DNA of 64,000 nucleotides from Clytia hemisphaerica. Its lineage: Eukaryota; Cnidaria; Hydrozoa; Leptothecata; Clytiidae. The DNA lies in assembly GCA_902728285.1 (NCBI GenBank), contig CACVBU010000538.1:127599-191598 (forward strand), read 5' to 3'. How positions within the stretch are numbered: the stretch's first letter is position 1; each line of letters starts with the position of its first letter. Shown in pieces: positions 1 through 64,000 of this stretch. Position numbers and translations under genes: made by a program. The notes beneath the pieces were generated by a model. That model saw only the letters and a list, made by a program, of their open reading frames with translations, did not search any database and was not told where the DNA came from.

Positions 1-69
1 TTTCGGGGGTATTACAATAGAATTCCTTCGAGGAATTCCTAAGAGATTTCTATTGTAATACCCCCGAAA
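1..69. repeat. Short perfect hairpin repeat at window edge
   Basis: Positions 1-22 and 48-69 are exact reverse complements (TTTCGGGGGTATTACAATAG and its complement) around a 25-base centre that contains a smaller GGAATTCC-type inverted repeat. It looks like a miniature inverted-repeat element or a cruciform-forming sequence. It lies in the presumed intron downstream of the Cys-loop exon at 681-763. The left flank is outside the window, so target duplication cannot be judged. Confidence 0.6.
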
Positions 70-360
70 CAATCCCACGATGCATCGCTTTTTTAGAAAA
101 ATGGAAAACTCCGATAAGATCTATTGTTTGCTTATCTTTCACTATGTTTGGATTATTCGTCTCGCTAGGTGACATTCGGAAGAAGAGTGCCGTTAGTGAA
201 CAAAGTCCATCTTCTCCTTTCCATTGATATACGGTAAACGCTTGGAGATAAGCGAGTTTATGTATTTGCACTTTTGAGGACGGCGAGTGACTGAAGCGAC
301 TTGGAATAACCCGCAGTTTTGAGCTGCAAAATCGAGGATGGTTAAGCCTTTACTCTTAGG
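70..360 (-). other. Unrecognised coding-like stretch
   Basis: Base composition here is more balanced than in the surroundings. Two minus-strand frames stay open, one across roughly 70 codons (about 271 down to 50, containing VYQWKGEDG) and one across 360 down to about 195 (containing RRPQKCKYINS). Neither matches the receptor exon that should follow 681-763, which would need a start phase of two bases and a Tyr-rich segment. I do not recognise it; it could be a repeat or a fragment of another gene. Confidence 0.2.
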
Positions 361-612
361 TGCCAAATAAACGGGGGGGGGGGGGGGTTCGAATAAACGG
401 GGGAGGTTGGAAAATTTTCAAAATTTTAATAAACGGGGGGGACCTAATTGCCGGGGGGTTGGAAATTGTACTTCTGAAACCCAAAAATAAAGTAAAAATA
501 GGCTAAAATCAGGCTATTTAGAGCAAAATAATCTTTGACAGCTGAAAATATTCTTAAACATTAATAAACGGGGGGTCCAAATTAGGTCCGGGGGTTGGAA
601 AATTTTCGAAAA
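361..612. repeat. G-run repeat cluster (AATAAACGGGGGG)
   Basis: AATAAACGGGGG is repeated four times (about 366, 392, 428, 563). One copy carries a run of about 16 G. CCTAATT-containing segments at about 440 and 580 are inverted relative to each other, each next to a GGGGGTTGGAAA motif. The structure resembles the other elements in this window with G/C-homopolymer ends and reiterated interiors. It sits in an intron of the minus-strand receptor gene. Confidence 0.5.
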
Positions 613-680
613 ATTAACAAGTAAGTGCCAATATCGAGTGTTTTTTTTTCGATTTTTGAAACGTTTTACTTGTTACTTAC

Positions 681-763
681 AACTTTCCATGTCCAGATTG
701 CAATGTTGGATATCCATTGGAAAGTTTCGTAAGTCGATTGGACAGCTCACTTCCAATGTAATT
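681..763 (-). CDS. Minus-strand receptor exon: Cys loop
   Basis: The acceptor is TTTTCTTTCAG and the donor T|GTAAGT. The 83-nt exon encodes ITLEVSCPIDLRNFPMDIQH followed by CNLDMES. The two cysteines are 13 residues apart with F-P-x-D between them, the family signature. The exon is too short to stand out as an open frame and was found by motif and splice sites. Confidence 0.9.
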
Positions 764-2114
764 CTGAAAGAAAATTTCATGATATTACTATCATAAGTAT
801 AATCACATTGACCCCCAAGCTTGATTGAATCTTTATGTTATCGACAATGAGGAAACTAAATTTTTGAACCGAGAAATGATTTTTTCCTGACTGAGCCAAC
901 ATTAAAGTTCCAGTGAAATTTAGTAAAAAATAACTCTTAAGCTACCAAAATCGGAATTTTGAATAGTAATCCCTTTTCAAAATGTATGCAATATGTTACA
1001 CTCATCTCAAAAAGTAGATCTTATCTATACAGTATAGGTTAGATCCGTAAACTTGAAATTCAAGTTTGAAATTCAACGCAAACATCCTCTTTTTTTGACT
1101 TGACGAATTGCCACCCTCGTGGGTCAGGGCCATTAAACGATTCTGCGACGTAAAGAGGTAAGTGCCGTAAAATTGGAGGAGTCCTTTACATCCCCCGTCA
1201 ACGCGTCCATCAGAATTATCAATAGTGTAAGGGGGTTAGGTAAGGCCTGGAGTTGAGGGTGGGAGAATTGCCTTCTTCTTCACGTAAGAAAATAATATGA
1301 ATTGGAAAATTGAGACAAACAAACTACCTTGCACCGTGTGACACATCTCCATTACTTTTGACTTTAATTGTCTGCCCGTCATGTGCAACCCGGCTGAACG
1401 CACCACGCTTTGCTTGAACAAAATACGAATCTGGTACCCAAACCCCCATTCGAAGGTTGGATCCATCCAAGACGGCCGGATGGTGATGACGTAATCGATG
1501 GTCGTTCCATTCTTGACGTAATAGGAAATCTAATTTGAAGCTCTAAAGAAGAAGAAAATCAAGAAGGTACCTAAAGTGAGATTTACAGACTGAAATAGGA
1601 CTTGTGACCGCGGATCGACGGGGGTGTACTACTGCGGTTCGAAAAATGGACCCTACATACACAAGGGACTTGTTTTTTTGAAATCCAAATCCCCCCAAAA
1701 CGAGGAATTTCTTATTTTTCTATTTTGGTGCTTTTGCGACCCTACGTGGAAAAAAGGTACCCTGACCAGCGGCACATCATTGAGCCTGATTCTTTGATTA
1801 CCAATCATACCTTTGAACATAAAATTGGGTATCTTTTCAATTCTAGGCGAATGTTGTGTGTTTGAATGTAGTAATGTGTCACTTCATTTTAAAACTGAAA
1901 ACCAAACCCAAAAATCCATCTTAAAAGAATCCGCATACATACCGAGTGTGACAGGTCCAAATTTTCGATAGTAACCAGTTGTATTGTAACGTTAACCGTT
2001 TCGGATATTTTCGGGAAATTTGGTCTCAAATTGGGTTCATACTGGGCAGATCTTCGAAGCTTTTGTAACACAAACCAATCTTTTCTTTCGAATTCTATGT
2101 TTTCTGGTATGAAC
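681..2114 (-). CDS. Cys-loop ligand-gated ion channel subunit, partial (three exons)
   Basis: Three consecutive extracellular-domain exons of a pentameric Cys-loop receptor, read leftwards: 2114-1943, 1542-1328 and 763-681. Together they give about 155 residues: YEPNLRPNF (loop D side), FLLRQEWNDHRL, GVWVPDSYF (loop A region), then CPIDLRNFPMDIQHC, the 13-residue Cys loop. All introns are GT-AG and phases join (2, 0, 2, 1). These are the same phases as in the plus-strand receptor at 21.6-34.2 kb, whose corresponding exon is also 83 nt long. The Cys-loop motif CPxDLRxFPMDxQxC fits the GABA/glycine-type anion-channel branch. The signal-peptide exon lies to the right and is not identified with certainty. 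The four membrane segments must lie beyond the left window edge. Which ligand it binds cannot be told. It could be a pseudogene fragment, but no frame is broken. Confidence 0.88.
1328..1542 (-). CDS. Minus-strand receptor exon: loops A/E region
   Basis: The acceptor is TTCTTCTTTAG and the donor AG|GTAGTT. The 215-nt exon runs in one open frame and includes FLLRQEWNDHRL and VWVPDSYFVQAKRGAF, which are diagnostic of Cys-loop receptors. It starts in phase 0 and ends two bases into an Arg codon, exactly as exon 4 of the plus-strand gene does. A longer open frame in another register overlaps it but has no family similarity. Confidence 0.88.
1943..2114 (-). CDS. Minus-strand receptor exon: N-terminal helix and loop D region
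   Basis: A pyrimidine-rich tract ending TATACAG precedes the exon, and it ends TCG|GTATGT. One leading base completes a codon, followed by 57 codons including DWFVLQKL, YEPNLRPNF and VNVTIQLVTIENLDL. This matches the family pattern LL..YD..LRP...PV.V......I.S. In the plus-strand paralogue the same stretch is split over two exons (23951-24018 and 24549-24619), so one intron differs between the two genes. Confidence 0.85.
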
Positions 2115-2278
2115 CTGTATAGATTAAAAAGACAAAAAATAACCTTTTTAAGTCCCAGTGGAAGCGAAGAAACTGGGGAGACTTCCTCCCTACTTTTCCT
2201 CCCTAATTCACGCATTTACCTTCATGACGCAAGTGAAAAAGCCAATTCACGCATTCACGCAAACCGCTGGAAAGGCCT

Positions 2279-2505
2279 TTAAAGGGACATAACAGTACTT
2301 GCGAAATTTGTAAACAAACTGTATGCAGCGGATACAAAATCAAAACAAATGTCACATGTCAAAATAAAAAATAAAACCAAATATGGCTAATTTTGATTGT
2401 TCAATTGTTTTACAAGTTTGTTTTGGACACGTGATTTTAATTGTTCTCTTTAATGACACGTGGTTCGCGCAATGTTTACATTTTACTACTTTAATGTCCC
2501 TTTAA
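2279..2505. mobile_element. piggyBac-like MITE, copy 1 (TTAA-flanked)
   Basis: TTAA at 2279-2282 and 2502-2505 flanks a 219-bp element with ends AGGGACAT and ATGTCCCT. A second copy, in reverse orientation and interrupted by another transposon, lies at 60603-61295. TTAA duplication is the hallmark of piggyBac-type insertion; there is no coding capacity. It lies just upstream of the receptor exon at 1943-2114. Confidence 0.85.
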
Positions 2506-2685
2506 AAGGCAGTCCCCCAAACCAGGATAAAGTTGATTTTGATATTGAAAATACAGTAATCGATAGACCTGATGCTTACTTATTAATCTAATGACTTCAT
2601 TAATTATACAATTTCATACGATTCATAACAAATGATTAATCAAATATGTAACTTGTTTTAACAAAAACAAAAAAAACATATTATT

Positions 2686-3273
2686 GGTCGTGTTCACACT
2701 ACAGACCTTCCTTAATAAAAATGTAGTTAGGAGAATCTTTTGTTGACTACAATACAGAACGTGCATTTAACAAAGAGTCGAACGCGTAGTATTGTACTTT
2801 TTAATCGATCTTCCTTAATTAACAGTCGTAAGCTCCATTGTCTTAAGGGTAGGGTAGAGGCTTCCCTTAAAACAAAAGATTTTATTAAGGAAGCATAAAC
2901 AAAGAATGCGTGCAGTGAAGAAAAAGTTTTACGATTTCAAAAACGAATGAACTGAGGAAAAAATTAGAAATAGTGCAAACGGTGTTGTTGATGTGTAAGA
3001 TGAATGCAGTTAATGAGTAAAACCATTAGAGCAAATATGTTTGCGGATTTCAAGTGATGTATGGATACCAATATCATGCAATCACAGGTGAAATCGAAAC
3101 TCTCAATAAAAAATCAACCAATTAGAAGCCTTAAGAAAAATCAATTACCGTGTTATAATAGATCTCGTGAACCTACAAAGAACTGTAATAAACCAGTGTA
3201 TTCATCCATCATAAATCTCTTTGTTTAACTTTGATAGATTTAATTAAGGAAACCTTCCAGTGTGAACGCGCCC
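2686..3273. mobile_element. Non-autonomous DNA transposon, about 590 bp
   Basis: Imperfect terminal inverted repeats of about 35 bp: left GGTCGTGTTCACACT with CTTCCTTAATAAA; right, read in reverse, GGGCGCGTTCACACTGG with TTTCCTTAATTAAA. No coding capacity is seen between them. The superfamily is unclear because no clean target duplication is visible. Confidence 0.65.
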
Positions 3274-4177
3274 ATTAAGAATCTGTTGAAGTCATTATCA
3301 TATAAACAATATATTGTATTTAAGTGACACGAATTCCCATTGGGGCAATTTTGATTTTGTAACTTTTTGTTTGAATAATGCGTCATTTGACCGGATAATT
3401 TTCAAACTTGCTAGAATTTTTTGTAGTATAAATATCAAAAAACGGAAAAGAAATTCATAAAATTTGGAACTGTTTTATAAAAGGTATAAGAAGTGTCATC
3501 GAGTTTGATGTTAAATTTCCCCATTCATTTTAAGCATGCACTGATTCTTGTTTGTCCAAGTTCCACTTTACCAAAAAAAAAGATATTTACCATCAAAGGA
3601 TAGTTAATTAATTTTTTTTTAGATTGTTTATCTTCTTCATTTGCATATTTTTGGAATTATTTTTCTCAACGATTGTAATGCTCTGAATTATCTTTTCGAC
3701 GGTTTATAATTTATATTATGTTAAGAAGTATTAATTGAAGGCAGGATGCCAAGCAAAAAAGAATCAGTGCATTTAAAGCGGATGGACTTTAGAACTGGGT
3801 TGATTTTTTTCTATTCATCAATAAATTCAGTTTCTTTTCAGTTGAGGGTAAACTGCCAGAGCTCAAAGACCAAGATAGAGGGTACACGCCAAAACCTTTG
3901 GAGATACCGGAAGGGGGTAATTATTATAGTGTCAAGCATCAGGATGTTGGAACTTCATTGGTACCTAGTAAGTGGAAAGAGGCGCCTTGGATAAGGGAGA
4001 AGGGCATATTTAGCCAGTGAGACAGGGATCTTTCTGTAATTGATCCAGTAAGACAAGGGTGTCTTGAACAAGCGAAACTCAGGGGTGTCAAAAAAAATAA
4101 AAAAATAAGGGTTAATCTGAGCAAATGAGATAGCTGTTGTCATAGATACATGAGAAAGATTTAGAGAGTTAAGAGAC
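3274..4177. other. AT-rich intergenic, no gene seen
   Basis: AT-rich sequence. A minus-strand frame ending at 3939 (about 61 codons) begins with a signal-peptide-like run LTLIFLFFLTPLSF, but it overlaps a region containing CACCCCTGA and TGTCTCACTGG pieces that resemble decayed repeat family 2. I do not call it a gene. Confidence 0.4.
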
Positions 4178-4424
4178 TACACGTTTTTTATAAGAAAAAA
4201 ACTATATAAGAACAAGGCTTCGATCGCCAAAATGTTAAGAACAAGTTAAGAACATTTTAAGGCTTTGCGGACTCGGAAACAACCAATTATTTAGGAAAAT
4301 GGGTAAAATGTTCACAAAATGGAGAAATAAAACATTTCAAGAACATTTTTAGGCTTAAAACCCAAAAAGTCAAGAACATCCAAAGGCTTCAAAGATTTTG
4401 GATGTTTTTATAAAAAAACGTGTA
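4178..4424. mobile_element. MITE family 1 (TACACGTTTTTTATAAGAA), full copy
   Basis: A 247-bp element with inverted ends TACACGTTTTTTATAAGAA. The interior alternates GTTAAGAAC, AAGGCTT and TTAGGAAAATG motifs. At least twelve more complete or partial copies lie in this window (see entries at 9541, 24809, 37955, 39907, 46817, 48647, 49004, 49288, 50197, 61440, 62385, 63491). Each end carries TA, consistent with a TA target site. Confidence 0.85.
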
Positions 4425-5260
4425 TTCAAAAAGCTCACCCATTGATAAGATTGCAGAGTGTAGATATAGTGGTGACAACTTCGTGGTATTCAGTATGTTG
4501 AAGCGATGCTGTGATTTGGTGCCAATTGCAGCCTATACACTGAAAATGAAAAAAAACATACATGATTTTTTATATAAACAGCCCGTAGCAACCGGGGGGG
4601 GGGGGCAGCAGGGGCAGTTGCCCCCCCCCCAATAATTTTTCAAAAATAATTTTTTTCATTGTTGTTTTTTTTGTTTTGATAAAATAATCGAACGTGTCTG
4701 CTCGACCACCGAAGTTATTTTTCCAGATTGTATATATGGTAAAAAAGTTAGCTATGAAATTATTTCAATCTGTTGTGGGAAAATAGTTCAAAAATAGGGT
4801 CTTTTTATCTAAAAATTCTAGAAAATTCGCCAGCTATAAAATTTATGACGCTCTTAGAAGGTTTATGGCTTTGCATGCTCTAGAATATATGTAATTTCTT
4901 AGAACAATTTTAAAAATATTTTTAGGATTAAAACCTAAAAATACTAAGATCACCCGAAGGTTTCAAAAGTTTTTGACGTTTTTCTAAAAAATGTTTTCGT
5001 GATTTCTTATCCATTTCATAAATACACTTCCGAAACCAAAACAAATTAAGGACAAAATTATTCAAAAATTCGACAAGGACAATTGATCTTCATCAATTTC
5101 GTACCCAGAGCAACTTGCAGTACTTTTTTAGTACCTCCCGTGGGTGGTATGATATGAAAATCATTCTGAAAAACGAACTAAGAGCCGAAGAAAGTTTTGG
5201 CATCTTATAGTGCTTTTACTATGATCAGTCCCTAGGGAAGGCACTTAGCCAAAATTGGGT
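4425..5260. other. Intergenic with decayed MITE and G/C homopolymer hairpin
   Basis: Positions 4593-4631 hold a G run and a C run separated by CAGCAGGGGCAGTTG, able to form a G/C hairpin. A decayed copy of MITE family 1 is recognisable at about 4860-4993 (TTTTTAGGATTAAAACC). No coding exon was seen. Confidence 0.45.
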
Positions 5261-5560
5261 ACGGGGACGTGCCGCTGGTCAGGATCACTTTTTTAGGCTC
5301 TGAAGGTATCAGACAAGGTCCCAAATTAACTGATTTTCTAAATGTTAATCTGACAGGGTCGATTTTTGTTAATTTAGGACAATTTTCAGGGTGAAAATTA
5401 GAAATGTTTTCAATTTCTCTTCTACTTTTAGTCATTTTTACCAATTTTCAGGGTAAGAATTAAAAGAATTTTCGACTTTTCGTTCTGACAGGGTCCCAAA
5501 TTTACCAAACATTCATATCTGACAGGATCCACATTTCGGACTCCAGCGGCACGTCCCCGT
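5261..5560. mobile_element. GC-ended MITE with reiterated interior
   Basis: Perfect 18-bp terminal inverted repeats ACGGGGACGTGCCGCTGG enclose 264 bp in which variants of TCTGACAGGGTCCCAAATT recur about four times (near 5308, 5349, 5485, 5518). No coding capacity. The plan of GC-rich ends plus one short motif repeated inside recurs in unrelated sequence at 38930, 45525, 60171 and 62856. Confidence 0.75.
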
Positions 5561-5783
5561 CGACCGTCAAGGACCATTCTATTTCCTTGTACAATATACG
5601 ATCTTTTTTGTAAGCTATCAAATACTTTCGTACCATGATAGGGAATTTCAACCAACATTCTGGACTAATAGTCACTCCAATGGATAAAATCGATAATAAA
5701 AGTTGCGTCAAATGCCCCTCTTCGTCCCAGGTATCTATTTGTCCGATGATTGAAGTCAGGTTGTGAGTGTCCGGCAAATCCAT
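5561..5783 (-). other. Unrecognised minus-strand open frame
   Basis: About 74 codons of non-repeat sequence reading SIIGQIDTWDEEGHLTQ and PIMVRKYLIAYKKDRILY, running directly into the MITE end at 5560. A second frame is also open over its lower half. Codon choice looks protein-like, but I recognise no family. It may be an exon, or a fragment cut off by the transposon. Confidence 0.2.
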
Positions 5784-6566
5784 ACTCTTAATGTTTCTTC
5801 AATATCTAGAAATAATTTTTTTTGAAATCTATATTGGTATCCAATCTAAATACCGCATGTTTGAGTCTTTAAAAAACTTTAGAACTTGTTTTCATAATCT
5901 TTGATATTTTAAAGTTCGAAAACCTGGGCTCATATCATTTGAAAAAGTCACAAAATGGAATAATTGGTAACTGCATAGCAAAAAGTCGTGACGTGACGTC
6001 TAATGGATATAGAATAAATAAAAATGAAATGGAATATATCCTATCAATCTTTACGTCACAATAGAAATGGGTTTGACCTTATACCAGGTGAATTTTCAGG
6101 AAACAGCTTCATCCAGGGTAACAATTAAAAAATTACGGGTCAATTTTGAACCGATTTTTGTTCGAAAGTTTATCCCAGCATGCGCTCACAAAAACCATTT
6201 TTTCCTTCAATTCGCACAAATCTCGCAAGCTTTTGACCGTGCTAAAGTGTACAACACTTTAAAATCTGAAATGCACTCCCAGGCTACTCATACATACGCA
6301 ACACGCCTTCCAAAGACTTGACCTACGTAAAATATCAAACTGGTATAAAGCTGTCAATTTATATAGAAAAACTTGACATAAACAATCTAGTCTTGGCTAA
6401 ACGGGGCGTGGTAAACGACTTCAATGGAGATGAGCTAAAACTAATAATTTCTATTTCGTAAAAGATTTGATTAATTCATTAGAAAAGTGTACTAAAGATT
6501 TGTTTAAAAATCGAACCTTAGCTTTGAAGTTTTAGAACTTTAGTAGAGCCGGCTTGTAGAAGAAAG

Positions 6567-6818
6567 ATGGAATTTTTAAGAAAAATCAAATCATGTTATT
6601 TGACGGAGTGCATAGATAACAGGAAAGAGTTGATTTGTGACTCGATGGTAGATGATGTAATCGTCCGTAAAGCTGGCGCACGGAAAAATATGGTGTGGAA
6701 GGTTAAAGCAGTTCATGAATATAGAAAAAATGCGCCATATTCATGGATTATACAGACAACAACAACTACAGAGAAAAACTTCCGTCTTCGCGTTTGTTCT
6801 CTGAAATACGTCTTAGAA
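6567..6818 (+). other. Unrecognised plus-strand open frame, truncated by a MITE
   Basis: Begins MEFLRKIKSCYLTECIDN and stays open for about 84 codons before entering the palindromic element at 6819. The remaining codons of that frame are transposon sequence. No family is recognised and no splice context is convincing. Chance or a decayed gene fragment are both possible. Confidence 0.18.
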
Positions 6819-7020
6819 TACACCTTTCCGAACGTAGCCACCAATTGCCGCAGAGGCATTTTTTGTCCGTTTTACCACCCTAAAACCGTCCCAGTCTTCT
6901 TTTTCACACCTAAAGACAATAAAAAAAGTGTAAGAAAAAAAATTGGATCGAGTTTAGGGTGGTAATTTAAATGATAAAGTGGCATGCGCTTGGCCGCGCA
7001 ACTACGGTCGAAAAGGTGTA
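6819..7020. mobile_element. TA-flanked palindromic MITE, copy 1
   Basis: A 202-bp element whose halves are imperfect reverse complements: TACACCTTTCCGAACGTAG at the left and GGTCGAAAAGGTGTA at the right, with TTACCACCCTAAA facing TTTAGGGTGGTAA inside. A second copy of nearly identical length lies at 33669-33871 in the receptor's last intron. Confidence 0.8.
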
Positions 7021-7106
7021 TATAAAATAGTCTAGATTTGTAAGCTTTGTTGTTTAATATCCATGATGTGCGAAAATAATGTCTATGTCCAATGTTCTAT
7101 ATATCC

Positions 7107-7375
7107 TTTAAAAAAAAAAAGTAAGTATATTCATCTGGTGGCTGTCGGCGGAGCCGGGAGTGGAAAGTCTATCCCCTTTTCTATTTGCGCTAGACCTGGG
7201 AGATCGAATGCTGAGGTGGAGCGCCACACCTACTCTCAGCTCCCAGTAAATTACCACCTAGATCAGATTACCCAATCTAAGCTACTCATCCGCTGAGTTG
7301 GCGGTGACCGGGGATCGAACCCACAACCCTTAGATTGTAAGGCGAATGTCTACCGACTGAGCTACCCGGTCACAG
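7107..7375 (-). mobile_element. tRNA-derived SINE
   Basis: Reads on the minus strand: tRNA-like head (7373 to 7303), a body of about 180 bp, and a T-rich tail at the low-coordinate end. The flanking ATATATCC at 7099-7106 and 7376-7383 is a likely target-site duplication. A box (TAGCTCAGTCGG) and B box (GGTTCGATCCC) are both intact, so polymerase III transcription is plausible. No second full copy was seen in the window. Confidence 0.7.
7303..7373 (-). pseudogene. tRNA-like head of the SINE (anticodon-loop TAC)
   Basis: A 71-nt tRNA fold with a seven-pair acceptor stem GTGACCG/CGGTCAC, a normal D-arm start, and an anticodon loop CTTACAA that would read TAC (Val). The T stem is about two to three bases short, and two extra bases sit between the acceptor and D arm. 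It therefore looks like a SINE head, not a working tRNA gene. Confidence 0.6.
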
Positions 7376-7816
7376 ATATATCCAATATCCTTCAACCGAG
7401 TATAAAAGGTAAGCTTTTTACTTTCATAAATATAATACAAGAATTCCAATTAAACATGAAATACAGTTTGTTTATAACCATCCAGCGCAAAAGTCAAAAA
7501 GGAGATGTGTGACATATTTAGTAGCAAACAACCAAAAATGTATTGATATCTACTAAAGATGTATCATGCTCTCCTTTCGAAACTTGCATAAAAATGTATT
7601 TATCATAGGTTTTTTTTCTGATATGTAGTAGTGTGAAAAAAAACTTATTAAAACGAAAAATTTGAAGAAAAACATGAAAAAGTGTTACCCAATTCTGACT
7701 GAGAAAGAACTAAACGAAAACAGAAGAAACAAGGGTTCAGTTAATAAAATAATGGTATATAGCCCTACAAGGCGTCAAATACGACGAAAAATACTCTCTC
7801 TTCACTTCTTTCAAAA

Positions 7817-8008
7817 TCAACGAAAGTTTTCTTTTAAGAAGAACAAGTTTTTTTCTTGTGAAATGAAATGTACTACCAGGCCCCTACCAGTTGACAGTGT
7901 GTTGCCTTGTTTTTTGGCCAAACTTTTTCTTATTTCGGATAAAAAAAGAAACAAAATTTGCACATTGCCAATTGCCAGAATGACAACAAATATCTTCAGG
8001 ACGGTCAT
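7817..8008 (-). other. Signal-peptide-like minus-strand frame (possible 5' exon)
   Basis: Starts MTVLKIFVVILAIGNVQI, a good signal-peptide core, followed by a second hydrophobic run and KSLAKKQGNTLSTG, then a possible donor ACTG|GTAGGG near 7885. It lies upstream of the minus-strand receptor exons, where a signal-peptide exon is expected. However, the donor phase (1) does not fit the receptor exon at 2114 (needs 2), so another exon would be required between them. Speculative. Confidence 0.2.
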
Positions 8009-8829
8009 TTTGTAAAATCATTGGGCCAAAGATTAAACATTTAGAACAAAAGAAAATTTAAAAATTAGTGTAATTAAAAAATTAACAGACTCGAACTAGC
8101 TCTAAAACCAGATGAGTCTGAAAAAAGAATTTCTCTAACTTCTTACAAAAAAAAGGGTTGTATGTATAGTTTGCCCCTCATGTGGTGTGTCTCATAAGGT
8201 CATTCATTTATACTTATCGCTTTATAATATACTTTTTCTTTGTTTTCTTTTGAAAATCATCCTATTCTTTTGATTTCTTTCTGATATGATTTCTTTATAA
8301 TCTTATTTTTCTTTTCTCTCTACGCGTTTGTGCAATCTTCCGAATTTTCCACGTAAATAACTCATTTTTTTTATATATCTATCTTTTTTATTGTTGTTGT
8401 TCTTTCTTTTGTTCTCCTTAAAAATTTCCATCACATTTTTTTTTGTAATCTAGGGGTTGGCGTTTTGACAGAGTTGACAACGAAAAAATATTCTTCTCAA
8501 ATATTTGGGGAGAATTTTTTTTGTCATTGGGTCACGTTGTTTGTCAAGGATTTTTTCTTTTGAAAAGGTTTTACTGCTGACTTTCTCGCTCACCCTAATT
8601 CGATTTTCAAAAGACTGAGAATCAAAATTGCAGGATGGATTTTATACCAGCTGAAGGAACCGATGCCTTAGTTTGAATTATAGAATAGATCGATTTACAG
8701 AGATTCGATTTTGCAACATGGCGTTTTGGATCGAAAGTTTTAAGAGGGCAACAATAAGACACACTTTTATTTATAAGAAAATACTTTATAAGAATATTGA
8801 TGATGAAATTGGCCAAAAAATCAAAAATA
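8009..8829. other. AT-rich intergenic, no feature seen
   Basis: Low-complexity T-rich tracts (8160-8460) and no convincing exon, repeat family or RNA gene. Confidence 0.5.
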
Positions 8830-9115
8830 TGACACCCCTGTGTCACAGACCCACTGAGACCCCAGCCCCACTGGAAAATTAGGCAAAAATTTCGTCTCCG
8901 GTGGAAAAAAACCCTGTAAGTTCAGCCCCACTGGGGAATTAAATTTAATTTCTTCTCCAATTGCAATTCCATGTTTAAAAATTGCACTCCAAAATCATCC
9001 CCACTGGATTTTTTAACTTTGGAGCAATAGAATTTTTATCCCATTGGGATTTCAATAAGAATTTTCATCCCCAATGAGGAAAGAAGTCCCACCGGGGCTG
9101 TGAGGCAGGGATGTA
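8830..9115. mobile_element. MITE family 2 (CACCCCTGTCTCACAG), copy a
   Basis: About 285 bp. The left end is GACACCCCTGTGTCACAGAC and the right end GGGGCTGTGAGGCAGGGATGTA, inverted repeats of each other. The interior is punctuated by CCCCACTGG blocks (ATCCCCACTGGATTTTT, TTTATCCCATTGGG). Eight full or partial copies are in this window. TA at the borders suggests a TA target. Confidence 0.8.
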
Positions 9116-9540
9116 AAATGGTAAGAATACTACCATACCATCATGGAATTTGGAACCTGAATCTAGCAATGCCATTTTTAGAGAATTTTAGCATTAAATA
9201 GCCAGCCCATTCCCCAGAAACGTTAATGATGAAAGGACTGTCAATTCTATTCTTTTCAGTATTTCGATGTTTCTTCTTCTCTATCTAGTTCCGTACTACT
9301 TTCAAATATACAAATCGCCCACGTGACCCTAGTGATCACGTGATCTAAATGCCAATCAAATATCTTTCACAGAACACCAGCAATATGCTAAAAGGTTTTC
9401 CACTAAAACGCCAAATTTTTGCTTCAGGTATGTATTACATGCTAAATGTTGCCTGGGTTGGTTCCAAACCCATAAAAACCGTAAGGATAGTTCAGGAAGC
9501 TAAAAAGCTAAGAATATTCATATAATGAATTAACAGCGTG

Positions 9541-9743
9541 TGCACCTTTTTTTTAACAATAAGGACATAAGGCAATTATCTTGAGGCTTTGTGGACTCAG
9601 ACTACCCAATTTTTTAGGAAAATGCATAAAAATACTCATAAAATGGAAAAATTAAGAATATTCTAAAGGCTTGAAATTCAAAAAGTTAAGAACATCCGAA
9701 GGCTTCAAAAGTTTTGGAAGCTCTTATAAAAAGAAAGCGTGTA
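9541..9743. mobile_element. MITE family 1, copy at 9.5 kb
   Basis: Begins TGCACCTTTTTTTTAACAA and ends AAAAAGAAAGCGTGTA. The internal TTGAGGCTTTGTGGACTC and AAGAACATCCGAAGGCTTC match the full copy at 4178-4424. About 40 bp of the interior are missing. Confidence 0.75.
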
Positions 9744-10481
9744 GTGTTCGAAACAGTTTTCGGCATCTTGTCTTGTGGGAGGTATTACAGGGCTCTTTTT
9801 TGTTCTTAAACATATTTTTTTCTAATAAATAATGGCATAATAATTCATCTTCACAAAAATTGATGGAAAAGTCATATCCAGATTTTTTAAGTCCCAAGAG
9901 AGTCATTTGTATTGTTAAGAGGTGTAAAAATAACTTTTTTTTCTAATGTTTTTTTTCCTCACCATTTTTAGCCTTTTTAAATTGTTACTTTGAAGAAAAA
10001 AAATCGAAAAGGAAGAATAAATCTTTCAAAACTACAAAATTCAATTTTGACACCATATTTTCATCCCCCGCCATTTATTGTAAATTATCTCAACTCCATT
10101 TCTCACATTTTGCAAATAAATCAACCTAAAATGTTTCAGCAAAAAAATATGGCTTCTAGAACAATTTCTTTTTCAAACCATCAAATCGATATAGAATAAA
10201 AATAGGAATGATCTTTCTTCAGATAGCAAATTAAATAATTTGATAATTAAGAGTCATGGGAATTTTGAAATGATCGGACATTATAAATTCAATTCAATCA
10301 TAGATAAAATAAATTTGATACAAAATACATGATATCGTAGATGTCGAACCTTGGTTTGGTTGGGGTAACTCACAGATTTATTATGTTTTGGTTTTCTAGA
10401 GTGAAGGAAATATTTTGAGTGGGTGGATGAGCAATCGCAGTAAAGAAATAAATAAATCATAATCATGAATTTTGTCCTTTA

Positions 10482-10722
10482 TATTACAATGAAGTGAATA
10501 CAGTTGCTCTCCTGTTGTCTTCTGACCAGCCACCAGAATCGTTGGAAAACCAAGAGATCCGGCGAGACTCGAACTCGCAGCCATGTCATTCGCGGGTATT
10601 TTCTCTCCACCCGGTACCGAGTTGTGAGTTCGAGTCTCGCCGGATCAGTTGTTTTTTTTCAGAGGTTCTGGTAGCTGGTCAGAAGACAACACGAGAGCGA
10701 CTGTATTCACTTCATTGTAATA
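10482..10722. mobile_element. Palindromic element with paired tRNA 3' ends
   Basis: A 241-bp near-perfect inverted repeat. The outer arms, about 60 bp each, begin TATTACAATGAAGTGAATAC and hold GTCTTCTGACCAGC. The inner arms GATCCGGCGAGACTCGAACT (10556) and its complement (10626-10646) are the T-arm plus acceptor 3' strand of a tRNA (GTTCGAGTC). The two tRNA ends therefore face each other around a short spacer. It could be a head-to-head SINE pair turned into a MITE. Confidence 0.75.
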
Positions 10723-12152
10723 CAAAACATACCTTTTGGTTGGTAAGCTACTTGAGTGATATACTCTTTATAAAAAGAAGCTTTATAAGAACATTCAACA
10801 TCATCATAAATTTTTGTTAAGGCTCGAGGTTAGGTTTTGTTCTTAAAGTCTTAAACCGCTTTTCTTTTCTTTTTTTGGAGTTTTATCATATAATTTCAAC
10901 TTCACAGTAGCAACCTGACATAGACAGACAGGCAGATAGACAGACAGACTGACAAATCAAGAATCAAACAATAGATGGAGTTTGTTATGACAGCTCTTTA
11001 GCTATGACAGACTGAGAGAAGAATAGCGAAAAAAACAAAAGAATCAGCCAAAAACCGTGAAATTAAAGTAATAAAGTTACAAACGAGAATGCACCCATGC
11101 ACCCCCAACGGGACCACCCAATAGAAAAAGTGGCCAAAAGATTGTCCCCAATGAAAAATTATACTCTAATTTTTGTCCTTGCTGAAAATAATCAAATAAG
11201 CCAATACCCACTGCAAAAAAATCGGCTATTTTTTGCATCCCGACTGAATTTTATGGCTCAAGAACATACCGTGAAAAGCACAGGTCAAAATCATATATTG
11301 ACGCTGTGCCGACGAATCGAGATTCTATTCATCACGCAATAAACGAAGACAAAAGTAACCATGACGACCATCCAAGATCTTGGATGAAGTTCAAAGTTGA
11401 TATTTTTATTCCCGTCGTTGAAAACACAACAAAAAAATATCATCAATGCTTTTTAAGAAGAGTCAGTGATAGAGAATCATAACATTAAGTCTGTCTATAT
11501 ATTTCGATTCAATAGCACACCGTTATGCAGACGTCATAATTATTACTTTTAACACTTGACCGAAAATCAATCCCACAATCCTTTTCGTCTTAATTAAAAA
11601 GTCGTGAAAGTCTTTACTTTTTCTTTGTAGTTGAGTGTAATTTGCATGCAGGCGTAGTTAACGCGAAGGGTGATGGGATTGAATTTCGGTCAAACAGAAA
11701 AATCAATGTCTATTTTTAGATTCACTGCGGTATGCTATTAAAAGTGACATTTCCATAATTAATAGTTTAGTAATTACTGTTATACATTTTGGGATCATGT
11801 AAAAGATTTCTTTCGAAAGAAACTCATTTCGATTACACTTGGAGGTTTCTGGGGAATTCGTAAATAGTAAACTACATACTGATACAGACTGCTAGACATT
11901 AATAAGGTAATATTTGCTCTTCATCTTTGATTCTTTCTACAGTGATTAGATTGACACATGCGCGATAAAATTTCTATTATTGGTCTTCAGAGGTTAATAT
12001 ATTCTTTGAAAACTTAACCTCTGATACTCAGGGTATCAAGAACAATAATACAAATCCACGGCCTTAAAAAACATGGCAATATCAATCCCCATCGAGTTCT
12101 GATAGACTAATAATAATAGAGCCCAACGTGAGAAATCTATATAGCTTTTATA
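10723..12152. other. Intergenic; CAGA microsatellite
   Basis: A degenerate (CAGA)n tract lies at about 10917-10953. The remainder is AT-rich with no exon or repeat family recognised. Confidence 0.45.
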
Positions 12153-12430
12153 TACCCCTGTCTCACAGCCCCGGTGGAACTTTTTTCCTCAGTGGGGATA
12201 AAAACTCCTATTGAAATCTCGATGGGGGTAGAAATTCTATTGTTCCGAGGTTAAAAATCCAGCGGGGATGGGTTTGGAGTGCAATTTCTAAATTTCGAAT
12301 TTCGAATGGGGATGAAATCAAAGACAATTTCCCAGTGGGACTGAAATTTCAGGGTCTTTTCCCACCGGGGACGAAATTTTTGCCGAATTTTCCAGTAGGG
12401 CTGGGGTCCCAGCAGATCTGTGTTTTTATA
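12153..12430. mobile_element. MITE family 2, copy b
   Basis: Starts TATACCCCTGTCTCACAGCC and ends near GGGTCCCAGCAGATCTGTG. The order of the CCCCACTGG-type blocks is the reverse of copy a at 8830, so it is inserted in the opposite orientation. Confidence 0.75.
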
Positions 12431-13462
12431 TAGTTATCTGTCAATTACAGATTATCCCCTTATTACATAAAAACAAGTTGGGTTTTTTTTTAAATCCAGA
12501 TACCTCCTACAATTTCTAAGGGGAATGGAGAATTAAAATAGGGAATCCAGGAAATATTATTACATGAAAAGGATGAAATTACAAAAATATTGGGTTGTAT
12601 GTCTGCGGTAGTCTAGTACTAATTTCAATTCTAATTAGTTACCCTTTAAAATATCCAAATATAATAAAAAAATATCGTTTAAGTATCAGTTTTCTGGATT
12701 ACACAGTATGCATGTCTGCTGTTCCTCGTTTGGTTGCTTTAAATAAAAAGAGAAACGAAACAATGTTTATGCTTTTTAAATGTTACTATGTCAATTCTTG
12801 AATGTTTGATAGTGATTGGCACACGTGTACAATTGTTTTGCGTGATTTTGGGTTGTTATGTAAGTTTGATGCGTTATTAGGCGAGACCAATTTGATTAGT
12901 TGTTTTACGGGCCCGACCAACCCTGGAATTTTAACAATCGAAATGAAAAAAAAATGATTTTGGTAGTATATTGTTGTTTTCGTTGCTTTACAGACTACTA
13001 AATTTTCATTATTTTGGTAGTTTCTCCATGGTTTTGAGAATTTTATGTTCAATTTTTCATTTTATCCATGAATTCGAGCTTTTTGCACGTTTTTATTTTC
13101 TATCTCGCATTTCAAGATGTAGTAGTTTTGACTGCCTCTTTAGGAGATTTTATAGGCGAAACTTTACCTTTATTTTTATCTTTTCGCTGACCGACTGACC
13201 CTCTTTTTGGATAGCTGCTAATTTGGTAGCTGCCACATAAGGTTGTTTTAACGTTCAGCTAATATAAGAATGATGTATGAATGCTAGATAGAAGTTGTTT
13301 GATGTTAAGTGTAAGGGGAGTTTAACCTCAGAACAGATCATTCGATCTGTGCACACTGTGATCTGATCTAAAGGAATGCAACGTCTGCGATGGTTGTTTA
13401 GCCAAGAAAACCACAACTGTGTTAAGAGAAATTTACGTTCAGGCATTGTTTATATGGTTGTT
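12431..13462. other. AT-rich intergenic, no feature seen
   Basis: Only short open frames without family similarity or splice context. No repeat family was recognised. Confidence 0.45.
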
Positions 13463-13608
13463 CAGGCCCAGTGGAACAACCGTTAAAGTGGGAAGGCTGA
13501 AGGCTCAAAATGAGACAAAATTCGCTAGGAATTTGAGAAAAAAAATCTCATTTACTCAAAAGTAGGGAGGCTGAAGTCTCACTAGTGTCCCCGCTTCCGC
13601 TGGGCCTG
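13463..13608. mobile_element. Short MITE with CAGGCCCAG ends
   Basis: A 146-bp element with ends CAGGCCCAGTGGAA and TTCCGCTGGGCCTG, flanked on both sides by TTGTT (possible target duplication). GGGAGGCTGAAG occurs twice inside, as a direct repeat. Confidence 0.65.
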
Positions 13609-15412
13609 TTGTTTTACTTTAGGCAACCAACGCGCTCAAAAGATCATTTAAATTTCAAATCTGTATAAAAGCTATCAAAGCGGACCGCCAACTTGGGTAG
13701 ACCCTATTACGGAGCTGTGGTTTATAAAACTGAATACGGATTTGTTTGGAGATTGGGAGAATATGCCGGTAATTTTGAGATGCAGAAAAACTGTTGGTAC
13801 TTTTTTAAACCTGACGAGCAAAATTTTGGTGTGGATGGAATATAAGCCCCCTTAAGCCCCCCTTCAAAATTCAAGAAAGATACGTAAAGAGAATCCTTTT
13901 TATAAAAGCGACAGTAAAATGAAGACCAATGTGTTTGCAAAGTAGTGCGTTCTAGCACTGCTCGCTTTGTCTCGCTTTGGGTCGCGCGTTCGCAAACTTA
14001 CTTGAATTTTTTAAATGAACAGAAAAGGTTTTTCAAGTTTTAAGCTACCCTGAGAAAGCTTTAAAACATTCATGTAGGTCCAAAGCGCACTGATTGACTG
14101 AGTTAACAGAATAAAATCAACCTCACAGCATTAGCTATAACTTTTAGCTTATTTTATCCTCAAAGAAAGTAAACATTTTATATTTTAATTGACCACAAAA
14201 TTCGCAGAAATTTGACGGGGGGGGGAATGAAAAAAGAAACTCAAAAAAAGTAAGTGGATCGTTTCAGTACTAAGTGGCTAAATTTTCGATCTCCGCACTA
14301 AAAATCCAAACTCCCATTGAGATCAAGCTCCTTATTGAGAGAAGTGCGGTGCAGGTGAACTGTTTTGAGACTAGGTTAATAAAAGAGGCCTTCTGTCTAG
14401 CCTGATCTGGTCTTTCTCTCGCTTTCTTGACGTAATGGTGTAATTTTTTTGTGTGGAATGATAGGGAAAAATTTGAGGCGTAATATGTGATTTGGGCTTT
14501 ACTTGGGTAATTGACCAATTTTGGCAATATCCTGATCGCCAAAAAATTTGGTGTGATGTGCGTGATGGCGTGATCATAAGGCCTTATGCAAAACAAATTT
14601 ATCGAAACTAAGTCCGGTTAATCCTATACAAAAGGATTTCTCTATAAACACATCTACTTTCACCTCCCTTTCATGACCTTAATGAGAATATTAAATCAGT
14701 GAAGGGAAGTGGGGGCGGGATTAATATTGGGGAGATTTTTGGACCCATAAGTGGAGGTTTATAGAAAGCCATATGGAGAAATCAATACTTTTTCATATAA
14801 ATGAAAGGGGAAAATCTTTTGTACTTAATGGAAATATATTCCAAAACCTGACTTAAAAAATTTGATATTCTCTTTTAAAATAAGCATTTATGCCATGCAT
14901 TTAGTACAGCAAAACTTTTAAAGACGTGATTTTCACATGGGGAAAAAGCTGATTTTTGATAGAAGATTTAGGAAATAGAAGTTGTTATTTGGAGTAGTTT
15001 TACTTGGTAGTTTTCAGCTGTCAAGTCAATGGGAAATTTAGTTAATTTTGAATAAGATATGATTTCTGAAGTTTCGGTTATTTGTATTTGGTAGTTGAAT
15101 CACATTCATTACCTTAATTGCTACTGAAATTGGAATGAGGACTCATCCACTAGCGGATAAAAAATATCTTTGTCTGCTCGTGCATGACGTGAATGACGAA
15201 GGGTCTAGATCTAAGTCTGGATTGCCCTATATTGGACAATGTACGAAGAAACGACTATTCTTTTTTGCGACCTTTTCAAATATTTGGAACCCAGGCTTCC
15301 GGCAGCAAGACCACTGATGGATTCTTTTCGTCAATTTGCAGCTAATTTCGTAGGTAAAGTTTTCTATGAGACTATATATCTGAAAAAGCTAATTGAAATT
15401 CAGAAACGACGC
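13609..15412. other. Intergenic; G run and open frames of unknown meaning
   Basis: A G run sits at 14215-14226. Two overlapping plus-strand frames at 15135-15460 (for example ARPLMDSFRQFAANFVGKVF) are unusually non-repetitive and run into the hammerhead-like repeat. They may be a fragment of whatever element carried it. No family is recognised. Confidence 0.3.
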
Positions 15413-15525
15413 TGGCTGAATCGATCTGGCCAGCCAGTATGCATTGCTGACGAGTCCTAAGAAGGACGGAATGCATATGCTGCTCTGCCACCCAAATCTC
15501 CTGAAAGGATATAGTTGGACAAAAA
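15413..15525 (+). ncRNA. Hammerhead-like structured repeat, copy 1
   Basis: CTGACGA (15446-15452) is followed by a five-pair stem-loop (GTCCT/AGGAC, loop AAGA) and GGAA, where active hammerheads have GAAA. GTATGCAT (15436-15443) pairs eight bases with the segment starting at the last A of GGAA, placed like stem III, with the A15.1-U16.1 pair preserved. Only about two bases lie between that stem and CTGA, so stem I is missing. About 100 nt is shared with the minus-strand copy at 25850-25945, including a downstream hairpin. It may be a decayed ribozyme of a retroelement. Confidence 0.45.
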
Positions 15526-15913
15526 TTCTTATTTTTTCACACTTTTATTAGGCGTTTCTATGACGGTCACGTAATAAACATTCTGCGGTCTTTATTACGG
15601 GATGGGTGAAAATTATTTCACATTCGGTTTCTTTTGATGAAATTGAAACAAAACCAATGTTTTTCACAGTGATTGAAACCTCGTACCTAGCAACTAAAAG
15701 AATGGCCACTTTAAAAATTATCCAAAGTTGAAAGAATCTTTTGTAGGAACTTGCTGGAATGTAACGAGATTGCTTAGATAAGGAATGTTACGTATAAGCA
15801 TTTTCATCTGAGAATCGAAAGGAAGGTAAACGATTTCCAGGGACCCGAGTTGGGTTGTTGAAGCTAAAAAGCAGTAAACTTGGTCAAACGTCTTTATGAA
15901 TGAGGAAGCTTTT

Positions 15914-16163
15914 ATACACCCCTGTCTCAAAAACCCGGTGAAACTTTTTCCTAGAGCGGGGATAAAACTTTCTATCGAAATCCCAATGGGGATAAAAGTT
16001 CTGCTGTAAGTCGAGAAATCCAGTGGGGATGTTTTTAGAGTTCAAATTTTTACATTTTGAATGGGGATGAAATTGTAGGGGATTTTTTCCCAACGAGGAC
16101 GAAATTTTGGCCAAATATTCCAGTGGGATTGGTGTTCCAGCGGGTCTGTGACACAGGGGTGTA
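15914..16163. mobile_element. MITE family 2, copy c (best-preserved ends)
   Basis: Ends TACACCCCTGTCTCAAAAAC and, reversed, TACACCCCTGTGTCACAGAC. TA is present at both borders. About 250 bp, same block order as copy b. Confidence 0.82.
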
Positions 16164-19100
16164 TTTATTGGAGATTTCAAATGTATTGATTGAATGTATT
16201 AAAATCGTCAATGTTAGGATTATATAGCGAGAAAATTCATGAACACTTTATAACAAGAAAAGATATTCTAACAAATAAAATACAAATCTTGTGACTCACG
16301 AATAATTTATGAGCTTAGGTTTAATGTGATAGTATAATCGAAATAATGAAGATGAAATATTCATCAATAAAAATTGCACAACTCGTTTATTAGTATCATG
16401 ATTTGGCACGGCTTTGTTTTGGTTAAATCCATGGTTTGGACGAAAGTTTACTTTAATATTCTATCACTAAAGTCAATCAATATTCATCCAATCATAAAAC
16501 CGCAATATTTTGGATGCTCTTTTGTTGGCTTTAGTATCTGGGAATTTTTTATAAGATTAAATTTTTGAAGAGCTGGTATAGAAGATTTTGGTTATAATTA
16601 AAGACCATGTTCACATGTTACCGTTCTGTTTCGTTTTGCTCCGTAAATGTATGAGAAGCTTTTAATTTTACTGTATCCAAAGAAGGTTTATATTTCCGAA
16701 ACTTCAGCCTACCGAAAGAACTTATTTTTCGAAAACTAGAAGGTAACCTTATTTAAAAAGTTCTTACGACAAAAACAAATATTGTGAAGGAAGGGATCCC
16801 GCTGTTTGATGTAAACAATTGTCTTCTTCACGTATGTGCAAAGTTTCATGGCTATCCAGCAGGATTGAGCTAATCGAGATCAAAAGTGGAAGTAAAGATA
16901 GCAAGACCCATTAAAGCATTTCCTGCCGCAGAGTTAGCTATAGTGTGGTATAGGTTTCCCACTGAAATGAGAAAATAAAGAGTTTTAATCTAGCCTGACT
17001 TCAATGGGGTCTGTTAAAGCATTTTCTTTTCCGAGTCTAGTTAACGAAATATCTACCTGGGTTTGACACTAACACTAAGTTTTTCAACAAATGAGTAGAA
17101 CATCGAAGGGACGTCATCTTCATTACGCCAAATGCGATTTTAGGGTATTTTTTGTGTCCGGAACGACAGAGTGTTCGTTCACATCAACTGTTGAGCAGCT
17201 GCCGGTTTTTTTAGTTCGAATACGTCCATAGATCTAATTGTAAAAGCACATTTGAATGTAGCCCGGGGACCACCTATAGCTTTTTGATAGACTGGATGGC
17301 GCTGATAAGTGGCCCGGTGTAATTTGTCAGGCTTTGCTTGTTTTCTTATGATTTTTCAAAACGAAAGTGAAAAAATTCAAAATGTCGATATCCTCTAATC
17401 TACTTCACTGGACTCGGCGCCATCATAATCATCAGAAAGCAAAGTTCAGTCAGAAGTAGACTCTAGTCAAATGCTGAAGGCTAACACAAATTTACCATAG
17501 AAACAATGTCTAGGCTAACCATGGAAGTGAGACGTTTAATGTTATTTTGGTCTCGCTAAATAAACTACATAACAAATACAAGTTCTGTCTACATTTACTC
17601 TGGGAGTTCTTCCCAAAATATACCCCTTCTTAAATAATAAATCAAGTGAATCTAATACATCAAAAAATATTTATTATTAAGATTATTATCTATTGAATTG
17701 TATCGGCACCTGATTATTGTTAAATTTATCTATAATTCAATTTTTTGGAGAAATTCTTGAATGGGTTATTGTTAAATTCGTTCATTAATCTATCACTAAA
17801 GTACAAACAAACTTCAAAAAATTCTAAGCAGAGAAAAGAGCAGAAATATAATTTTAATGCAGAAGACTGTAGTTTTAGCTTTGGGAAAGATACAAGGACA
17901 AGCAGTGTCCCCGTCGACTTGATTTATTTTTTTTGATTTTTGAATAATATTTATGATGCTATTTTCCTGTTTTGTGAAGAAAGAATGAAAGAAGTAAAAA
18001 TTCTCATGTTAACTGCTGGAAATCTTTCTTCATTCTCATTTCATAACAGAGTAAATATACTTTCTATTTTAGTTTTGGTAGAAAAATCTCTCTCTGGCTA
18101 AGGTATAAGTACTTGATGTTTATCCTTCAAATCTTTGTTTCTGTTGACTTGTGTGTCTCGAATCCTAACCGGACCAAATTGTTTTATGTTTTTTAATACT
18201 TGATGTCAAATACCGTGAGAGCATGTTGTTTATTTCTTTATAATAGATCTTTTAATGAATGTATTGTTTCAGTGGTGAAAACCAAAACGTTTTCTCGTTA
18301 TTTTCATTGTATGTTAAGCTGAATAAAACATGTGTATTTTTTGTGAATCTTAGGATTGTAGTTTGCTGAGTTAACAGTATATGTAGCAGGGTATCTTCCA
18401 ATGGCGCTCGTTCATGCTTTACACTTAATTAAAATTAGACGCGGCTCGGAAGGGAGAAAAAGAAATGATCATTCGTTTGTTGAAGAAACTTGTGTAAGCA
18501 AATTGTAGGAGGGACTTAATGCCCTTTGATAACTTACTTTGACCTCAATCATAATATTTTTTTCAATGGTAAAGACCTGCAACTACCGCAGTTGCAACAT
18601 CAAAGTCTGTCACTGGGAACACAATCAGTGATAAAATACTTGGCACAAAAGGGAAATTCACCGGGGTGTTTTGAAGCCACAATCGATTGTAAGTGCTCTA
18701 AAGTAGGTTAGAAGGGTAGAGTTTTATCTCTGAATTTTAACGCTAGACTTAAGACTTAGGACCTTAAGATCTGAGGATCCAAAAGTTAAAAAATGGTCCA
18801 GTAGGGCTTGAAATATAGCCTAGAAACCAATAAATCTCTCCCAGATCGAAATAATCAATGAAATCAAGTTAAAGGCCGAAAAATTGACATTCTCGCTCGA
18901 ACTTCCATTTTCGAAAACTGGTAAATTAGCCAAAATTGCCAATATGTTATGGCACTGATTGTAGTCGCAAGTTATTGCTTGTTTTCTTATGAAACACTGA
19001 AGAACGACGTTACATTGATGATTGGGAATAAACAGATTTTTAAATTTTTTTTAATACGTAAGATTTAAAGATGGAAGAAAAATTCATTTAAAAAAGGTAT

Positions 19101-20768
19101 TTAAACACGCAATACTTCACAGTATCTCTCTTTCCCTAATTTTTTTCCTTTTACGTGAATCGGTTTGAAGCCACGAAGTTTTAACATACTTGAAAAATGT
19201 GTCTATTATTCAACAAAATTTTCTTACTGCGTTTCATCTCATAGTACCTAGAAAAAATAGTTGCTTTTTGACAACATCAAATCGACACACCCTAAAATTT
19301 TACCACCCACTTCAATGTAAGAAATGACTTCGCAAAATTTTCTTGTACTTTGCAAGTAATAACGTATCCTTTTAAAACTACTTTTCTGGTAGCTTGGAGG
19401 AGAGTTTGTTACAGGCTACATGAAAATACATAAAATATTTGCATCGATTTTCATTCTGGAAAGAGAGACTCAAATATCATTGGAGAATTCGTTAAAAATT
19501 CACTTTTTATTCAACGCTTTCCCCCCTTTTCTTATGCAATTAAATGTGATGTGCAAAAGTTTTACGGCTATTCAATCAATCAATAAAAAGTTCCAACACT
19601 TTTGGTGCAAACTAAAAGGCGCCCTTTTCAATTCACAATCGGGCTGTACTTTTCCAACTGTGCAAGACAAAACAATTGAATAACTGGAAATGAAATAAAA
19701 AACTAAATTAAAACAGCAAAACTGTACAAATAAAGGGACGATCCCTACTCAAAACATTTTATTTTTCGCAGTAAAAAGCAAATTTTTGAAAAAATGAGAA
19801 TTTTTCTTCCAAGTCCCAAAATATTTTTGTATCATTCTTCATCTGAAAAATCAGAATTTTTGAAATGGGAGGCTTCAGGCAAAGGATGTTGGATGGGCGT
19901 CCCACTTCAAAAATTCTGATTTTTAAGAAACTAAACATAAAACGAGAACAGGTTTAAAGGGTAATTTCTTTGAACTTCGGAAATAATTTGGTCAAAATTC
20001 GAGCAAAGTAGCTAAAAATTTAGAAATTTTGGGACCCGATCGGGACTTGACTGTAAAGTCTATCCCTATAGTTTCTTTCGTTTATAATCTTTAGGTGGAC
20101 TGAAAATAGATTTAATGGTTTTTTGCGGGATTTGAAAGGAGCAAATAAGACACCTTCCATTTGTCTTACAACGTGCCTAAATGACCTGTGTTTTTGCGCG
20201 GCAGCTTGATATCTTAGACGGTAGTTTCCCGAAACTTTAACTCTGAATTTGACGATCAAAAAGGCTAACCATTCTACTATAAATTAGAGACTGAAAGCCC
20301 GATTCTTTTTTATAACATTGTACAGCCTTTAAACTAATGAAGCTTTCTAAGATTCACGCTGAGGTATTCTGAAAACAACCCAATTTCTTTTAAAGCTTAA
20401 AAACAAAATGAATGTCTCTGTGTCTTTAATTTGAATATTTTAAAACTGATTTCATCTGATTTCATTTTCACTTTCGAAAAAATAAGAGGGGAAAAGACCC
20501 TCTTATCCGTGGAAAATCGATAAACATTGAATTTTGATATAGTTTTTGATATTTTCTATCAGGTTAGATTATAAGTGTTAGAAAGAGTTATCATTGGGTT
20601 TAAATCTATAGAGTGAAAAGGATAAAAATGTGATGTTTTAAGGGGTACTCATGTTTTGGAACTTATGTCGTTATTATGTCTTAACTACAAGAGCAGGTTG
20701 GTTAAGGTTGCTATGGACAAAGAATTTTGGGAAAATTTCCCTGCCTCGTCAAGCACAGTGGATTGATG
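16164..20768. other. Long AT-rich intergenic stretch; one hairpin
   Basis: 4.6 kb with no convincing exon. Positions 19851-19926 form a hairpin (AAATCAGAATTTTTGAA facing TTCAAAAATTCTGATTT, loop about 35 bases). It may contain regulatory sequence shared by the two divergent receptor genes, but nothing specific is seen. Confidence 0.4.
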
Positions 20769-20955
20769 TAACACCCCTGTTTCAGCAGGGGATATAAATT
20801 CTATTGTTTCCAAGCGAAAAACGCCAGTGAGGATATGAGTTTAGAGTGTATTTTCTTTTCGTTCGATTTTAAATGGGGATGTAAAATCGTGGGGACTTTC
20901 ACAGTACCAGTGGAGTCAAAATTTTAAGGCCGATTTTCAAAAGGTGTGGTGGGAC
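20769..20955. mobile_element. MITE family 2, decayed copy d
   Basis: Begins TAACACCCCTGTTTCAG and retains AATTCTATTGTTTCC and TTAAATGGGGATGTAAAATC. The right end is degraded. It lies about 0.7 kb upstream of the plus-strand receptor start codon. Confidence 0.6.
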
Positions 20956-21142
20956 TGCGACGTGTAGGTGAGATGGAGAAATTCACCAGGTTAGCTCTGA
21001 AATGGATAAAACTTTAACAGGGCAAGTTTCACAAATTGAAATGAAAATTCATCAGAATTTGGATCAATTTTCTTCTAAAAATCTGTACAAGATTATTAAC
21101 TTCTTGTTGAGTTGAACTCTCATTCATCAGAAGAGTGCTTGA

Positions 21143-21172
21143 CCAATCGGAATCGGAAGCATATATATACTA
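21143..21172 (+). promoter_or_regulatory. Possible core promoter of plus-strand receptor
   Basis: CCAAT at 21143-21147 is followed by ATATATATAC at 21161-21170, about 470 bp upstream of the ATG at 21642. In such AT-rich DNA a TATA-like string is weak evidence, and an upstream non-coding exon is equally possible. Confidence 0.15.
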
Positions 21173-21641
21173 TTGTCGAATGAAGTTAATGAGTTTTATT
21201 TCAAAACTAATAGTTTCACGCCGTTGAGACGATCATCAGTTGAAAAAATTTTACAAGATTATTAAAAAATTTGTCTAATTTTATGTATCTATATGACTCA
21301 GAAAGAATTGTCAGTTTAAATTTGACCAGTGTGATTTAGAGTTAGAAGTTGATTTTTTGTTTTAGTTAAGGCCTAATCCTATCATCGTCTATGGAATATC
21401 TTACAAAAGTGAATACCTTATAAAAGTATAAAGGGATACCCATAATAAGGGATAAGGTGACAAATATTTAACTATACTTCTTTCAGTTTCAAGATTTTAC
21501 AAAAATACATTGAGCTAAAAGGTAGAATTGCTGGTGACTGGACGACAGACAAAAAATAATTCAAAAAACACGCCTAAAATAGAAGGATCGGTTTTAAACT
21601 CTCAAATGCTGATCATCGAATCAAGAAATGTGGCATGAATT

Positions 21642-21973
21642 ATGTGGAGAACAACTAAACAGTTTATCAACAATTATGTCTACGAATTAAAATTGAACAA
21701 AATCGAACGTTCGAACGTTTTATTACTATACACAATAGCTATTATACTAATCAACACAAACACCATATTAGGAATACAAGATAATCACGTGATGTCAATA
21801 AACAATAACTCGTTAGCGACCAATCATATGAGAGAATTATCAAAGGACAATGGTACAATAACACCGTTGGCCAATCACAATGTGACTCACAGTTTGAAAT
21901 GGCACGTCAATCATGAGAGAATGTTATGGCAAAATAAATGCACGGAATATGATTGGTCCATCGAGAAAGGATG
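21642..21973 (+). CDS. Receptor exon 1: signal peptide and N-terminal extension
   Basis: First ATG of the open frame. About 25 polar residues precede the hydrophobic core [13 protein letters not shown]. An extension of about 65 residues follows with N-glycosylation sites (NGT, NVT). The donor is TG|GTAGGT, leaving two bases of a Cys codon completed by exon 2. The long residue stretch before the core is unusual; a later Met is not available within the signal. Confidence 0.8.
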
Positions 21974-24900
21974 GTAGGTATAATTTACAGGTTTCGAATG
22001 TATTCATTGAATGTATGAAAGCTTGCAATCATAGTGGAGTCTCCATAACTCGAAAAAGTAAGGGGACACAAATTTGTTCGAGTTATAGAAATTTCCAGTT
22101 ATGGAGTAAGGTTATGGCGCTCTAAATTTAGAACGCTGTGAGTAAGGTCTATAAGGTATTGTTATCAGGGACCATAAAACTTGTTCGATATTTAAGTTAC
22201 AGAGGTTTGAATTTCAAAGACTAATACTTTAATTGTCGGCACCCATGCCTAATAGAGATTTTGTTAAATAGACAATTACGCTTAGCGTGATTTTTGAGGC
22301 TGTTTGCAGATACAACGCAGAGGGTATGGCAGGTACGGCGGCTGCCGTACCAGATTTTCATGTAAAACCCCAAAATCTTCCTCTTCGTCGGTAAAATCGC
22401 TATAAAATCGCTTGCATTTCCTCATTCGCCCTACCAGATAAAAAAAGTTTCCGTTGTGCCTGGTTTGGCATACTTCATAGCGAAATAAATCAGAGAAATC
22501 CTACTTGACGGTGTCTGTCTGTTTAACATTCGCCAATTAAAGCGAGTGATTAATGGTTTAGTCTGACGGAATTATCCAAGGGGTTCAATGAGTTCAAGGA
22601 GTAATAGCAGATATAAAAGAGGGAACAATTTTAATTTATACAAACTAAATCCCATAACAATAATCGTAATATTATGTAACGCCTATACTACTGTATTACA
22701 CGCATTATAAACGACCCCATCCTATTCAAGGAGGGGCGGCTTCTTGCCTACTCAAAAAATTGTGCAAGGTTCAACAAATAAAAATTCTAAAAATATCTTT
22801 TCCATGAGGCATCAAAAGATAAAATTTTCCTTGTTAGAAAAACGGTATCTAGGATTAAAATACATCTGCTCTGAGACGTTAGTTTCGTTCATATTTCACC
22901 ATTCGGTGGAACCTATAGATGAAAATATATATAATCTTCTGAAAACAAAGGTATATGGGTTATGTTATTTCAAAATTCAGCGAAAAAAAAGTTAATCCCT
23001 GAAAATCTAGTTTTTTCTACGTTTAATCTTTTTTCACCACCACTAAGCTTGGTATTTTAGTGCCAACCCTTTTTTAGAACCAATGTCCATTTTCACTTGC
23101 AAAAACTTTAATTCTAGAGTAGGCCGAAATACATTTTGTTATAAGGGATGTTAAAAAACTTCCTCTCAGCAAATCTTCGATTGGCAAGTTATTATGTCAC
23201 ATTTATCATTTATAAACCTTCGTTTATTATTCTTTATTAAATTTTTAATTATTAATAATTCCTTCCTGGCAATTAGACATGACCAAATGAGGAAATTCTA
23301 GGACGCTTTATCACTGAATAAAAAACATTAGAGCTTTAAAATCATCCTGATCCAAGACTTATATGAATTTGTCCTGTGGTTCTTGACAAATGTTCAAAAC
23401 AAGATGCACAAAGAAGTTGATTTCTTGAAAGCGCCAACTGAAGGGAAAGTAGTTTCATTGACAGCACAGCAAAGATTGAGGATATATCTAGGATATAGCA
23501 AGCGGATCCTGGAGAATACGTCCTCAATGAAAGTTTGTTTCATTGGTAACTGACCGACCAAAAAAATCAAAAACTATTATTGAATAAAAAAGCAATCCTA
23601 TGACCTTGCGTACCAAGATATCCTTCATAGCTGAAATTGTATTGTCGCCAGCGATTCTAAACTTGCGGACATCCGTTCTTCATCCCTTGTAACATAAAAA
23701 TATCAAAAGAAATACTTCAAACCCAAATTAAAAATATTTATTAGACAATTTTTTGACATTAACTTCTATTAAAAATTTCAACCTTTTCGAATAAATTAGA
23801 CATTACCGCTATGGAGTTATATTCCATAATTTTAACCCATAATTTCAACAAAGATTTATAATTATACTTTCTTCTAAAAATTTGACATCATTCCTCAACA
23901 GTTTTTTTACTTCAACCACAAACCTTCTTATTTTCTGATATTTCTTTCAGCAATATTTCAGCACTATTACAAAAACTATTGGAAGGATATGATAAAAGAT
24001 TGCGACCTTTAATGGATTGTAAGTAGCAAGAATTCCTTATACTTACACAACCTTCTCACTGACCCGGTGGGATTTTTGGGGGTAAAAATAATGGATTGAA
24101 ACTCGAGGGGGTTGTTATTCCCATGTTTTTATGGCTTTGGATTTGAATTCAAATGTTTTCAAATCAGAAAATTCAGTTAGGATGAAAAAATATGGTAGCA
24201 CAATAATTTGCAGTGAGGCATTGCTTATTTGAATATTTTCAGCGGAGACAAAACTTTCTACATCTGTGTATACATTTTTGTGCAATATGCGTTCAATTCG
24301 TTTGTAACGCTGAGATGAGCGGTACAACAATGCGCCAAGCCTATGACATGATCTGCATACTAAATACAAACTATCCAACTGGTGAACTTCGCTGTTTCAA
24401 TATTTTTCTAACATTCCTATGACGCTTTGAGCGTTAAAGGAACGTCGTAAAAACGTCATGAGTCAACTGAGTTCTTAATATGAGAAATACGCATTTAATT
24501 TTCCTATTGAGAACAAATTTTTATAAATCTTTTTCTTTTGTGTTATAGTTCAAGAGCCAGTGATGGTTACTGTTGGGTTTTGGATTTTGTCAATCGATTC
24601 AATAAATGTTATAGATATGGTAAATATTACTGTATTTTTGTTCTACAAAGAAGTTATTCTGTGAATGCCAGTCTAAAACGGTTTAACCGAAACTAATGCA
24701 AACTGCTTTTAGCTTTCGATGTCAAGGATCAGTGAAGAAGTTGGCCCAATTATAAATGTGACCTTCTTTGGTCGGCCTCTAACTCACAAACAAGGCTAAT
24801 GGACCCGGTACACCTTTTTTCTAAGAACAAACTATATAAGAGCATAAGGCTTCGAGGGCCAAATTGTTACGACCTAAGTTAAGAATATCTTAAGGCTTTT

Positions 24901-27900
24901 TTATAAGACTTAGAACACCCAATTTCTTAAGAAAATGGACAAAAATACTCAAAAATTGGTGAAAATAAGAACATGTTAAGAACATTTTTAGGCTTAAAAC
25001 TCAAAAAATTAAGAACAGCCGAAGGCTTAAAAAAATTTAGATTTTCTTGTAAAAAACGTGTATTGGGCTTCTATATCCCTCTTTCCCTACAACCGTAATA
25101 ATTTTCATATTTTTTAAAGGTCATCCTAGACATATTTTCTTCATTTTTTCTTTGTTTTTCATTTTCATAAATCTTTTGCTTCCCAGACGTAGTTAAACGA
25201 TAAACATGGAGAAAAATTTGTAAACTCGAACAGTTTGAAGAAAAATCTACAGTCTCCAGGTCAAGATGTTTGCTTTTTCAAACATAACTACTAATATTTC
25301 TAAAATATTCTAGACGTATCAAATCAAACAATGATTACGTAATTTCTTAGGTATTAGACACGTGACTATGTTCAAGTTTAAATAATGACGTAATTTTCAA
25401 CATTCAAAATGGCCACCTTTTTATTTTCTGTATAAAGAGCTTATTAAAGCACTTAGCCTACAAATTAAGCCGTAATATTCACTACCGAGCCAACCATAGA
25501 ATATCTAAGAATGATCTTTTTCAAATGGTATTAAAACTAGGTCGTAATAAAATATCAAACCGCTTGGACAGAGACCCATTTTGAAACCACGCCTTATTGA
25601 CATTAGCATTACCACTTTTGAGCTTTGGCCTTCAAATCACCACGGCTCAATTTAAAATGGAAACGATGCCTCGTATTAAAAGGATTTTTCCTCAAATTGA
25701 GGACACTAAAAATTCTTTATCGAGCTATTCATAACCACAAAACAAAATACAATTCCTGTAAAAAATAGCAATTTAATATTCTATTTAGAATCAAAAGTTT
25801 TCACCCCACTATACACCCCATTATCCAGATATATTTCTGTTCAACTATCTCCTTTCAGGAGATTTGGGTGGCAGATTAGCATATGCATTTCATCCTTATT
25901 AGGACTCGTCAGCACTGCATACTGCACCCTGGCTAGGCAGACCGAATTGCCTATATATTTGGTCCTTGAAGGGTTGAAATATTCTTGGTCGAATGTATTT
26001 CTTTATCTTTCTATTCCAGGATTATCAAATCGACTTCTTCTTTCGTCAAAGTTGGACGGATGAACGTTTAAAACATTCCTATCCACAGACTCTAACTCTT
26101 TCTAATTCTATGCTGGACAAATTATGGGTACCAGATACCTATTTTGAAAACTCAAAAAATTCACAATTTCATTCAGTCACTGTACCAAATAAAATGTTGA
26201 AAATCAAACCGGACGGCACTGTTTTATATAACGCAAGGTGAGACCTGTGAGGATTCAGGGAAATTCACCCTACCGATACACCGGGCAGCACAAATAATGT
26301 CCGGTATTAGGAAAAAGTACTTCTGGATACTGGACAAAATGCATCGGCGTCTGATGTATCGGCAGGGTCGTATTTAAGTTTGATAAAAGACATTGAACTT
26401 ATCTGGGTATAACGGCAGGATAGAAATAAGTCAGGATAGGCTTTTGTTTGAAATTGGTTACCCTTGGACTTACCAATCTTTGCAACTATAATCAATGGGA
26501 ATTAAAGTACACTTCAGTACCACGTGCATCAAGGGAGATTGTACGGCCGAGGAGTGCTGTAACTTATGTCGCTCTTCTTTTTTTTACACTGTCCGAGTAG
26601 GGAGTAATATTTTATTCCTACTAGTTTAAGGGTAAAACGTGTAATATTTCGATCACTTTTCAGGATATCGGTACGCGCATCATGTCCAATGGATTTGCGC
26701 ATGTTCCCTATGGATTCACAAGAATGTAATCTCAATATTGAAAGCTGTAAGTTTTATCAAACTTCTCTTTCTCGATTTTTCCTTATGTCAGAAATTGCAT
26801 CTCCCGAATAAAGGAAAATGGGTTGATAGCGCCGCGGATGGCACTTCGAAAAACTTCAAAAAGAAGTTTCTCGGTAGAAAACTCTGCTCAATTCTGGTAG
26901 AATTAACCATTGGTGGATCTTTATAGGGGTCAAAGTGAGAAGATTTATAAGACATGACAAATTTCCTTCAGTCCCTAGTTTAGTGGAACAAATTGCTACA
27001 AAATTTTGAATTTGGCTTCATGGCTTCCTGGCTTCTCATATCAAAAATATTGGAATTTCTTTCAGATGGTTACAGTGTGTATGACATACGTTTCCAATGG
27101 GAAGAAGATAAACAGAAACGACTTTCTATCGGCACTAAAGTTCGTACACTACCACAATACAATCTCACACAATTTGACACAGCTAACAGTACAGAAGCTT
27201 ATGTCGTAGGTAAGGTTTAATAACAAAATAATGTTAAAGTAAATTACATCTCTGAACCCTTGAAACTTTAGGGAACTGGGTTAGAGTTTACAAGGGATGA
27301 TCAAACGTCAAAAGTCTTAAATCGTTGCATTAATTTCATCAAAGACAAAAAATCCTAGCGCTTTAGAGCTCTATAGGAACTTTAGGAAAGACTGGAACAC
27401 ACTGGACTCAGACGGTGAAAAACATACTTTGGGATCGGATTAGAAAATTACCCAAGATTCCATTATTAATCCGATATTTTCTCTTTCCAGCTCTGCTGGG
27501 CTTGCTGTGAATGGATATCTCCATAACAATTTCTAGCTAAAAATGAAAACGGTCTGTGTCTAGAAACAGTAAAGCTGTGAAAAGTGTTTACAATCACCGG
27601 TTTCACACATCAGAGTATTAGTCTCCACCATTTCAGACTACATTTTTGAGATCACTGGGGATGAAGAATCGTTGCAACTCCTGTTATTGCGCAGGGAGGT
27701 TTTTGTTACCTAAGCTTGAAAGATTAAAATCGAAAATAATATTGTGACCCACTCTGGAATTCCAAATAATTTTAAGGGTAAAATAAAAGAAATAAAGTAA
27801 AGGCTTGAATAGTTTGCTCGAAATTCGCCTGAGTTTAAGGTTGATCTAAAGCTTTTGTTACTCCAATTTATATTTTACACTTTCACCGAAAGAATTTGAA

Positions 27901-30900
27901 AATATTTTCCCTTGTTTTCAAAAATCTTTCTCTGAAATTTTAGCTAGGTATATATTTTCCCACGAATAACTAGCGAAACTAGTAGTAGTAGTTTGCCGTA
28001 CTTTGCGGTTGAAACTGCGAAAGCAAATGCTTTTTTTGACAAAGCAACGTGGGCCTAATTTAAGCGATGTTCTTGCAAAATAACATCAGAAGGTTGTAAT
28101 AAGCTATTTTTTAGATATATCAGTAGGTCACACAGCGGACAACATCTCATAGTCACGGATATATTAAAGAGGGTGTGCAAAATAAAGGAGCCCTGTCCTT
28201 GCTTCTGCTACCAGGCAGAAAGTCCCTAGCATGTAGTGAGACCTTAGATTTGCTGCCATCGAGGCAAAAGGTCCAATCTCAAAATTAGTGTCTGAGAAAA
28301 CTGAGAATTTTTCTGTTTGGCTAACCTTAAATCTTGAGCTTAGCCCTTTTTTCATAGTCAGGGGGATCCCATCTACATGAAAAAGGGTCAATCTCAAAAT
28401 CTAAAGATAGCAAAACAGAAAAATTCTCAGTTTTCCCAGACACTAATTTTGAGATTGGACCTTTTGTCTTGATGACAGCGATATTGAACCTACGGCATTG
28501 TAGGACCTTTACTAGTCACTGCTGAAATGAAATATTAGGGTCATTCCCTACCTAAGATGGGTAACTATCAAACAAAGAGGCTCTTTTATACTTACCTAAA
28601 AAAGCTAAAGTTCTTATTTTCTCTGTGATTTACACGGGGATTTACATAACCTATCTCATCAAAAATTCCCTTTCTCCCTTTTTTTAGGTAATTATTCAAG
28701 GTTGACAGCTATTTTCGTATTACAGAGACGCACCGGTTACTTCTTTCTTCACTTGTACGCACCGTGCGCTCTTATTGTTATGATTTCATGGATTAGTTTT
28801 TGTATACCAAAAGATTCGACGGCAGCCAGGGTTGCATTGGGAATCACTTCAGTGTTAACCATAACAACTATCTTAAACATGCTCAATACTGCTATGCCAA
28901 AGGTATGACCTCTTTATTTTGTCACCCTCTTCTAACCAGTCAACTAATTCGAACCTCTACTATTCGAACCAAAATAAAGGCTTGGATTCCGATCAAAGTT
29001 TTTGGTCCCTTGAGAATCAATTATAGAGAGAGTCCATTATATGTACTTCCGTCAACACATGTCTTGTCAAAGTATCTCAAGGGGTTGCAAAAATGAAATA
29101 ACATAGCCTAAGGGAAGAACTCTAAAGGAACTCTTTTGACTGTCTTCTCTCTGAGAAATACTTTTTTCCATCAAAATTTATAGTCTGAATCGCAGACCTC
29201 TAAAGATACATTTCCTATAAAAGAAACATTTTTCGCTAGAGGATGAGCAGATACCCACAAAATTTAGGTACTTTTAGAACTCTTTAGGAGAAGGGTTTGT
29301 AAGTGTGGTCCGCACATATCCGACATTCTCCAACCCTAGTATATCATAGTAGCTCTCAAAACCTTCTCCCTCCAATTGACTGAAACGGTTCGCGTCTTTG
29401 TAACATTGGATAGCTCAACGAAATTTAGGACCATTGAGAGTCAGTTCTCTGTTGCCAATATAGAGAAATATGAAAACTTTGACTTTCTCAGCCAACTAAC
29501 CGACCAAAGATTACTAAAAGACAATTAGGGAGGGGAGTAAAACTGTAGCCAAAACAACCAAAACTGAACATTTTGTTCCTTTTTCTCCATTTCTCTCAAT
29601 GAATTCTCCTTCGAATCTTCACGTTCACCAATATATCCAAAAGAAAAAGAAATGCGGCGTTTCTTCAATTAGTTAAAATTCCTACCAAAAAATATCCATA
29701 TCATACAGTGCTCATGTAATAAATTTTCTCTAATTCTAACCTGTAGAATTCTCTTTGAAGATCGAACTAAAGCGCTGTACGAATGTTGGATACCATTACG
29801 GGCATTGCAACCCAGCTGGCACGCAACGTTGTTTTAACGTTCATCTAACGTTATATGGACGTTATAAACGTTGAAACAACGTTGTGTGCCAGCTGGGAAA
29901 CCAGCCGGGAAACTTACCTCTTTTACTTCATTTCTCTACACAGGTTTCATACATCAAAGCGGTCGATTGGTATTTGATCGTCAGCTTCTTGTTTGTGTTT
30001 GCAGTACTGATAGAGTACACGTTGGTTTTATACCTCACTGATAAAGAAAAACAAACACAGGAAGAAAATAAAAACAAATTCAAAAAGAAGAGACCACCAA
30101 ACATGGACAAGCAGGTAAAATATCAACAAAACATTTTTCAAAAGATTAACTTTGGCAAGATACATCTTTGGTTAAAGTTTGAAGGGAATTGGATGAACCA
30201 TTCTTGTGAAATTCAAGTTTTAGTTTTTATATGACGCAATAATCATTTTTCCGGTTTTTCGCGAAAATCAGCGAAAAAACAATTAGGTTACACCTCATGT
30301 TAGAAACAACATCATAGTACCCTTCATGTTCAGTCATTTGTTCATTTTCTGTCGACTTATGCGATCTAAAAATTATGGTAATTTTAAGATATTTCATAAT
30401 TTACCTGAGACTGTCACCCGAGGGGATAACGCGTACGAAAACATACCCCCATGTTGAGGAGTTCCAATCTTTTTTGCTCTACGAATTCCAACTTAAGTAC
30501 TTAACCCTTTTTGTTTCAAGCAGCTTTAGTATACAAAAATTCACTTTCCCCTGAAATTCCGTTTATTTTTCAAGAAACTTAAGAAAAACAACTCAATAGA
30601 ACGGCAATGAATATCCTTAACAGGGAAAAGTAAATAGTTTATTTCTGGAAAAGCTAATATAGAAAGTTCATTTTTCGATACTAATTATTCTTTCAGTTCG
30701 TTGGAGCAAATGGTCACGTGATCGACCGTAATAACCATCACGAATTACGTTCAAGGGCGTACCAAAACAACAACTACAAGGAGGTATGTGTCAATGTCCC
30801 CACCCTATCGGTTTGCTAGCCTGTTAGAAGCTAACTGAAAAGATAACGCGAAGTTCGGTTTGTTACGGTTAGACATTCCATGTCTCTCTGAGATTTTTAC

Positions 30901-33900
30901 GCAAAACGTTTTTTTTGACGTTTCGAATTACGTTCATACTTATTTTCTAATCGTTGAACCGAAAATAACCTTATTTATTTACTAATCCTTCAGAAAAAAC
31001 GCAAGTACTGTTAAAGGCCTTAAAAGCAAAATCTAAGAAAATGAAGAAAGTGAAAACGAGATAATTTGTTGAGACATTCTTGTGCCCTTTTATTTAGTTT
31101 AGTAGTTAACCGTTTCAAGGCTGTAGTAGTTAACCGTTTCAAGGCTCTCCTGGAACACGATAAAAAAATAGATACTGTACGAAAAGTTATAAACTTAATT
31201 CTACGAAATTATACAGCTTCATAAAAAACACTACTTTCCTTAGCCTGGATATCCAAGCTCAAAATTTTAGAAAAAACAAAAATTACCTCAACATACAAAG
31301 TTCTAAAATTATAGAGCTTGGTCTCCCTAGAGAAAGAAAGTGCAAACCCATGTTTCCTAGTAAACCCAGGGCAGCAAAACAGAAATTAATAAAAAGCAGT
31401 CTTACAAGATCTAAAACTATTTAAAACATCCAAAGATTACACCAAAGTCCATGAACAAGTTTGCATGCATTATCATGACCAACCATGTTTTTTTGGAAAA
31501 TGAACTTGCCTCTGTTTTCTTCCTTTTGATATTTTCATGTAACAGAAAACTCCATCTTCACTAGCAAGTGGAGGACTATCCTATTTTTGCTTCAGAATTG
31601 CTCCACGCCATGTATATTGGTCCTTACGGCTTTAACGAAGTGAGCGCAAGCAAGCGGAATGCATTCTCATATGAGAATGCAAAACGCTCTAGGGAGACCA
31701 GGCTGTAAACCAGAACATAAAAATATCAAAAACTAGACTGTGAAATAGTTTACAGCCTGGATATCCAGGCTATACTTTCCTTTGAAATAAAATGTTACTT
31801 TGCCTACTGTCAAAATTGAATAAACACCATATTCTTTACAATAATTACCGATATTATTATACTTGAGGTCCTAAAAAAAAACCTAATTCTACGAAATTAT
31901 ACACCTTTTTATGCACCAATTCCTCTGGGATATAGCAAAATAAAATGGTACTTTGCCTACCATCAAAATTGAAATTATTCATAGTAGTTAGAGCAGCAGT
32001 TATCAATAGCAATATACTTGAGGTCCTAAGTAGACCTAATTTTGATAAAATACACATCTTTCCTTTAGATATAAACCGCTACTTTCCTTTTGAAAAATAT
32101 TCTACTTTCCTTTTGATAAAAAACACTATTTTTCTTTGACCAATCCCTGTGGGATCATTACTGTGAGAGGCCTTAAAAGCAAAAAATAAGGAAATGAAGA
32201 AAAGTGAAAACCAGATATCAAAATCGCATAACCTACTTTACAGCAATAACCGATATTAAAAAATTAAGGTCCTCTTAGGCACTTCTTTTAAATTTATATC
32301 AAATTTGCTTACTTTGAGCTTTTTTATAGAAGCCGCTATCTTCATGCTATCTTGTTGACTTAGACAACGGATTGATACAAGTCCCCCGGACAAAAACCTC
32401 CGGACCCTGGTGGTCAAAATTGGGTGCCCAGGCTGTCTCAATTTTTTACTGAGCTGTCGTAGAGGAAACCGTAAGGGCCTCGAAAAATCCGTTCGGTATA
32501 CTCGACAAAGGTTTTCGTTTTGTAAGTGCCCGAAAGGAGTCTTTATTTACATAGAAGTTTTCTACTGAAATACTCAATACACCCTCGCATTGTCATCTCT
32601 TACTGCACCCTCACAGCATTACTCATAAATTCTTGCTGCACCCTCACAGCATAAGATATATTACTCTTGCCCCACCCTCACGGCATAAAATACATTACTA
32701 TTGCCGCACCCTCACAGCATAAAATACATAAATTCCTGCTGCACTCTTACAGCATAAAATACAAAAAACTCTTGACGCACTCTCCGTGAAAACAGCAAAA
32801 AAAACTGTTGACAATATCCTTCCTCGAGAATATTAAAAAGGAAAAAGAAAAAATTGAGAATATACTAGAGAGCTTGAAAGACGTGTGAACGTGGTCATAA
32901 TCTCACTTACCGAAACAGAGTTTTTTCAGAATATGAAAAACGCGCATGGGTGGGGTGGTACAGGCGTGATGACGTGGTTTGCGTGATGACGTGGTTTGTG
33001 TGATGACGTGGGTTTTTTCGTTGCGTGAACGTGCAAAGATCGAAAAAGAAATTACATGAAAAAATATTCCAAATTTCCGGAATATATGACGAAAATCTCG
33101 AATTTAGAAGAAATTTTCGGTCGCAGAATTTATGTTACATTAGGTTAGACGACCTGACGGAAAAAATTGACAAATACACCCGATTGGTTAGATACCCCCT
33201 GAAATCCTCCCCTTAAAAGTGGAGCGTAAGAACAAAGTAAGAAGTGGCGAGTCACAGATGATTCGAAAGAAGAGAAGGGACAATGTGAGAATGCAGAAGT
33301 TTGAAATATACGATCTTTTTGACAAAACTTTTTAAAAGCTAATTAAAGTTGAGCTATCAATTCTCTAAACTTTCGCAAATCACTCTCTGCTTCGAGTAAT
33401 TTCAAAGAAGTTTACGCATTGCCGTGAAAAATGCACGAAAATCGTAAAAGTAACTGTTCACAAAAATTTGAGTATTTCAGAAAGAATTTTAGAAATTTAG
33501 AAAAATTATTGCAAAACCCTAGCATGGAATTTCATTTTCTTGGTAAATCTACATCTGATAAACACTGTACCACTAATATTCCAAATCATATACGTCATAC
33601 TCTAATACAAAAATATCCTCTGTTTCATTGATATCCAAAGCGTGACACGTCAGGTCAGTTTGAGTGAATACAACTTTTCGACCATAGCCGCTAATTGACG
33701 CGCGGGCATTTTTTTGTTCGTTTATCCACCCTGAACTCGATCTAATCCTTTTTTTTTCACATCTTTATTTATTGTCTATAGGTGTGAAAAAAGACTGGGA
33801 CGGTTTTAGGGTGGTAAAAAGGACAAAAAAATGCCCGCGCGCCAATTGGCGGCTAAGGTCGAAAAGGTGTATTTACAGATCACACCAGTCACGCCTGTTT

Positions 33901-34238
33901 TGATATTAAAAAAATTACGTCATTAAAAATCAATCAAAATTCTTTTTTCTCTTTAGAACCATTACGATTGTTCTGACGGTGAATTTCAAACGAAACCGTT
34001 AATCGTCGTCTTAGAAGAGAAAAACCTACGAAATCATCGACAAAACCATCATCACCATACGCGCGCGCACAACGACGACGATCATTCGGCCGCGCTACAA
34101 TCGCACACTGGTAAATTTCTATGTGAGTTCCGTGTAGATGTTATAGACGAATATTCGAGAATGATTTTCCCACTTGCGTTTATCATTTTTAACATTGTAT
34201 ATTGGTTACTGTTTTACAGTAAAAAGAATGAAAAATGA
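21642..34238 (+). CDS. Cys-loop anion-channel subunit, GABA-A receptor-like, complete (10 exons)
   Basis: Ten coding exons (21642-21973, 23951-24018, 24549-24619, 26020-26237, 26664-26746, 27066-27209, 28688-28902, 29944-30114, 30697-30783, 33957-34238) join in frame to 1671 nt, 556 residues plus stop. All introns are GT-AG. In order: a hydrophobic signal segment at about residues 26-45; [15 protein letters not shown]; the Cys loop (C237-C251, 13 apart); TM1 about 324-345; TM2 [17 protein letters not shown] (351-367); TM3 about 387-408; a basic and His-rich cytoplasmic loop; TM4 about 533-551. TM2 has the Ala-Ala-Arg entry and Leu at 9', as in beta-type GABA-A subunits, which conduct chloride. 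Loop C lacks the second cysteine pair of glycine and glutamate-gated channels. It should assemble as a pentamer in the plasma membrane. Ligand and orthology cannot be fixed from sequence alone. Confidence 0.93.
22031..22232. mobile_element. pogo/Tigger-like repeat in receptor intron 1
   Basis: Left end AGTCTCCATAACTCGAA and right end GTTACAGAGGTTTGAA, with an internal TTGTTCGAGTTATAGAAA. ATAACTCGAA ends are typical of pogo/Tigger-type elements. A related copy is at 57270-57448. Confidence 0.55.
22233..23950 (+). other. Remainder of receptor intron 1
   Basis: AT-rich intron. A short palindrome GGTACGGCGGCTGCCGTACC sits at about 22331-22350. Short open frames here have no family similarity. 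Confidence 0.5.
23951..24018 (+). CDS. Receptor exon 2: [11 protein letters not shown]
   Basis: 68 nt between TTTCTTTCAG and GTAAGT. Reads [20 protein letters not shown], the classical start of a GABA-A-type extracellular domain, with an NIS glycosylation site. Confidence 0.9.
24549..24619 (+). CDS. Receptor exon 3: loop D strand
   Basis: 71 nt between GTTATAG and GTAAAT. Reads [20 protein letters not shown] then DM, matching the PV.V.....SI..I...M pattern. Ends in phase 0. Confidence 0.88.
24809..25062. mobile_element. MITE family 1 in receptor intron 3
   Basis: Complete copy starting TACACCTTTTTTCTAAGAAC and ending TTGTAAAAAACGTGTA, in the same orientation as the copy at 4178. Confidence 0.82.
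25850..25945 (-). ncRNA. Hammerhead-like structured repeat, copy 2, in receptor intron 3
   Basis: Read on the minus strand it has CTGACGA, a stem-loop (GTCCT, AATA, AGGAT) and an intact GAAA: the three elements of a hammerhead core. A GTATGCA/TGCATAT helix flanks the core in the stem-III position, and an outer helix GGGTGCAG/CTGCCACCC closes it. Stem I is reduced to a couple of bases. Downstream ATCTCCTGAAAGGAGAT is a hairpin shared with copy 1. It is antisense to the receptor transcript and ends about 75 bp before exon 4. Confidence 0.5.
26020..26237 (+). CDS. Receptor exon 4: loops A/E
   Basis: 218 nt with acceptor TCTATTCCAG and donor AAG|GTGAGA. Contains [32 protein letters not shown] and [10 protein letters not shown]. 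The WVPDTYF block is near-invariant in Cys-loop receptors. Confidence 0.95.
26664..26746 (+). CDS. Receptor exon 5: Cys loop
   Basis: 83 nt reading [20 protein letters not shown] then CNLNIES, the two Cys-loop cysteines separated by 13 residues. Its length equals that of the paralogous exon at 681-763. Confidence 0.95.
27066..27209 (+). CDS. Receptor exon 6: loops B/F
   Basis: 144 nt between TTCTTTCAG and GTAAGG. Reads [18 protein letters not shown], then [11 protein letters not shown] with an N-linked site, ending TEAYVVG, which leads into loop C. Confidence 0.9.
   Translation: MVTVCMTYVSNGKKINRNDFLSALKFVHYHNTISHNLTQLTVQKLMS
28250..28481. mobile_element. Palindromic MITE in receptor intron 6
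   Basis: Arms 28252-28325 and 28408-28480 are reverse complements for about 70 bp (AAAAGGTCCAATCTCAAAAT and CTGAGAATTTTTCTGTTT inside). The loop is about 80 bp. No coding capacity. Confidence 0.75.
28688..28902 (+). CDS. Receptor exon 7: loop C, TM1 and TM2
   Basis: 215 nt. [20 protein letters not shown] leads into TM1 ([18 protein letters not shown], with the conserved Pro) and TM2 ([17 protein letters not shown]). Ends AMPK in phase 0. Confidence 0.95.
28930..29050. repeat. Possible decayed pogo-like repeat, receptor intron 7
   Basis: AATTCGAACCTCTACTATTC facing TATAGAGAGAGTCCATTATA resembles the ends of the elements at 22031 and 57270. Degraded. Confidence 0.3.
29811..29897. repeat. 87-bp palindrome CCCAGCTGGCAC in receptor intron 7
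   Basis: CCCAGCTGGCACGCAACGTT faces its complement ending GTGTGCCAGCTGGG. AACGTT occurs repeatedly in the centre. It ends about 45 bp before exon 8, close to the splice acceptor, so it could form an RNA hairpin in the pre-mRNA. Confidence 0.8.
29944..30114 (+). CDS. Receptor exon 8: TM3 and start of cytoplasmic loop
   Basis: 171 nt, 57 codons. [20 protein letters not shown] begins TM3, then EYTLVLYL, followed by a strongly basic loop (KKKRPPN). Bounded by CACAG and GTAAAA. Confidence 0.93.
30697..30783 (+). CDS. Receptor exon 9: cytoplasmic loop segment
   Basis: 87 nt, 29 codons, phase 0 on both sides (TTTCAG ... GAG|GTATGT), encoding a polar segment [17 protein letters not shown]. Because both ends are phase 0, it could be skipped without a frame change. 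Confidence 0.75.
31100..31146. repeat. Tandem duplication of 23 bp
   Basis: TAGTAGTTAACCGTTTCAAG is present twice in a row with its following GCT. A recent local duplication inside receptor intron 9. Confidence 0.7.
31243..31771. mobile_element. Element with AGCCTGGATATCCA ends, receptor intron 9
   Basis: AGCCTGGATATCCAAGCT near 31243 and CAGCCTGGATATCCAGGCTA ending near 31771, with an internal facing pair GGTCTCCCTAGAG/CTCTAGGGAGACC. Boundaries are approximate. Confidence 0.4.
32572..32790. repeat. Minisatellite, GCACCCTCACAGCATAAAAT unit
   Basis: About five imperfect tandem copies of a 40-50 bp unit built around GCACCCTCACAGCATAA. Inside receptor intron 9. Confidence 0.8.
32960..33017. 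repeat. Three-copy tandem repeat GTGATGACGTGGTTT
   Basis: GCGTGATGACGTGGTTT repeats three times with a 17-bp period. TGACGT in each unit resembles a CRE half-site-rich sequence, but this may be chance. Confidence 0.7.
33669..33871. mobile_element. TA-flanked palindromic MITE, copy 2, receptor intron 9
   Basis: Same family as 6819-7020, 203 bp. Ends TACAACTTTTCGACC and GGTCGAAAAGGTGTA; inner GACGCGCGGGCATTTTTTTG faces CAAAAAAATGCCCGCGCGCC. It sits 85 bp upstream of the last receptor exon. Confidence 0.82.
33957..34238 (+). CDS. Receptor exon 10: end of loop, TM4, stop
   Basis: Acceptor TTCTCTTTAG. 93 codons plus TGA. A His/Asn-rich stretch ([15 protein letters not shown]) precedes [20 protein letters not shown], the conserved entry to TM4, then [12 protein letters not shown] and a short charged tail. 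Confidence 0.92.
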   Translation, partial: NHYDCSDGEFQTKPLIVVLEEKNLRNHRQNHHHHTRAHNDDDHSAALQSHTGKFLCEFRVDVIDEYSRMIFPLAFIIFNIVYWLLFYSKKNEK

Positions 34239-35084
34239 ATGGCATGGTTCAAAATTTTACAGCTTCGGTTTTACAAACAAAGAACCATTGGAGAGACACC
34301 GAAAGAATACTTGGGAGTGATATTTTTGAATGGGAATATTATAGAAAGGAAGAAGAATCAAAAATCGTTTCAAAGAACTCCCAAAACTCTTTTTATAACG
34401 GAGAGACATTTTTTATGGATGAAAATGATACACTGTTACTTTATTATGGAGCAAATAGGCATATAACATTAGCATTGCTTAGAATTACATGATTTGGTGA
34501 TATATTTTACAAGTAACGTGGATATCGATTGACATTTTAACCATTAATTACAAACTGTCTAAAAGCCTACCATATTTCCTAGAATACGCGCTACAGCGCT
34601 CTTTGAACGTTTTGAATTGTTGATTTTAGGTACAGCATTCTCTAGAGGGCGCGCTTGGCGGCATTATTTTTAACTTTTGAAATATCCATTCGAGAGGGCG
34701 TTTAAAAGAAGGGGCGTTTATTTGAAGTAATACGATACATGGTTTAAGCCTTTAAATATTTTATCACGAGCTCGAAAGCAAAGATAAACCGCTCTTTGGG
34801 GTTCAGCGCTTGTTAAAGGGCGGCGCTCTTGCCAGACTTTTTAAAGGGTGGTGCTTATTGGTGGAAGGCGGTTAAAAATAGGAAATGCGGAACTTTCTTG
34901 TACATCCAGAAGATATGGTAAATACAGACTGAAAATACGTATAGGTAACACATTTGACAGAAAAAAAAATATTTTGAAAGAAAAAATATTAATGGACAAA
35001 TTAAAATATTTAAAATTTAGAAATGCTTTATGTACCCCTTCGATATACCTCTTTTGGTTTTGAATTTTATTATACTTTAAGCAA
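34239..35084. other. Receptor 3' flank
   Basis: 3' untranslated or flanking sequence after the stop. A GCGCTC-rich decayed repeat lies at about 34585-34860 (GCGCTACAGCGCTC, GGGCGCGCTTGGCGG). No AATAAA is seen in the first few hundred bases; one lies at 35434. Confidence 0.35.
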
Positions 35085-35365
35085 AAATAGGTGCAAAGGT
35101 ATTTGCAGACGGTGAGGGTCGGTTTCTTTAACTTCCCAAGTCTCTCTAAGGATGTACAAAACAATAAAAAGTACAACTGGTCTCTCTAAGGGTCCCGATT
35201 TTTCCCTTTTTAGCTCTAATCAAGGGTACGAAAACCATGAAAAGTCATAAGAATTTCTCTAAAGTAGTCTAAAGTTGGATTTTTTTTTGCAAAATTTTAG
35301 TCTTTCTAAGGATCGGTTTTTGGAGGTTCGGTCCCCACATATCTGACTTTTTCTAAACCTAGTAA
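35085..35365. mobile_element. GTCTCTCTAAGG-family element
   Basis: AGTCTCTCTAAGGAT and GGTCTCTCTAAGGGT recur inside, and the right part reads GGATCGGTTTTTGGAGGTTC then CCCCACATATCTGAC, paralleling the element at 45525-45827. The left end is less clear. Confidence 0.5.
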
Positions 35366-35623
35366 AACTAGAACAACAATGGTCTGACGTCATATTCTTT
35401 TAGCTAAAAATTTTAACCATGTCATAGGTTTAAAGAATAAACTGTCAGTCATAAATTGTTAAGAGTAAACTTTTTAAAAAGGCTGCCATTTTCCCGATTT
35501 AAATAGAGCTTACAAATCGCAGCCTGAATCTAAAATAATAACACTCCATAATTGTATTTTTATACGGACACCCTTCTGTCACAGGCCTGCCTGGACCCCC
35601 TTCCTTGGAAAATTTGGACGAAC

Positions 35624-35741
35624 CTCAACATCGTTCCTTGCGCATTATCAGCTTTTTTATGCTTTACTATATGGCGCTAGATAATGCCCTGGCTTCCATC
35701 AGTAGTGTAAATAAAGCCTGGGATACACGGGTACGAGGTTG
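35624..35741. mobile_element. CAACCTCG-ended MITE, copy 1
   Basis: Matches the 116-bp element at 51560-51675: TCGTTCCTTGCGCATTATCA at the left, GCGCTAGATAAT in the middle, GTAAATAAAGCCTGGGATAC then CGGGTACGAGGTTG at the right. Confidence 0.75.
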
Positions 35742-36151
35742 AACAAATCTTTGTCCCTGCCGGAATAAATACATAATGGTAAATTGACTTTATTTTTATC
35801 TCTTTTTAAAATTCAATTATGTTTCTCGAATATAGGCTTCTCGACCTAGGAACAAGGGAATTTCTGCTCCCATAAGGATTTCGATAGCAATTTTCATATC
35901 CACTATGGGAAAAAGTAGAATCAAAAAGCGAAGAGAATAAAAGGAACTCACGAAACCTGTCGATTGGGAGTGGAAGTAACACTACTGAGGCGTCAATTAA
36001 TTTGGATAAAAAATGTTGAAAAGAGGTTGTAAAAGGGATTTACAAGTTGACCTATTGGTGTTTTTTATTTATCTCAAATTTTCGAGAATATTGTTATTGC
36101 TATTGATATAAATTTTTCCCCGAGTTAAGTATCAATGATTTTAAGAAGTAT

Positions 36152-36709
36152 GTACGGAAGCCGAGAAGGGACAACCAAACTTTCTTTTTTGTCGACTTTT
36201 TTCTTTTTTTGCTGACTTTTTTTCTTTTTTTGCCGACTTTTTTTCTTTTTTGTCGACTTTTTTTCTTTTTTTGCTGACTTTTTTTTCTTTTTTCAAAAAA
36301 CCCCAGCGTTTAAAAATGGTTTGTTATGTTTTAGTGTCTAGATCTCGAGATAATTCATATCTAAGGTGTATATATACTGAAAAACTGCTGACTCAGCTGA
36401 AAATATCGATAATTTTCAGTACTTAAACCAAAATATCTGTCGAGATCTAGTTAGACATATCGAAAGTTAACAAACAATACCAATAATATGGATACTAATA
36501 AATTACAGCTATCCTGCCGCCAGCTGTGAGAAAGATTTTTCCTAAAAAATGCTCCCAGCAAAATGCTGCTGACGTCATGAGTTAACAAAAAAGAAAAAAA
36601 GTCAGCAAAAAAAGAAAAAAAAGTCGGCAAAAAAAGAAAAAAAGTCGGCAAAAAAAGAAAAAAAGTCGATGAAAAAAGAAAATTTGGATGTCCCTTCTCG
36701 GCTTCCGTA
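36152..36709. mobile_element. Fold-back element with tandem-repeat arms
   Basis: Ends TACGGAAGCCGAGAAGGGAC and its complement at 36690-36709, flanked by AGTATG on both sides (possible 6-bp duplication). Each arm holds four to five tandem copies of a 21-22 bp unit (TTTTTCTTTTTTTGCCGACT), inverted between arms, around a unique centre of about 300 bp. This is the architecture of fold-back transposons. Confidence 0.82.
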
Positions 36710-36879
36710 AGTATGAGACATTTATAGTGACGATCTTTTTTAGAGAAACATATGACGTTCTAAATCTAGATGAATAATATCAACAGCATCCTGAGAAAAC
36801 GGTTTCAGCAGTTTCACGGACTTAAATATATCCATAAGCTAAAAGATCCCTTTGTTGTTTCGCCAGTTTCAGCAGTTTC

Positions 36880-37165
36880 CTCACTGACCTTTATATATCC
36901 TTGGACCAAGCTATATCCACCATCTTTGATCGGCGTTTTTTTTTAATGGGTACCCGTAAAGAAGCTATTGCAGTGTTAAAAATTAAAGTCTAACGGCGCT
37001 ACATCATCAATAGTTTTCGAGGGAAAGTAGATATAGCGCTCTCGATGCATTTACACCGCTATCGAGTAGTGCCGACATTAGGGTACAAAAAACTCCGATC
37101 AAAGATTTTGCTTGGCCGGGATTGAGAAACTTGGTCCAAGGTATATTATTATAAAGGTCAGTGAG
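36880..37165. mobile_element. MITE with CTCACTGACCTTTATA ends
   Basis: Left CTCACTGACCTTTATATATC with CTTGGACCAAG, right CTTGGTCCAAGG and ATAAAGGTCAGTGAG: inverted ends of about 35 bp, 286 bp total. Inner GATCGG/CCGATC also face each other. Confidence 0.75.
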
Positions 37166-37367
37166 TTTTATTTATGATATCCCTATAATCAAAAGTAGGG
37201 TCACGCACTGCATTCTTTATTGACTTACTAAAATATGCCCGAGTCTTAGATGTGGTACTCTAGAAGTACTTAGGCCGACCATCACCACCAGGTAAATACT
37301 AAAAATGGCATATCATCTTCAGGATATGGGTGTGGTTGCAAGGAATTAGAAAATGACCTGAATGCAC

Positions 37368-37569
37368 TCCAGTCAGCCCCACTGGAAAATTATGACTTTG
37401 ATTTCATCCCCACTCAAAATTCAATGTAAAAAAAATGCACTCTAGCAACATCCCCACTGGATTTTTCGACTTAGGAACAATAGAATTTTTATCCCCATTG
37501 GCATTTCGATAAATATTTTATCCCCGCAGGTGGGAATAAGCTTTACCGGGGCAGTGAGACAGGGGTGTA
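37368..37569. mobile_element. MITE family 2, 5'-truncated copy e
   Basis: Begins inside the element at CAGCCCCACTGGAAAATTAT and keeps the right end GTGAGACAGGGGTGTA. Confidence 0.75.
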
Positions 37570-37954
37570 AAAAATACAAATCCATATCCGGTCGTTGGGA
37601 GGAATAGGGGTTGAGGATATGGTTGCTGATTATTGGAGAAAATTCTCGATGAACGAAGTCAAATAAATATTTCATTACAAATAATTAAACGAAACGCTGT
37701 ATATTTTTGTGTAGGCTATGAAGTTTGATTTCGATTTATAAAGACACAGTGATAACTCTTCATTTTGAAGTCTCATATCAACGAAATAGCGTGGGTTTTA
37801 GAGAGTGAGAGAGAAGCGAAAAGAAATCAATTTTCAAGACCAAAATAATTAAAACGTTTTTTCTCTATCTATCATTACATTTATAAGACTACGTACAAAT
37901 TTTGATGGGACCTTTTGAAACCTCGCCTCTCGACATGAAAGAGTTTTTGTAAGC

Positions 37955-38147
37955 TACACAATTTTCATAAGAACATCTGAACTTTCTGAAGCCTTCAAAT
38001 GTTCTTTTATAAGCCCAGAAATGTTTCTAAAATATCACTTTCGACATTTTTCGCATTTTCATAAGTAATTTGGTGTAACTTGGTCAGTCCACGAAACCTT
38101 AAAATGTTCTCAACTTGTTCTTAATATTTCAGACATAGAAGCCTTTC
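37955..38147. mobile_element. MITE family 1, truncated copy
   Basis: Starts TACACAATTTTCATAAGAAC, keeps GAAGCCTTCAAATGTTC and CCTTAAAATGTTCTCAACTT, and lacks the far end. Confidence 0.65.
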
Positions 38148-38929
38148 TTGACTCAGTCACGAAATTGTCATCTCAATGGCATTATATTTACGCAAAAGCT
38201 TCTCTTTTCCAGTAGCAATTACTGAGATAGAGGTGTCTTAAGGTAAAGATTACAATAAAAACATATTCAAACGGCATGGATATACCATGCGTGGAGAAAC
38301 AGGTACAATGATAAAGTGTGCTTCTGAGGCTTATTCTTCCAATTGTTAGTCAAAAAATTATTACTACTAATACTCACCCTCCCATTGCACTCCCACTGTC
38401 AAATACCACACATTATTCATAAAACCCAGTTAATTTTGGCTGCCTGATTTTCTGCTTTTATATTTACAAAATATGAAGCTCAAATTTTTTATTTTATTCT
38501 AAGGCTTTAGCCAATGTTCAGCCTCGTGTTCTTGTAAAATCCTTCTTATAAAAAGAATGGAAATTTTTTGAAAAAAGCCTTAAAAGAAGGAAGATATTTC
38601 CCAACTAATACCTTACATAGGAACTTGCGGTAAACACCCACCAGAGCTGTCAAAAATGTTGGATGAGAGAAAAACACAAAAATTAACACACATTCAACAC
38701 TATAACCTCTAATTTTTTTTCCGTTTTGGAGAAAATGTGACCTTTCTTTTCCTCTAAATGAAAATCATTACCCAATATATGTTTCTTTCTATAATCATAA
38801 CGTTTATAAGCATATTATAGGCTCAGTTTTTGGTACCTAAACAATGGTTAAACAATGTTTAAGAACAATAGAATTCTAAGCATAATGCAAGCCTGATATA
38901 GAGGCAGACCCTTGCTTATAAAAAACATG
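38148..38929. other. AT-rich intergenic, no feature seen
   Basis: No exon, RNA gene or repeat family was recognised. Confidence 0.45.
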
Positions 38930-39379
38930 TACCTTATCGGGGAAAAAAATATCGGGGGAAAGTGACGAAAATTCTGAGGGGGTGACGAAATCTTTCCCCG
39001 ACGAAATATTTCCTCGACATTTTATCACCCGACCAAAACATGTACCCGATTTTTTTATCCCCCACCAAAACATTTACCCAAAATTTTATACCGCAACCAA
39101 AATTTAAATCTAATTTTTTTACACTTTTACTTACCGAAATTAGTGCTTTAAACGTCGAATTACAAGGTCCATTTTCGAGATAGTGAAGGAAACCATTTCT
39201 TTTGCACAATTTAGTCGGGTGAAAGTGACGAATTTGAAATTTTGGTCTGGGAAAAGCGACGAATTTGAAATTTTGGTCGGGGAAAAGTGGCGAAAACGCC
39301 TCTAGGTGACGAAATTTTTCCCCGACGAAAAAAAAACCCGACTAAATAAAACTCCGACATTTTTTTCCCGGATAAGGTA
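38930..39379. mobile_element. Element with TACCTTATC ends and reiterated CCCGAC/GGGG interior
   Basis: 450 bp, ends TACCTTATCGGGGAAAAAAA and CCCGGATAAGGTA. The interior repeats GTGACGAA (at least four times), GAATTTGAAATTTTGGTC (twice in tandem) and CCAAAACATGTACCC/CCAAAACATTTACCC. Open frames inside follow these repeats and are not genes. Confidence 0.72.
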
Positions 39380-39780
39380 TACTGTATGTGAGGGGGTAAA
39401 AAGTCATGAGCTTTGAGATTGTATTTGTTTCTTGCATTGAGTTTTCCAACAAACAATATTTTGAATGTTTTTGCCAAAGGCATTTCAAGAGAACACAGAT
39501 TGAGCAAATAAAATACTAAGAATTTTAACAAAAAACATGTAGCAATAAAAAAACAGAGAGAAGAGGGTATGGCTTTTTGCCAAAATATTTCGAAATAATT
39601 TCGTCATTAGCAGGTCATTATGTTTGATGAGAGAAGAAAAACAGAAATTTGCAAAAAAAAAAAAAAAATGCAATTAATCAAAACAAATCGTAAACAAGGT
39701 TATTTTACAGTTTTTAATGAGAAAATGTTCCAGAATTCATGAGAATACATCAGAATATTATGAATACATAAATACTTAAA

Positions 39781-39840
39781 AACACCCCTGTCTCAATGAC
39801 CAAGTGACAATGTGTGAAACCAAGTGTGGGAATAAAAAAT
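39781..39840. mobile_element. MITE family 2, end fragment
   Basis: Only the terminal ACACCCCTGTCTCAATGACC and a short stretch beyond remain, 67 bp before a family 1 copy. Confidence 0.5.
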
Positions 39841-39906
39841 AAAAAAAACTGAATAATACCAAGGGGAATTCTAACCTCTTGTTTTGGATATTTTGAATAA
39901 AGTAGT

Positions 39907-40155
39907 CGCGTTTTTTTATAAGAACATCCAACATTTTTTGAAGTCTGGGGATGTTTTTAAATTTTTGAGTTTTAAGCCCAAAAATGTTCTTAACATGATT
40001 TTATTTTCGCCAATTTTTTGAGTGTTTTTGCCCATTTTCCTATGAAATTCGATGTTCTAGAGTCTGCAAAGCTTAAATGCTCTTAACTTGTTCTTAACAT
40101 TTTGGCCATGGAAGCATTATGTTCTTATATAGTTTGTTCTCATAAAAAACGTGTA
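39907..40155. mobile_element. MITE family 1, full copy
   Basis: CGCGTTTTTTTATAAGAACA to CATAAAAAACGTGTA, opposite orientation to the 4178 copy. Confidence 0.82.
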
Positions 40156-41259
40156 GATGCACTTCAATCATTCGAAAATTCAGGGGAATTCTCAAAATTT
40201 CAGCTAACCGGAAAATTTTATTTTTTGCATTGACTATTGTGTTACTTTATTTATTTTATTTACAAATAACAATGTTTTTAGCGTATGAAAAAAACAGTAA
40301 CAGCGAAAACTGTATACTGTAAACAATAAATAAAAACAAAATTAAATTCAATCGAAAAAAAACTGACAGTGTTTTTGCATGCTATTATTATTACATTGTC
40401 TACATTTTTTAGCCATTTTCGAAAATATTCATTTAAATATTCTGAGAAGACTTACAGTAAAAGAGACTTTTGCGTTATTTTCATTTTCATGCAATTTCGA
40501 TAAAAAAAGACTACCTAGAAGTTTGCTGCATCTTTGGTACTACAAAAGCCTTATGTTCTTATATACTTTATTCTTATATCTAACAAATACTGTGTAAAAA
40601 TTCCCAGAACAAACTTTAGAAGCTTCAATATGGAACATATGGACAAGTTTTTCAAATCAAAAGCTTTCCATCTTAATAAAGGATTCTTAGTCCAGCTTTC
40701 TCCCTACCAAGGCAAGATCAATTAAAATGTTATTATTTTGAAAAAACAATCTCTACAGAAGCTCTTTACAAGAGATAAGAAAGCTATAATCAAGATAACT
40801 CCGTCTTGTAATATATATCTAAACCAAAACCTCGATCTGATAAAAAATCTTATATTTCAGTTCGTATTTTGATACTTGGGGTTGGGTTAGCTTTTACAAC
40901 AGATTTTTTTACTTCTCTTACTTCAAGTCTTTCAAGATTGATACACATTTTCAACAAAATTTTATAAAAGTGTATTTTTCATCGCACTATTTTCCAGAAC
41001 CAGCCTCATATCATAGAACTGTCTCCTCTTTTGTTTAAAACAAATCAAAAAATCTTTCCTTTATCATATAATAAGAAAATTGTAACAGTCAAAAACACAT
41101 CACATCTATGCTTATTGATATTTCTGCCTCGCGGTCTTCTCCCAGATCTTAATAATTGTATTTTATAGTTGGAGCCATTTATCGCAAATCAAATAAAATC
41201 AAGCTCCAGGAATATAGGTGTACCTCCTTACACATTCTTCATCTTCTTTACCCTCAACA
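40156..41259. other. AT-rich flank of the Ser-rich gene
   Basis: Downstream of the minus-strand gene stop at 41260. No exon or repeat family was recognised. Confidence 0.4.
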
Positions 41260-42900
41260 TCATACAAAACAGTATTGTTTAAGTCTCGTTAAAATCAAGT
41301 ATGTTTTCAGTTGCTTCATTGCCGGGACTGGCAGATTTGGACAAATTGCACGACGCCTCGGTAAATAGAGCTCCGATAAATCTTCATCATAAACATCGCC
41401 ATCAAGTTTATCGATTTGTTCAGGAGCACTAATGCTTCTTAAGAACGGTACAGCAGCCGGGTTCGAGTCAACATCCCGATCAGGATTCTCTCCCTTACTC
41501 ATTTCTTCAATATATTCGTCAAGAGGAGACGAACACGACGTGTTTTTACGACGCGACGTCTGATGGTCAGAGTCTTTAATATCGACGCTGTTTAGTTCCT
41601 CATCCGTAAAACGCTGATGACTTTTTGTGAATGAAATGCTTGATTTGATGAGTTTTATTTTCGAAAAACCAGTCGACATAGAACGTCTTAATAATTTTTT
41701 ACGGCTTTTTGTTACCGTTGTATTAGTGTTTGTTTGTTGAGGTTTCTCATTAGATGATGTTTTGCGTTGACGAGGTCGAAGGCTTGTCTGCTCTGAAAAG
41801 AAGCGAGCCTGTTCATCTATTTGTTTTTGAAGACCTTTTGTGCTATCAATACTTTGGCAGCGTTGTAACGGGATCTCCCTCAAGGTCATCATACGTTCAT
41901 CATTCGTGCATGAGCGTTTTAAACCGATAGGCCGTTCAAGCGGCGCTATAAAGTCATTATCGGTGGAGCTCTCCTCCTCGCAGACTTGCCCGATTTCTAA
42001 GAATAATCCGTTTTGTATATTTTCATCAGGGTATTCGTGAATGATATCATCAGAGGAGAAATATTTGTCCAGTGTTCCTTTGCTAGAAGACACCTTTCTG
42101 TCCGATCCCCCTCGGCTGGTCTCTTCTTTGTGAGCCGAATCTCCACCACGCTCAGTAATCGACATGCTCGATAAACCTCCTCGATAATTAAAAGAAGGCA
42201 CGCTGTTTGATGGTGACATTAAATTAATTGTTCTTGGTGTTGAGATAGCAGACTGTGATGAGGATTTGATGAAAGTTTTATTCCATTTTGTCCCAATCTG
42301 TGATTGTGTTATAGTTGACGACGATGAGAAATGCGCTTTAGTGTCTATCTTGTTGTTACTGTTACTGAAAGTTTTAATTAAATTGTTCGATTGTTGTTTA
42401 AGAGGAGAATGATGATTTGTTGCTGCGGTTAATGATAGTGTGGATGAAGTTGATAATGGGTTTACAACAATGTTATTTGTAGATTTACAGTTCAACCAAT
42501 CAAAATTCCGTTTATTGTTACTAAGGCATAAATCATCCATAATTGGAGGTAGTTTAGTATTTGATGAAGAAGTTGCATCGATCGAAAAAGTAACATCATT
42601 ATTTGAGATGATTGTTTTGTCTTTACTGTTTACCGACGGTGACGGTGAAAGTGACAGGTTTGTCAGATTTCTCATGTTTTCGTTATACACTGATTGACAA
42701 CTTCGGTTATTTTTGGAAAGGATCGGCGAGCGTTGTTGACGATGTTGCTGATTGTCGTAATCAGAAATGTTCGTAAAAGAATCGCGTAAAAACGATCTAT
42801 TATCGTAACTATTCGGTACAGTCTTTTCTTTAGCACTAGTCGAGATTGTGAATTGTGCGTTCTTCTTTCGATTGTTGGTCGTCGAACAAAAAGTCATCAT
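41260..42900 (-). CDS. Ser/Asn-rich protein of unknown function, 546 residues
   Basis: A single long uninterrupted frame, by far the longest in the window. The first Met pair is at 42900 (MMTFCSTTNNRKK). Upstream codons are open but pass through a CT microsatellite (42963-42980) with no ATG, so they are probably 5' UTR. The protein is low-complexity: Ser, Asn and Thr rich, with no membrane segment or known domain. Basic patches (KSRKKLLRRSMSTGFSKIK) could direct it to the nucleus. LRSISAP fits the 14-3-3 mode I pattern R-S-x-S-x-P, and RRSMST, LKRSCT and QRCQSID look like basophilic kinase sites. A conserved-looking C-terminal block follows (DEDLSELYLPRRRAICPNLP). The last residues (QLKTYLILTRLKQYCFV) look less protein-like, so the true end may be a splice donor upstream of the stop. 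I assign no function. Confidence 0.75.
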   Translation of the reverse strand: MMTFCSTTNNRKKNAQFTISTSAKEKTVPNSYDNRSFLRDSFTNISDYDNQQHRQQRSPILSKNNRSCQSVYNENMRNLTNLSLSPSPSVNSKDKTIISNNDVTFSIDATSSSNTKLPPIMDDLCLSNNKRNFDWLNCKSTNNIVVNPLSTSSTLSLTAATNHHSPLKQQSNNLIKTFSNSNNKIDTKAHFSSSSTITQSQIGTKWNKTFIKSSSQSAISTPRTINLMSPSNSVPSFNYRGGLSSMSITERGGDSAHKEETSRGGSDRKVSSSKGTLDKYFSSDDIIHEYPDENIQNGLFLEIGQVCEEESSTDNDFIAPLERPIGLKRSCTNDERMMTLREIPLQRCQSIDSTKGLQKQIDEQARFFSEQTSLRPRQRKTSSNEKPQQTNTNTTVTKSRKKLLRRSMSTGFSKIKLIKSSISFTKSHQRFTDEELNSVDIKDSDHQTSRRKNTSCSSPLDEYIEEMSKGENPDRDVDSNPAAVPFLRSISAPEQIDKLDGDVYDEDLSELYLPRRRAICPNLPVPAMKQLKTYLILTRLKQYCFV

Positions 42901-42962
42901 TATAGCGTTTTGATAATGAACCCCAAAATCAAATGTATCGATATTTGGTTCAAGTCTTTTTT

Positions 42963-42980
42963 TTCTCTCTCTCTCTCTCC
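42963..42980. repeat. CT microsatellite
   Basis: TCTCTCTCTCTCTCTC, about nine units, 60 bp upstream of the Ser-rich gene's start codon on its template side. On the sense strand it is a GA tract in the likely 5' UTR. Confidence 0.8.
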
Positions 42981-44601
42981 ACCTCTTTTTCACCTTTATC
43001 AAGGAAATTACGAGTTAAAACTTTCTTCACACTTTTTTCCTGTTTAAAATAACAATGAAGGTTTTTGCCCTTCCAACCAACAAACAAACCAATAAAAAAT
43101 ATTTTTGCACCAATTTCAATAATTTGTAATCTTTGACACTACAGTAGTGTAAATGTTTTAAGGGGCTAACCAAGCCTTCTTTAATAATTCAGTATGAAAA
43201 ATAATAACAACTTTATTTTGTTATTCCCATAAGACGCACTAGAAAATAGGAATATTTTCTTTATTTTGTGTGTTTTGGAAGTAAAAAAAGGGAGCAGTAC
43301 AATTTCGACTCCCTTTTCGTTCTTTCTCTACAAAGTATCCAGGAACCAGCTATCACTTTCAAGAGATCTCATTAGATTATTGGTGTAGAGGAGAGAGGAT
43401 ATATTTTCCAAGTTTTTTTTCCATTCACCTTTTATAAATGTCAAAAAGCCAAAAAAAAACCACCTGCCTCTACTAATTTTCACTCTTTTTCAATAAAAAT
43501 CTTCCCTCTTTTTTCCTTTCTTTATTATATTTTTTAAACATATTTTTCATGTTTTTGTCTATATGTAATTCTTCTATTTCTTTTTCGATTTTAACTTTTT
43601 CTGCCCTCTCGCTCGATGCTACGACCAAAAATTTAAATTACAAGGCTCAAATTCTTCGCTTTTCTTTTCTTTTTAATCAAAAAAATTTCTTTCAATTTTC
43701 TCTATTCTTATTTTAACTTCTCGTACCCCTATCAGATACACACATTTTTTACAAGAACAATTTAATAAGAACACGAGACTTAATTTTGACAAGCGCCTAA
43801 GAATAAATCAAGAACAAACTGAACCTCAAATCGCAGGAATGACAAAGGGAATGCTGATTTTAGAATTTAAAGTTTCAAAATGTAAAGGGATTAACATATT
43901 AAGAACATCTTAAAAACATGTAAGTCTGAAACACACGATAAAATGACCCAGACAAAATTTTATTGAGTCTTATAGAAAGTGTTTTTTCAATAATCATTTT
44001 GTGATAGAAAATAAAGAATAAAATGAAAAAACCACAGTTAACTGCTAAACATTTGGCTAAAAAACTGTATTGAACAAACACAAAAAGCCTGAACAATAAA
44101 TGCATTTTGCTTTTCACTTAGATATATGTTCGAGAAAAAAAACAGAAACAGCTGAAAAAATATTTTCCCTAAAAGATTTCATCAATATTTTTTCACTTGT
44201 TAGTTACCTTGGCCCTATTTATTGATAGTTTTTAAAGATTTTCATTATGCGAAAAGGGCGAGGTTTTAGTAATACGTAGCCTCTTTATAATTTTCGCTTA
44301 GTCTAGACACACATGTTGATATGTTGGCGCTAAAACTTCTCATAGTAAAGATCTGAACCGAGTATTCATCCAAAATCTCGTTGCCTTAAATCAAAAACGA
44401 AAACGAAAGCGACTGGTTTCTCATGAAATTCCCCGAATCGGGAATAATAATTAGTATACGTAATCACATGATAACGAGTGCAATTCGAGAACGAATTGAT
44501 GCACGAGTGATTTTTTGTTATTAATTTTCCGAGTCCGAAAGGACGAGGAAAATTCGAAACAAAAAAATTACGAGTGCAATTTTCGAATTTCTACGTAAGC
44601 C
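42981..44601. other. T-rich intergenic with decayed MITE family 1
   Basis: A degraded family 1 copy is visible at about 43737-43925 (ACACACATTTTTTACAAGAA, then AAGAACATCTTAAAAACATG). The rest is T-rich and featureless. Confidence 0.4.
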
Positions 44602-44675
44602 CTGAGCGGCCACAACGACAACAATTTCTCACAACAATATTTCAAACTCTCACAACGATATTTCAAACTCTCACA

Positions 44676-44949
44676 CCAGGGAGGGCAGTGGGTTAACCAA
44701 CTGACGGTATGTGCGGCGAAAAAAAATGGCTTTTAGAACCGCACCCTTACAGTGCAGAATTTAATCGGTGAAATGTGAAGATTTTCGGGCAAAAATTTGC
44801 AATTTTTCTTATAGATTTGCTGAAATTTCCACCCATACAGTGTATTTATCAAAAGTCCACCCTTACAGTGTATTTCTGCTATTTAAAAAACACACCCTTG
44901 ACCGCTGCACATACCCGTCAGTCAATTTGCCTGACTGCCCCCCCCCAGG
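44676..44949. mobile_element. GC-ended element nested in the fold-back left arm
   Basis: Ends CCAGGGAGGGCAGTGGG and CTGCCCCCCCCCAGG, flanked by CTCTCACA at 44668-44675 and 44950-44957 (8-bp target duplication made from the host repeat unit). Inner ACTGACGGTATGTGCGG faces GCACATACCCGTCAGT. CACCCTTACAGTG repeats inside. Confidence 0.82.
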
Positions 44950-45283
44950 CTCTCACAACAATATTTCAAACTATCGACAACAACATCAAAATTTTCACAA
45001 CAATATTAAATTTCTCACAACAGAATATTAAAATTTTCACAACAATATCAATTTCACATGCCTATTTCTTACAACAGAATATTAAAATTTTCACAACAAT
45101 ATCAAATTTCTCACAACAGAATATTAAAATTTTCACAACAATATCAAATTTCTCACAACAGAACATCAATTTTCTCACAACAATATGAAAAAACCGAAGA
45201 AATCTAAAGTGCTCTCTCCCTCAGTGATTTATCTCTACGTCTTGTTGATGATAAAGAATTTCCCGTGAGGACAGGATCTTAAG

Positions 45284-45524
45284 TTACAACACACGTATAG
45301 GCGCCTTGTGTTATCATAAAATTACAGAGTCTGGTAATAGTCGTCATGGAGTGAACTACTGCATGGAATGTGGGGAGGAGACTGCAAGTATTTTCTATTC
45401 AATCTTAGAAGTTGGTCCTTGTCCATACCGTCCATAAAGCCCATGTTACTTATGGTTTCTCTGGAAGTTAGAAATTCTCTATACAATGGATAACCTTTTT
45501 TCCTATCGTTTATAAGGGAACGAC
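45284..45524. other. Unique loop sequence of the fold-back element
   Basis: Non-repeated sequence between the fold-back arms, before the nested element. No open frame of note. Confidence 0.4.
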
Positions 45525-45827
45525 CCGAGGGGTGGGGGGTACGTAGGAAAAAATGGATGATGGGTATGTGCGGACGGCAAGGGTCGTTTTTTTACCTTTC
45601 AAAGTCTCTCTAAGGGTCGGAAAATTCAGGATTTTTAGGAAGTTTTTTGATTTCCAGAGAAAAAATTGTAATAAAGTCTCTCTAAGGGTATGACATTTTT
45701 CTAAAATCCGAGCTAAAATCGAAAAAAGGGTCACCTTTTCAGCAAAAATCAGTCTCTCGAAGGGTCGGTTTTTGGAGGTCCCGTCCGCACATACCCCTTA
45801 TTCGCCAACCCTAGTACCCCCCCCCAG
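45525..45827. mobile_element. GC-ended element with GTCTCTCTAAGGGT interior, nested in the fold-back loop
   Basis: 303 bp between GGGAACGAC at 45516-45524 and 45828-45836, a clean 9-bp target duplication. Ends are CC-G-run and CCTGGGGGGGGGTACTAGGG (reverse). TATGTGCGGACGG faces CCGTCCGCACATA. GTCTCTCTAAGGGT or a close variant occurs three times inside. Related to 35085-35365 and 55300-55465. Confidence 0.85.
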
Positions 45828-46816
45828 GGGAACGACTACCAGACTCTATGTAATTTTATTGTAATTATGCAACCTATTCAATCACTAGGTGAAATCCTCG
45901 TAGTCCTATATGTGTAGAAACTTAAGGTCCTGCCCTCCCGGAAGATTCTTCATCATCATTAACAAGACGTAAAGAAATCACGGACGGAGAGAACACTTTA
46001 GATTTTTTCCATATTGTTGTGAGAATTTTGATATTCTGTTGTGAGAAATTTGATATTGTTGTGAGAACTTTGATATTGTTGTGAGAACTTTGATATTGTT
46101 GTGAAAATATTGATATTGTTGCAAGAATATTGATATTGTTGTGAAAATTTTGATATTCTGTTGTGAGAAATTTGATATTGTTGTGAAAAGTTTGATATTC
46201 TGTTGTGAGAATTTTGATATTGTTGTGAGAATTTCCATATTCTGTTGTGAGAATGTTGATATTGTTGTGACAATATTGATATTGTTGTCGATAGTTTGAA
46301 ATATTGTTGTGAGAGTTTGAAATATTGTTGTGTAACCACTCAGCCCGCACAATTTTTTGCACTACTTTTTCCCCGTCAGGAAAGTAAATTACACTGAAAG
46401 TTTCACATTTTTCTCTTCTCTTCATGTTTTTCTTTTATTGTTTTTAAGATTTTCTTTCTCACAAAATGAATTTCGAATGCAATTAAACGTTCGATAAAAA
46501 AATGTAACAAAAAACATTAAAATCAATTTTGTAAACATTAGCGCCTCATTGAAGACTGTGATTAACGATTAATTGCTCTCTTTGAAGGCGCGCCAAAGAA
46601 GAAAAAAATAACTCATCGTGCGATTATGATAAAAATCACATGTGATTGTAGTAACTTACGCATATCCAGGCAGAGCAAGAGGAATGGCAGATGAAATATA
46701 TGTTAAAAAACGTTTAGCTTGGTTCCGGGTTGAAAATAGAGTAATCATAGCCCATTTCAAAGGCTTGATTTTTTACAGAGTAATTCAAAATGACCAGTCC
46801 GGAAACCTAAGCAACA

Positions 46817-47064
46817 TACACATTTTTTTATAAGAGCATCCAAACTTTTTGAAGCTTTGGGATGTTCTTCTTTTCGTCTATTCTTTTGAGTTTTAAGCCT
46901 AAAAATGTTCTTAGTATGTTCTTATTTTTGCCTTTTTTTGTGTGATTTTGTCTATTTTCCTATGAAATTCGATGTTCTAGAGTCTGCAAAGCCTTAGAAT
47001 GTTCTTAACTTGTTCTTAATATTTTGGCCATCGAAGCCTTATGGTCTTATAAAAAAACATGCAG
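46817..47064. mobile_element. MITE family 1, full copy
   Basis: ACATACACATTTTTTTATAA at the left, AAAAAACATGCA at the right. Interior as in the 39907 copy and in the same orientation. Confidence 0.78.
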
Positions 47065-47129
47065 AGATTTAAGAAAAACGTGTAATAAAGTGCGAATTTA
47101 TTTATTATTCATCAAATAACAAGTGAAAA

Positions 47130-47369
47130 ATGATTATAAATAGTATATATTTTACAATAATTTTAATAATAATTAAAATTTTGATTATAGGGGTGGTAAA
47201 ACAGGGTGAAATGCGACATGACGATCCAGGTCTAATGATACCGGCGAGTACAGGAATAAAAAAAACGATAACATTTGATAGATGTATGTCACAAAAAGAA
47301 TACCTTACCCTTACAAATTCAAAATTGCCTAAAAAAAGTTTTAATAAAACGTATAAAAAAATCTTCTAA
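47130..47369 (+). CDS. Possible small membrane or secreted protein, 79 residues, unrecognised
   Basis: ATG at 47130 opens a frame starting MIINSIYFTIILIIIKILII, a hydrophobic N-terminal anchor or signal, followed by a non-repetitive, Lys-rich, protein-like region (GEMRHDDPGLMIPASTGIKK, FDRCMSQKEYLTLTNSK) and a stop. No family is recognised. It may be a whole small gene, an exon, or chance in AT-rich DNA; the hydrophobic part is AT-coded and weak evidence by itself. Confidence 0.3.
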   Translation: MIINSIYFTIILIIIKILIIGVVKQGEMRHDDPGLMIPASTGIKKTITFDRCMSQKEYLTLTNSKLPKKSFNKTYKKIF

Positions 47370-47665
47370 TTTTGGCTCACTGAAACTAATTTTTGAATGT
47401 GACTTCTGCTGCTCTGGCAAAATTTATGTCCCCTAAAATCGTAATAAAAACAGTGCAAAAATTAGAAATACTGAAAAACAAGATAAATAGTACATTTGAT
47501 AACAACAACAAAAGACGCAAATAAAACAGGTTTGAATAAACCGCCAGGACTGTTTCTAATTTGCCGACCAATAATTTTCCCCTCAAATATTTCATGGAAA
47601 GAAATTATATTACTTCACTAAATGTTACATAAGTGGTCAAAAGTTTTACTGTAAAGAAATGAGGT

Positions 47666-48364
47666 AGCCTGGATAACCATGAAAATATAAACGACTGGAC
47701 ATCCATCTCCTTTGTCTTTTTGTAGAAAGGGCTGCTAGCTTCGTTGCCGCCTCGTTAAAAGCATAAAATGAAACAATAAATTTTGATGATATACCACTCG
47801 GGAATACCTTGCTAACAACGTCAAAACTTCGACAAAAGTCTCTGTTGTTCTACTCTTCTCAAGTCTTTTATCTATATCATAGCAAAGATAACAGAGGCAT
47901 AATAATCGTCAGCTTGTCAAAACTGCGACTAATATTTCTAAATTTTGATATAAAAGTGTCGAATAATTTTAGAGAGTGTCACATTCTAATTTTGGTATTC
48001 TTATGACACAGGCTCTCAACTTTAGCAAGCTATTTTTTTCAAGTCATCAAAAAATTTATTGGAGTGACAAAAGGGATTCAAAAGTATACACGCAGTTGAA
48101 ATTCTGCATTTCAGAGTTGAAAAATGCTGATAAAATATATTGCAAACTTGTGAAAAAAATTTAGAATAATTTTTTGTGCATTAGGAGTAATGTTCAAGCT
48201 CTATCAATCCTTTTACCTAAATAATTTAAAGAAATAAAATTATGACGGAATATTGTCGGATTTTTCATACCAATTTTGAAATACAGGCGGCAACGAAACT
48301 CGCTTCAAAGAGACAATAAAAGATAGATGTCCAGTCGTTCATATGTTCATGGGATAACCAAGCT
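47666..48364. mobile_element. Non-autonomous DNA transposon, about 700 bp
   Basis: Terminal inverted repeats of about 90 bp: AGCCTGGATAACCATGAAAA with AACGACTGGACATC at the left and, reversed, AGCTTGGTTATCCCATGAAC with AACGACTGGACATC at the right. Both arms continue to CTTCGTTGCCGCC or TTTCGTTGCCGCC. No transposase frame. Confidence 0.78.
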
Positions 48365-48646
48365 CTAAATGATTTTCTTATTTTGATATTTCTGCTAATT
48401 ACAGGCTGTTCCGTTTAGAGTGTTGTAAACCCAAGGTCGGCAAATTTTCAACTTCGCGAGATATTAGAATTAACAAAGTACGCTTTCACTTTCTTCTGAT
48501 AAACCAAAAACATCACAAATATGAAAAAAGTTTACAACCTGAATATTCAGGCTAGAAATGAGGACAAGAGAAAAGTTCTTGAAGTTGGTGAAAAATGCTT
48601 CATCCCATCAACCAGAAAACCTTTTCGTGCCGCCACATAGCTTGTA

Positions 48647-48855
48647 TACACGTTTTCTTTATAAGAACATCTAAAATCTTTTGAATCATTTGGATGTTCT
48701 TAACTTTTTGAGTTTTAAGCTAAAAAATGTTTATAATATGTTTCTTCTTTTCACGGTTTGCCTAAGAAAACGGGTATCTTAGAGTCCACAATTCCTCAAA
48801 ATGTTCTAACTTGTTATTACAAACTCTAGGCATCAATGGTCAAAACATAACGAAC
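48647..48855. mobile_element. MITE family 1, copy with decayed right end
   Basis: Starts TACACGTTTTCTTTATAAGA. The interior matches in the 39907 orientation. The right end has drifted. Confidence 0.7.
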
Positions 48856-49003
48856 ATTTTTAGTTAGTTTTTTTTCTCAGGAGATTGCATATCATACTCT
48901 TCACGGGGAACAACACAAAAGATTAAAATTTCAATTTATGAAGTAAGATTAATAAGGCAACTATTAACTGAAGGGACACTAAAACTTGTTCGAGTTAGGG
49001 AAG

Positions 49004-49270
49004 TACACGCTTTTTTTTACAAGAATGTTGTTAATCCATTTCATCATGATATGCTTAACTCTTTTGGGAAAATCATCCTAAGATATTCTTACAACATTCT
49101 TAGGTTGAGATCCTAATTGACAATTTATAATTTAAAATGGTCTAAAAATGGCATTCTTAGCTTGATTAGCAAAATTCTATGATGGTGATATTCTTAGCAT
49201 ATTCTTATTTTTTGGCCATTTTCGTCATGGACATTCTTATAAAGTGTATTCTTATATAAAAAAGCGTGTA
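49004..49270. mobile_element. MITE family 1 variant
   Basis: TACACGCTTTTTTTTACAAG to TATAAAAAAGCGTGTA. The interior is more diverged (GTTGTTAATCCATTTC) than in other copies, so it may be a subfamily sharing the ends. Confidence 0.65.
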
Positions 49271-49287
49271 TTCAAGTTTATGAGTTT

Positions 49288-49381
49288 CCACAAATTGAGA
49301 ACAATTTAAAAACATTTTTAGGCTTAAAAACATCGTAAGACGTCAAAAATTTTGCATGTTCTTATTTAAAAAAACCGTGTA
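49288..49381. mobile_element. MITE family 1, truncated copy abutting a stop codon
   Basis: Only the right third remains (AACATTTTTAGGCTTAAAAA to AAAAAAACCGTGTA). Its end at 49381 lies one base from the stop codon (49383-49385) of the PAN/EGF gene, so the 3' UTR of that gene begins in transposon sequence. Confidence 0.75.
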
Positions 49382-49382
49382 T

Positions 49383-49511
49383 CTAGACAACACAAAAGCC
49401 ATCAGCATTTGTTGTCCCTTTACATCTACATTCTGCTGAGTCAGTACGATAATCAGGAACACATTCGTACTTTGTAGTGTTTAAGCAGTAGTTTGGATAA
49501 ATGCAGCGGTT
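49383..49511 (-). CDS. PAN/EGF gene, last exon: EGF-like module
   Basis: 129 nt after a TTTTTTTTTAG acceptor, 42 codons plus TAG. Six cysteines in an EGF-like arrangement, with PDYRTDSAECRCKG matching the usual C-terminal half of EGF modules. Confidence 0.85.
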   Translation of the reverse strand, partial: NRCIYPNYCLNTTKYECVPDYRTDSAECRCKGTTNADGFCVV

Positions 49512-52500
49512 CTAAAAAAAAAGTACACGAATTTCCTATCATTAGATTCATGTAAAAAAGTCACGAAAAACGTCGAGTAAAGCTCTGATTGGCGGAAAAT
49601 TGCACACATAAACATTTTTTCTTCTTCTAAATGACTAAAGTATGCTGGGGTGACTCCAACTCCAATGCAATCCACTCATGATAGAGATACTCAGGTAACT
49701 TAATGCATGTCCCAAAATTGCATTAATTTTTCCGCCCCCAGTTCCAGTTCATAAACCATAACAAATTATATATTTTTGCCACTGCAGGGAGCCTAAAGCG
49801 ACCGAGGATGGCATTCATAGCTTCACGCATAAGGAAGCTGGGCAAACATCTCATAATTTTGCGTTTGCGTTTGCGCGTTTTTCAGTATTTTAGTTCCGCT
49901 TAACGGTAGCATTCTTATCTTACGGTCTCTCTATTGTTTTATCATCATCAAAAAGACTTTACCGGAATCTTTTTGATCTGATTACTCATTTTGAAATCTC
50001 AGTTTGTCTTTTTCTTATCCCTGGAGAGTTAATGAATCTAAGGAAATTCCCTTTTCTTGGAAATTCCCTTTTCATACCACAAGTAGTTATTAAGCGCTCT
50101 TCATTACTCTACTCAAAGTATTCGAACAGTTATGTTGCTAAACGTGTACATTAGAACATTAGTACAATAACACACGAAGAGCAGTATCTTCAGATATACG
50201 CGTTTTATAGGAAAAACCATGAAGTCATATGATTCTGGCTGGGCTGCTCTTAATTTTATATGAGTTTTTCAGGCTTAAATGTCAATATTAATAATGAAAA
50301 TGGTCACCTGTACTTCTCAGTAATTTCTGAAATCTGAGGCGCAGATTTTTCTTAATTTGTTTTTAGGTTTTGGCCAAATTTCAGCCTCGTATTCTTATGA
50401 AATTGTTCTTATAAAAAACGTGTAAGACAAGGTACGGATGTCACTCTAAGTAGACTGTAAATCACTCCCTTGACACATTTGTTAGCATTTAAAAGAATTT
50501 TGTCTCAGATGAGAGGTCACTCTTAGCAAAAATTTTTGTAGGGCTAAGATCATTCCTTTTGAACGCAAATTTAACTCTATGTGTTCGTTTTGCTGCGGTG
50601 GCACCTTAATGAAAGTTATGGCTAGTTGGGATCGTAATTGGATGTAGAATATCAGATTCGGTGTTACTCAAATTTTTTCTCAGTATAATTAGAGATATTT
50701 TAAGAAAACCTGCTATGACGTCATAAATACAAAAAGTTCAATATCTCAAGAAATATAAATCAAAACTTTATGAAATTTGGACCAGTGATAGAGCACATTA
50801 AGATGATTCAAAAAAGGTTTAAAATATTTCCCAAAATTGATGACGTCAGCAGAAATTGCAGTAATTCAAATTTTTGCAATAAAATGCTGACATCAGCTAA
50901 TTTTCATTTTTTTTGAAACATTTCTCCTCCTCTTGATGAGTTCTATCATTGGTCTAAATTTCATAACGTTTCGAGCATTAGTTCTTGAGATATTCAACTT
51001 TTTTAAATAATGATGTCATGAATAATGACGTCATAATTAGGTTTTGTTAAAAAAACTCTAATTGTGCTGAGAAAAAAGTCACACCAAATCCAATATTCTA
51101 TATCCAAATACGCTTCCAAAAATGTATAATTTGTTATGGTTTAAGGGCTGGAGTTGGGGCGAAAAGAAAAAGTAGATTTTGAATAATTTGGGAAATGCAT
51201 TAAGTTACCCGAGTACTCATTTATACATCAAAACAAGCGTATTCCGATGTACATTAATAAAATTGCTGTGTTGAAATTGAATTTTTTTGCACTCAATAAA
51301 GTTATTACCCAAAAACATGATTTTTGACGTCATTGAATATCAAAATCACTTCAAATTTTCACCAAAATATTGATTCAAATAGAAAAATTTATAACATTTT
51401 TGATGACGTCATCAGAAATCCTAATTTTTGATGTCATCAAAAATTTTGTCATCATTATGACGTCAAAAACCATGGTTTTGGGTAATGACTTTTTCTGAGT
51501 GCAAAAATCGGTATACGCTGCTTTGGACTTCTTTTAATGTATGAATGAGTATCTCCATCCAACCTTGTTCCCTGCGTATTATCAGCTTTTTGATGCTTAC
51601 TGATAGCGCTAGATAATATTCTCTGGCGTCAATCATTAACGTAAATAAAGCCTAGGATACACGGGGACGAGGTTGTATCTCCATCATGAGTGCAATTGGG
51701 TTGCATTGGATCTTTGAAAAGTTGGACGTACCGTAACTCACTCAAGTGAGGTAATCTTTACATGTCTCAGCCAATCAGAGCATAACTCGACATTTTTTGT
51801 GGCTATTTTACTTGAATCTGCTGATAGGAAATTTCAAATATTTCAACAGAGAGATGATACTGACCGATATAAATTTGATTTATATTCTAAGCAATAGTAT
51901 TTCAGTATTTTAATATGGAGATACAAACAAACACTCTAATTTGACTCATCGAAAAATTATGTTTACTATAAGAATACACAATTAATCTTTATCTTAATCT
52001 TTAATCTTTACACACCTGTCTCACTGCTCCGGTTAATTTTTTCCCACAGTGGGGATAAAAATACTTTTGTTCTAAGCTGTTTAAAAAAATCCATTGGGAA
52101 TGGTTTTAGAATACAATTTTTACATTGAATTTCGAATGGGAACGAAATCAAAGTCAATTTCCCAGTGGGGCTGAAATTGTAGGGTATTTTTCCCACCAGG
52201 GACGAAATTTTGACAACATTTTCGCTAAATCTGAGGTCACGTCATTACATTGAAAGGTTGTGTATTAACTTGACTCACCCATCTGACATAAAAATCATAA
52301 TCAGGATTGGCTATGAGGTGACCCGCGCCTTCTTCGTAATGTGTTCTAGAGAATAGTTCACATTTGAGGGGAAAATTATCTATTCTCATCTGAATTGCGT
52401 TACAATTTTCAGTAGATCGACATTGATGCATGCACGTATCCAGATCAACAGTACTATAAGTAAGAAATGAAATAAAACATGTGAATGGGGATATACTTAG

Positions 52501-53060
52501 TTGGAAACTACACCATATACCCCTCATGCTCAGTCATTTGTTTAGTCATTTCCTGTCGACCAATGCGATCGATCTGGTAGTTTTTAATTTGTGAGAACTT
52601 AACTTGCCCGAGATACGGTCCGCAAACAATATTGTCGAATACTGTTCGTATCGTCAATAGCGAGGTTAAATATAAGGGCGGGGGGTGTGTTCGTCGCCAC
52701 GAACAGAATATTTAATAGGGTTAGTGAAAATCTTAAAATTCGTTAGCCTGAATATTTTTCGTTCATCGCAGTGATTAACTCACTAATGTATTGTTTAGTC
52801 TTCAAAATAACCCTTCATACAATCATCACCCAAATAAAACTTACTCGAAATTTGAACCACCAATCGAGGGTGAGGAATGACCAAACCGTGTTTTCTCATA
52901 TTTCTTGAAGTTCATCCATCCCACCCAAACTCTTTTGAAATCGACTTTGCCATTTCAAATCTGTGTTTTTTGTCATGTCAATGGGTGGTGGCTCTTGTGT
53001 GCACACTGAACCAATACGAATGAAAGCAATAAAATGTATGATGAGATTCCATTGATTCAT
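49383..53060 (-). CDS. Secreted PAN/Apple plus EGF-like protein
   Basis: Three exons read leftwards: 53060-52845, 52453-52279 and 49511-49383. Exon 1 starts MNQWNLIIHFIAFIRIGSVC, a signal peptide. Exon 2 has the PAN/Apple cysteine pattern C-x3-C-x5-C-x13-C (DTCMHQCRSTENCNAIQMRI, then KCELFSR). Exon 3 is an EGF-like module of 42 residues with six cysteines (NRCIYPNYC, ECVPDY, ECRCKGTTNADGFC) and a stop. The exon 2/3 junction is phase 0 and perfect. Exon 1 joins exon 2 only in a frame shifted by one base from the signal-peptide frame (see exon entry). PAN and EGF modules bind proteins or glycans outside cells, so a small secreted adhesive or regulatory protein is likely. The last intron of 2.8 kb is a nest of transposons. 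Confidence 0.78.
50197..50424. mobile_element. MITE family 1, diverged copy
   Basis: Starts TATACGCGTTTTATAGGAAA, ends GTTCTTATAAAAAACGTGTA. The interior keeps TTTTTCAGGCTTAAATG. Confidence 0.6.
50633..51112. mobile_element. Inverted-repeat element with TGACGTCA-rich interior
   Basis: 480 bp. CGTAATTGGATGTAGAATAT with TTTTTTCTCAGTATAATTAG at the left faces its complement at the right (to 51112). GACGTCA occurs several times inside. Confidence 0.75.
51211..51553. mobile_element. Palindromic element with GACGTCA motifs
   Basis: 343 bp, inverted throughout: GAGTACTCATTTATACATCA/TGTATGAATGAGTATC outside, then TTTTTTTGCACTCAATAAAG with ATTACCCAAAAACATG facing ATGGTTTTGGGTAATGAC. It contains several TGACGTCA-type sites. 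Confidence 0.72.
51560..51675. mobile_element. CAACCTCG-ended MITE, copy 2, with 10-bp target duplication
   Basis: 116 bp flanked by TATCTCCATC at 51550-51559 and 51676-51685. Ends CAACCTTGTTCCCTGCGTAT and, reversed, CAACCTCGTCCCCGTGTATC. Same family as 35624-35741. Confidence 0.85.
52009..52225. mobile_element. MITE family 2, copy f
   Basis: Starts TACACACCTGTCTCACTGCT. CCCAGTGGGGCTGAAATT and CCACCAGGGACGAAATTTTG blocks follow. The right end is lost about 50 bp from the PAN exon. Confidence 0.75.
52279..52453 (-). CDS. PAN/EGF gene, middle exon: PAN/Apple core
   Basis: 175 nt from TTACTTATAG to TGG|GTGAGT. One base completes the preceding codon, then 58 codons ending DYDFYVRW. Four cysteines fit the PAN/Apple core. 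Confidence 0.85.
52845..53060 (-). CDS. PAN/EGF gene, first exon, with apparent frameshift
   Basis: ATG at 53060; donor GA|GTAAGT at 52845. The ATG frame covers the signal peptide and WQSRFQKSLGGMDELQEI, then meets TGA. The frame that fits exon 2 (phase 2) is open from about 52955 to the donor and reads VGWMNFKKYEKTRFGHSS then PSIGGSNF. One base too many lies in or near the G-rich stretch at about 52915-52930. This could be a sequencing or assembly error, a true frameshift mutation, or an unseen 5' exon. Confidence 0.6.
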
Positions 53061-53755
53061 TGTGATTCTTTTCAGTGTTTGAACCACCTTTGAAGATAAC
53101 CTGGATGGAAAGTAACCGCAAAATTAGATAAATAATTTACAAAATTTCCAGGTTTACCTTCTTTTATAACAATTTGGTGTTTCTTTTTTCATTTCATCAT
53201 GGACATTCTTAAAACTTTTAGGTCAGGATCGAAATTCAACATAGAATTACACATTGTAATATTACATTCAAAACCATAAAATGGCATTTTTAAGAAAATT
53301 TTGAGCCTTATTTGGAGATAATTTGCAGTTTAATTCATACTTTGAAAATGGTAAGTTTTGCGATCTTTTTTTTCACGTTGGTTCCTCCGATCACGCAATC
53401 ACGCACTTTAAAATCCTAAATCACGAAATCACGAACTTGGAAAAACGCCAATTACGCCATCACGAAAACTGCTGGGGGCCTCAATTATATACGGTTGAAA
53501 AGATAATTCAGAGCATTGATTTTTAGGAGAAACCGTTCTAAAAATTTTAGAAAATGAAGATGAAAAATGAAGAAGAAAATGAAACTCCTTAAAGGCTAGG
53601 AATTCTATTTTTGTACAGAGGTGTTTTGGAGCCTCCTGATTGGAGTCATACAAATATTTTCCCCTTAAAATTCTTGCACTGAAGATTAGATTAGCTTGTT
53701 GGAGTCGAATAACCCCGTTTGGCTGTTTTTTTTTCTCACTCATTTGGGTAACCTT

Positions 53756-54226
53756 CTAAAGTCTATCCACGATAAGTGTGCACTAAATTTTGCTTTGCTT
53801 GTTATTTCTCAACCAATGCTTCGATCTTAAAAAGTTTGGTACCGTTGGGAAGGTTGGAAGGAGCTTATTAATTTACAGTTAGTTTTTTCTGTTAAACTTG
53901 AAAAGAATATGAAGAAAAATGAAGAAGAAAAAATTCAAGTTCGTATATAAGATAAGATAAGATAAGAAACCACTTTGTCACCCCCGGAATTTTACATTGT
54001 GTAAGAAATTTCTTTTCAGAAAAATCAGCCAATCTACTTTACATTCTGTTGAATATTGCAAATTTCAAATTATATCTCCTAGTAAAAGTATATATTTTTA
54101 AAATCGCCAAGCACTAAGCTTTCCAAAGATGTAAAAATAACGTTTTACGACCTACGCTTCAAATTGGTTGAGAAATAACAAGCAAAGAAAAATCTAGTGC
54201 ACACTTATCGTGAATAGACTTTAAGA
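53756..54226. mobile_element. Inverted-repeat element, 471 bp
   Basis: About 70-bp terminal inverted repeats: CTAAAGTCTATCCACGATAA then CTTGTTATTTCTCAACCAAT at the left, complemented at 54150-54226. It contains a (GATAA)n microsatellite at about 53947-53967. Confidence 0.8.
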
Positions 54227-54266
54227 CCTTTAACTTTCTATGCAATAACGTGAAAAGTAATTGCAT

Positions 54267-54425
54267 ATTCATGATATTCATGACGTAATGTTTTCTACGC
54301 AGAAATACCCCGGTTTTAGCCAGTAGTGGCAAATTTAAAGTAGACAAAAGTTGTACAAAATTTGCCACTACTGGCAAAAACCGGGGTCTTTCCGTAGAAA
54401 AGATTACGTCATGAATATCTTGAAT
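54267..54425. mobile_element. 159-bp palindromic MITE
   Basis: ATTCATGATATTCATGACGT, TTTTCTACG, CCCCGGTTTT and GCCAGTAGTGGCAAATTT each have a complement in mirror order. The loop is about 25 bp. Confidence 0.85.
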
Positions 54426-55299
54426 AAGAATACTTTATATATCCGGAAACAAGAGGCTTCAAAATACCTTTGGTACATCTTCATCTTCTAAAACCTTTTG
54501 AAAAAGCTTTATCAAAAACTATAGTGCTCTGAATTATCTTTTCAACGGTATATGATTTGTTAGATTTGATGAAAAATGGTAAGCACAATAAATATTAGTG
54601 CACTAAAAGCGAATGCAATGAATCTTTTTTTGCATTCACGTTATCGATGATTTCAAAGGAAGAATTTTAAAGATTGTGAGAAACTATATTACAAAAACAT
54701 GTGTTAATAAATTCTATAATTAATACAAAATATCCGCGAAATGAAATACAATATTTGTTGAAGAAATATTAGTCATAAAACATACCTGAAATTTTTTTCA
54801 CGTTAAAGTTTCCGGAGACATCAATGATATGTAAAAATCGTGATAGCAAGAAAAATAAAAAAGGAAAATTAGTATGACAAAAATTTGGTCATTCATCAAT
54901 GGACAATATCTTCTTTAAAATTTCATCAATAATGTTCGGAAAAAATGTATTGAGTGTATTGATCATTCTTCCATTTCAACTGGTAAAGTATTCCCTAAGC
55001 GACCATGCTATTTATATCTCATTTCATATTCAGTTTATTATATCCTTTTTTTTCTTGAACTTCATTGCGCATGCCCAAATAGCGACCATGTGATACGAGA
55101 TCGAATTTTATTTGTATGTAGAAAACAACTTTCCCGCATTCTTTTGGCAAGTTTTGGTAAAAACCTTAATCCTTTTTAGTTAACTTAGTGATTTCTTGAT
55201 CTTGGAAATCAGCAGGAGCAGCCAGCGGTGGAATTTTTCAAAATTTCTGTTCTTTTTTTCTAGGAGAGGGAATTTCGCAGTGAAATTACATGATTGTAA
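54426..55299. other. Intergenic; possible signal-peptide frame
   Basis: A plus-strand frame from 54899 contains MFGKNVLSVLIILPFQL followed by GTAAAG. It could be a short first exon with a signal peptide but has no support beyond hydrophobicity. Otherwise featureless. Confidence 0.25.
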
Positions 55300-55465
55300 A
55301 AAGGTCTCTCTAAGGGTAAAACTTCAAAGATTGAAGAAAATTTTTCAAAAAAGTCTCTCTAAGGGGCACTTTTTCACTAAAATTTGGTCTCTCTAAGGTT
55401 CGGTTTTCGAAGTTCCGGTCGGTACAAACCCCTCGTCCACCAACCCTAGTATCCCCTCCCCCGGA
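55300..55465. mobile_element. GTCTCTCTAAGG-family fragment
   Basis: Three GTCTCTCTAAGG repeats, then GGTTCGGTTTTCGAAGTTCC and CCAACCCTAGTATCCCCTCC at the right, as in the element at 45525. The left end is missing or diverged. Confidence 0.6.
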
Positions 55466-55719
55466 AATAGTGAAACAGACCGCTGAGAACAGTGCTATTG
55501 TATCAGCTGAAATTTCATACACTTTCGCCTCTGCTTCTGCTTCGATCAACTTACTAATGGTCGGTAAGGTAGTATTGACATGGGTTGTCTATACGACTAC
55601 ATAACAACTAAAAATGTTGGTATTGTTTTGTTTTAAAAATTTAAATTCTGTCTGAAATAATAAGTCCAATATTCTATCATATTTGAAGCATCAGGACATT
55701 GAATGCCCTCCAAAATATT

Positions 55720-55795
55720 AACTCGCCACCCAACAACGTGAGAAGAAGATACATAAGAAAAACGTAATGTGACGTAGTGCAAAAGTATTGGAATC
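55720..55795. repeat. Dispersed direct repeat, copy 1
   Basis: ACTCGCCACCCAACAACGTG followed by ATACATAAGAAAAACGTAAT and TGCAAAAGTA. About 75 bp shared, with few differences, with 58189-58262 in the same orientation. Unknown nature. Confidence 0.7.
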
Positions 55796-55887
55796 GAAAT
55801 TTGTTAGATTATTCAACCGTTCACTTAAGGCTCTGACCATAGTCGGAAAATTGATTTTAGTATTTGAACATAAAAGTTATGTTTTAG

Positions 55888-55960
55888 CATGGAGGTATAA
55901 AGAAACAGGAGAAGTATGCTATTGTAACCATGCTCGCCCTACGATTAAAAAAATTACGAG
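55888..55960 (+). CDS. Tentative exon, unrecognised
   Basis: Between GTTATGTTTTAG and AG|GTATGC lies a 73-nt open exon-like segment reading WRYKETGEVCYCNHARPTIK then KIT. Its end phase (2) fits the candidate exon at 58012-58162. No family is recognised; phase agreement alone has a one-in-three chance. Confidence 0.25.
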
Positions 55961-57269
55961 GTATGCATGCTCATAATCTCATACATCGTGCATTTTTAAT
56001 GAGCTCTTTTGTTGATAGGTGAAATCTTATTGGCTAACTTAAGTGTTGGAAATAAGATGAGACGAGATTCATTGTTTCTGACATTGGTGTAAGAAAATAT
56101 TTGGATTAAAAAAGGGCCTGTAAACTTTGCAATCCTTCATCAAATGACAAGATTTTTCGATCAACATTTTCTTCAAGGTGAACTCTATTGCTTAATACTT
56201 TCCTCCAAATTTCCCAAAATCTCCAGCGACTTTTTGTCTACAAATTGGGGTCTGAAAATTGTGTGTGCTTATAAAGAACTTTTTATTTTCTGGCTGGAGA
56301 AAATATCTTTTCAAAACAAAATTTAATGGATGACAAAATTGAACGCAAACTTATTTCGTGGAGCTAAATTTTATTTTATTCTCGTATATTAGAAGGCTAG
56401 AAATCTTCGATGCTGATAGTAAGAATGTTCAGAGCAAACTTGAGTTCTACTAAAAAGTCGCATTTCATCGGGCGAGCCTAGAATTTCTTTTGATTTTTTA
56501 CATAAAAGAAATCAAAAGACTTAAACGACCAATTACCGACAAATTCATCTCCTGTTTTTCTTTATACCTCTATGGTTTTAGGTTCTTTAACACTTTCAAC
56601 AAAGAATTACCTTTATAAATTGCTTTTTAATCAAATCCCTTCAGAGTATTTAAGAATTTAATTGCAGAAATGACGTTAAGAACTTTAAAAAGACGTTAAT
56701 AATATGTTGCATCACCTTCTTTTATAAAAAGTGCTAAGTTTTAATGGGTAATTAACCTTTTTGTTTCAAAATGTCTTTATACTGTCCACAAAGAAAATTG
56801 AACTATTTTAAATTTTGCGGAAAATTTTTCTAAAAAGATGTGTCAAAAGTTATGACTGTTTTTTTAAGCAAAATCCAGTTAAAAATTGATGAAAAACCAC
56901 TATTTCGAAGATTTCGAGACAAAGAAGCATTTACAAAAAATTTCCGCAAAAATTTTTATTGTTCGGTAAAAGATACACCATCTACTGCAAAAAAATGTTC
57001 AAAATGTTTTTTCTTCGCCGGAACTAAGCTCTTCAAAGTTGAAATACTCTTCCTCGCAAAAGTCTTCATTTTCTTCTTCATCAAAATTTTTCAATGCCAT
57101 TTTTGAATTTTCAGATCCAGGAATAGTTTGTCTAACAGAAAATGTATAACATGCCATAGTTTTATTGGTTACATCAGTCAGAAAACACATTTTAAACACG
57201 GCAATTATGAAAAATTCGCCATGGTCAGAGCCCTTAACTTGATTAGTTGATTCTGCTCAAGTCCTGATA

Positions 57270-57448
57270 TTAAGTTGTTGATTCTCTATAACTCGAACTT
57301 GTACGGGAAACACCAATTTGTTCGAAAAAAAGGAATTTCGAGGGAGTAAGGTTCATAAGGCATTCTGTTAAATGAAGGGACGAGAAACTTGTTGAGTTAA
57401 AAAGACATTCGAGTTATAGAGGTTCGAATTAAAGAGACTACACTGTAT
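57270..57448. mobile_element. pogo/Tigger-like repeat, copy 2
   Basis: TCTCTATAACTCGAACTT at the left faces CGAGTTATAGAGGTTCGAAT then AGAGACTACACTGTA at the right, typical pogo/Tigger-type ends. Confidence 0.65.
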
Positions 57449-58011
57449 CTTCAAATAGTTTTTCACTATTTAGAGACATCCAATTCGAAGAATAGGGAAA
57501 GCGAGACATCATTTACATATAGCCTCATTGCCAAAGCTGGAACGGTACTTCGATGAAAACAGTTTGTCGGAACGTACGATTCACCTTCAACATCAGAGCA
57601 AACCAATTCGCCATTGAAAAAGTATAGCCCGAAGGTATGTTTTTAAAGGTTTCTTATCCGGGGGGGCTGCTATGGGTTTGTAAGCTGACGTATAAGTGGC
57701 GCCCGATTTTCGACCCTCGGACCCTTAGTGGCACTAAAAAAGGAGGGAAAACAGGGAAATTTTGTGAGTTTTACGACCCTTATACGGCTATAGTGATTCA
57801 AGTTACGGCATTTTGTTCTGCAAATTACTAATCTACGGAATTCCTTAACATCTATTGAAGCAATGACGTATATCATTCAAACTTCTCACATGTCTTCACA
57901 ATGGACCAATGGTAACGTAAACCGTAATTACGATCAATGAAGTATTTAGTACCGTACTGATTGCGCTAATTCTGTTGTATATTTTAGAACAAAATTTTAC
58001 ACATATCTTAG

Positions 58012-58162
58012 TATCCGTAAGACTCTGCTTCATACGTTGTTGACGAGAGTTACGTACGAAAAACGTAAAATCACGAAGCCGCTCTATGACCCTTTACAAA
58101 CAAAACTTAGAACTGCTTTAATTCAAGGAGAAATTCGTCCAACAAGTCCAGATTTGGCTTGA
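58012..58162 (+). CDS. Tentative terminal exon, unrecognised
   Basis: After ACACATATCTTAG, one base plus 49 codons and TGA: IRKTLLHTLLTRVTYEKRKI, TKPLYDPLQTKLRTALIQGE, IRPTSPDLA. Balanced codon use and lack of repeats make it look coding, but I recognise no family and the upstream exons are uncertain. Confidence 0.3.
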
Positions 58163-58188
58163 ACACGTAAGGTGTGTATGAAAATCTT

Positions 58189-58262
58189 TTCAAAAGATTA
58201 ATTCGCCACCCACCAACATAAGAAGATACATAAGAAAAACGTAATGCAACGAAGTGCAAAAG
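58189..58262. repeat. Dispersed direct repeat, copy 2
   Basis: ATTCGCCACCCACCAACATA and ATACATAAGAAAAACGTAAT, matching 55720-55795. It lies just after the stop of the tentative exon at 58012-58162. Confidence 0.7.
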
Positions 58263-59804
58263 TACAAATCTGCGTTTCTCTACAACAAATAAGTCTCACA
58301 ACATGAAAGATTGCACAAGGAAGACCATTTGCAAGGAAAAGTCACATGCGAAATTTCATATAAATGCAATGCTGTAATCGGGATTTACGTTAGCCAATAC
58401 TAGACGTCACGGCTTTTTTTTCTCTTCACATTAAAAAACGAGTTCAAAAATTCCGGCTTTTGATGAGATGCTCCATAGAGTTACGTTGGAATTACATAAA
58501 TTACAACCATTGTAAATCCTAACATGAATTTTTGCACGTATCTTACTATGGGACTTATTCGACCAAATTTCGATCCTACTCTTCACTTGCTTATTTGCTT
58601 TCCCCAGGTTTCTTACATATAAAGAACAAGGTAGGCTACGTCCTACCTTCCTTCGTTTCGAGTGTAAAACTCCTACTCTTCGGGGTATGAGCACTGCTCT
58701 TGCTTTGAATATTGAAATTCTCCGGATACATTGCATGCGCACTGAGGTTTTAATAAAACAATAGAGAGTTTCGAAACCTAAGCCAATCAGCTGTGTTTTA
58801 AACATTTTTTTATTTGAAATCTCTATTGATAAACATCTATTTTGAAAGTTGTCTATTATGTTTAAACCTATTAATAAGCAATTTCGTCTATAGCAGTGCC
58901 TATAGACCAGGAGTAAGGCCTAAATGCCTGGAGCCGTCTATTGTGTAGACTACTTCAGTTCCCTTTTTCATTATTCTGCTCACATCAGTCAAATAGAAAA
59001 ATGGTAGAAGTGTATCTGGATACGATATTGACGGATTCTTATAACTACTTAAACAGACAAAATTGATTGGAATATAAAGCGGTTGGACATTAATAAGAAA
59101 GTAATAATAGTTGCTTAATAGCATTAAAATGAGAAATAGAAATAAAGCCTCTTTATGTCATGAAATGGTTGGAAATAAATATGCTAATGCAATCACATTT
59201 AAAACTTAGCAGTGTATTTGATGAAGTTTTTCTCTATTTTGTTGTTTTCAAAAAGAGAGCATAGAGGAATTGGTGGTATGATGAAAGATTGTTATCATCC
59301 ATGCATTTTTTGAAGAGTTATTTTTATAGAGAGATAACATTAATTTTTGGTTAAAACTAAGATTTTAGTTAAGAGTTTATATTTGAGAAAATACAAGTGA
59401 GAATGAGGGCAAGGGGGTGTAAAAATGTAAAAGTAAGCAAGCTCTGGAGGCTAAAGTCGGTTTGAATTTACTAGAAAATAGAAGGATTCTTATTTACCTA
59501 TCAGAAAATACTTTAAAGTCTGTCTCAAAAGCATATGGACACTTTACTTTTTTGACAATTTCTCAGCATATATATTATATAAAATAGTACACTATAGGAA
59601 AGATTTTTACAAGGAGAATAATTTAAAGGTTATTGCAAAATTGAAAAATTAAGATTTTTTTTACCGGCCTAAATATTTCATTTCAGATTTTTAAGAATAT
59701 TTGAACGTTGCTGATTTCAAATTTGTGTTTATATTTTTTGTATCAAGTTGCAAAATAAGCTTTCACTTTGGTCTCTACTCAAATATTTTGAGATACACAG
59801 AGTT
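58263..59804. other. Intergenic, no supported gene
   Basis: A minus-strand frame at 58431-58805 (about 124 codons, no family) and a short plus-strand open stretch near 58449 (AFDEMLHRVTLELHKLQPL then stop) were noted. Neither has splice or family support. Confidence 0.3.
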
Positions 59805-59975
59805 TTCACACCGGAGTGAAATTTCATGCCTGTCTTTTTGACCGAAGTGAAATCACTCCGGAGTGAAGTTTCACTTCACTTCACCCGTGTATACAACATG
59901 TGAGGTTTGTGAATAGACCTAAGTGTTTTCACTTCACTTCACTTCGGCTACCCGAAGTGAAACAGTACGTGTAAC
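59805..59975. repeat. GAAGTGAA/TTCACTTC palindromic repeat
   Basis: CACCGGAGTGAAATTTCA, ACTCCGGAGTGAAGTTTCAC, TTCACTTCACTTCACTTCGG and CCCGAAGTGAAACAGTACGT form overlapping inverted repeats. Probably a decayed MITE. Confidence 0.6.
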
Positions 59976-59977
59976 CA

Positions 59978-60451
59978 CCCCCCGGGAATAGAAATTCTAT
60001 TGCTCCAAGGTTAAAAAATCCAGTGGGAATGGTTTTGGAGTACAATTTTTAAACATTGAATTTTGAATGGGGATGAAATCAAAGTCATTTTCCCAGTGGG
60101 GCTGAAATTCCAGGGTATTTTCCCACTGGGGACAAAACCCACGAAATTTTCGCCAAATTTCCCAGTGGGGGGGGGGGGGTTTGTAGGGGTTCGAAATACC
60201 GTTTTCCCGTCAAAATTTTTGCTGAATCCCGGAATCCCGAAAATTGGAAAAATAATGACACCGTCACACCGGCTTGTACAGGGCAAAGATGTACCTAAAT
60301 GCCGTCACCGTCTGATAAAATACCGTTTTCCCGTATCTTTTTTCGTCAAATCCCGTAATACCGTACTAAAAAAGGTTTAATCCCGTCACACCGTAAAAGT
60401 ACAAACCCCCCCCCCAGTGGGGCTGGGGTCCCAGTGACACAGGGGTGTGTA
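59978..60451. mobile_element. MITE family 2, copy g, interrupted by a GC-ended element
   Basis: AATGGGGATGAAATCAAAGT, CCCAGTGGGGCTGAAATTCC and the right end GTGACACAGGGGTGTGTA are family 2. The copy is split between 60170 and 60414 by a foreign segment and lacks the left end. Confidence 0.78.
60171..60413. mobile_element. G/C-homopolymer-ended element nested in MITE family 2
   Basis: GGGGGGGTTTGTA at the left faces TACAAACCCCCCC at the right. CCAGTGGGG occurs on both sides (60162-60170, 60414-60422), consistent with a target duplication of up to 9 bp. AATACCGTTTTCCCGT occurs twice inside as a direct repeat, with ATCCCG/CACCGT variants around it. Confidence 0.8.
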
Positions 60452-60602
60452 AGTCGAAGTTAACACAAGGCGGATATAAAGCTGTGAGAAAACAATCGCT
60501 TTGAGCTGTGGTATTGGGTTGAACCCATACACACACAACCTTTAGGTACCTTTAGCACCATAGCCGAGTGGTGTTACCTTTTTATATTTTAGATGCTCTT
60601 AA

Positions 60603-61295
60603 AGGGACATTAAAGTAGTAAAATGTAAACATTGCGTGAATCACGTGACATTAAAGAGAACAATAGACTAGTAAACTAGTCGGTTATTACTTATAATAAA
60701 ACTGTCAATCAAATAATGTAAACACTAATTAAATATTCAGCGCGCATGAGAGAAAAGGAAAATAACCGACTAGAAGCTTCTTCCAACGCCTTTTTTTCTT
60801 CACCTAAATTCGTAAGGAGAGACATACAGATTTCTGTATGTCTGACCCGTGCGGGATTGCATTTATTTTTCTTTCTGTTTATTGCATTTTTGGAAATGCT
60901 CATTTATTTATATGTTCCCATATTTAATGTTACTATGAAATATCATTTAGTCAAAAAAGTTGGATGGATTCTCAAAAACCTAAAAAAGGTTGTAAAATTA
61001 AACAACGTTTTTTGAGGGAAGAAGCTTCTAGTCGTTGAAATTTAGAAAAGACACGCAACCTCACTTCTTCGATTCTTGATTTTTTTTGTAGATGGGTCTG
61101 TTTTCAACGACTAGTTTACTAGTCTAAGAGAACAATTAAAATCACGTGTCCAAAACAAACTTGTAAAACAATTGAACAATCAAAATTAGCCATATTTGGT
61201 TAGATTTTTTATTTTGAAATATGACATTTGTTTTGATTTTGTATCCGCTGCATACAGTTTGTTTACAAATTTCGCAAGTATACTGTTATGTCCCT
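60603..61295. mobile_element. piggyBac-like MITE, copy 2, interrupted
   Basis: TTAA at 60599-60602 and 61296-61299. Removing the 463-bp insert and its 9-bp duplication leaves 221 bp closely matching the reverse complement of the 219-bp copy at 2283-2501, including CACGTG and TTTGTTTTGATTTTGTATCC. Confidence 0.88.
60664..61126. mobile_element. Nested transposon with 19-bp TIRs and 9-bp duplication
   Basis: Perfect ends TAGACTAGTAAACTAGTCG, flanked by AGAGAACAA at 60655-60663 and 61127-61135. A 9-bp duplication suggests a Mutator-like element. A second inverted pair, CCGACTAGAAGCTTCTTCC and its complement, lies inside at about 60768 and 61015. The open frame at 60746-61015 between these has no transposase similarity. 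Confidence 0.88.
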
Positions 61296-61439
61296 TTAAA
61301 GCTCATCCAGAACTTTGATACAAAAGCAGAGAATATCATATTCATTCATTCATTGACATTATTAACTGTTATTGATTTGACATGACTTTGCCAAATTACA
61401 TCAACACATCAATTATCCATCATGCACAGAAGAGAAAAA

Positions 61440-61560
61440 GAAACCTTAATACAAGAACATCGATTCCCAGAATATAAGAACAAGTTAAGCACATTTTCAG
61501 ATTTCGCAGGTTGGTCTAAAGAGCGGGATGTTCTGGAGTTTTTATAAGATACTTCACTAA
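61440..61560. mobile_element. MITE family 1, fragment
   Basis: ATATAAGAACAAGTTAAGCA and GCGGGATGTTCTGGAG match the left half of the family. No ends preserved. Confidence 0.5.
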
Positions 61561-62384
61561 TTGGTCATTAAAAGTAAAAGAGACGATGCGTTCTTTACAA
61601 AAAGTAACAAAATTGTTTTATGACAGGTTAACGACCAACCAAATCAAAAAAGAGCTTGTAAAAACTCCAGCTTGTCCCTAAAATGCAAGGTAGCCAATTG
61701 GGGTAGCCAATTGGACTAGGTTGTGGGGTAGCCGTGTATTTCACAAACCAGAGTAAAAAAATTAAACTTTTTAGCTGATAATCCTCTTCGAGCCAGGGGA
61801 TTAAACTTTGAAAAAATATTCTAATTATTCATTTATGATACAGAAGATATTCAAAGATTTAACTTAACACGCATGGTCCGAGCTTGTTTCCTGCAATATT
61901 TGAACTTAGACCTTCTGATTAAATATAATTATCAAATGTAATTTCCTTACAAGGTGTGAATCCCTGAGTTACCATAGATGTAAGGCTTACACCAACTAAT
62001 TAGGGATAATTAATTTACCTTAAAAGTAAATCATCCTTTGATGTTAAGATTACCCATTGTTCCAGATTGTTCTGGTTTTCATTTTAAGTTTTTGTTGAAT
62101 GTTGGGGATCTAAAAATATTCTCTACTTTTCACATAAAAATGGTCTGGTCTGTAATTTTTCAGAGAGTGAGAGGAAGGAAAACAAAATGGCGACTGCCCT
62201 CAGTAAACAGAAGTAGATTTTAGTACTTTTTACAAAAATTACCACAGTAACTAAAGCTACGGAGCAAATTTGAACCTTTTTTCTTTATATGACTGTTAAA
62301 AGGTTCTAGAATTGTATTCGCACAACCCAACCCAATTGGGGTAGCCAATTGGCTACCCTGCTTTTTAGAGCAACCCAGATTTCG
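61561..62384. other. Intergenic, no gene seen
   Basis: TTGGGGTAGCCAATTGG occurs at about 61698 and again, with flank, at about 62334. These may be the ends of an element of about 650 bp, but inversion is trivial because the motif is partly palindromic. No exon was recognised. Confidence 0.35.
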
Positions 62385-62523
62385 CGGACCCTAAAACACC
62401 CGATTTCTTAGAAAATCGTATAAAAAATATCCACAAAAGGATGCAAATTAGAACACTTTAAGAATTCAAAAAGTTAAAAATTCGAAAACTTAATAATATT
62501 GAATGTTCTTATAAAAAACTTGT
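62385..62523. mobile_element. MITE family 1, 5'-truncated copy
   Basis: GATTTCGCGGACCCTAAAAC to GTTCTTATAAAAAACTTGTA, same orientation as the 4178 copy. Confidence 0.65.
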
Positions 62524-62855
62524 ACTGAAACTAAATTTTGCATTGTTTTTTAAAATTGCCCAGACAAGTGAAAATTCTGCTTGGGAAAGAATTTTCAAGA
62601 TGATGTGTAAACTTTTGTAACCTAGGGACACTTAAATCAGATTTTTCATTCCTACGACCCTTAGCAGGATTTTAAACGTCCAAAAAGTGGAACGTACCCT
62701 TTCATTACCTAGGCAACCCCTTCTCTCGGTGAAACTTAGCATGATTATGGTAAAATAACGTCAAAAAACAGTATGATGACAAGTCAATTAAACAAAAACC
62801 TTCACACCTTTGATGACCAATTAAGAAGGTGTTATATTTGAGAAAACCACGTGTA

Positions 62856-63058
62856 GGGGGGGCGTACGGGTTTCACGTTGTGACGGTATTAACCCTTTTT
62901 TCTGTCGGTGTTTGAAGAAAAAAGTGACGGTATTTCGGTGTCAAACATGCCATGCGGTGACGAAATAAGGATTTTACCAAATTTTTCTGTCGGTGTTGAC
63001 GGTAATCCAAGAAATGTGCATCGGTATTTCGGTGTCCGCGACCCCCGTACGCCCCCCT
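62856..63058. mobile_element. GC-ended element GGGGGGGCGTACGGG
   Basis: 203 bp. GGGGGGGCGTACGGG faces CCCGTACGCCCCCC. CGTGTA flanks both sides. GGTATTTCGGTGTC and TTTTTCTGTCGGTGTT each occur twice inside as direct repeats. The minus-strand frame through it is not a gene. Confidence 0.75.
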
Positions 63059-63490
63059 CCGTGTATGTTATGAAGTATCCTTTTAAAAAGTGACAAAAAA
63101 AGTATTTAATGAACCAAAGACATTTTTTTCGAAAATTGTTTTCTTCTAATTTTAAAATTGTCGTAAAAACCAAGGACACTTGTATTAGCTCCAAGTACTA
63201 TTAAAGGTAAAGTTCACCAAAAACACTTTTTATAATTGAGGAGGAAATTTCGAAGACAAAAAATTTAATACAAAAAAGTTATTTTCAAATGTTTTCTTTA
63301 ATGACTTCGATTGTTCCAATAAAGACTTAAAAACATGCAGAGGTTTTTCAGCGCACTTTTTGCGATGAGAATATAAAGTGGAAAGAATCGGAACACTCTC
63401 GTATGACGCCAGTGAAGAGAGAATACTTCAATAATTCTTCTCTTGGTTCAATTCAGTTGCAATTGAAATAAAGATTCTATTTATATCGTC
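63059..63490. other. Intergenic, no feature seen
   Basis: AT-rich; nothing recognised. Confidence 0.45.
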
Positions 63491-63746
63491 TACACGTTTT
63501 TTTTTTATAAGAACGTCAAACATTTTCGAAGCCTTCGGATGTTCTTAGTTTTTTGGATTTGAAGCCTAAAAATGTTCTTAAAATGTTCTTATTTTCAGCA
63601 TTTTTTGAGCATTTTGATGTAATTTCTTAAGAAACTGCAAGTTTTTAAGTCTCCAAAGCCTTAGTATGTTCTTAGAATGTTCTTAAATTTTTGGGCCTCG
63701 AAGCCTTATGTTCTTATATAGTTTGTTCTTATAAAAAAAAACGTGT
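63491..63746. mobile_element. MITE family 1, full copy
   Basis: TACACGTTTTTTTTTTATAA to TTATAAAAAAAAACGTGTA, 256 bp, in the 39907 orientation. Probably one of the younger copies, given the intact ends. Confidence 0.85.
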
Positions 63747-64000
63747 ATTCCAGACGTTCCAGACTTAATAAGCGATAATTGCGAGGATAATTCTACAATA
63801 ATGAGTATAGAGGATAATAATAAGAAAGTGGATTAGATGACCACATGTCTAGATTCACATTTTCAAGGAGACGTATATACTTGAACTGGAATAATAAGCA
63901 GTAAAAGTAGGTTTTTATTGTGGTTTGATTTGTTCTTCAAAGAAGTGTCGATGCTACCAGGAGAGGAGGCTTTGATGTGTACACTATTTTCATAAAGAAA

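Follow-up and report, generated by a model that had tools for sequence, protein, structure and literature searches.

The Clytia hemisphaerica DNA considered in the current analysis, a stretch of 64,000 nucleotides referred to here as the window, probably carries two intact genes for subunits of anion-selective pentameric receptors, transcribed away from each other, which are old paralogues and whose adjacency most likely goes back to an ancient local duplication. The genes of the mitochondrial DNA and their code indicate a cnidarian, probably hydrozoan, origin. In the history that we infer, the lineage of the minus-strand gene would have diverged fast after the local duplication and would have yielded a further copy elsewhere, on the contig C722 (locus L025). 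The pair is real and mostly ordinary, and adds new genes to a known receptor family.

Structure of the two genes

The plus-strand gene (the plus gene) is comprised of ten GT-AG exons extending from 21642 to 34238 on the + strand.

21642..21973, + strand, exon 1, 332 nt: ATG, hydrophobic leader and a long N-terminal extension
23951..24018, + strand, exon 2, 68 nt
24549..24619, + strand, exon 3, 71 nt
26020..26237, + strand, exon 4, 218 nt: loops D and A (FFFRQSW, WVPDTYF)
26664..26746, + strand, exon 5, 83 nt: Cys-loop
27066..27209, + strand, exon 6, 144 nt: loops B to C
28688..28902, + strand, exon 7, 215 nt: end of loop C, M1, M2 and the AAR anion filter
29944..30114, + strand, exon 8, 171 nt: M3
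30697..30783, + strand, exon 9, 87 nt: M3-M4 loop
33957..34238, + strand, exon 10, 282 nt: remainder of the M3-M4 loop, M4 and stop

The original prediction of a second Cys-loop gene on the minus strand, with exons at 681-763, 1328-1542 and 1943-2114, has been borne out with exact coordinates; the three exons (172, 215 and 83 nt in order of transcription) each have an AG acceptor and a GT donor and form a single open frame. As predicted, this minus gene points away from the plus-strand subunit, and it is apparently intact and of the same anion-channel class. It continues to the left of the window (locus L010), where M1 to M4 and the stop codon are encoded, and comprises 432 stop-free codons in seven exons, all of them GT-AG.

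1943..2114, - strand, 172 nt: start of the ligand-binding domain with the motif YEPNLRP, acceptor ctatacag, donor gtatgtat
1328..1542, - strand, 215 nt: loops D and A (LLRQEW, WVPDSYF)
681..763, - strand, 83 nt: Cys-loop, C-PIDLRNFPMDIQH-C
-200..-343 (window-relative), - strand, 144 nt, locus L010
-878..-1092 (window-relative), - strand, 215 nt, locus L010
-2209..-2364 (window-relative), - strand, 156 nt, locus L010
-2857..-3171 (window-relative), - strand, 315 nt, locus L010: M4 and TGA
2115..21641, no strand: spacer between the genes, where the promoters of the two and the minus gene's undetected first exon are expected

The ligand-binding-domain match over the 215-nt exon with loops D and A lies at C378:128919-129140. 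The 172-nt exon opens on the final base of a codon, and an upstream exon is therefore expected. Scans for an ATG, a hydrophobic leader and an in-phase donor gave no convincing candidate for a first exon with ATG and signal peptide, and given this missing exon the minus gene may conceivably be truncated at the 5' end. An open reading frame extending upstream of 2114 (MRELGRKSREEV...) was considered as first exon and set aside, a strong acceptor being present there. The 19-kb length of the spacer is an upper bound because the first exon of the minus gene was not found. Five open reading frames of the spacer gave no Pfam match above the cut-off, and a profile scan of 104 kb around the pair revealed no further receptor exons, all matches with E < 0.1 belonging to the pair itself.

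Family and channel class

Judged from their sequences, both genes encode subunits of the GABA-A/glycine class of Cys-loop receptors with predicted anion-type pores. The gene structures, the family and the pore motif are direct observations. The ligand-binding domain (PF02931) and the membrane domain (PF02932) are detected above the curated Pfam cut-offs in the plus protein (3.5e-50 and 1.1e-44) and in the minus protein (3.4e-35 and 2.5e-25). The PF02932 match of the latter spans profile positions 1-140 of 233, and its M4 matches the M4 of the glycine receptor in the comparison with PDB. For the NCBIfam family TIGR00860, with a curated cut-off of 280.2 bits, the plus protein scores above it (395.7 bits) and the minus protein below it (255.5 bits). 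Both have a Cys-loop of two cysteines with 13 residues between them, followed by M1 to M4. The filter preceding M2 reads AAR in the plus gene and PAR in the minus gene, with no Glu at -1' in the alignment. The nearest PDB entries are the GABA-A beta-3 subunit for the plus gene (1.1e-91) and the glycine receptor alpha-2 subunit for the minus gene (1.4e-60).

Relationship of the two genes

The plus and minus proteins share a sequence identity of 37% over 290 columns, the highest for the minus protein in the compared set, the second being 36% over 206 columns with C722. The best-supported sister of the minus gene in the trees is C722, situated on another contig (91/92 in one tree and 92/97 in the fuller tree). 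This gene shares with the minus gene an intron between M2 and M3, a 215-nt exon 7 and an aromatic residue at pore position 2', and differs from it in having P at -1' and in retaining, as read by eye, the N-terminal intron absent from the minus gene. The clade of the plus gene, the minus gene and C722 falls from a support of 83/72 in one tree to 54/5 in the fuller tree, and the branches of the minus gene and C722 are long; both observations leave a local duplication short of proof.

The weak support of this clade in the fuller tree would also suit two genes without close kinship inside the family that a rearrangement brought side by side, their adjacency being coincidental. We consider this unlikely, since 19 such genes in 417 Mb are expected to give about 0.016 chance pairs within 20 kb (our own arithmetic), and since further local groups of receptors, namely three genes on C187, two on C113 and an array on C674, indicate that local duplication is common in this genome.

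The original prediction had been that an inverted duplication, taken here as relatively recent, produced the pair and that the products might belong to a single heteromeric channel and be regulated together. The genes are divergent neighbours within 20 kb, both are of the anion type, the minus protein is most similar to the plus protein in the compared set, and head-to-head vertebrate alpha and beta genes have been proposed to be co-regulated (PMC1934366). This explanation is nevertheless considered less probable still than chance adjacency. The proteins are only 37% identical, and the trees place the minus gene closer to C722 and marginally disfavour an exclusive grouping of it with the plus gene (AU p 0.0555 and 0.047 in two trees). 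An inverted copy is likewise not apparent in the DNA. Among the 13 inverted repeats of at least 40 nt in window positions 1-34300, a search that covers the part of the minus gene lying inside the window, none has an arm in 1-2114. By blastn, -3300..2300 and 21500..34400 have three matches with E < 0.1, each of them inverted. The first joins unlike introns (103 nt, 72%, about -164..-66 with 22624..22718), the second lies in the Cys-loop exon (70 nt, 73%), and the third, of 22 nt, in exon 4. The stretch of the first match in the plus intron has at least 40 other matches in the genome and is a dispersed repeat. Likeness of the gene-body DNA is thus confined to coding exons and one dispersed repeat, and gives no support to an inverted duplication of the DNA.

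Exon pattern in the wider family

Matching exon boundaries had been taken as a sign of the inverted duplication. The 83-, 144- and 215-nt exons, which encode the Cys-loop, the region next to it and M1-M2, are indeed of equal length in the two genes, and the one N-terminal difference that was predicted is also present, the 68- and 71-nt exons 2 and 3 of the plus gene corresponding to the single 172-nt exon of the minus gene with no intervening intron. An 83-nt Cys-loop exon with identical splice sites is also encoded by 16 of the 17 further GABA/Gly-type genes surveyed in the genome, and exon 5 of mouse Glra1 is of 83 bp (PMC3484359). The exon is therefore an ancestral pattern and no mark of an inverted duplication.

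It is not a universal one. Neither of its boundaries is found in the C674 array (three genes checked), and C649 has the 3' boundary only. The loci of the exon survey were chosen partly by exon pattern, and the pores of 37 further membrane-domain places were therefore read. Three rows of the 70 membrane-domain places are the window genes, 17 are the surveyed loci, and 13 were left unread (further exons or probable copies, C232, C228, C273, C325, C543 and C789). The filters of the 37 read GER (27), GDR (4), GKR (1), GQR (1) and PAR (3, all within the C674 array), and the remaining place is C649, whose filter reads SSR.

Both window genes, and two of the 15 other genes read there (C722 and C432), have an intron after the 'PK' between M2 and M3; those of C113a, C113b and C585 lie further upstream. 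Vertebrate glycine receptor genes have an M2-M3 intron too, and that of the plus gene is placed as in glycine receptor genes. Occurring also in these and in the distant C432, this intron may be ancestral. Exon phases shared within this receptor family should hence not be taken as a sign of recent duplication.

Ligand pocket and pore

The pocket residues were identified by alignment, with a numbering that we assume, and S156 and R207 are presumably pocket positions as well. The roles of Y97, Y157, F200, Y205, E155, F65 and R67 in the pocket are those given in section 2.4 of PMC13335744. In the plus gene both faces of the pocket are kept, with F65, R67, Y97, E155, S156, Y157, an aromatic residue at 200, Y205 and R207, and its only change from the GABA-A pocket is V at T202. 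Among 19 aligned GABA/Gly-type genes, a comparison in which the loop C columns are uncertain for the divergent genes, it alone has F65, R67, Y97, E155, Y157, Y205 and R207 as in human. In the minus gene the principal face is kept (Y97, E155, S156, Y157, Y200, W205 and K207), as is R67, and L is found at both F65 and T202. Its pore has a bulky Tyr at position 2', where C722 is also aromatic.

These residues suggest that the plus subunit could plausibly work alone, and that Tyr at 2' together with L at F65 and T202 may give the minus subunit a lower homomeric conductance or a role as a partner. With most of a ligand pocket retained in both genes, the sequences neither demand a heteromer nor speak against one. 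We infer the ligand class, stoichiometry and inhibitory action of these receptors as follows: the subunits would form pentamers, in which the binding of a small amino-acid transmitter at the standard site between subunits would open a chloride pore.

There is a small probability that the minus subunit functions only as a specialised partner, in pentamers with a conventional subunit, for instance the plus product, and that the divergent locus evolved independently. The aromatic 2' ring of the minus subunit, like that of C722, would then choke a homomeric pore, and a shared upstream region co-expressing the two would keep the minus gene beside the plus gene, in convergence with the vertebrate alpha/beta pairs. 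More doubtful again is that the minus gene is a pseudogene in decay: the undetected first exon, the fast evolution, the absent N-terminal intron and the unusual Tyr at 2' would agree with decay, but the seven GT-AG exons are free of stop codons throughout, and the Cys-loop, R67, E155, the PAR filter and M4 have all been retained.

The plus gene bears on the time at which ligand-gated inhibition by GABA arose. According to the abstract of PMC13335744, neither GABA nor glycine evoked a response from any of the seven Nematostella receptors tested. The plus gene, being alone in matching the human pocket set among the aligned genes, is a good candidate for examining whether GABA, or a related compound such as taurine, is bound by a cnidarian channel. 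Aromatic 2' pores could likewise be examined with the minus gene and C722.

Comparison with known systems

Human GABRB3 and the plus gene are 48% identical over 288 columns and share the AAR filter and a nearly complete pocket. Unlike this beta type, the plus gene also has two residues typical of the alpha face, F65 and R67, and V at T202. The glycine receptor alpha subunit, to which the minus gene matches best in PDB, differs from it in a loop C cysteine, the minus gene having K where GLRA2 has C. The cnidarian-specific GABA-A-like pLGICs described in PMC13335744, among them the glutamate-gated nvGluCl, belong to the superfamily of the window genes, probably also to their phylum, and likewise have an anion filter. 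Lysine occupies loop C position T202 of the nvGluCls (section 2.4 of PMC13335744) and is absent from both window genes, which have V (plus) and L (minus).

The GABA-A alpha and beta genes of vertebrates are arranged head-to-head (PMC1934366), and these clusters likewise consist of two receptor genes of the same class transcribed apart. It is very improbable that the window pair is this same locus kept since the cnidarian-bilaterian ancestor, for although the orientation is the same, the plus gene best matches human beta-3 with its beta-type AAR filter and the minus gene has PAR-T as in alpha subunits, the grouping of the minus gene with alpha/gamma is rejected (AU p 0.005 and 0.0096), as is that with the glycine receptor (0.0004 and 0.03), the plus gene as sister of beta-3 is weakly disfavoured (0.034 and 0.07), E155 is kept in the minus gene and absent from GABRA1, and the alpha/beta split likely postdates the cnidarian-bilaterian split (discussion of PMC13335744). 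Among the titles listed by a literature search, none describes the window pair or divergently arranged GABA-type receptor genes of a cnidarian. By the trees the window genes are not the alpha and beta lineages of vertebrates, and their divergent arrangement is likely to be independent of the vertebrate alpha/beta clusters.

Structures of the two receptor genes

The window corresponds to C378:127599-191598 of a genome of 417 Mb in 951 contigs. Searching the genome with Pfam identified ligand-binding exons on each strand of the window; for the minus-strand gene it also identified a membrane-domain exon, which lies just beyond the window at C378:126503-126655 of the same contig. Exon reading gives two genes, referred to by strand (negative positions lie left of the window).

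21642-34238 (+), plus gene: ten GT-AG exons, 556 residues, with leader, ligand-binding domain (LBD), membrane segments M1-M4 and stop
2114-1943, 1542-1328, 763-681 (-), minus gene: exons in the window
left of the window (-), minus gene: exons of 144, 215, 156 and 315 nt

The original prediction of a second Cys-loop gene on the minus strand is confirmed, with exon coordinates that agree exactly with our reading. The minus gene has a single open frame of 432 codons with TGA after M4; exon reading did not find its first exon. Each of the two proteins matches Neur_chan_LBD and Neur_chan_memb above the Pfam cut-offs. The nearest PDB match is GABA-A beta-3 for the plus gene (1.1e-91) and glycine receptor alpha-2 for the minus gene (1.4e-60), and an anion-type filter precedes M2 in both (AAR and PAR, respectively). 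It is likely that these are two intact divergent anion-type subunit genes, old paralogues that became neighbours most probably through old local duplication. A decaying pseudogene on the minus strand is highly improbable; this alternative gains slightly, at the expense of the favoured reading, from the TIGR00860 result, in which the plus gene scores above the cut-off and the minus gene below.

Other features of the region include a Ser/Asn-rich open frame at 41263-43014 (-) of 584 residues, which matches nothing in Pfam at 0.05 and probably belongs to an unrelated gene as one of its exons. A further open frame, at 52240-52533 (-), has a match to a PAN-like domain that is weak (0.0016, under the cut-off). 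Two satellite-like arrays, at 44988-45190 and 46011-46332, run in opposite orientation; their 20-22 / 42-nt unit reads ATATTGTTGTGAGAATTTTG or close to the reverse complement of it. Further left, beyond the minus gene, a Gln-rich open frame of about 600 residues (-12496 to -14310, minus strand; loci L009/L010) has a segment that, in our impression, looks like a Myb/SANT-type DNA-binding domain.

Exon organisation across the family

The matching exons had been taken as a sign of inverted duplication. This does not hold, as the 83-nt Cys-loop exon (exon 5 in plus-gene numbering) recurs with both splice sites at homologous bases in 16 of 17 other GABA/Gly-type genes. The survey covered 18 further receptor genes of the genome, the last, C666, being of nicotinic type and having neither splice site. 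C585, the remaining GABA/Gly-type gene, keeps the donor and has its acceptor 3 nt upstream (86 nt). The exon 4 acceptor lies at the identical base in 14 of the 17. In C113b it is 3 nt upstream; C113a and C431 fall outside the test, the column having been taken in both from sequence running on out of the preceding exon. For exon 7, the acceptor position agrees in 14 of the 16 genes read, with C113a and C113b shifted by 3 nt. An exon 6 with matching phases was proposed by a scan under our own scoring in 16 of 17; C585 gave nothing convincing. Exon 5 of mouse Glra1 is likewise 83 bp (PMC3484359, in excerpt). Because of its presence in the 16 genes and in Glra1, the pattern is, on exon comparison, ancestral and lost in some lines. 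The one rarer feature common to the pair is an intron that follows the M2-M3 'PK'; of 15 other genes read at this place, two share it (C722 and C432).

As survey loci were chosen partly by exon pattern, the pores at another 37 of the 70 membrane-domain places were also read, 13 of the 70 being left out of this reading. They comprise 27 GER, 4 GDR, 1 GKR, 1 GQR and 3 PAR, plus C649. Each PAR place lies in the C674 tandem array, where both 83-nt boundaries are absent from the three genes checked. C649, GABA-type by its M2-M3, keeps the 3' boundary alone; it has S-S-R before M2 and merged exons 4 and 5 (L001, L050).

In inverted orientation, the DNA of the gene bodies is alike in three places only. 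Two are in coding exons, 70 nt at 73% in the Cys-loop exon and 22 nt in exon 4; the third, of 103 nt, is a dispersed repeat that lies in unlike introns of the two genes. This repeat of about 100 bp lies at 22618-22719 and about -66 to -164, in one intron per gene, and the genome contains 40 or more further matches to it.

Phylogenetic relationships

The first tree (27 rows: 8 references and 19 genes, C666 left out) unites the minus gene with C722 (91/92), the plus gene joining them at 83/72. For the second, exon 6 was added and five rows were dropped after the first tree had been seen: C768, C56, C435 and CHRNA7 for long branches and C585 as incomplete. Here the minus gene again joins C722 (92/97), and the group of all three receives only 54/5. 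Because both branches are long (1.13 for the minus gene, 1.73 for C722), this union may partly be long-branch attraction. The AU p values are 0.0555 and 0.047 for an exclusive plus-minus pair; 0.005 and 0.0096 for the minus gene with alpha/gamma, and 0.0004 and 0.03 with the glycine receptor; and, for the plus gene, 0.034 and 0.07 with beta-3, 0.029 with C780 and 0.0475 with beta-3 plus rho-1. Within this set the minus gene has its highest identity with the plus gene, at 37% across 290 columns, and its next with C722 (36% across 206 columns). The original reading is not refuted in this respect, as the pair does not fall into clearly distant clades, but the trees do not show the two genes as sisters and place C722 next to the minus gene.

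Ligand pocket and pore

Pocket residues were assigned by alignment, the roles of most being taken from PMC13335744. On its complementary face the plus gene keeps F65 and R67; its principal face carries Y97, E155, S156, Y157, Y at position 200, Y205 and R207, and T202 is replaced by V. The minus gene has Y97, E155, S156, Y157, Y200, W205, K207 and R67, with L at both F65 and T202. Given these residues, either subunit could in principle accommodate a small zwitterionic amino acid, and the plus subunit might assemble as a homomer. Unlike Nematostella glutamate receptors, neither gene has the loop C lysine.

Pore position 2' is Tyr in the minus gene and Phe in C722, and is aromatic in no other row (C460 has a gap there). 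An aromatic ring may narrow a homomeric pore of the minus subunit, and a partner role may then be favoured for it. The pore of C722 (L025) is unusual, S-P-P-R, with Pro at -1'. The GABA-type genes C432 (L028) and C464 (L030), a supported clade (96/81 in the first tree, 100/100 in the second), have G-D-R before M2 in place of P-A-R. Asp at -1' occurs in a Nematostella clade predicted to form cation channels (PMC13335744, in part); the two genes may be similar to it or convergent.

Genomic neighbourhood

By our own arithmetic about 0.016 receptor pairs are expected within 20 kb by chance, and chance adjacency of the two genes is unlikely. The surveyed genes include three other neighbouring pairs, C187a-b (convergent) and C187b-c and C113a-b (both tandem). 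With the window pair, one pair of four is divergent, the share given by random orientation; the C674 array, if counted, adds at least six tandem pairs. This single-strand array (C674:154-187 kb; L002-L004, L007, L008) holds at least seven receptor genes; the five read have the PAR filter and LBD plus M1-M3 within one large exon, a case of intron loss and local expansion. Contigs C543/C789 and C232/C643/C915 of the assembly (G000) have receptor matches of identical or near-identical score in parallel spacing. Both haplotypes are probably retained there, in which case family counts may be inflated.

The mitochondrial contig C900 carries nad4 (by eye), cob and partial cox1. Because cob arginines at positions that we take to be conserved lie on AGA/AGG, and the cox1 match has three in-frame TGA, code 4 fits over the invertebrate or echinoderm codes. 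Together with the gene order, this points to a hydrozoan. Hydroidolina have one common mitochondrial gene order, and medusozoan mtDNA is linear (PMC10261974, in excerpt).

Comparison with known systems

Radiations of this superfamily are described in cnidarians, with 39 members for Nematostella, 14 for Hydra, 21 for Aurelia and 20 for Stylophora (PMC13335744). Vertebrate GABA-A alpha and beta genes lie head-to-head, and their co-regulation has been proposed (PMC1934366, in excerpt); the divergent receptor-gene arrangement is therefore not new in kind. The tree, as a comparison of sequences, speaks against common descent of the vertebrate and Clytia arrangements.
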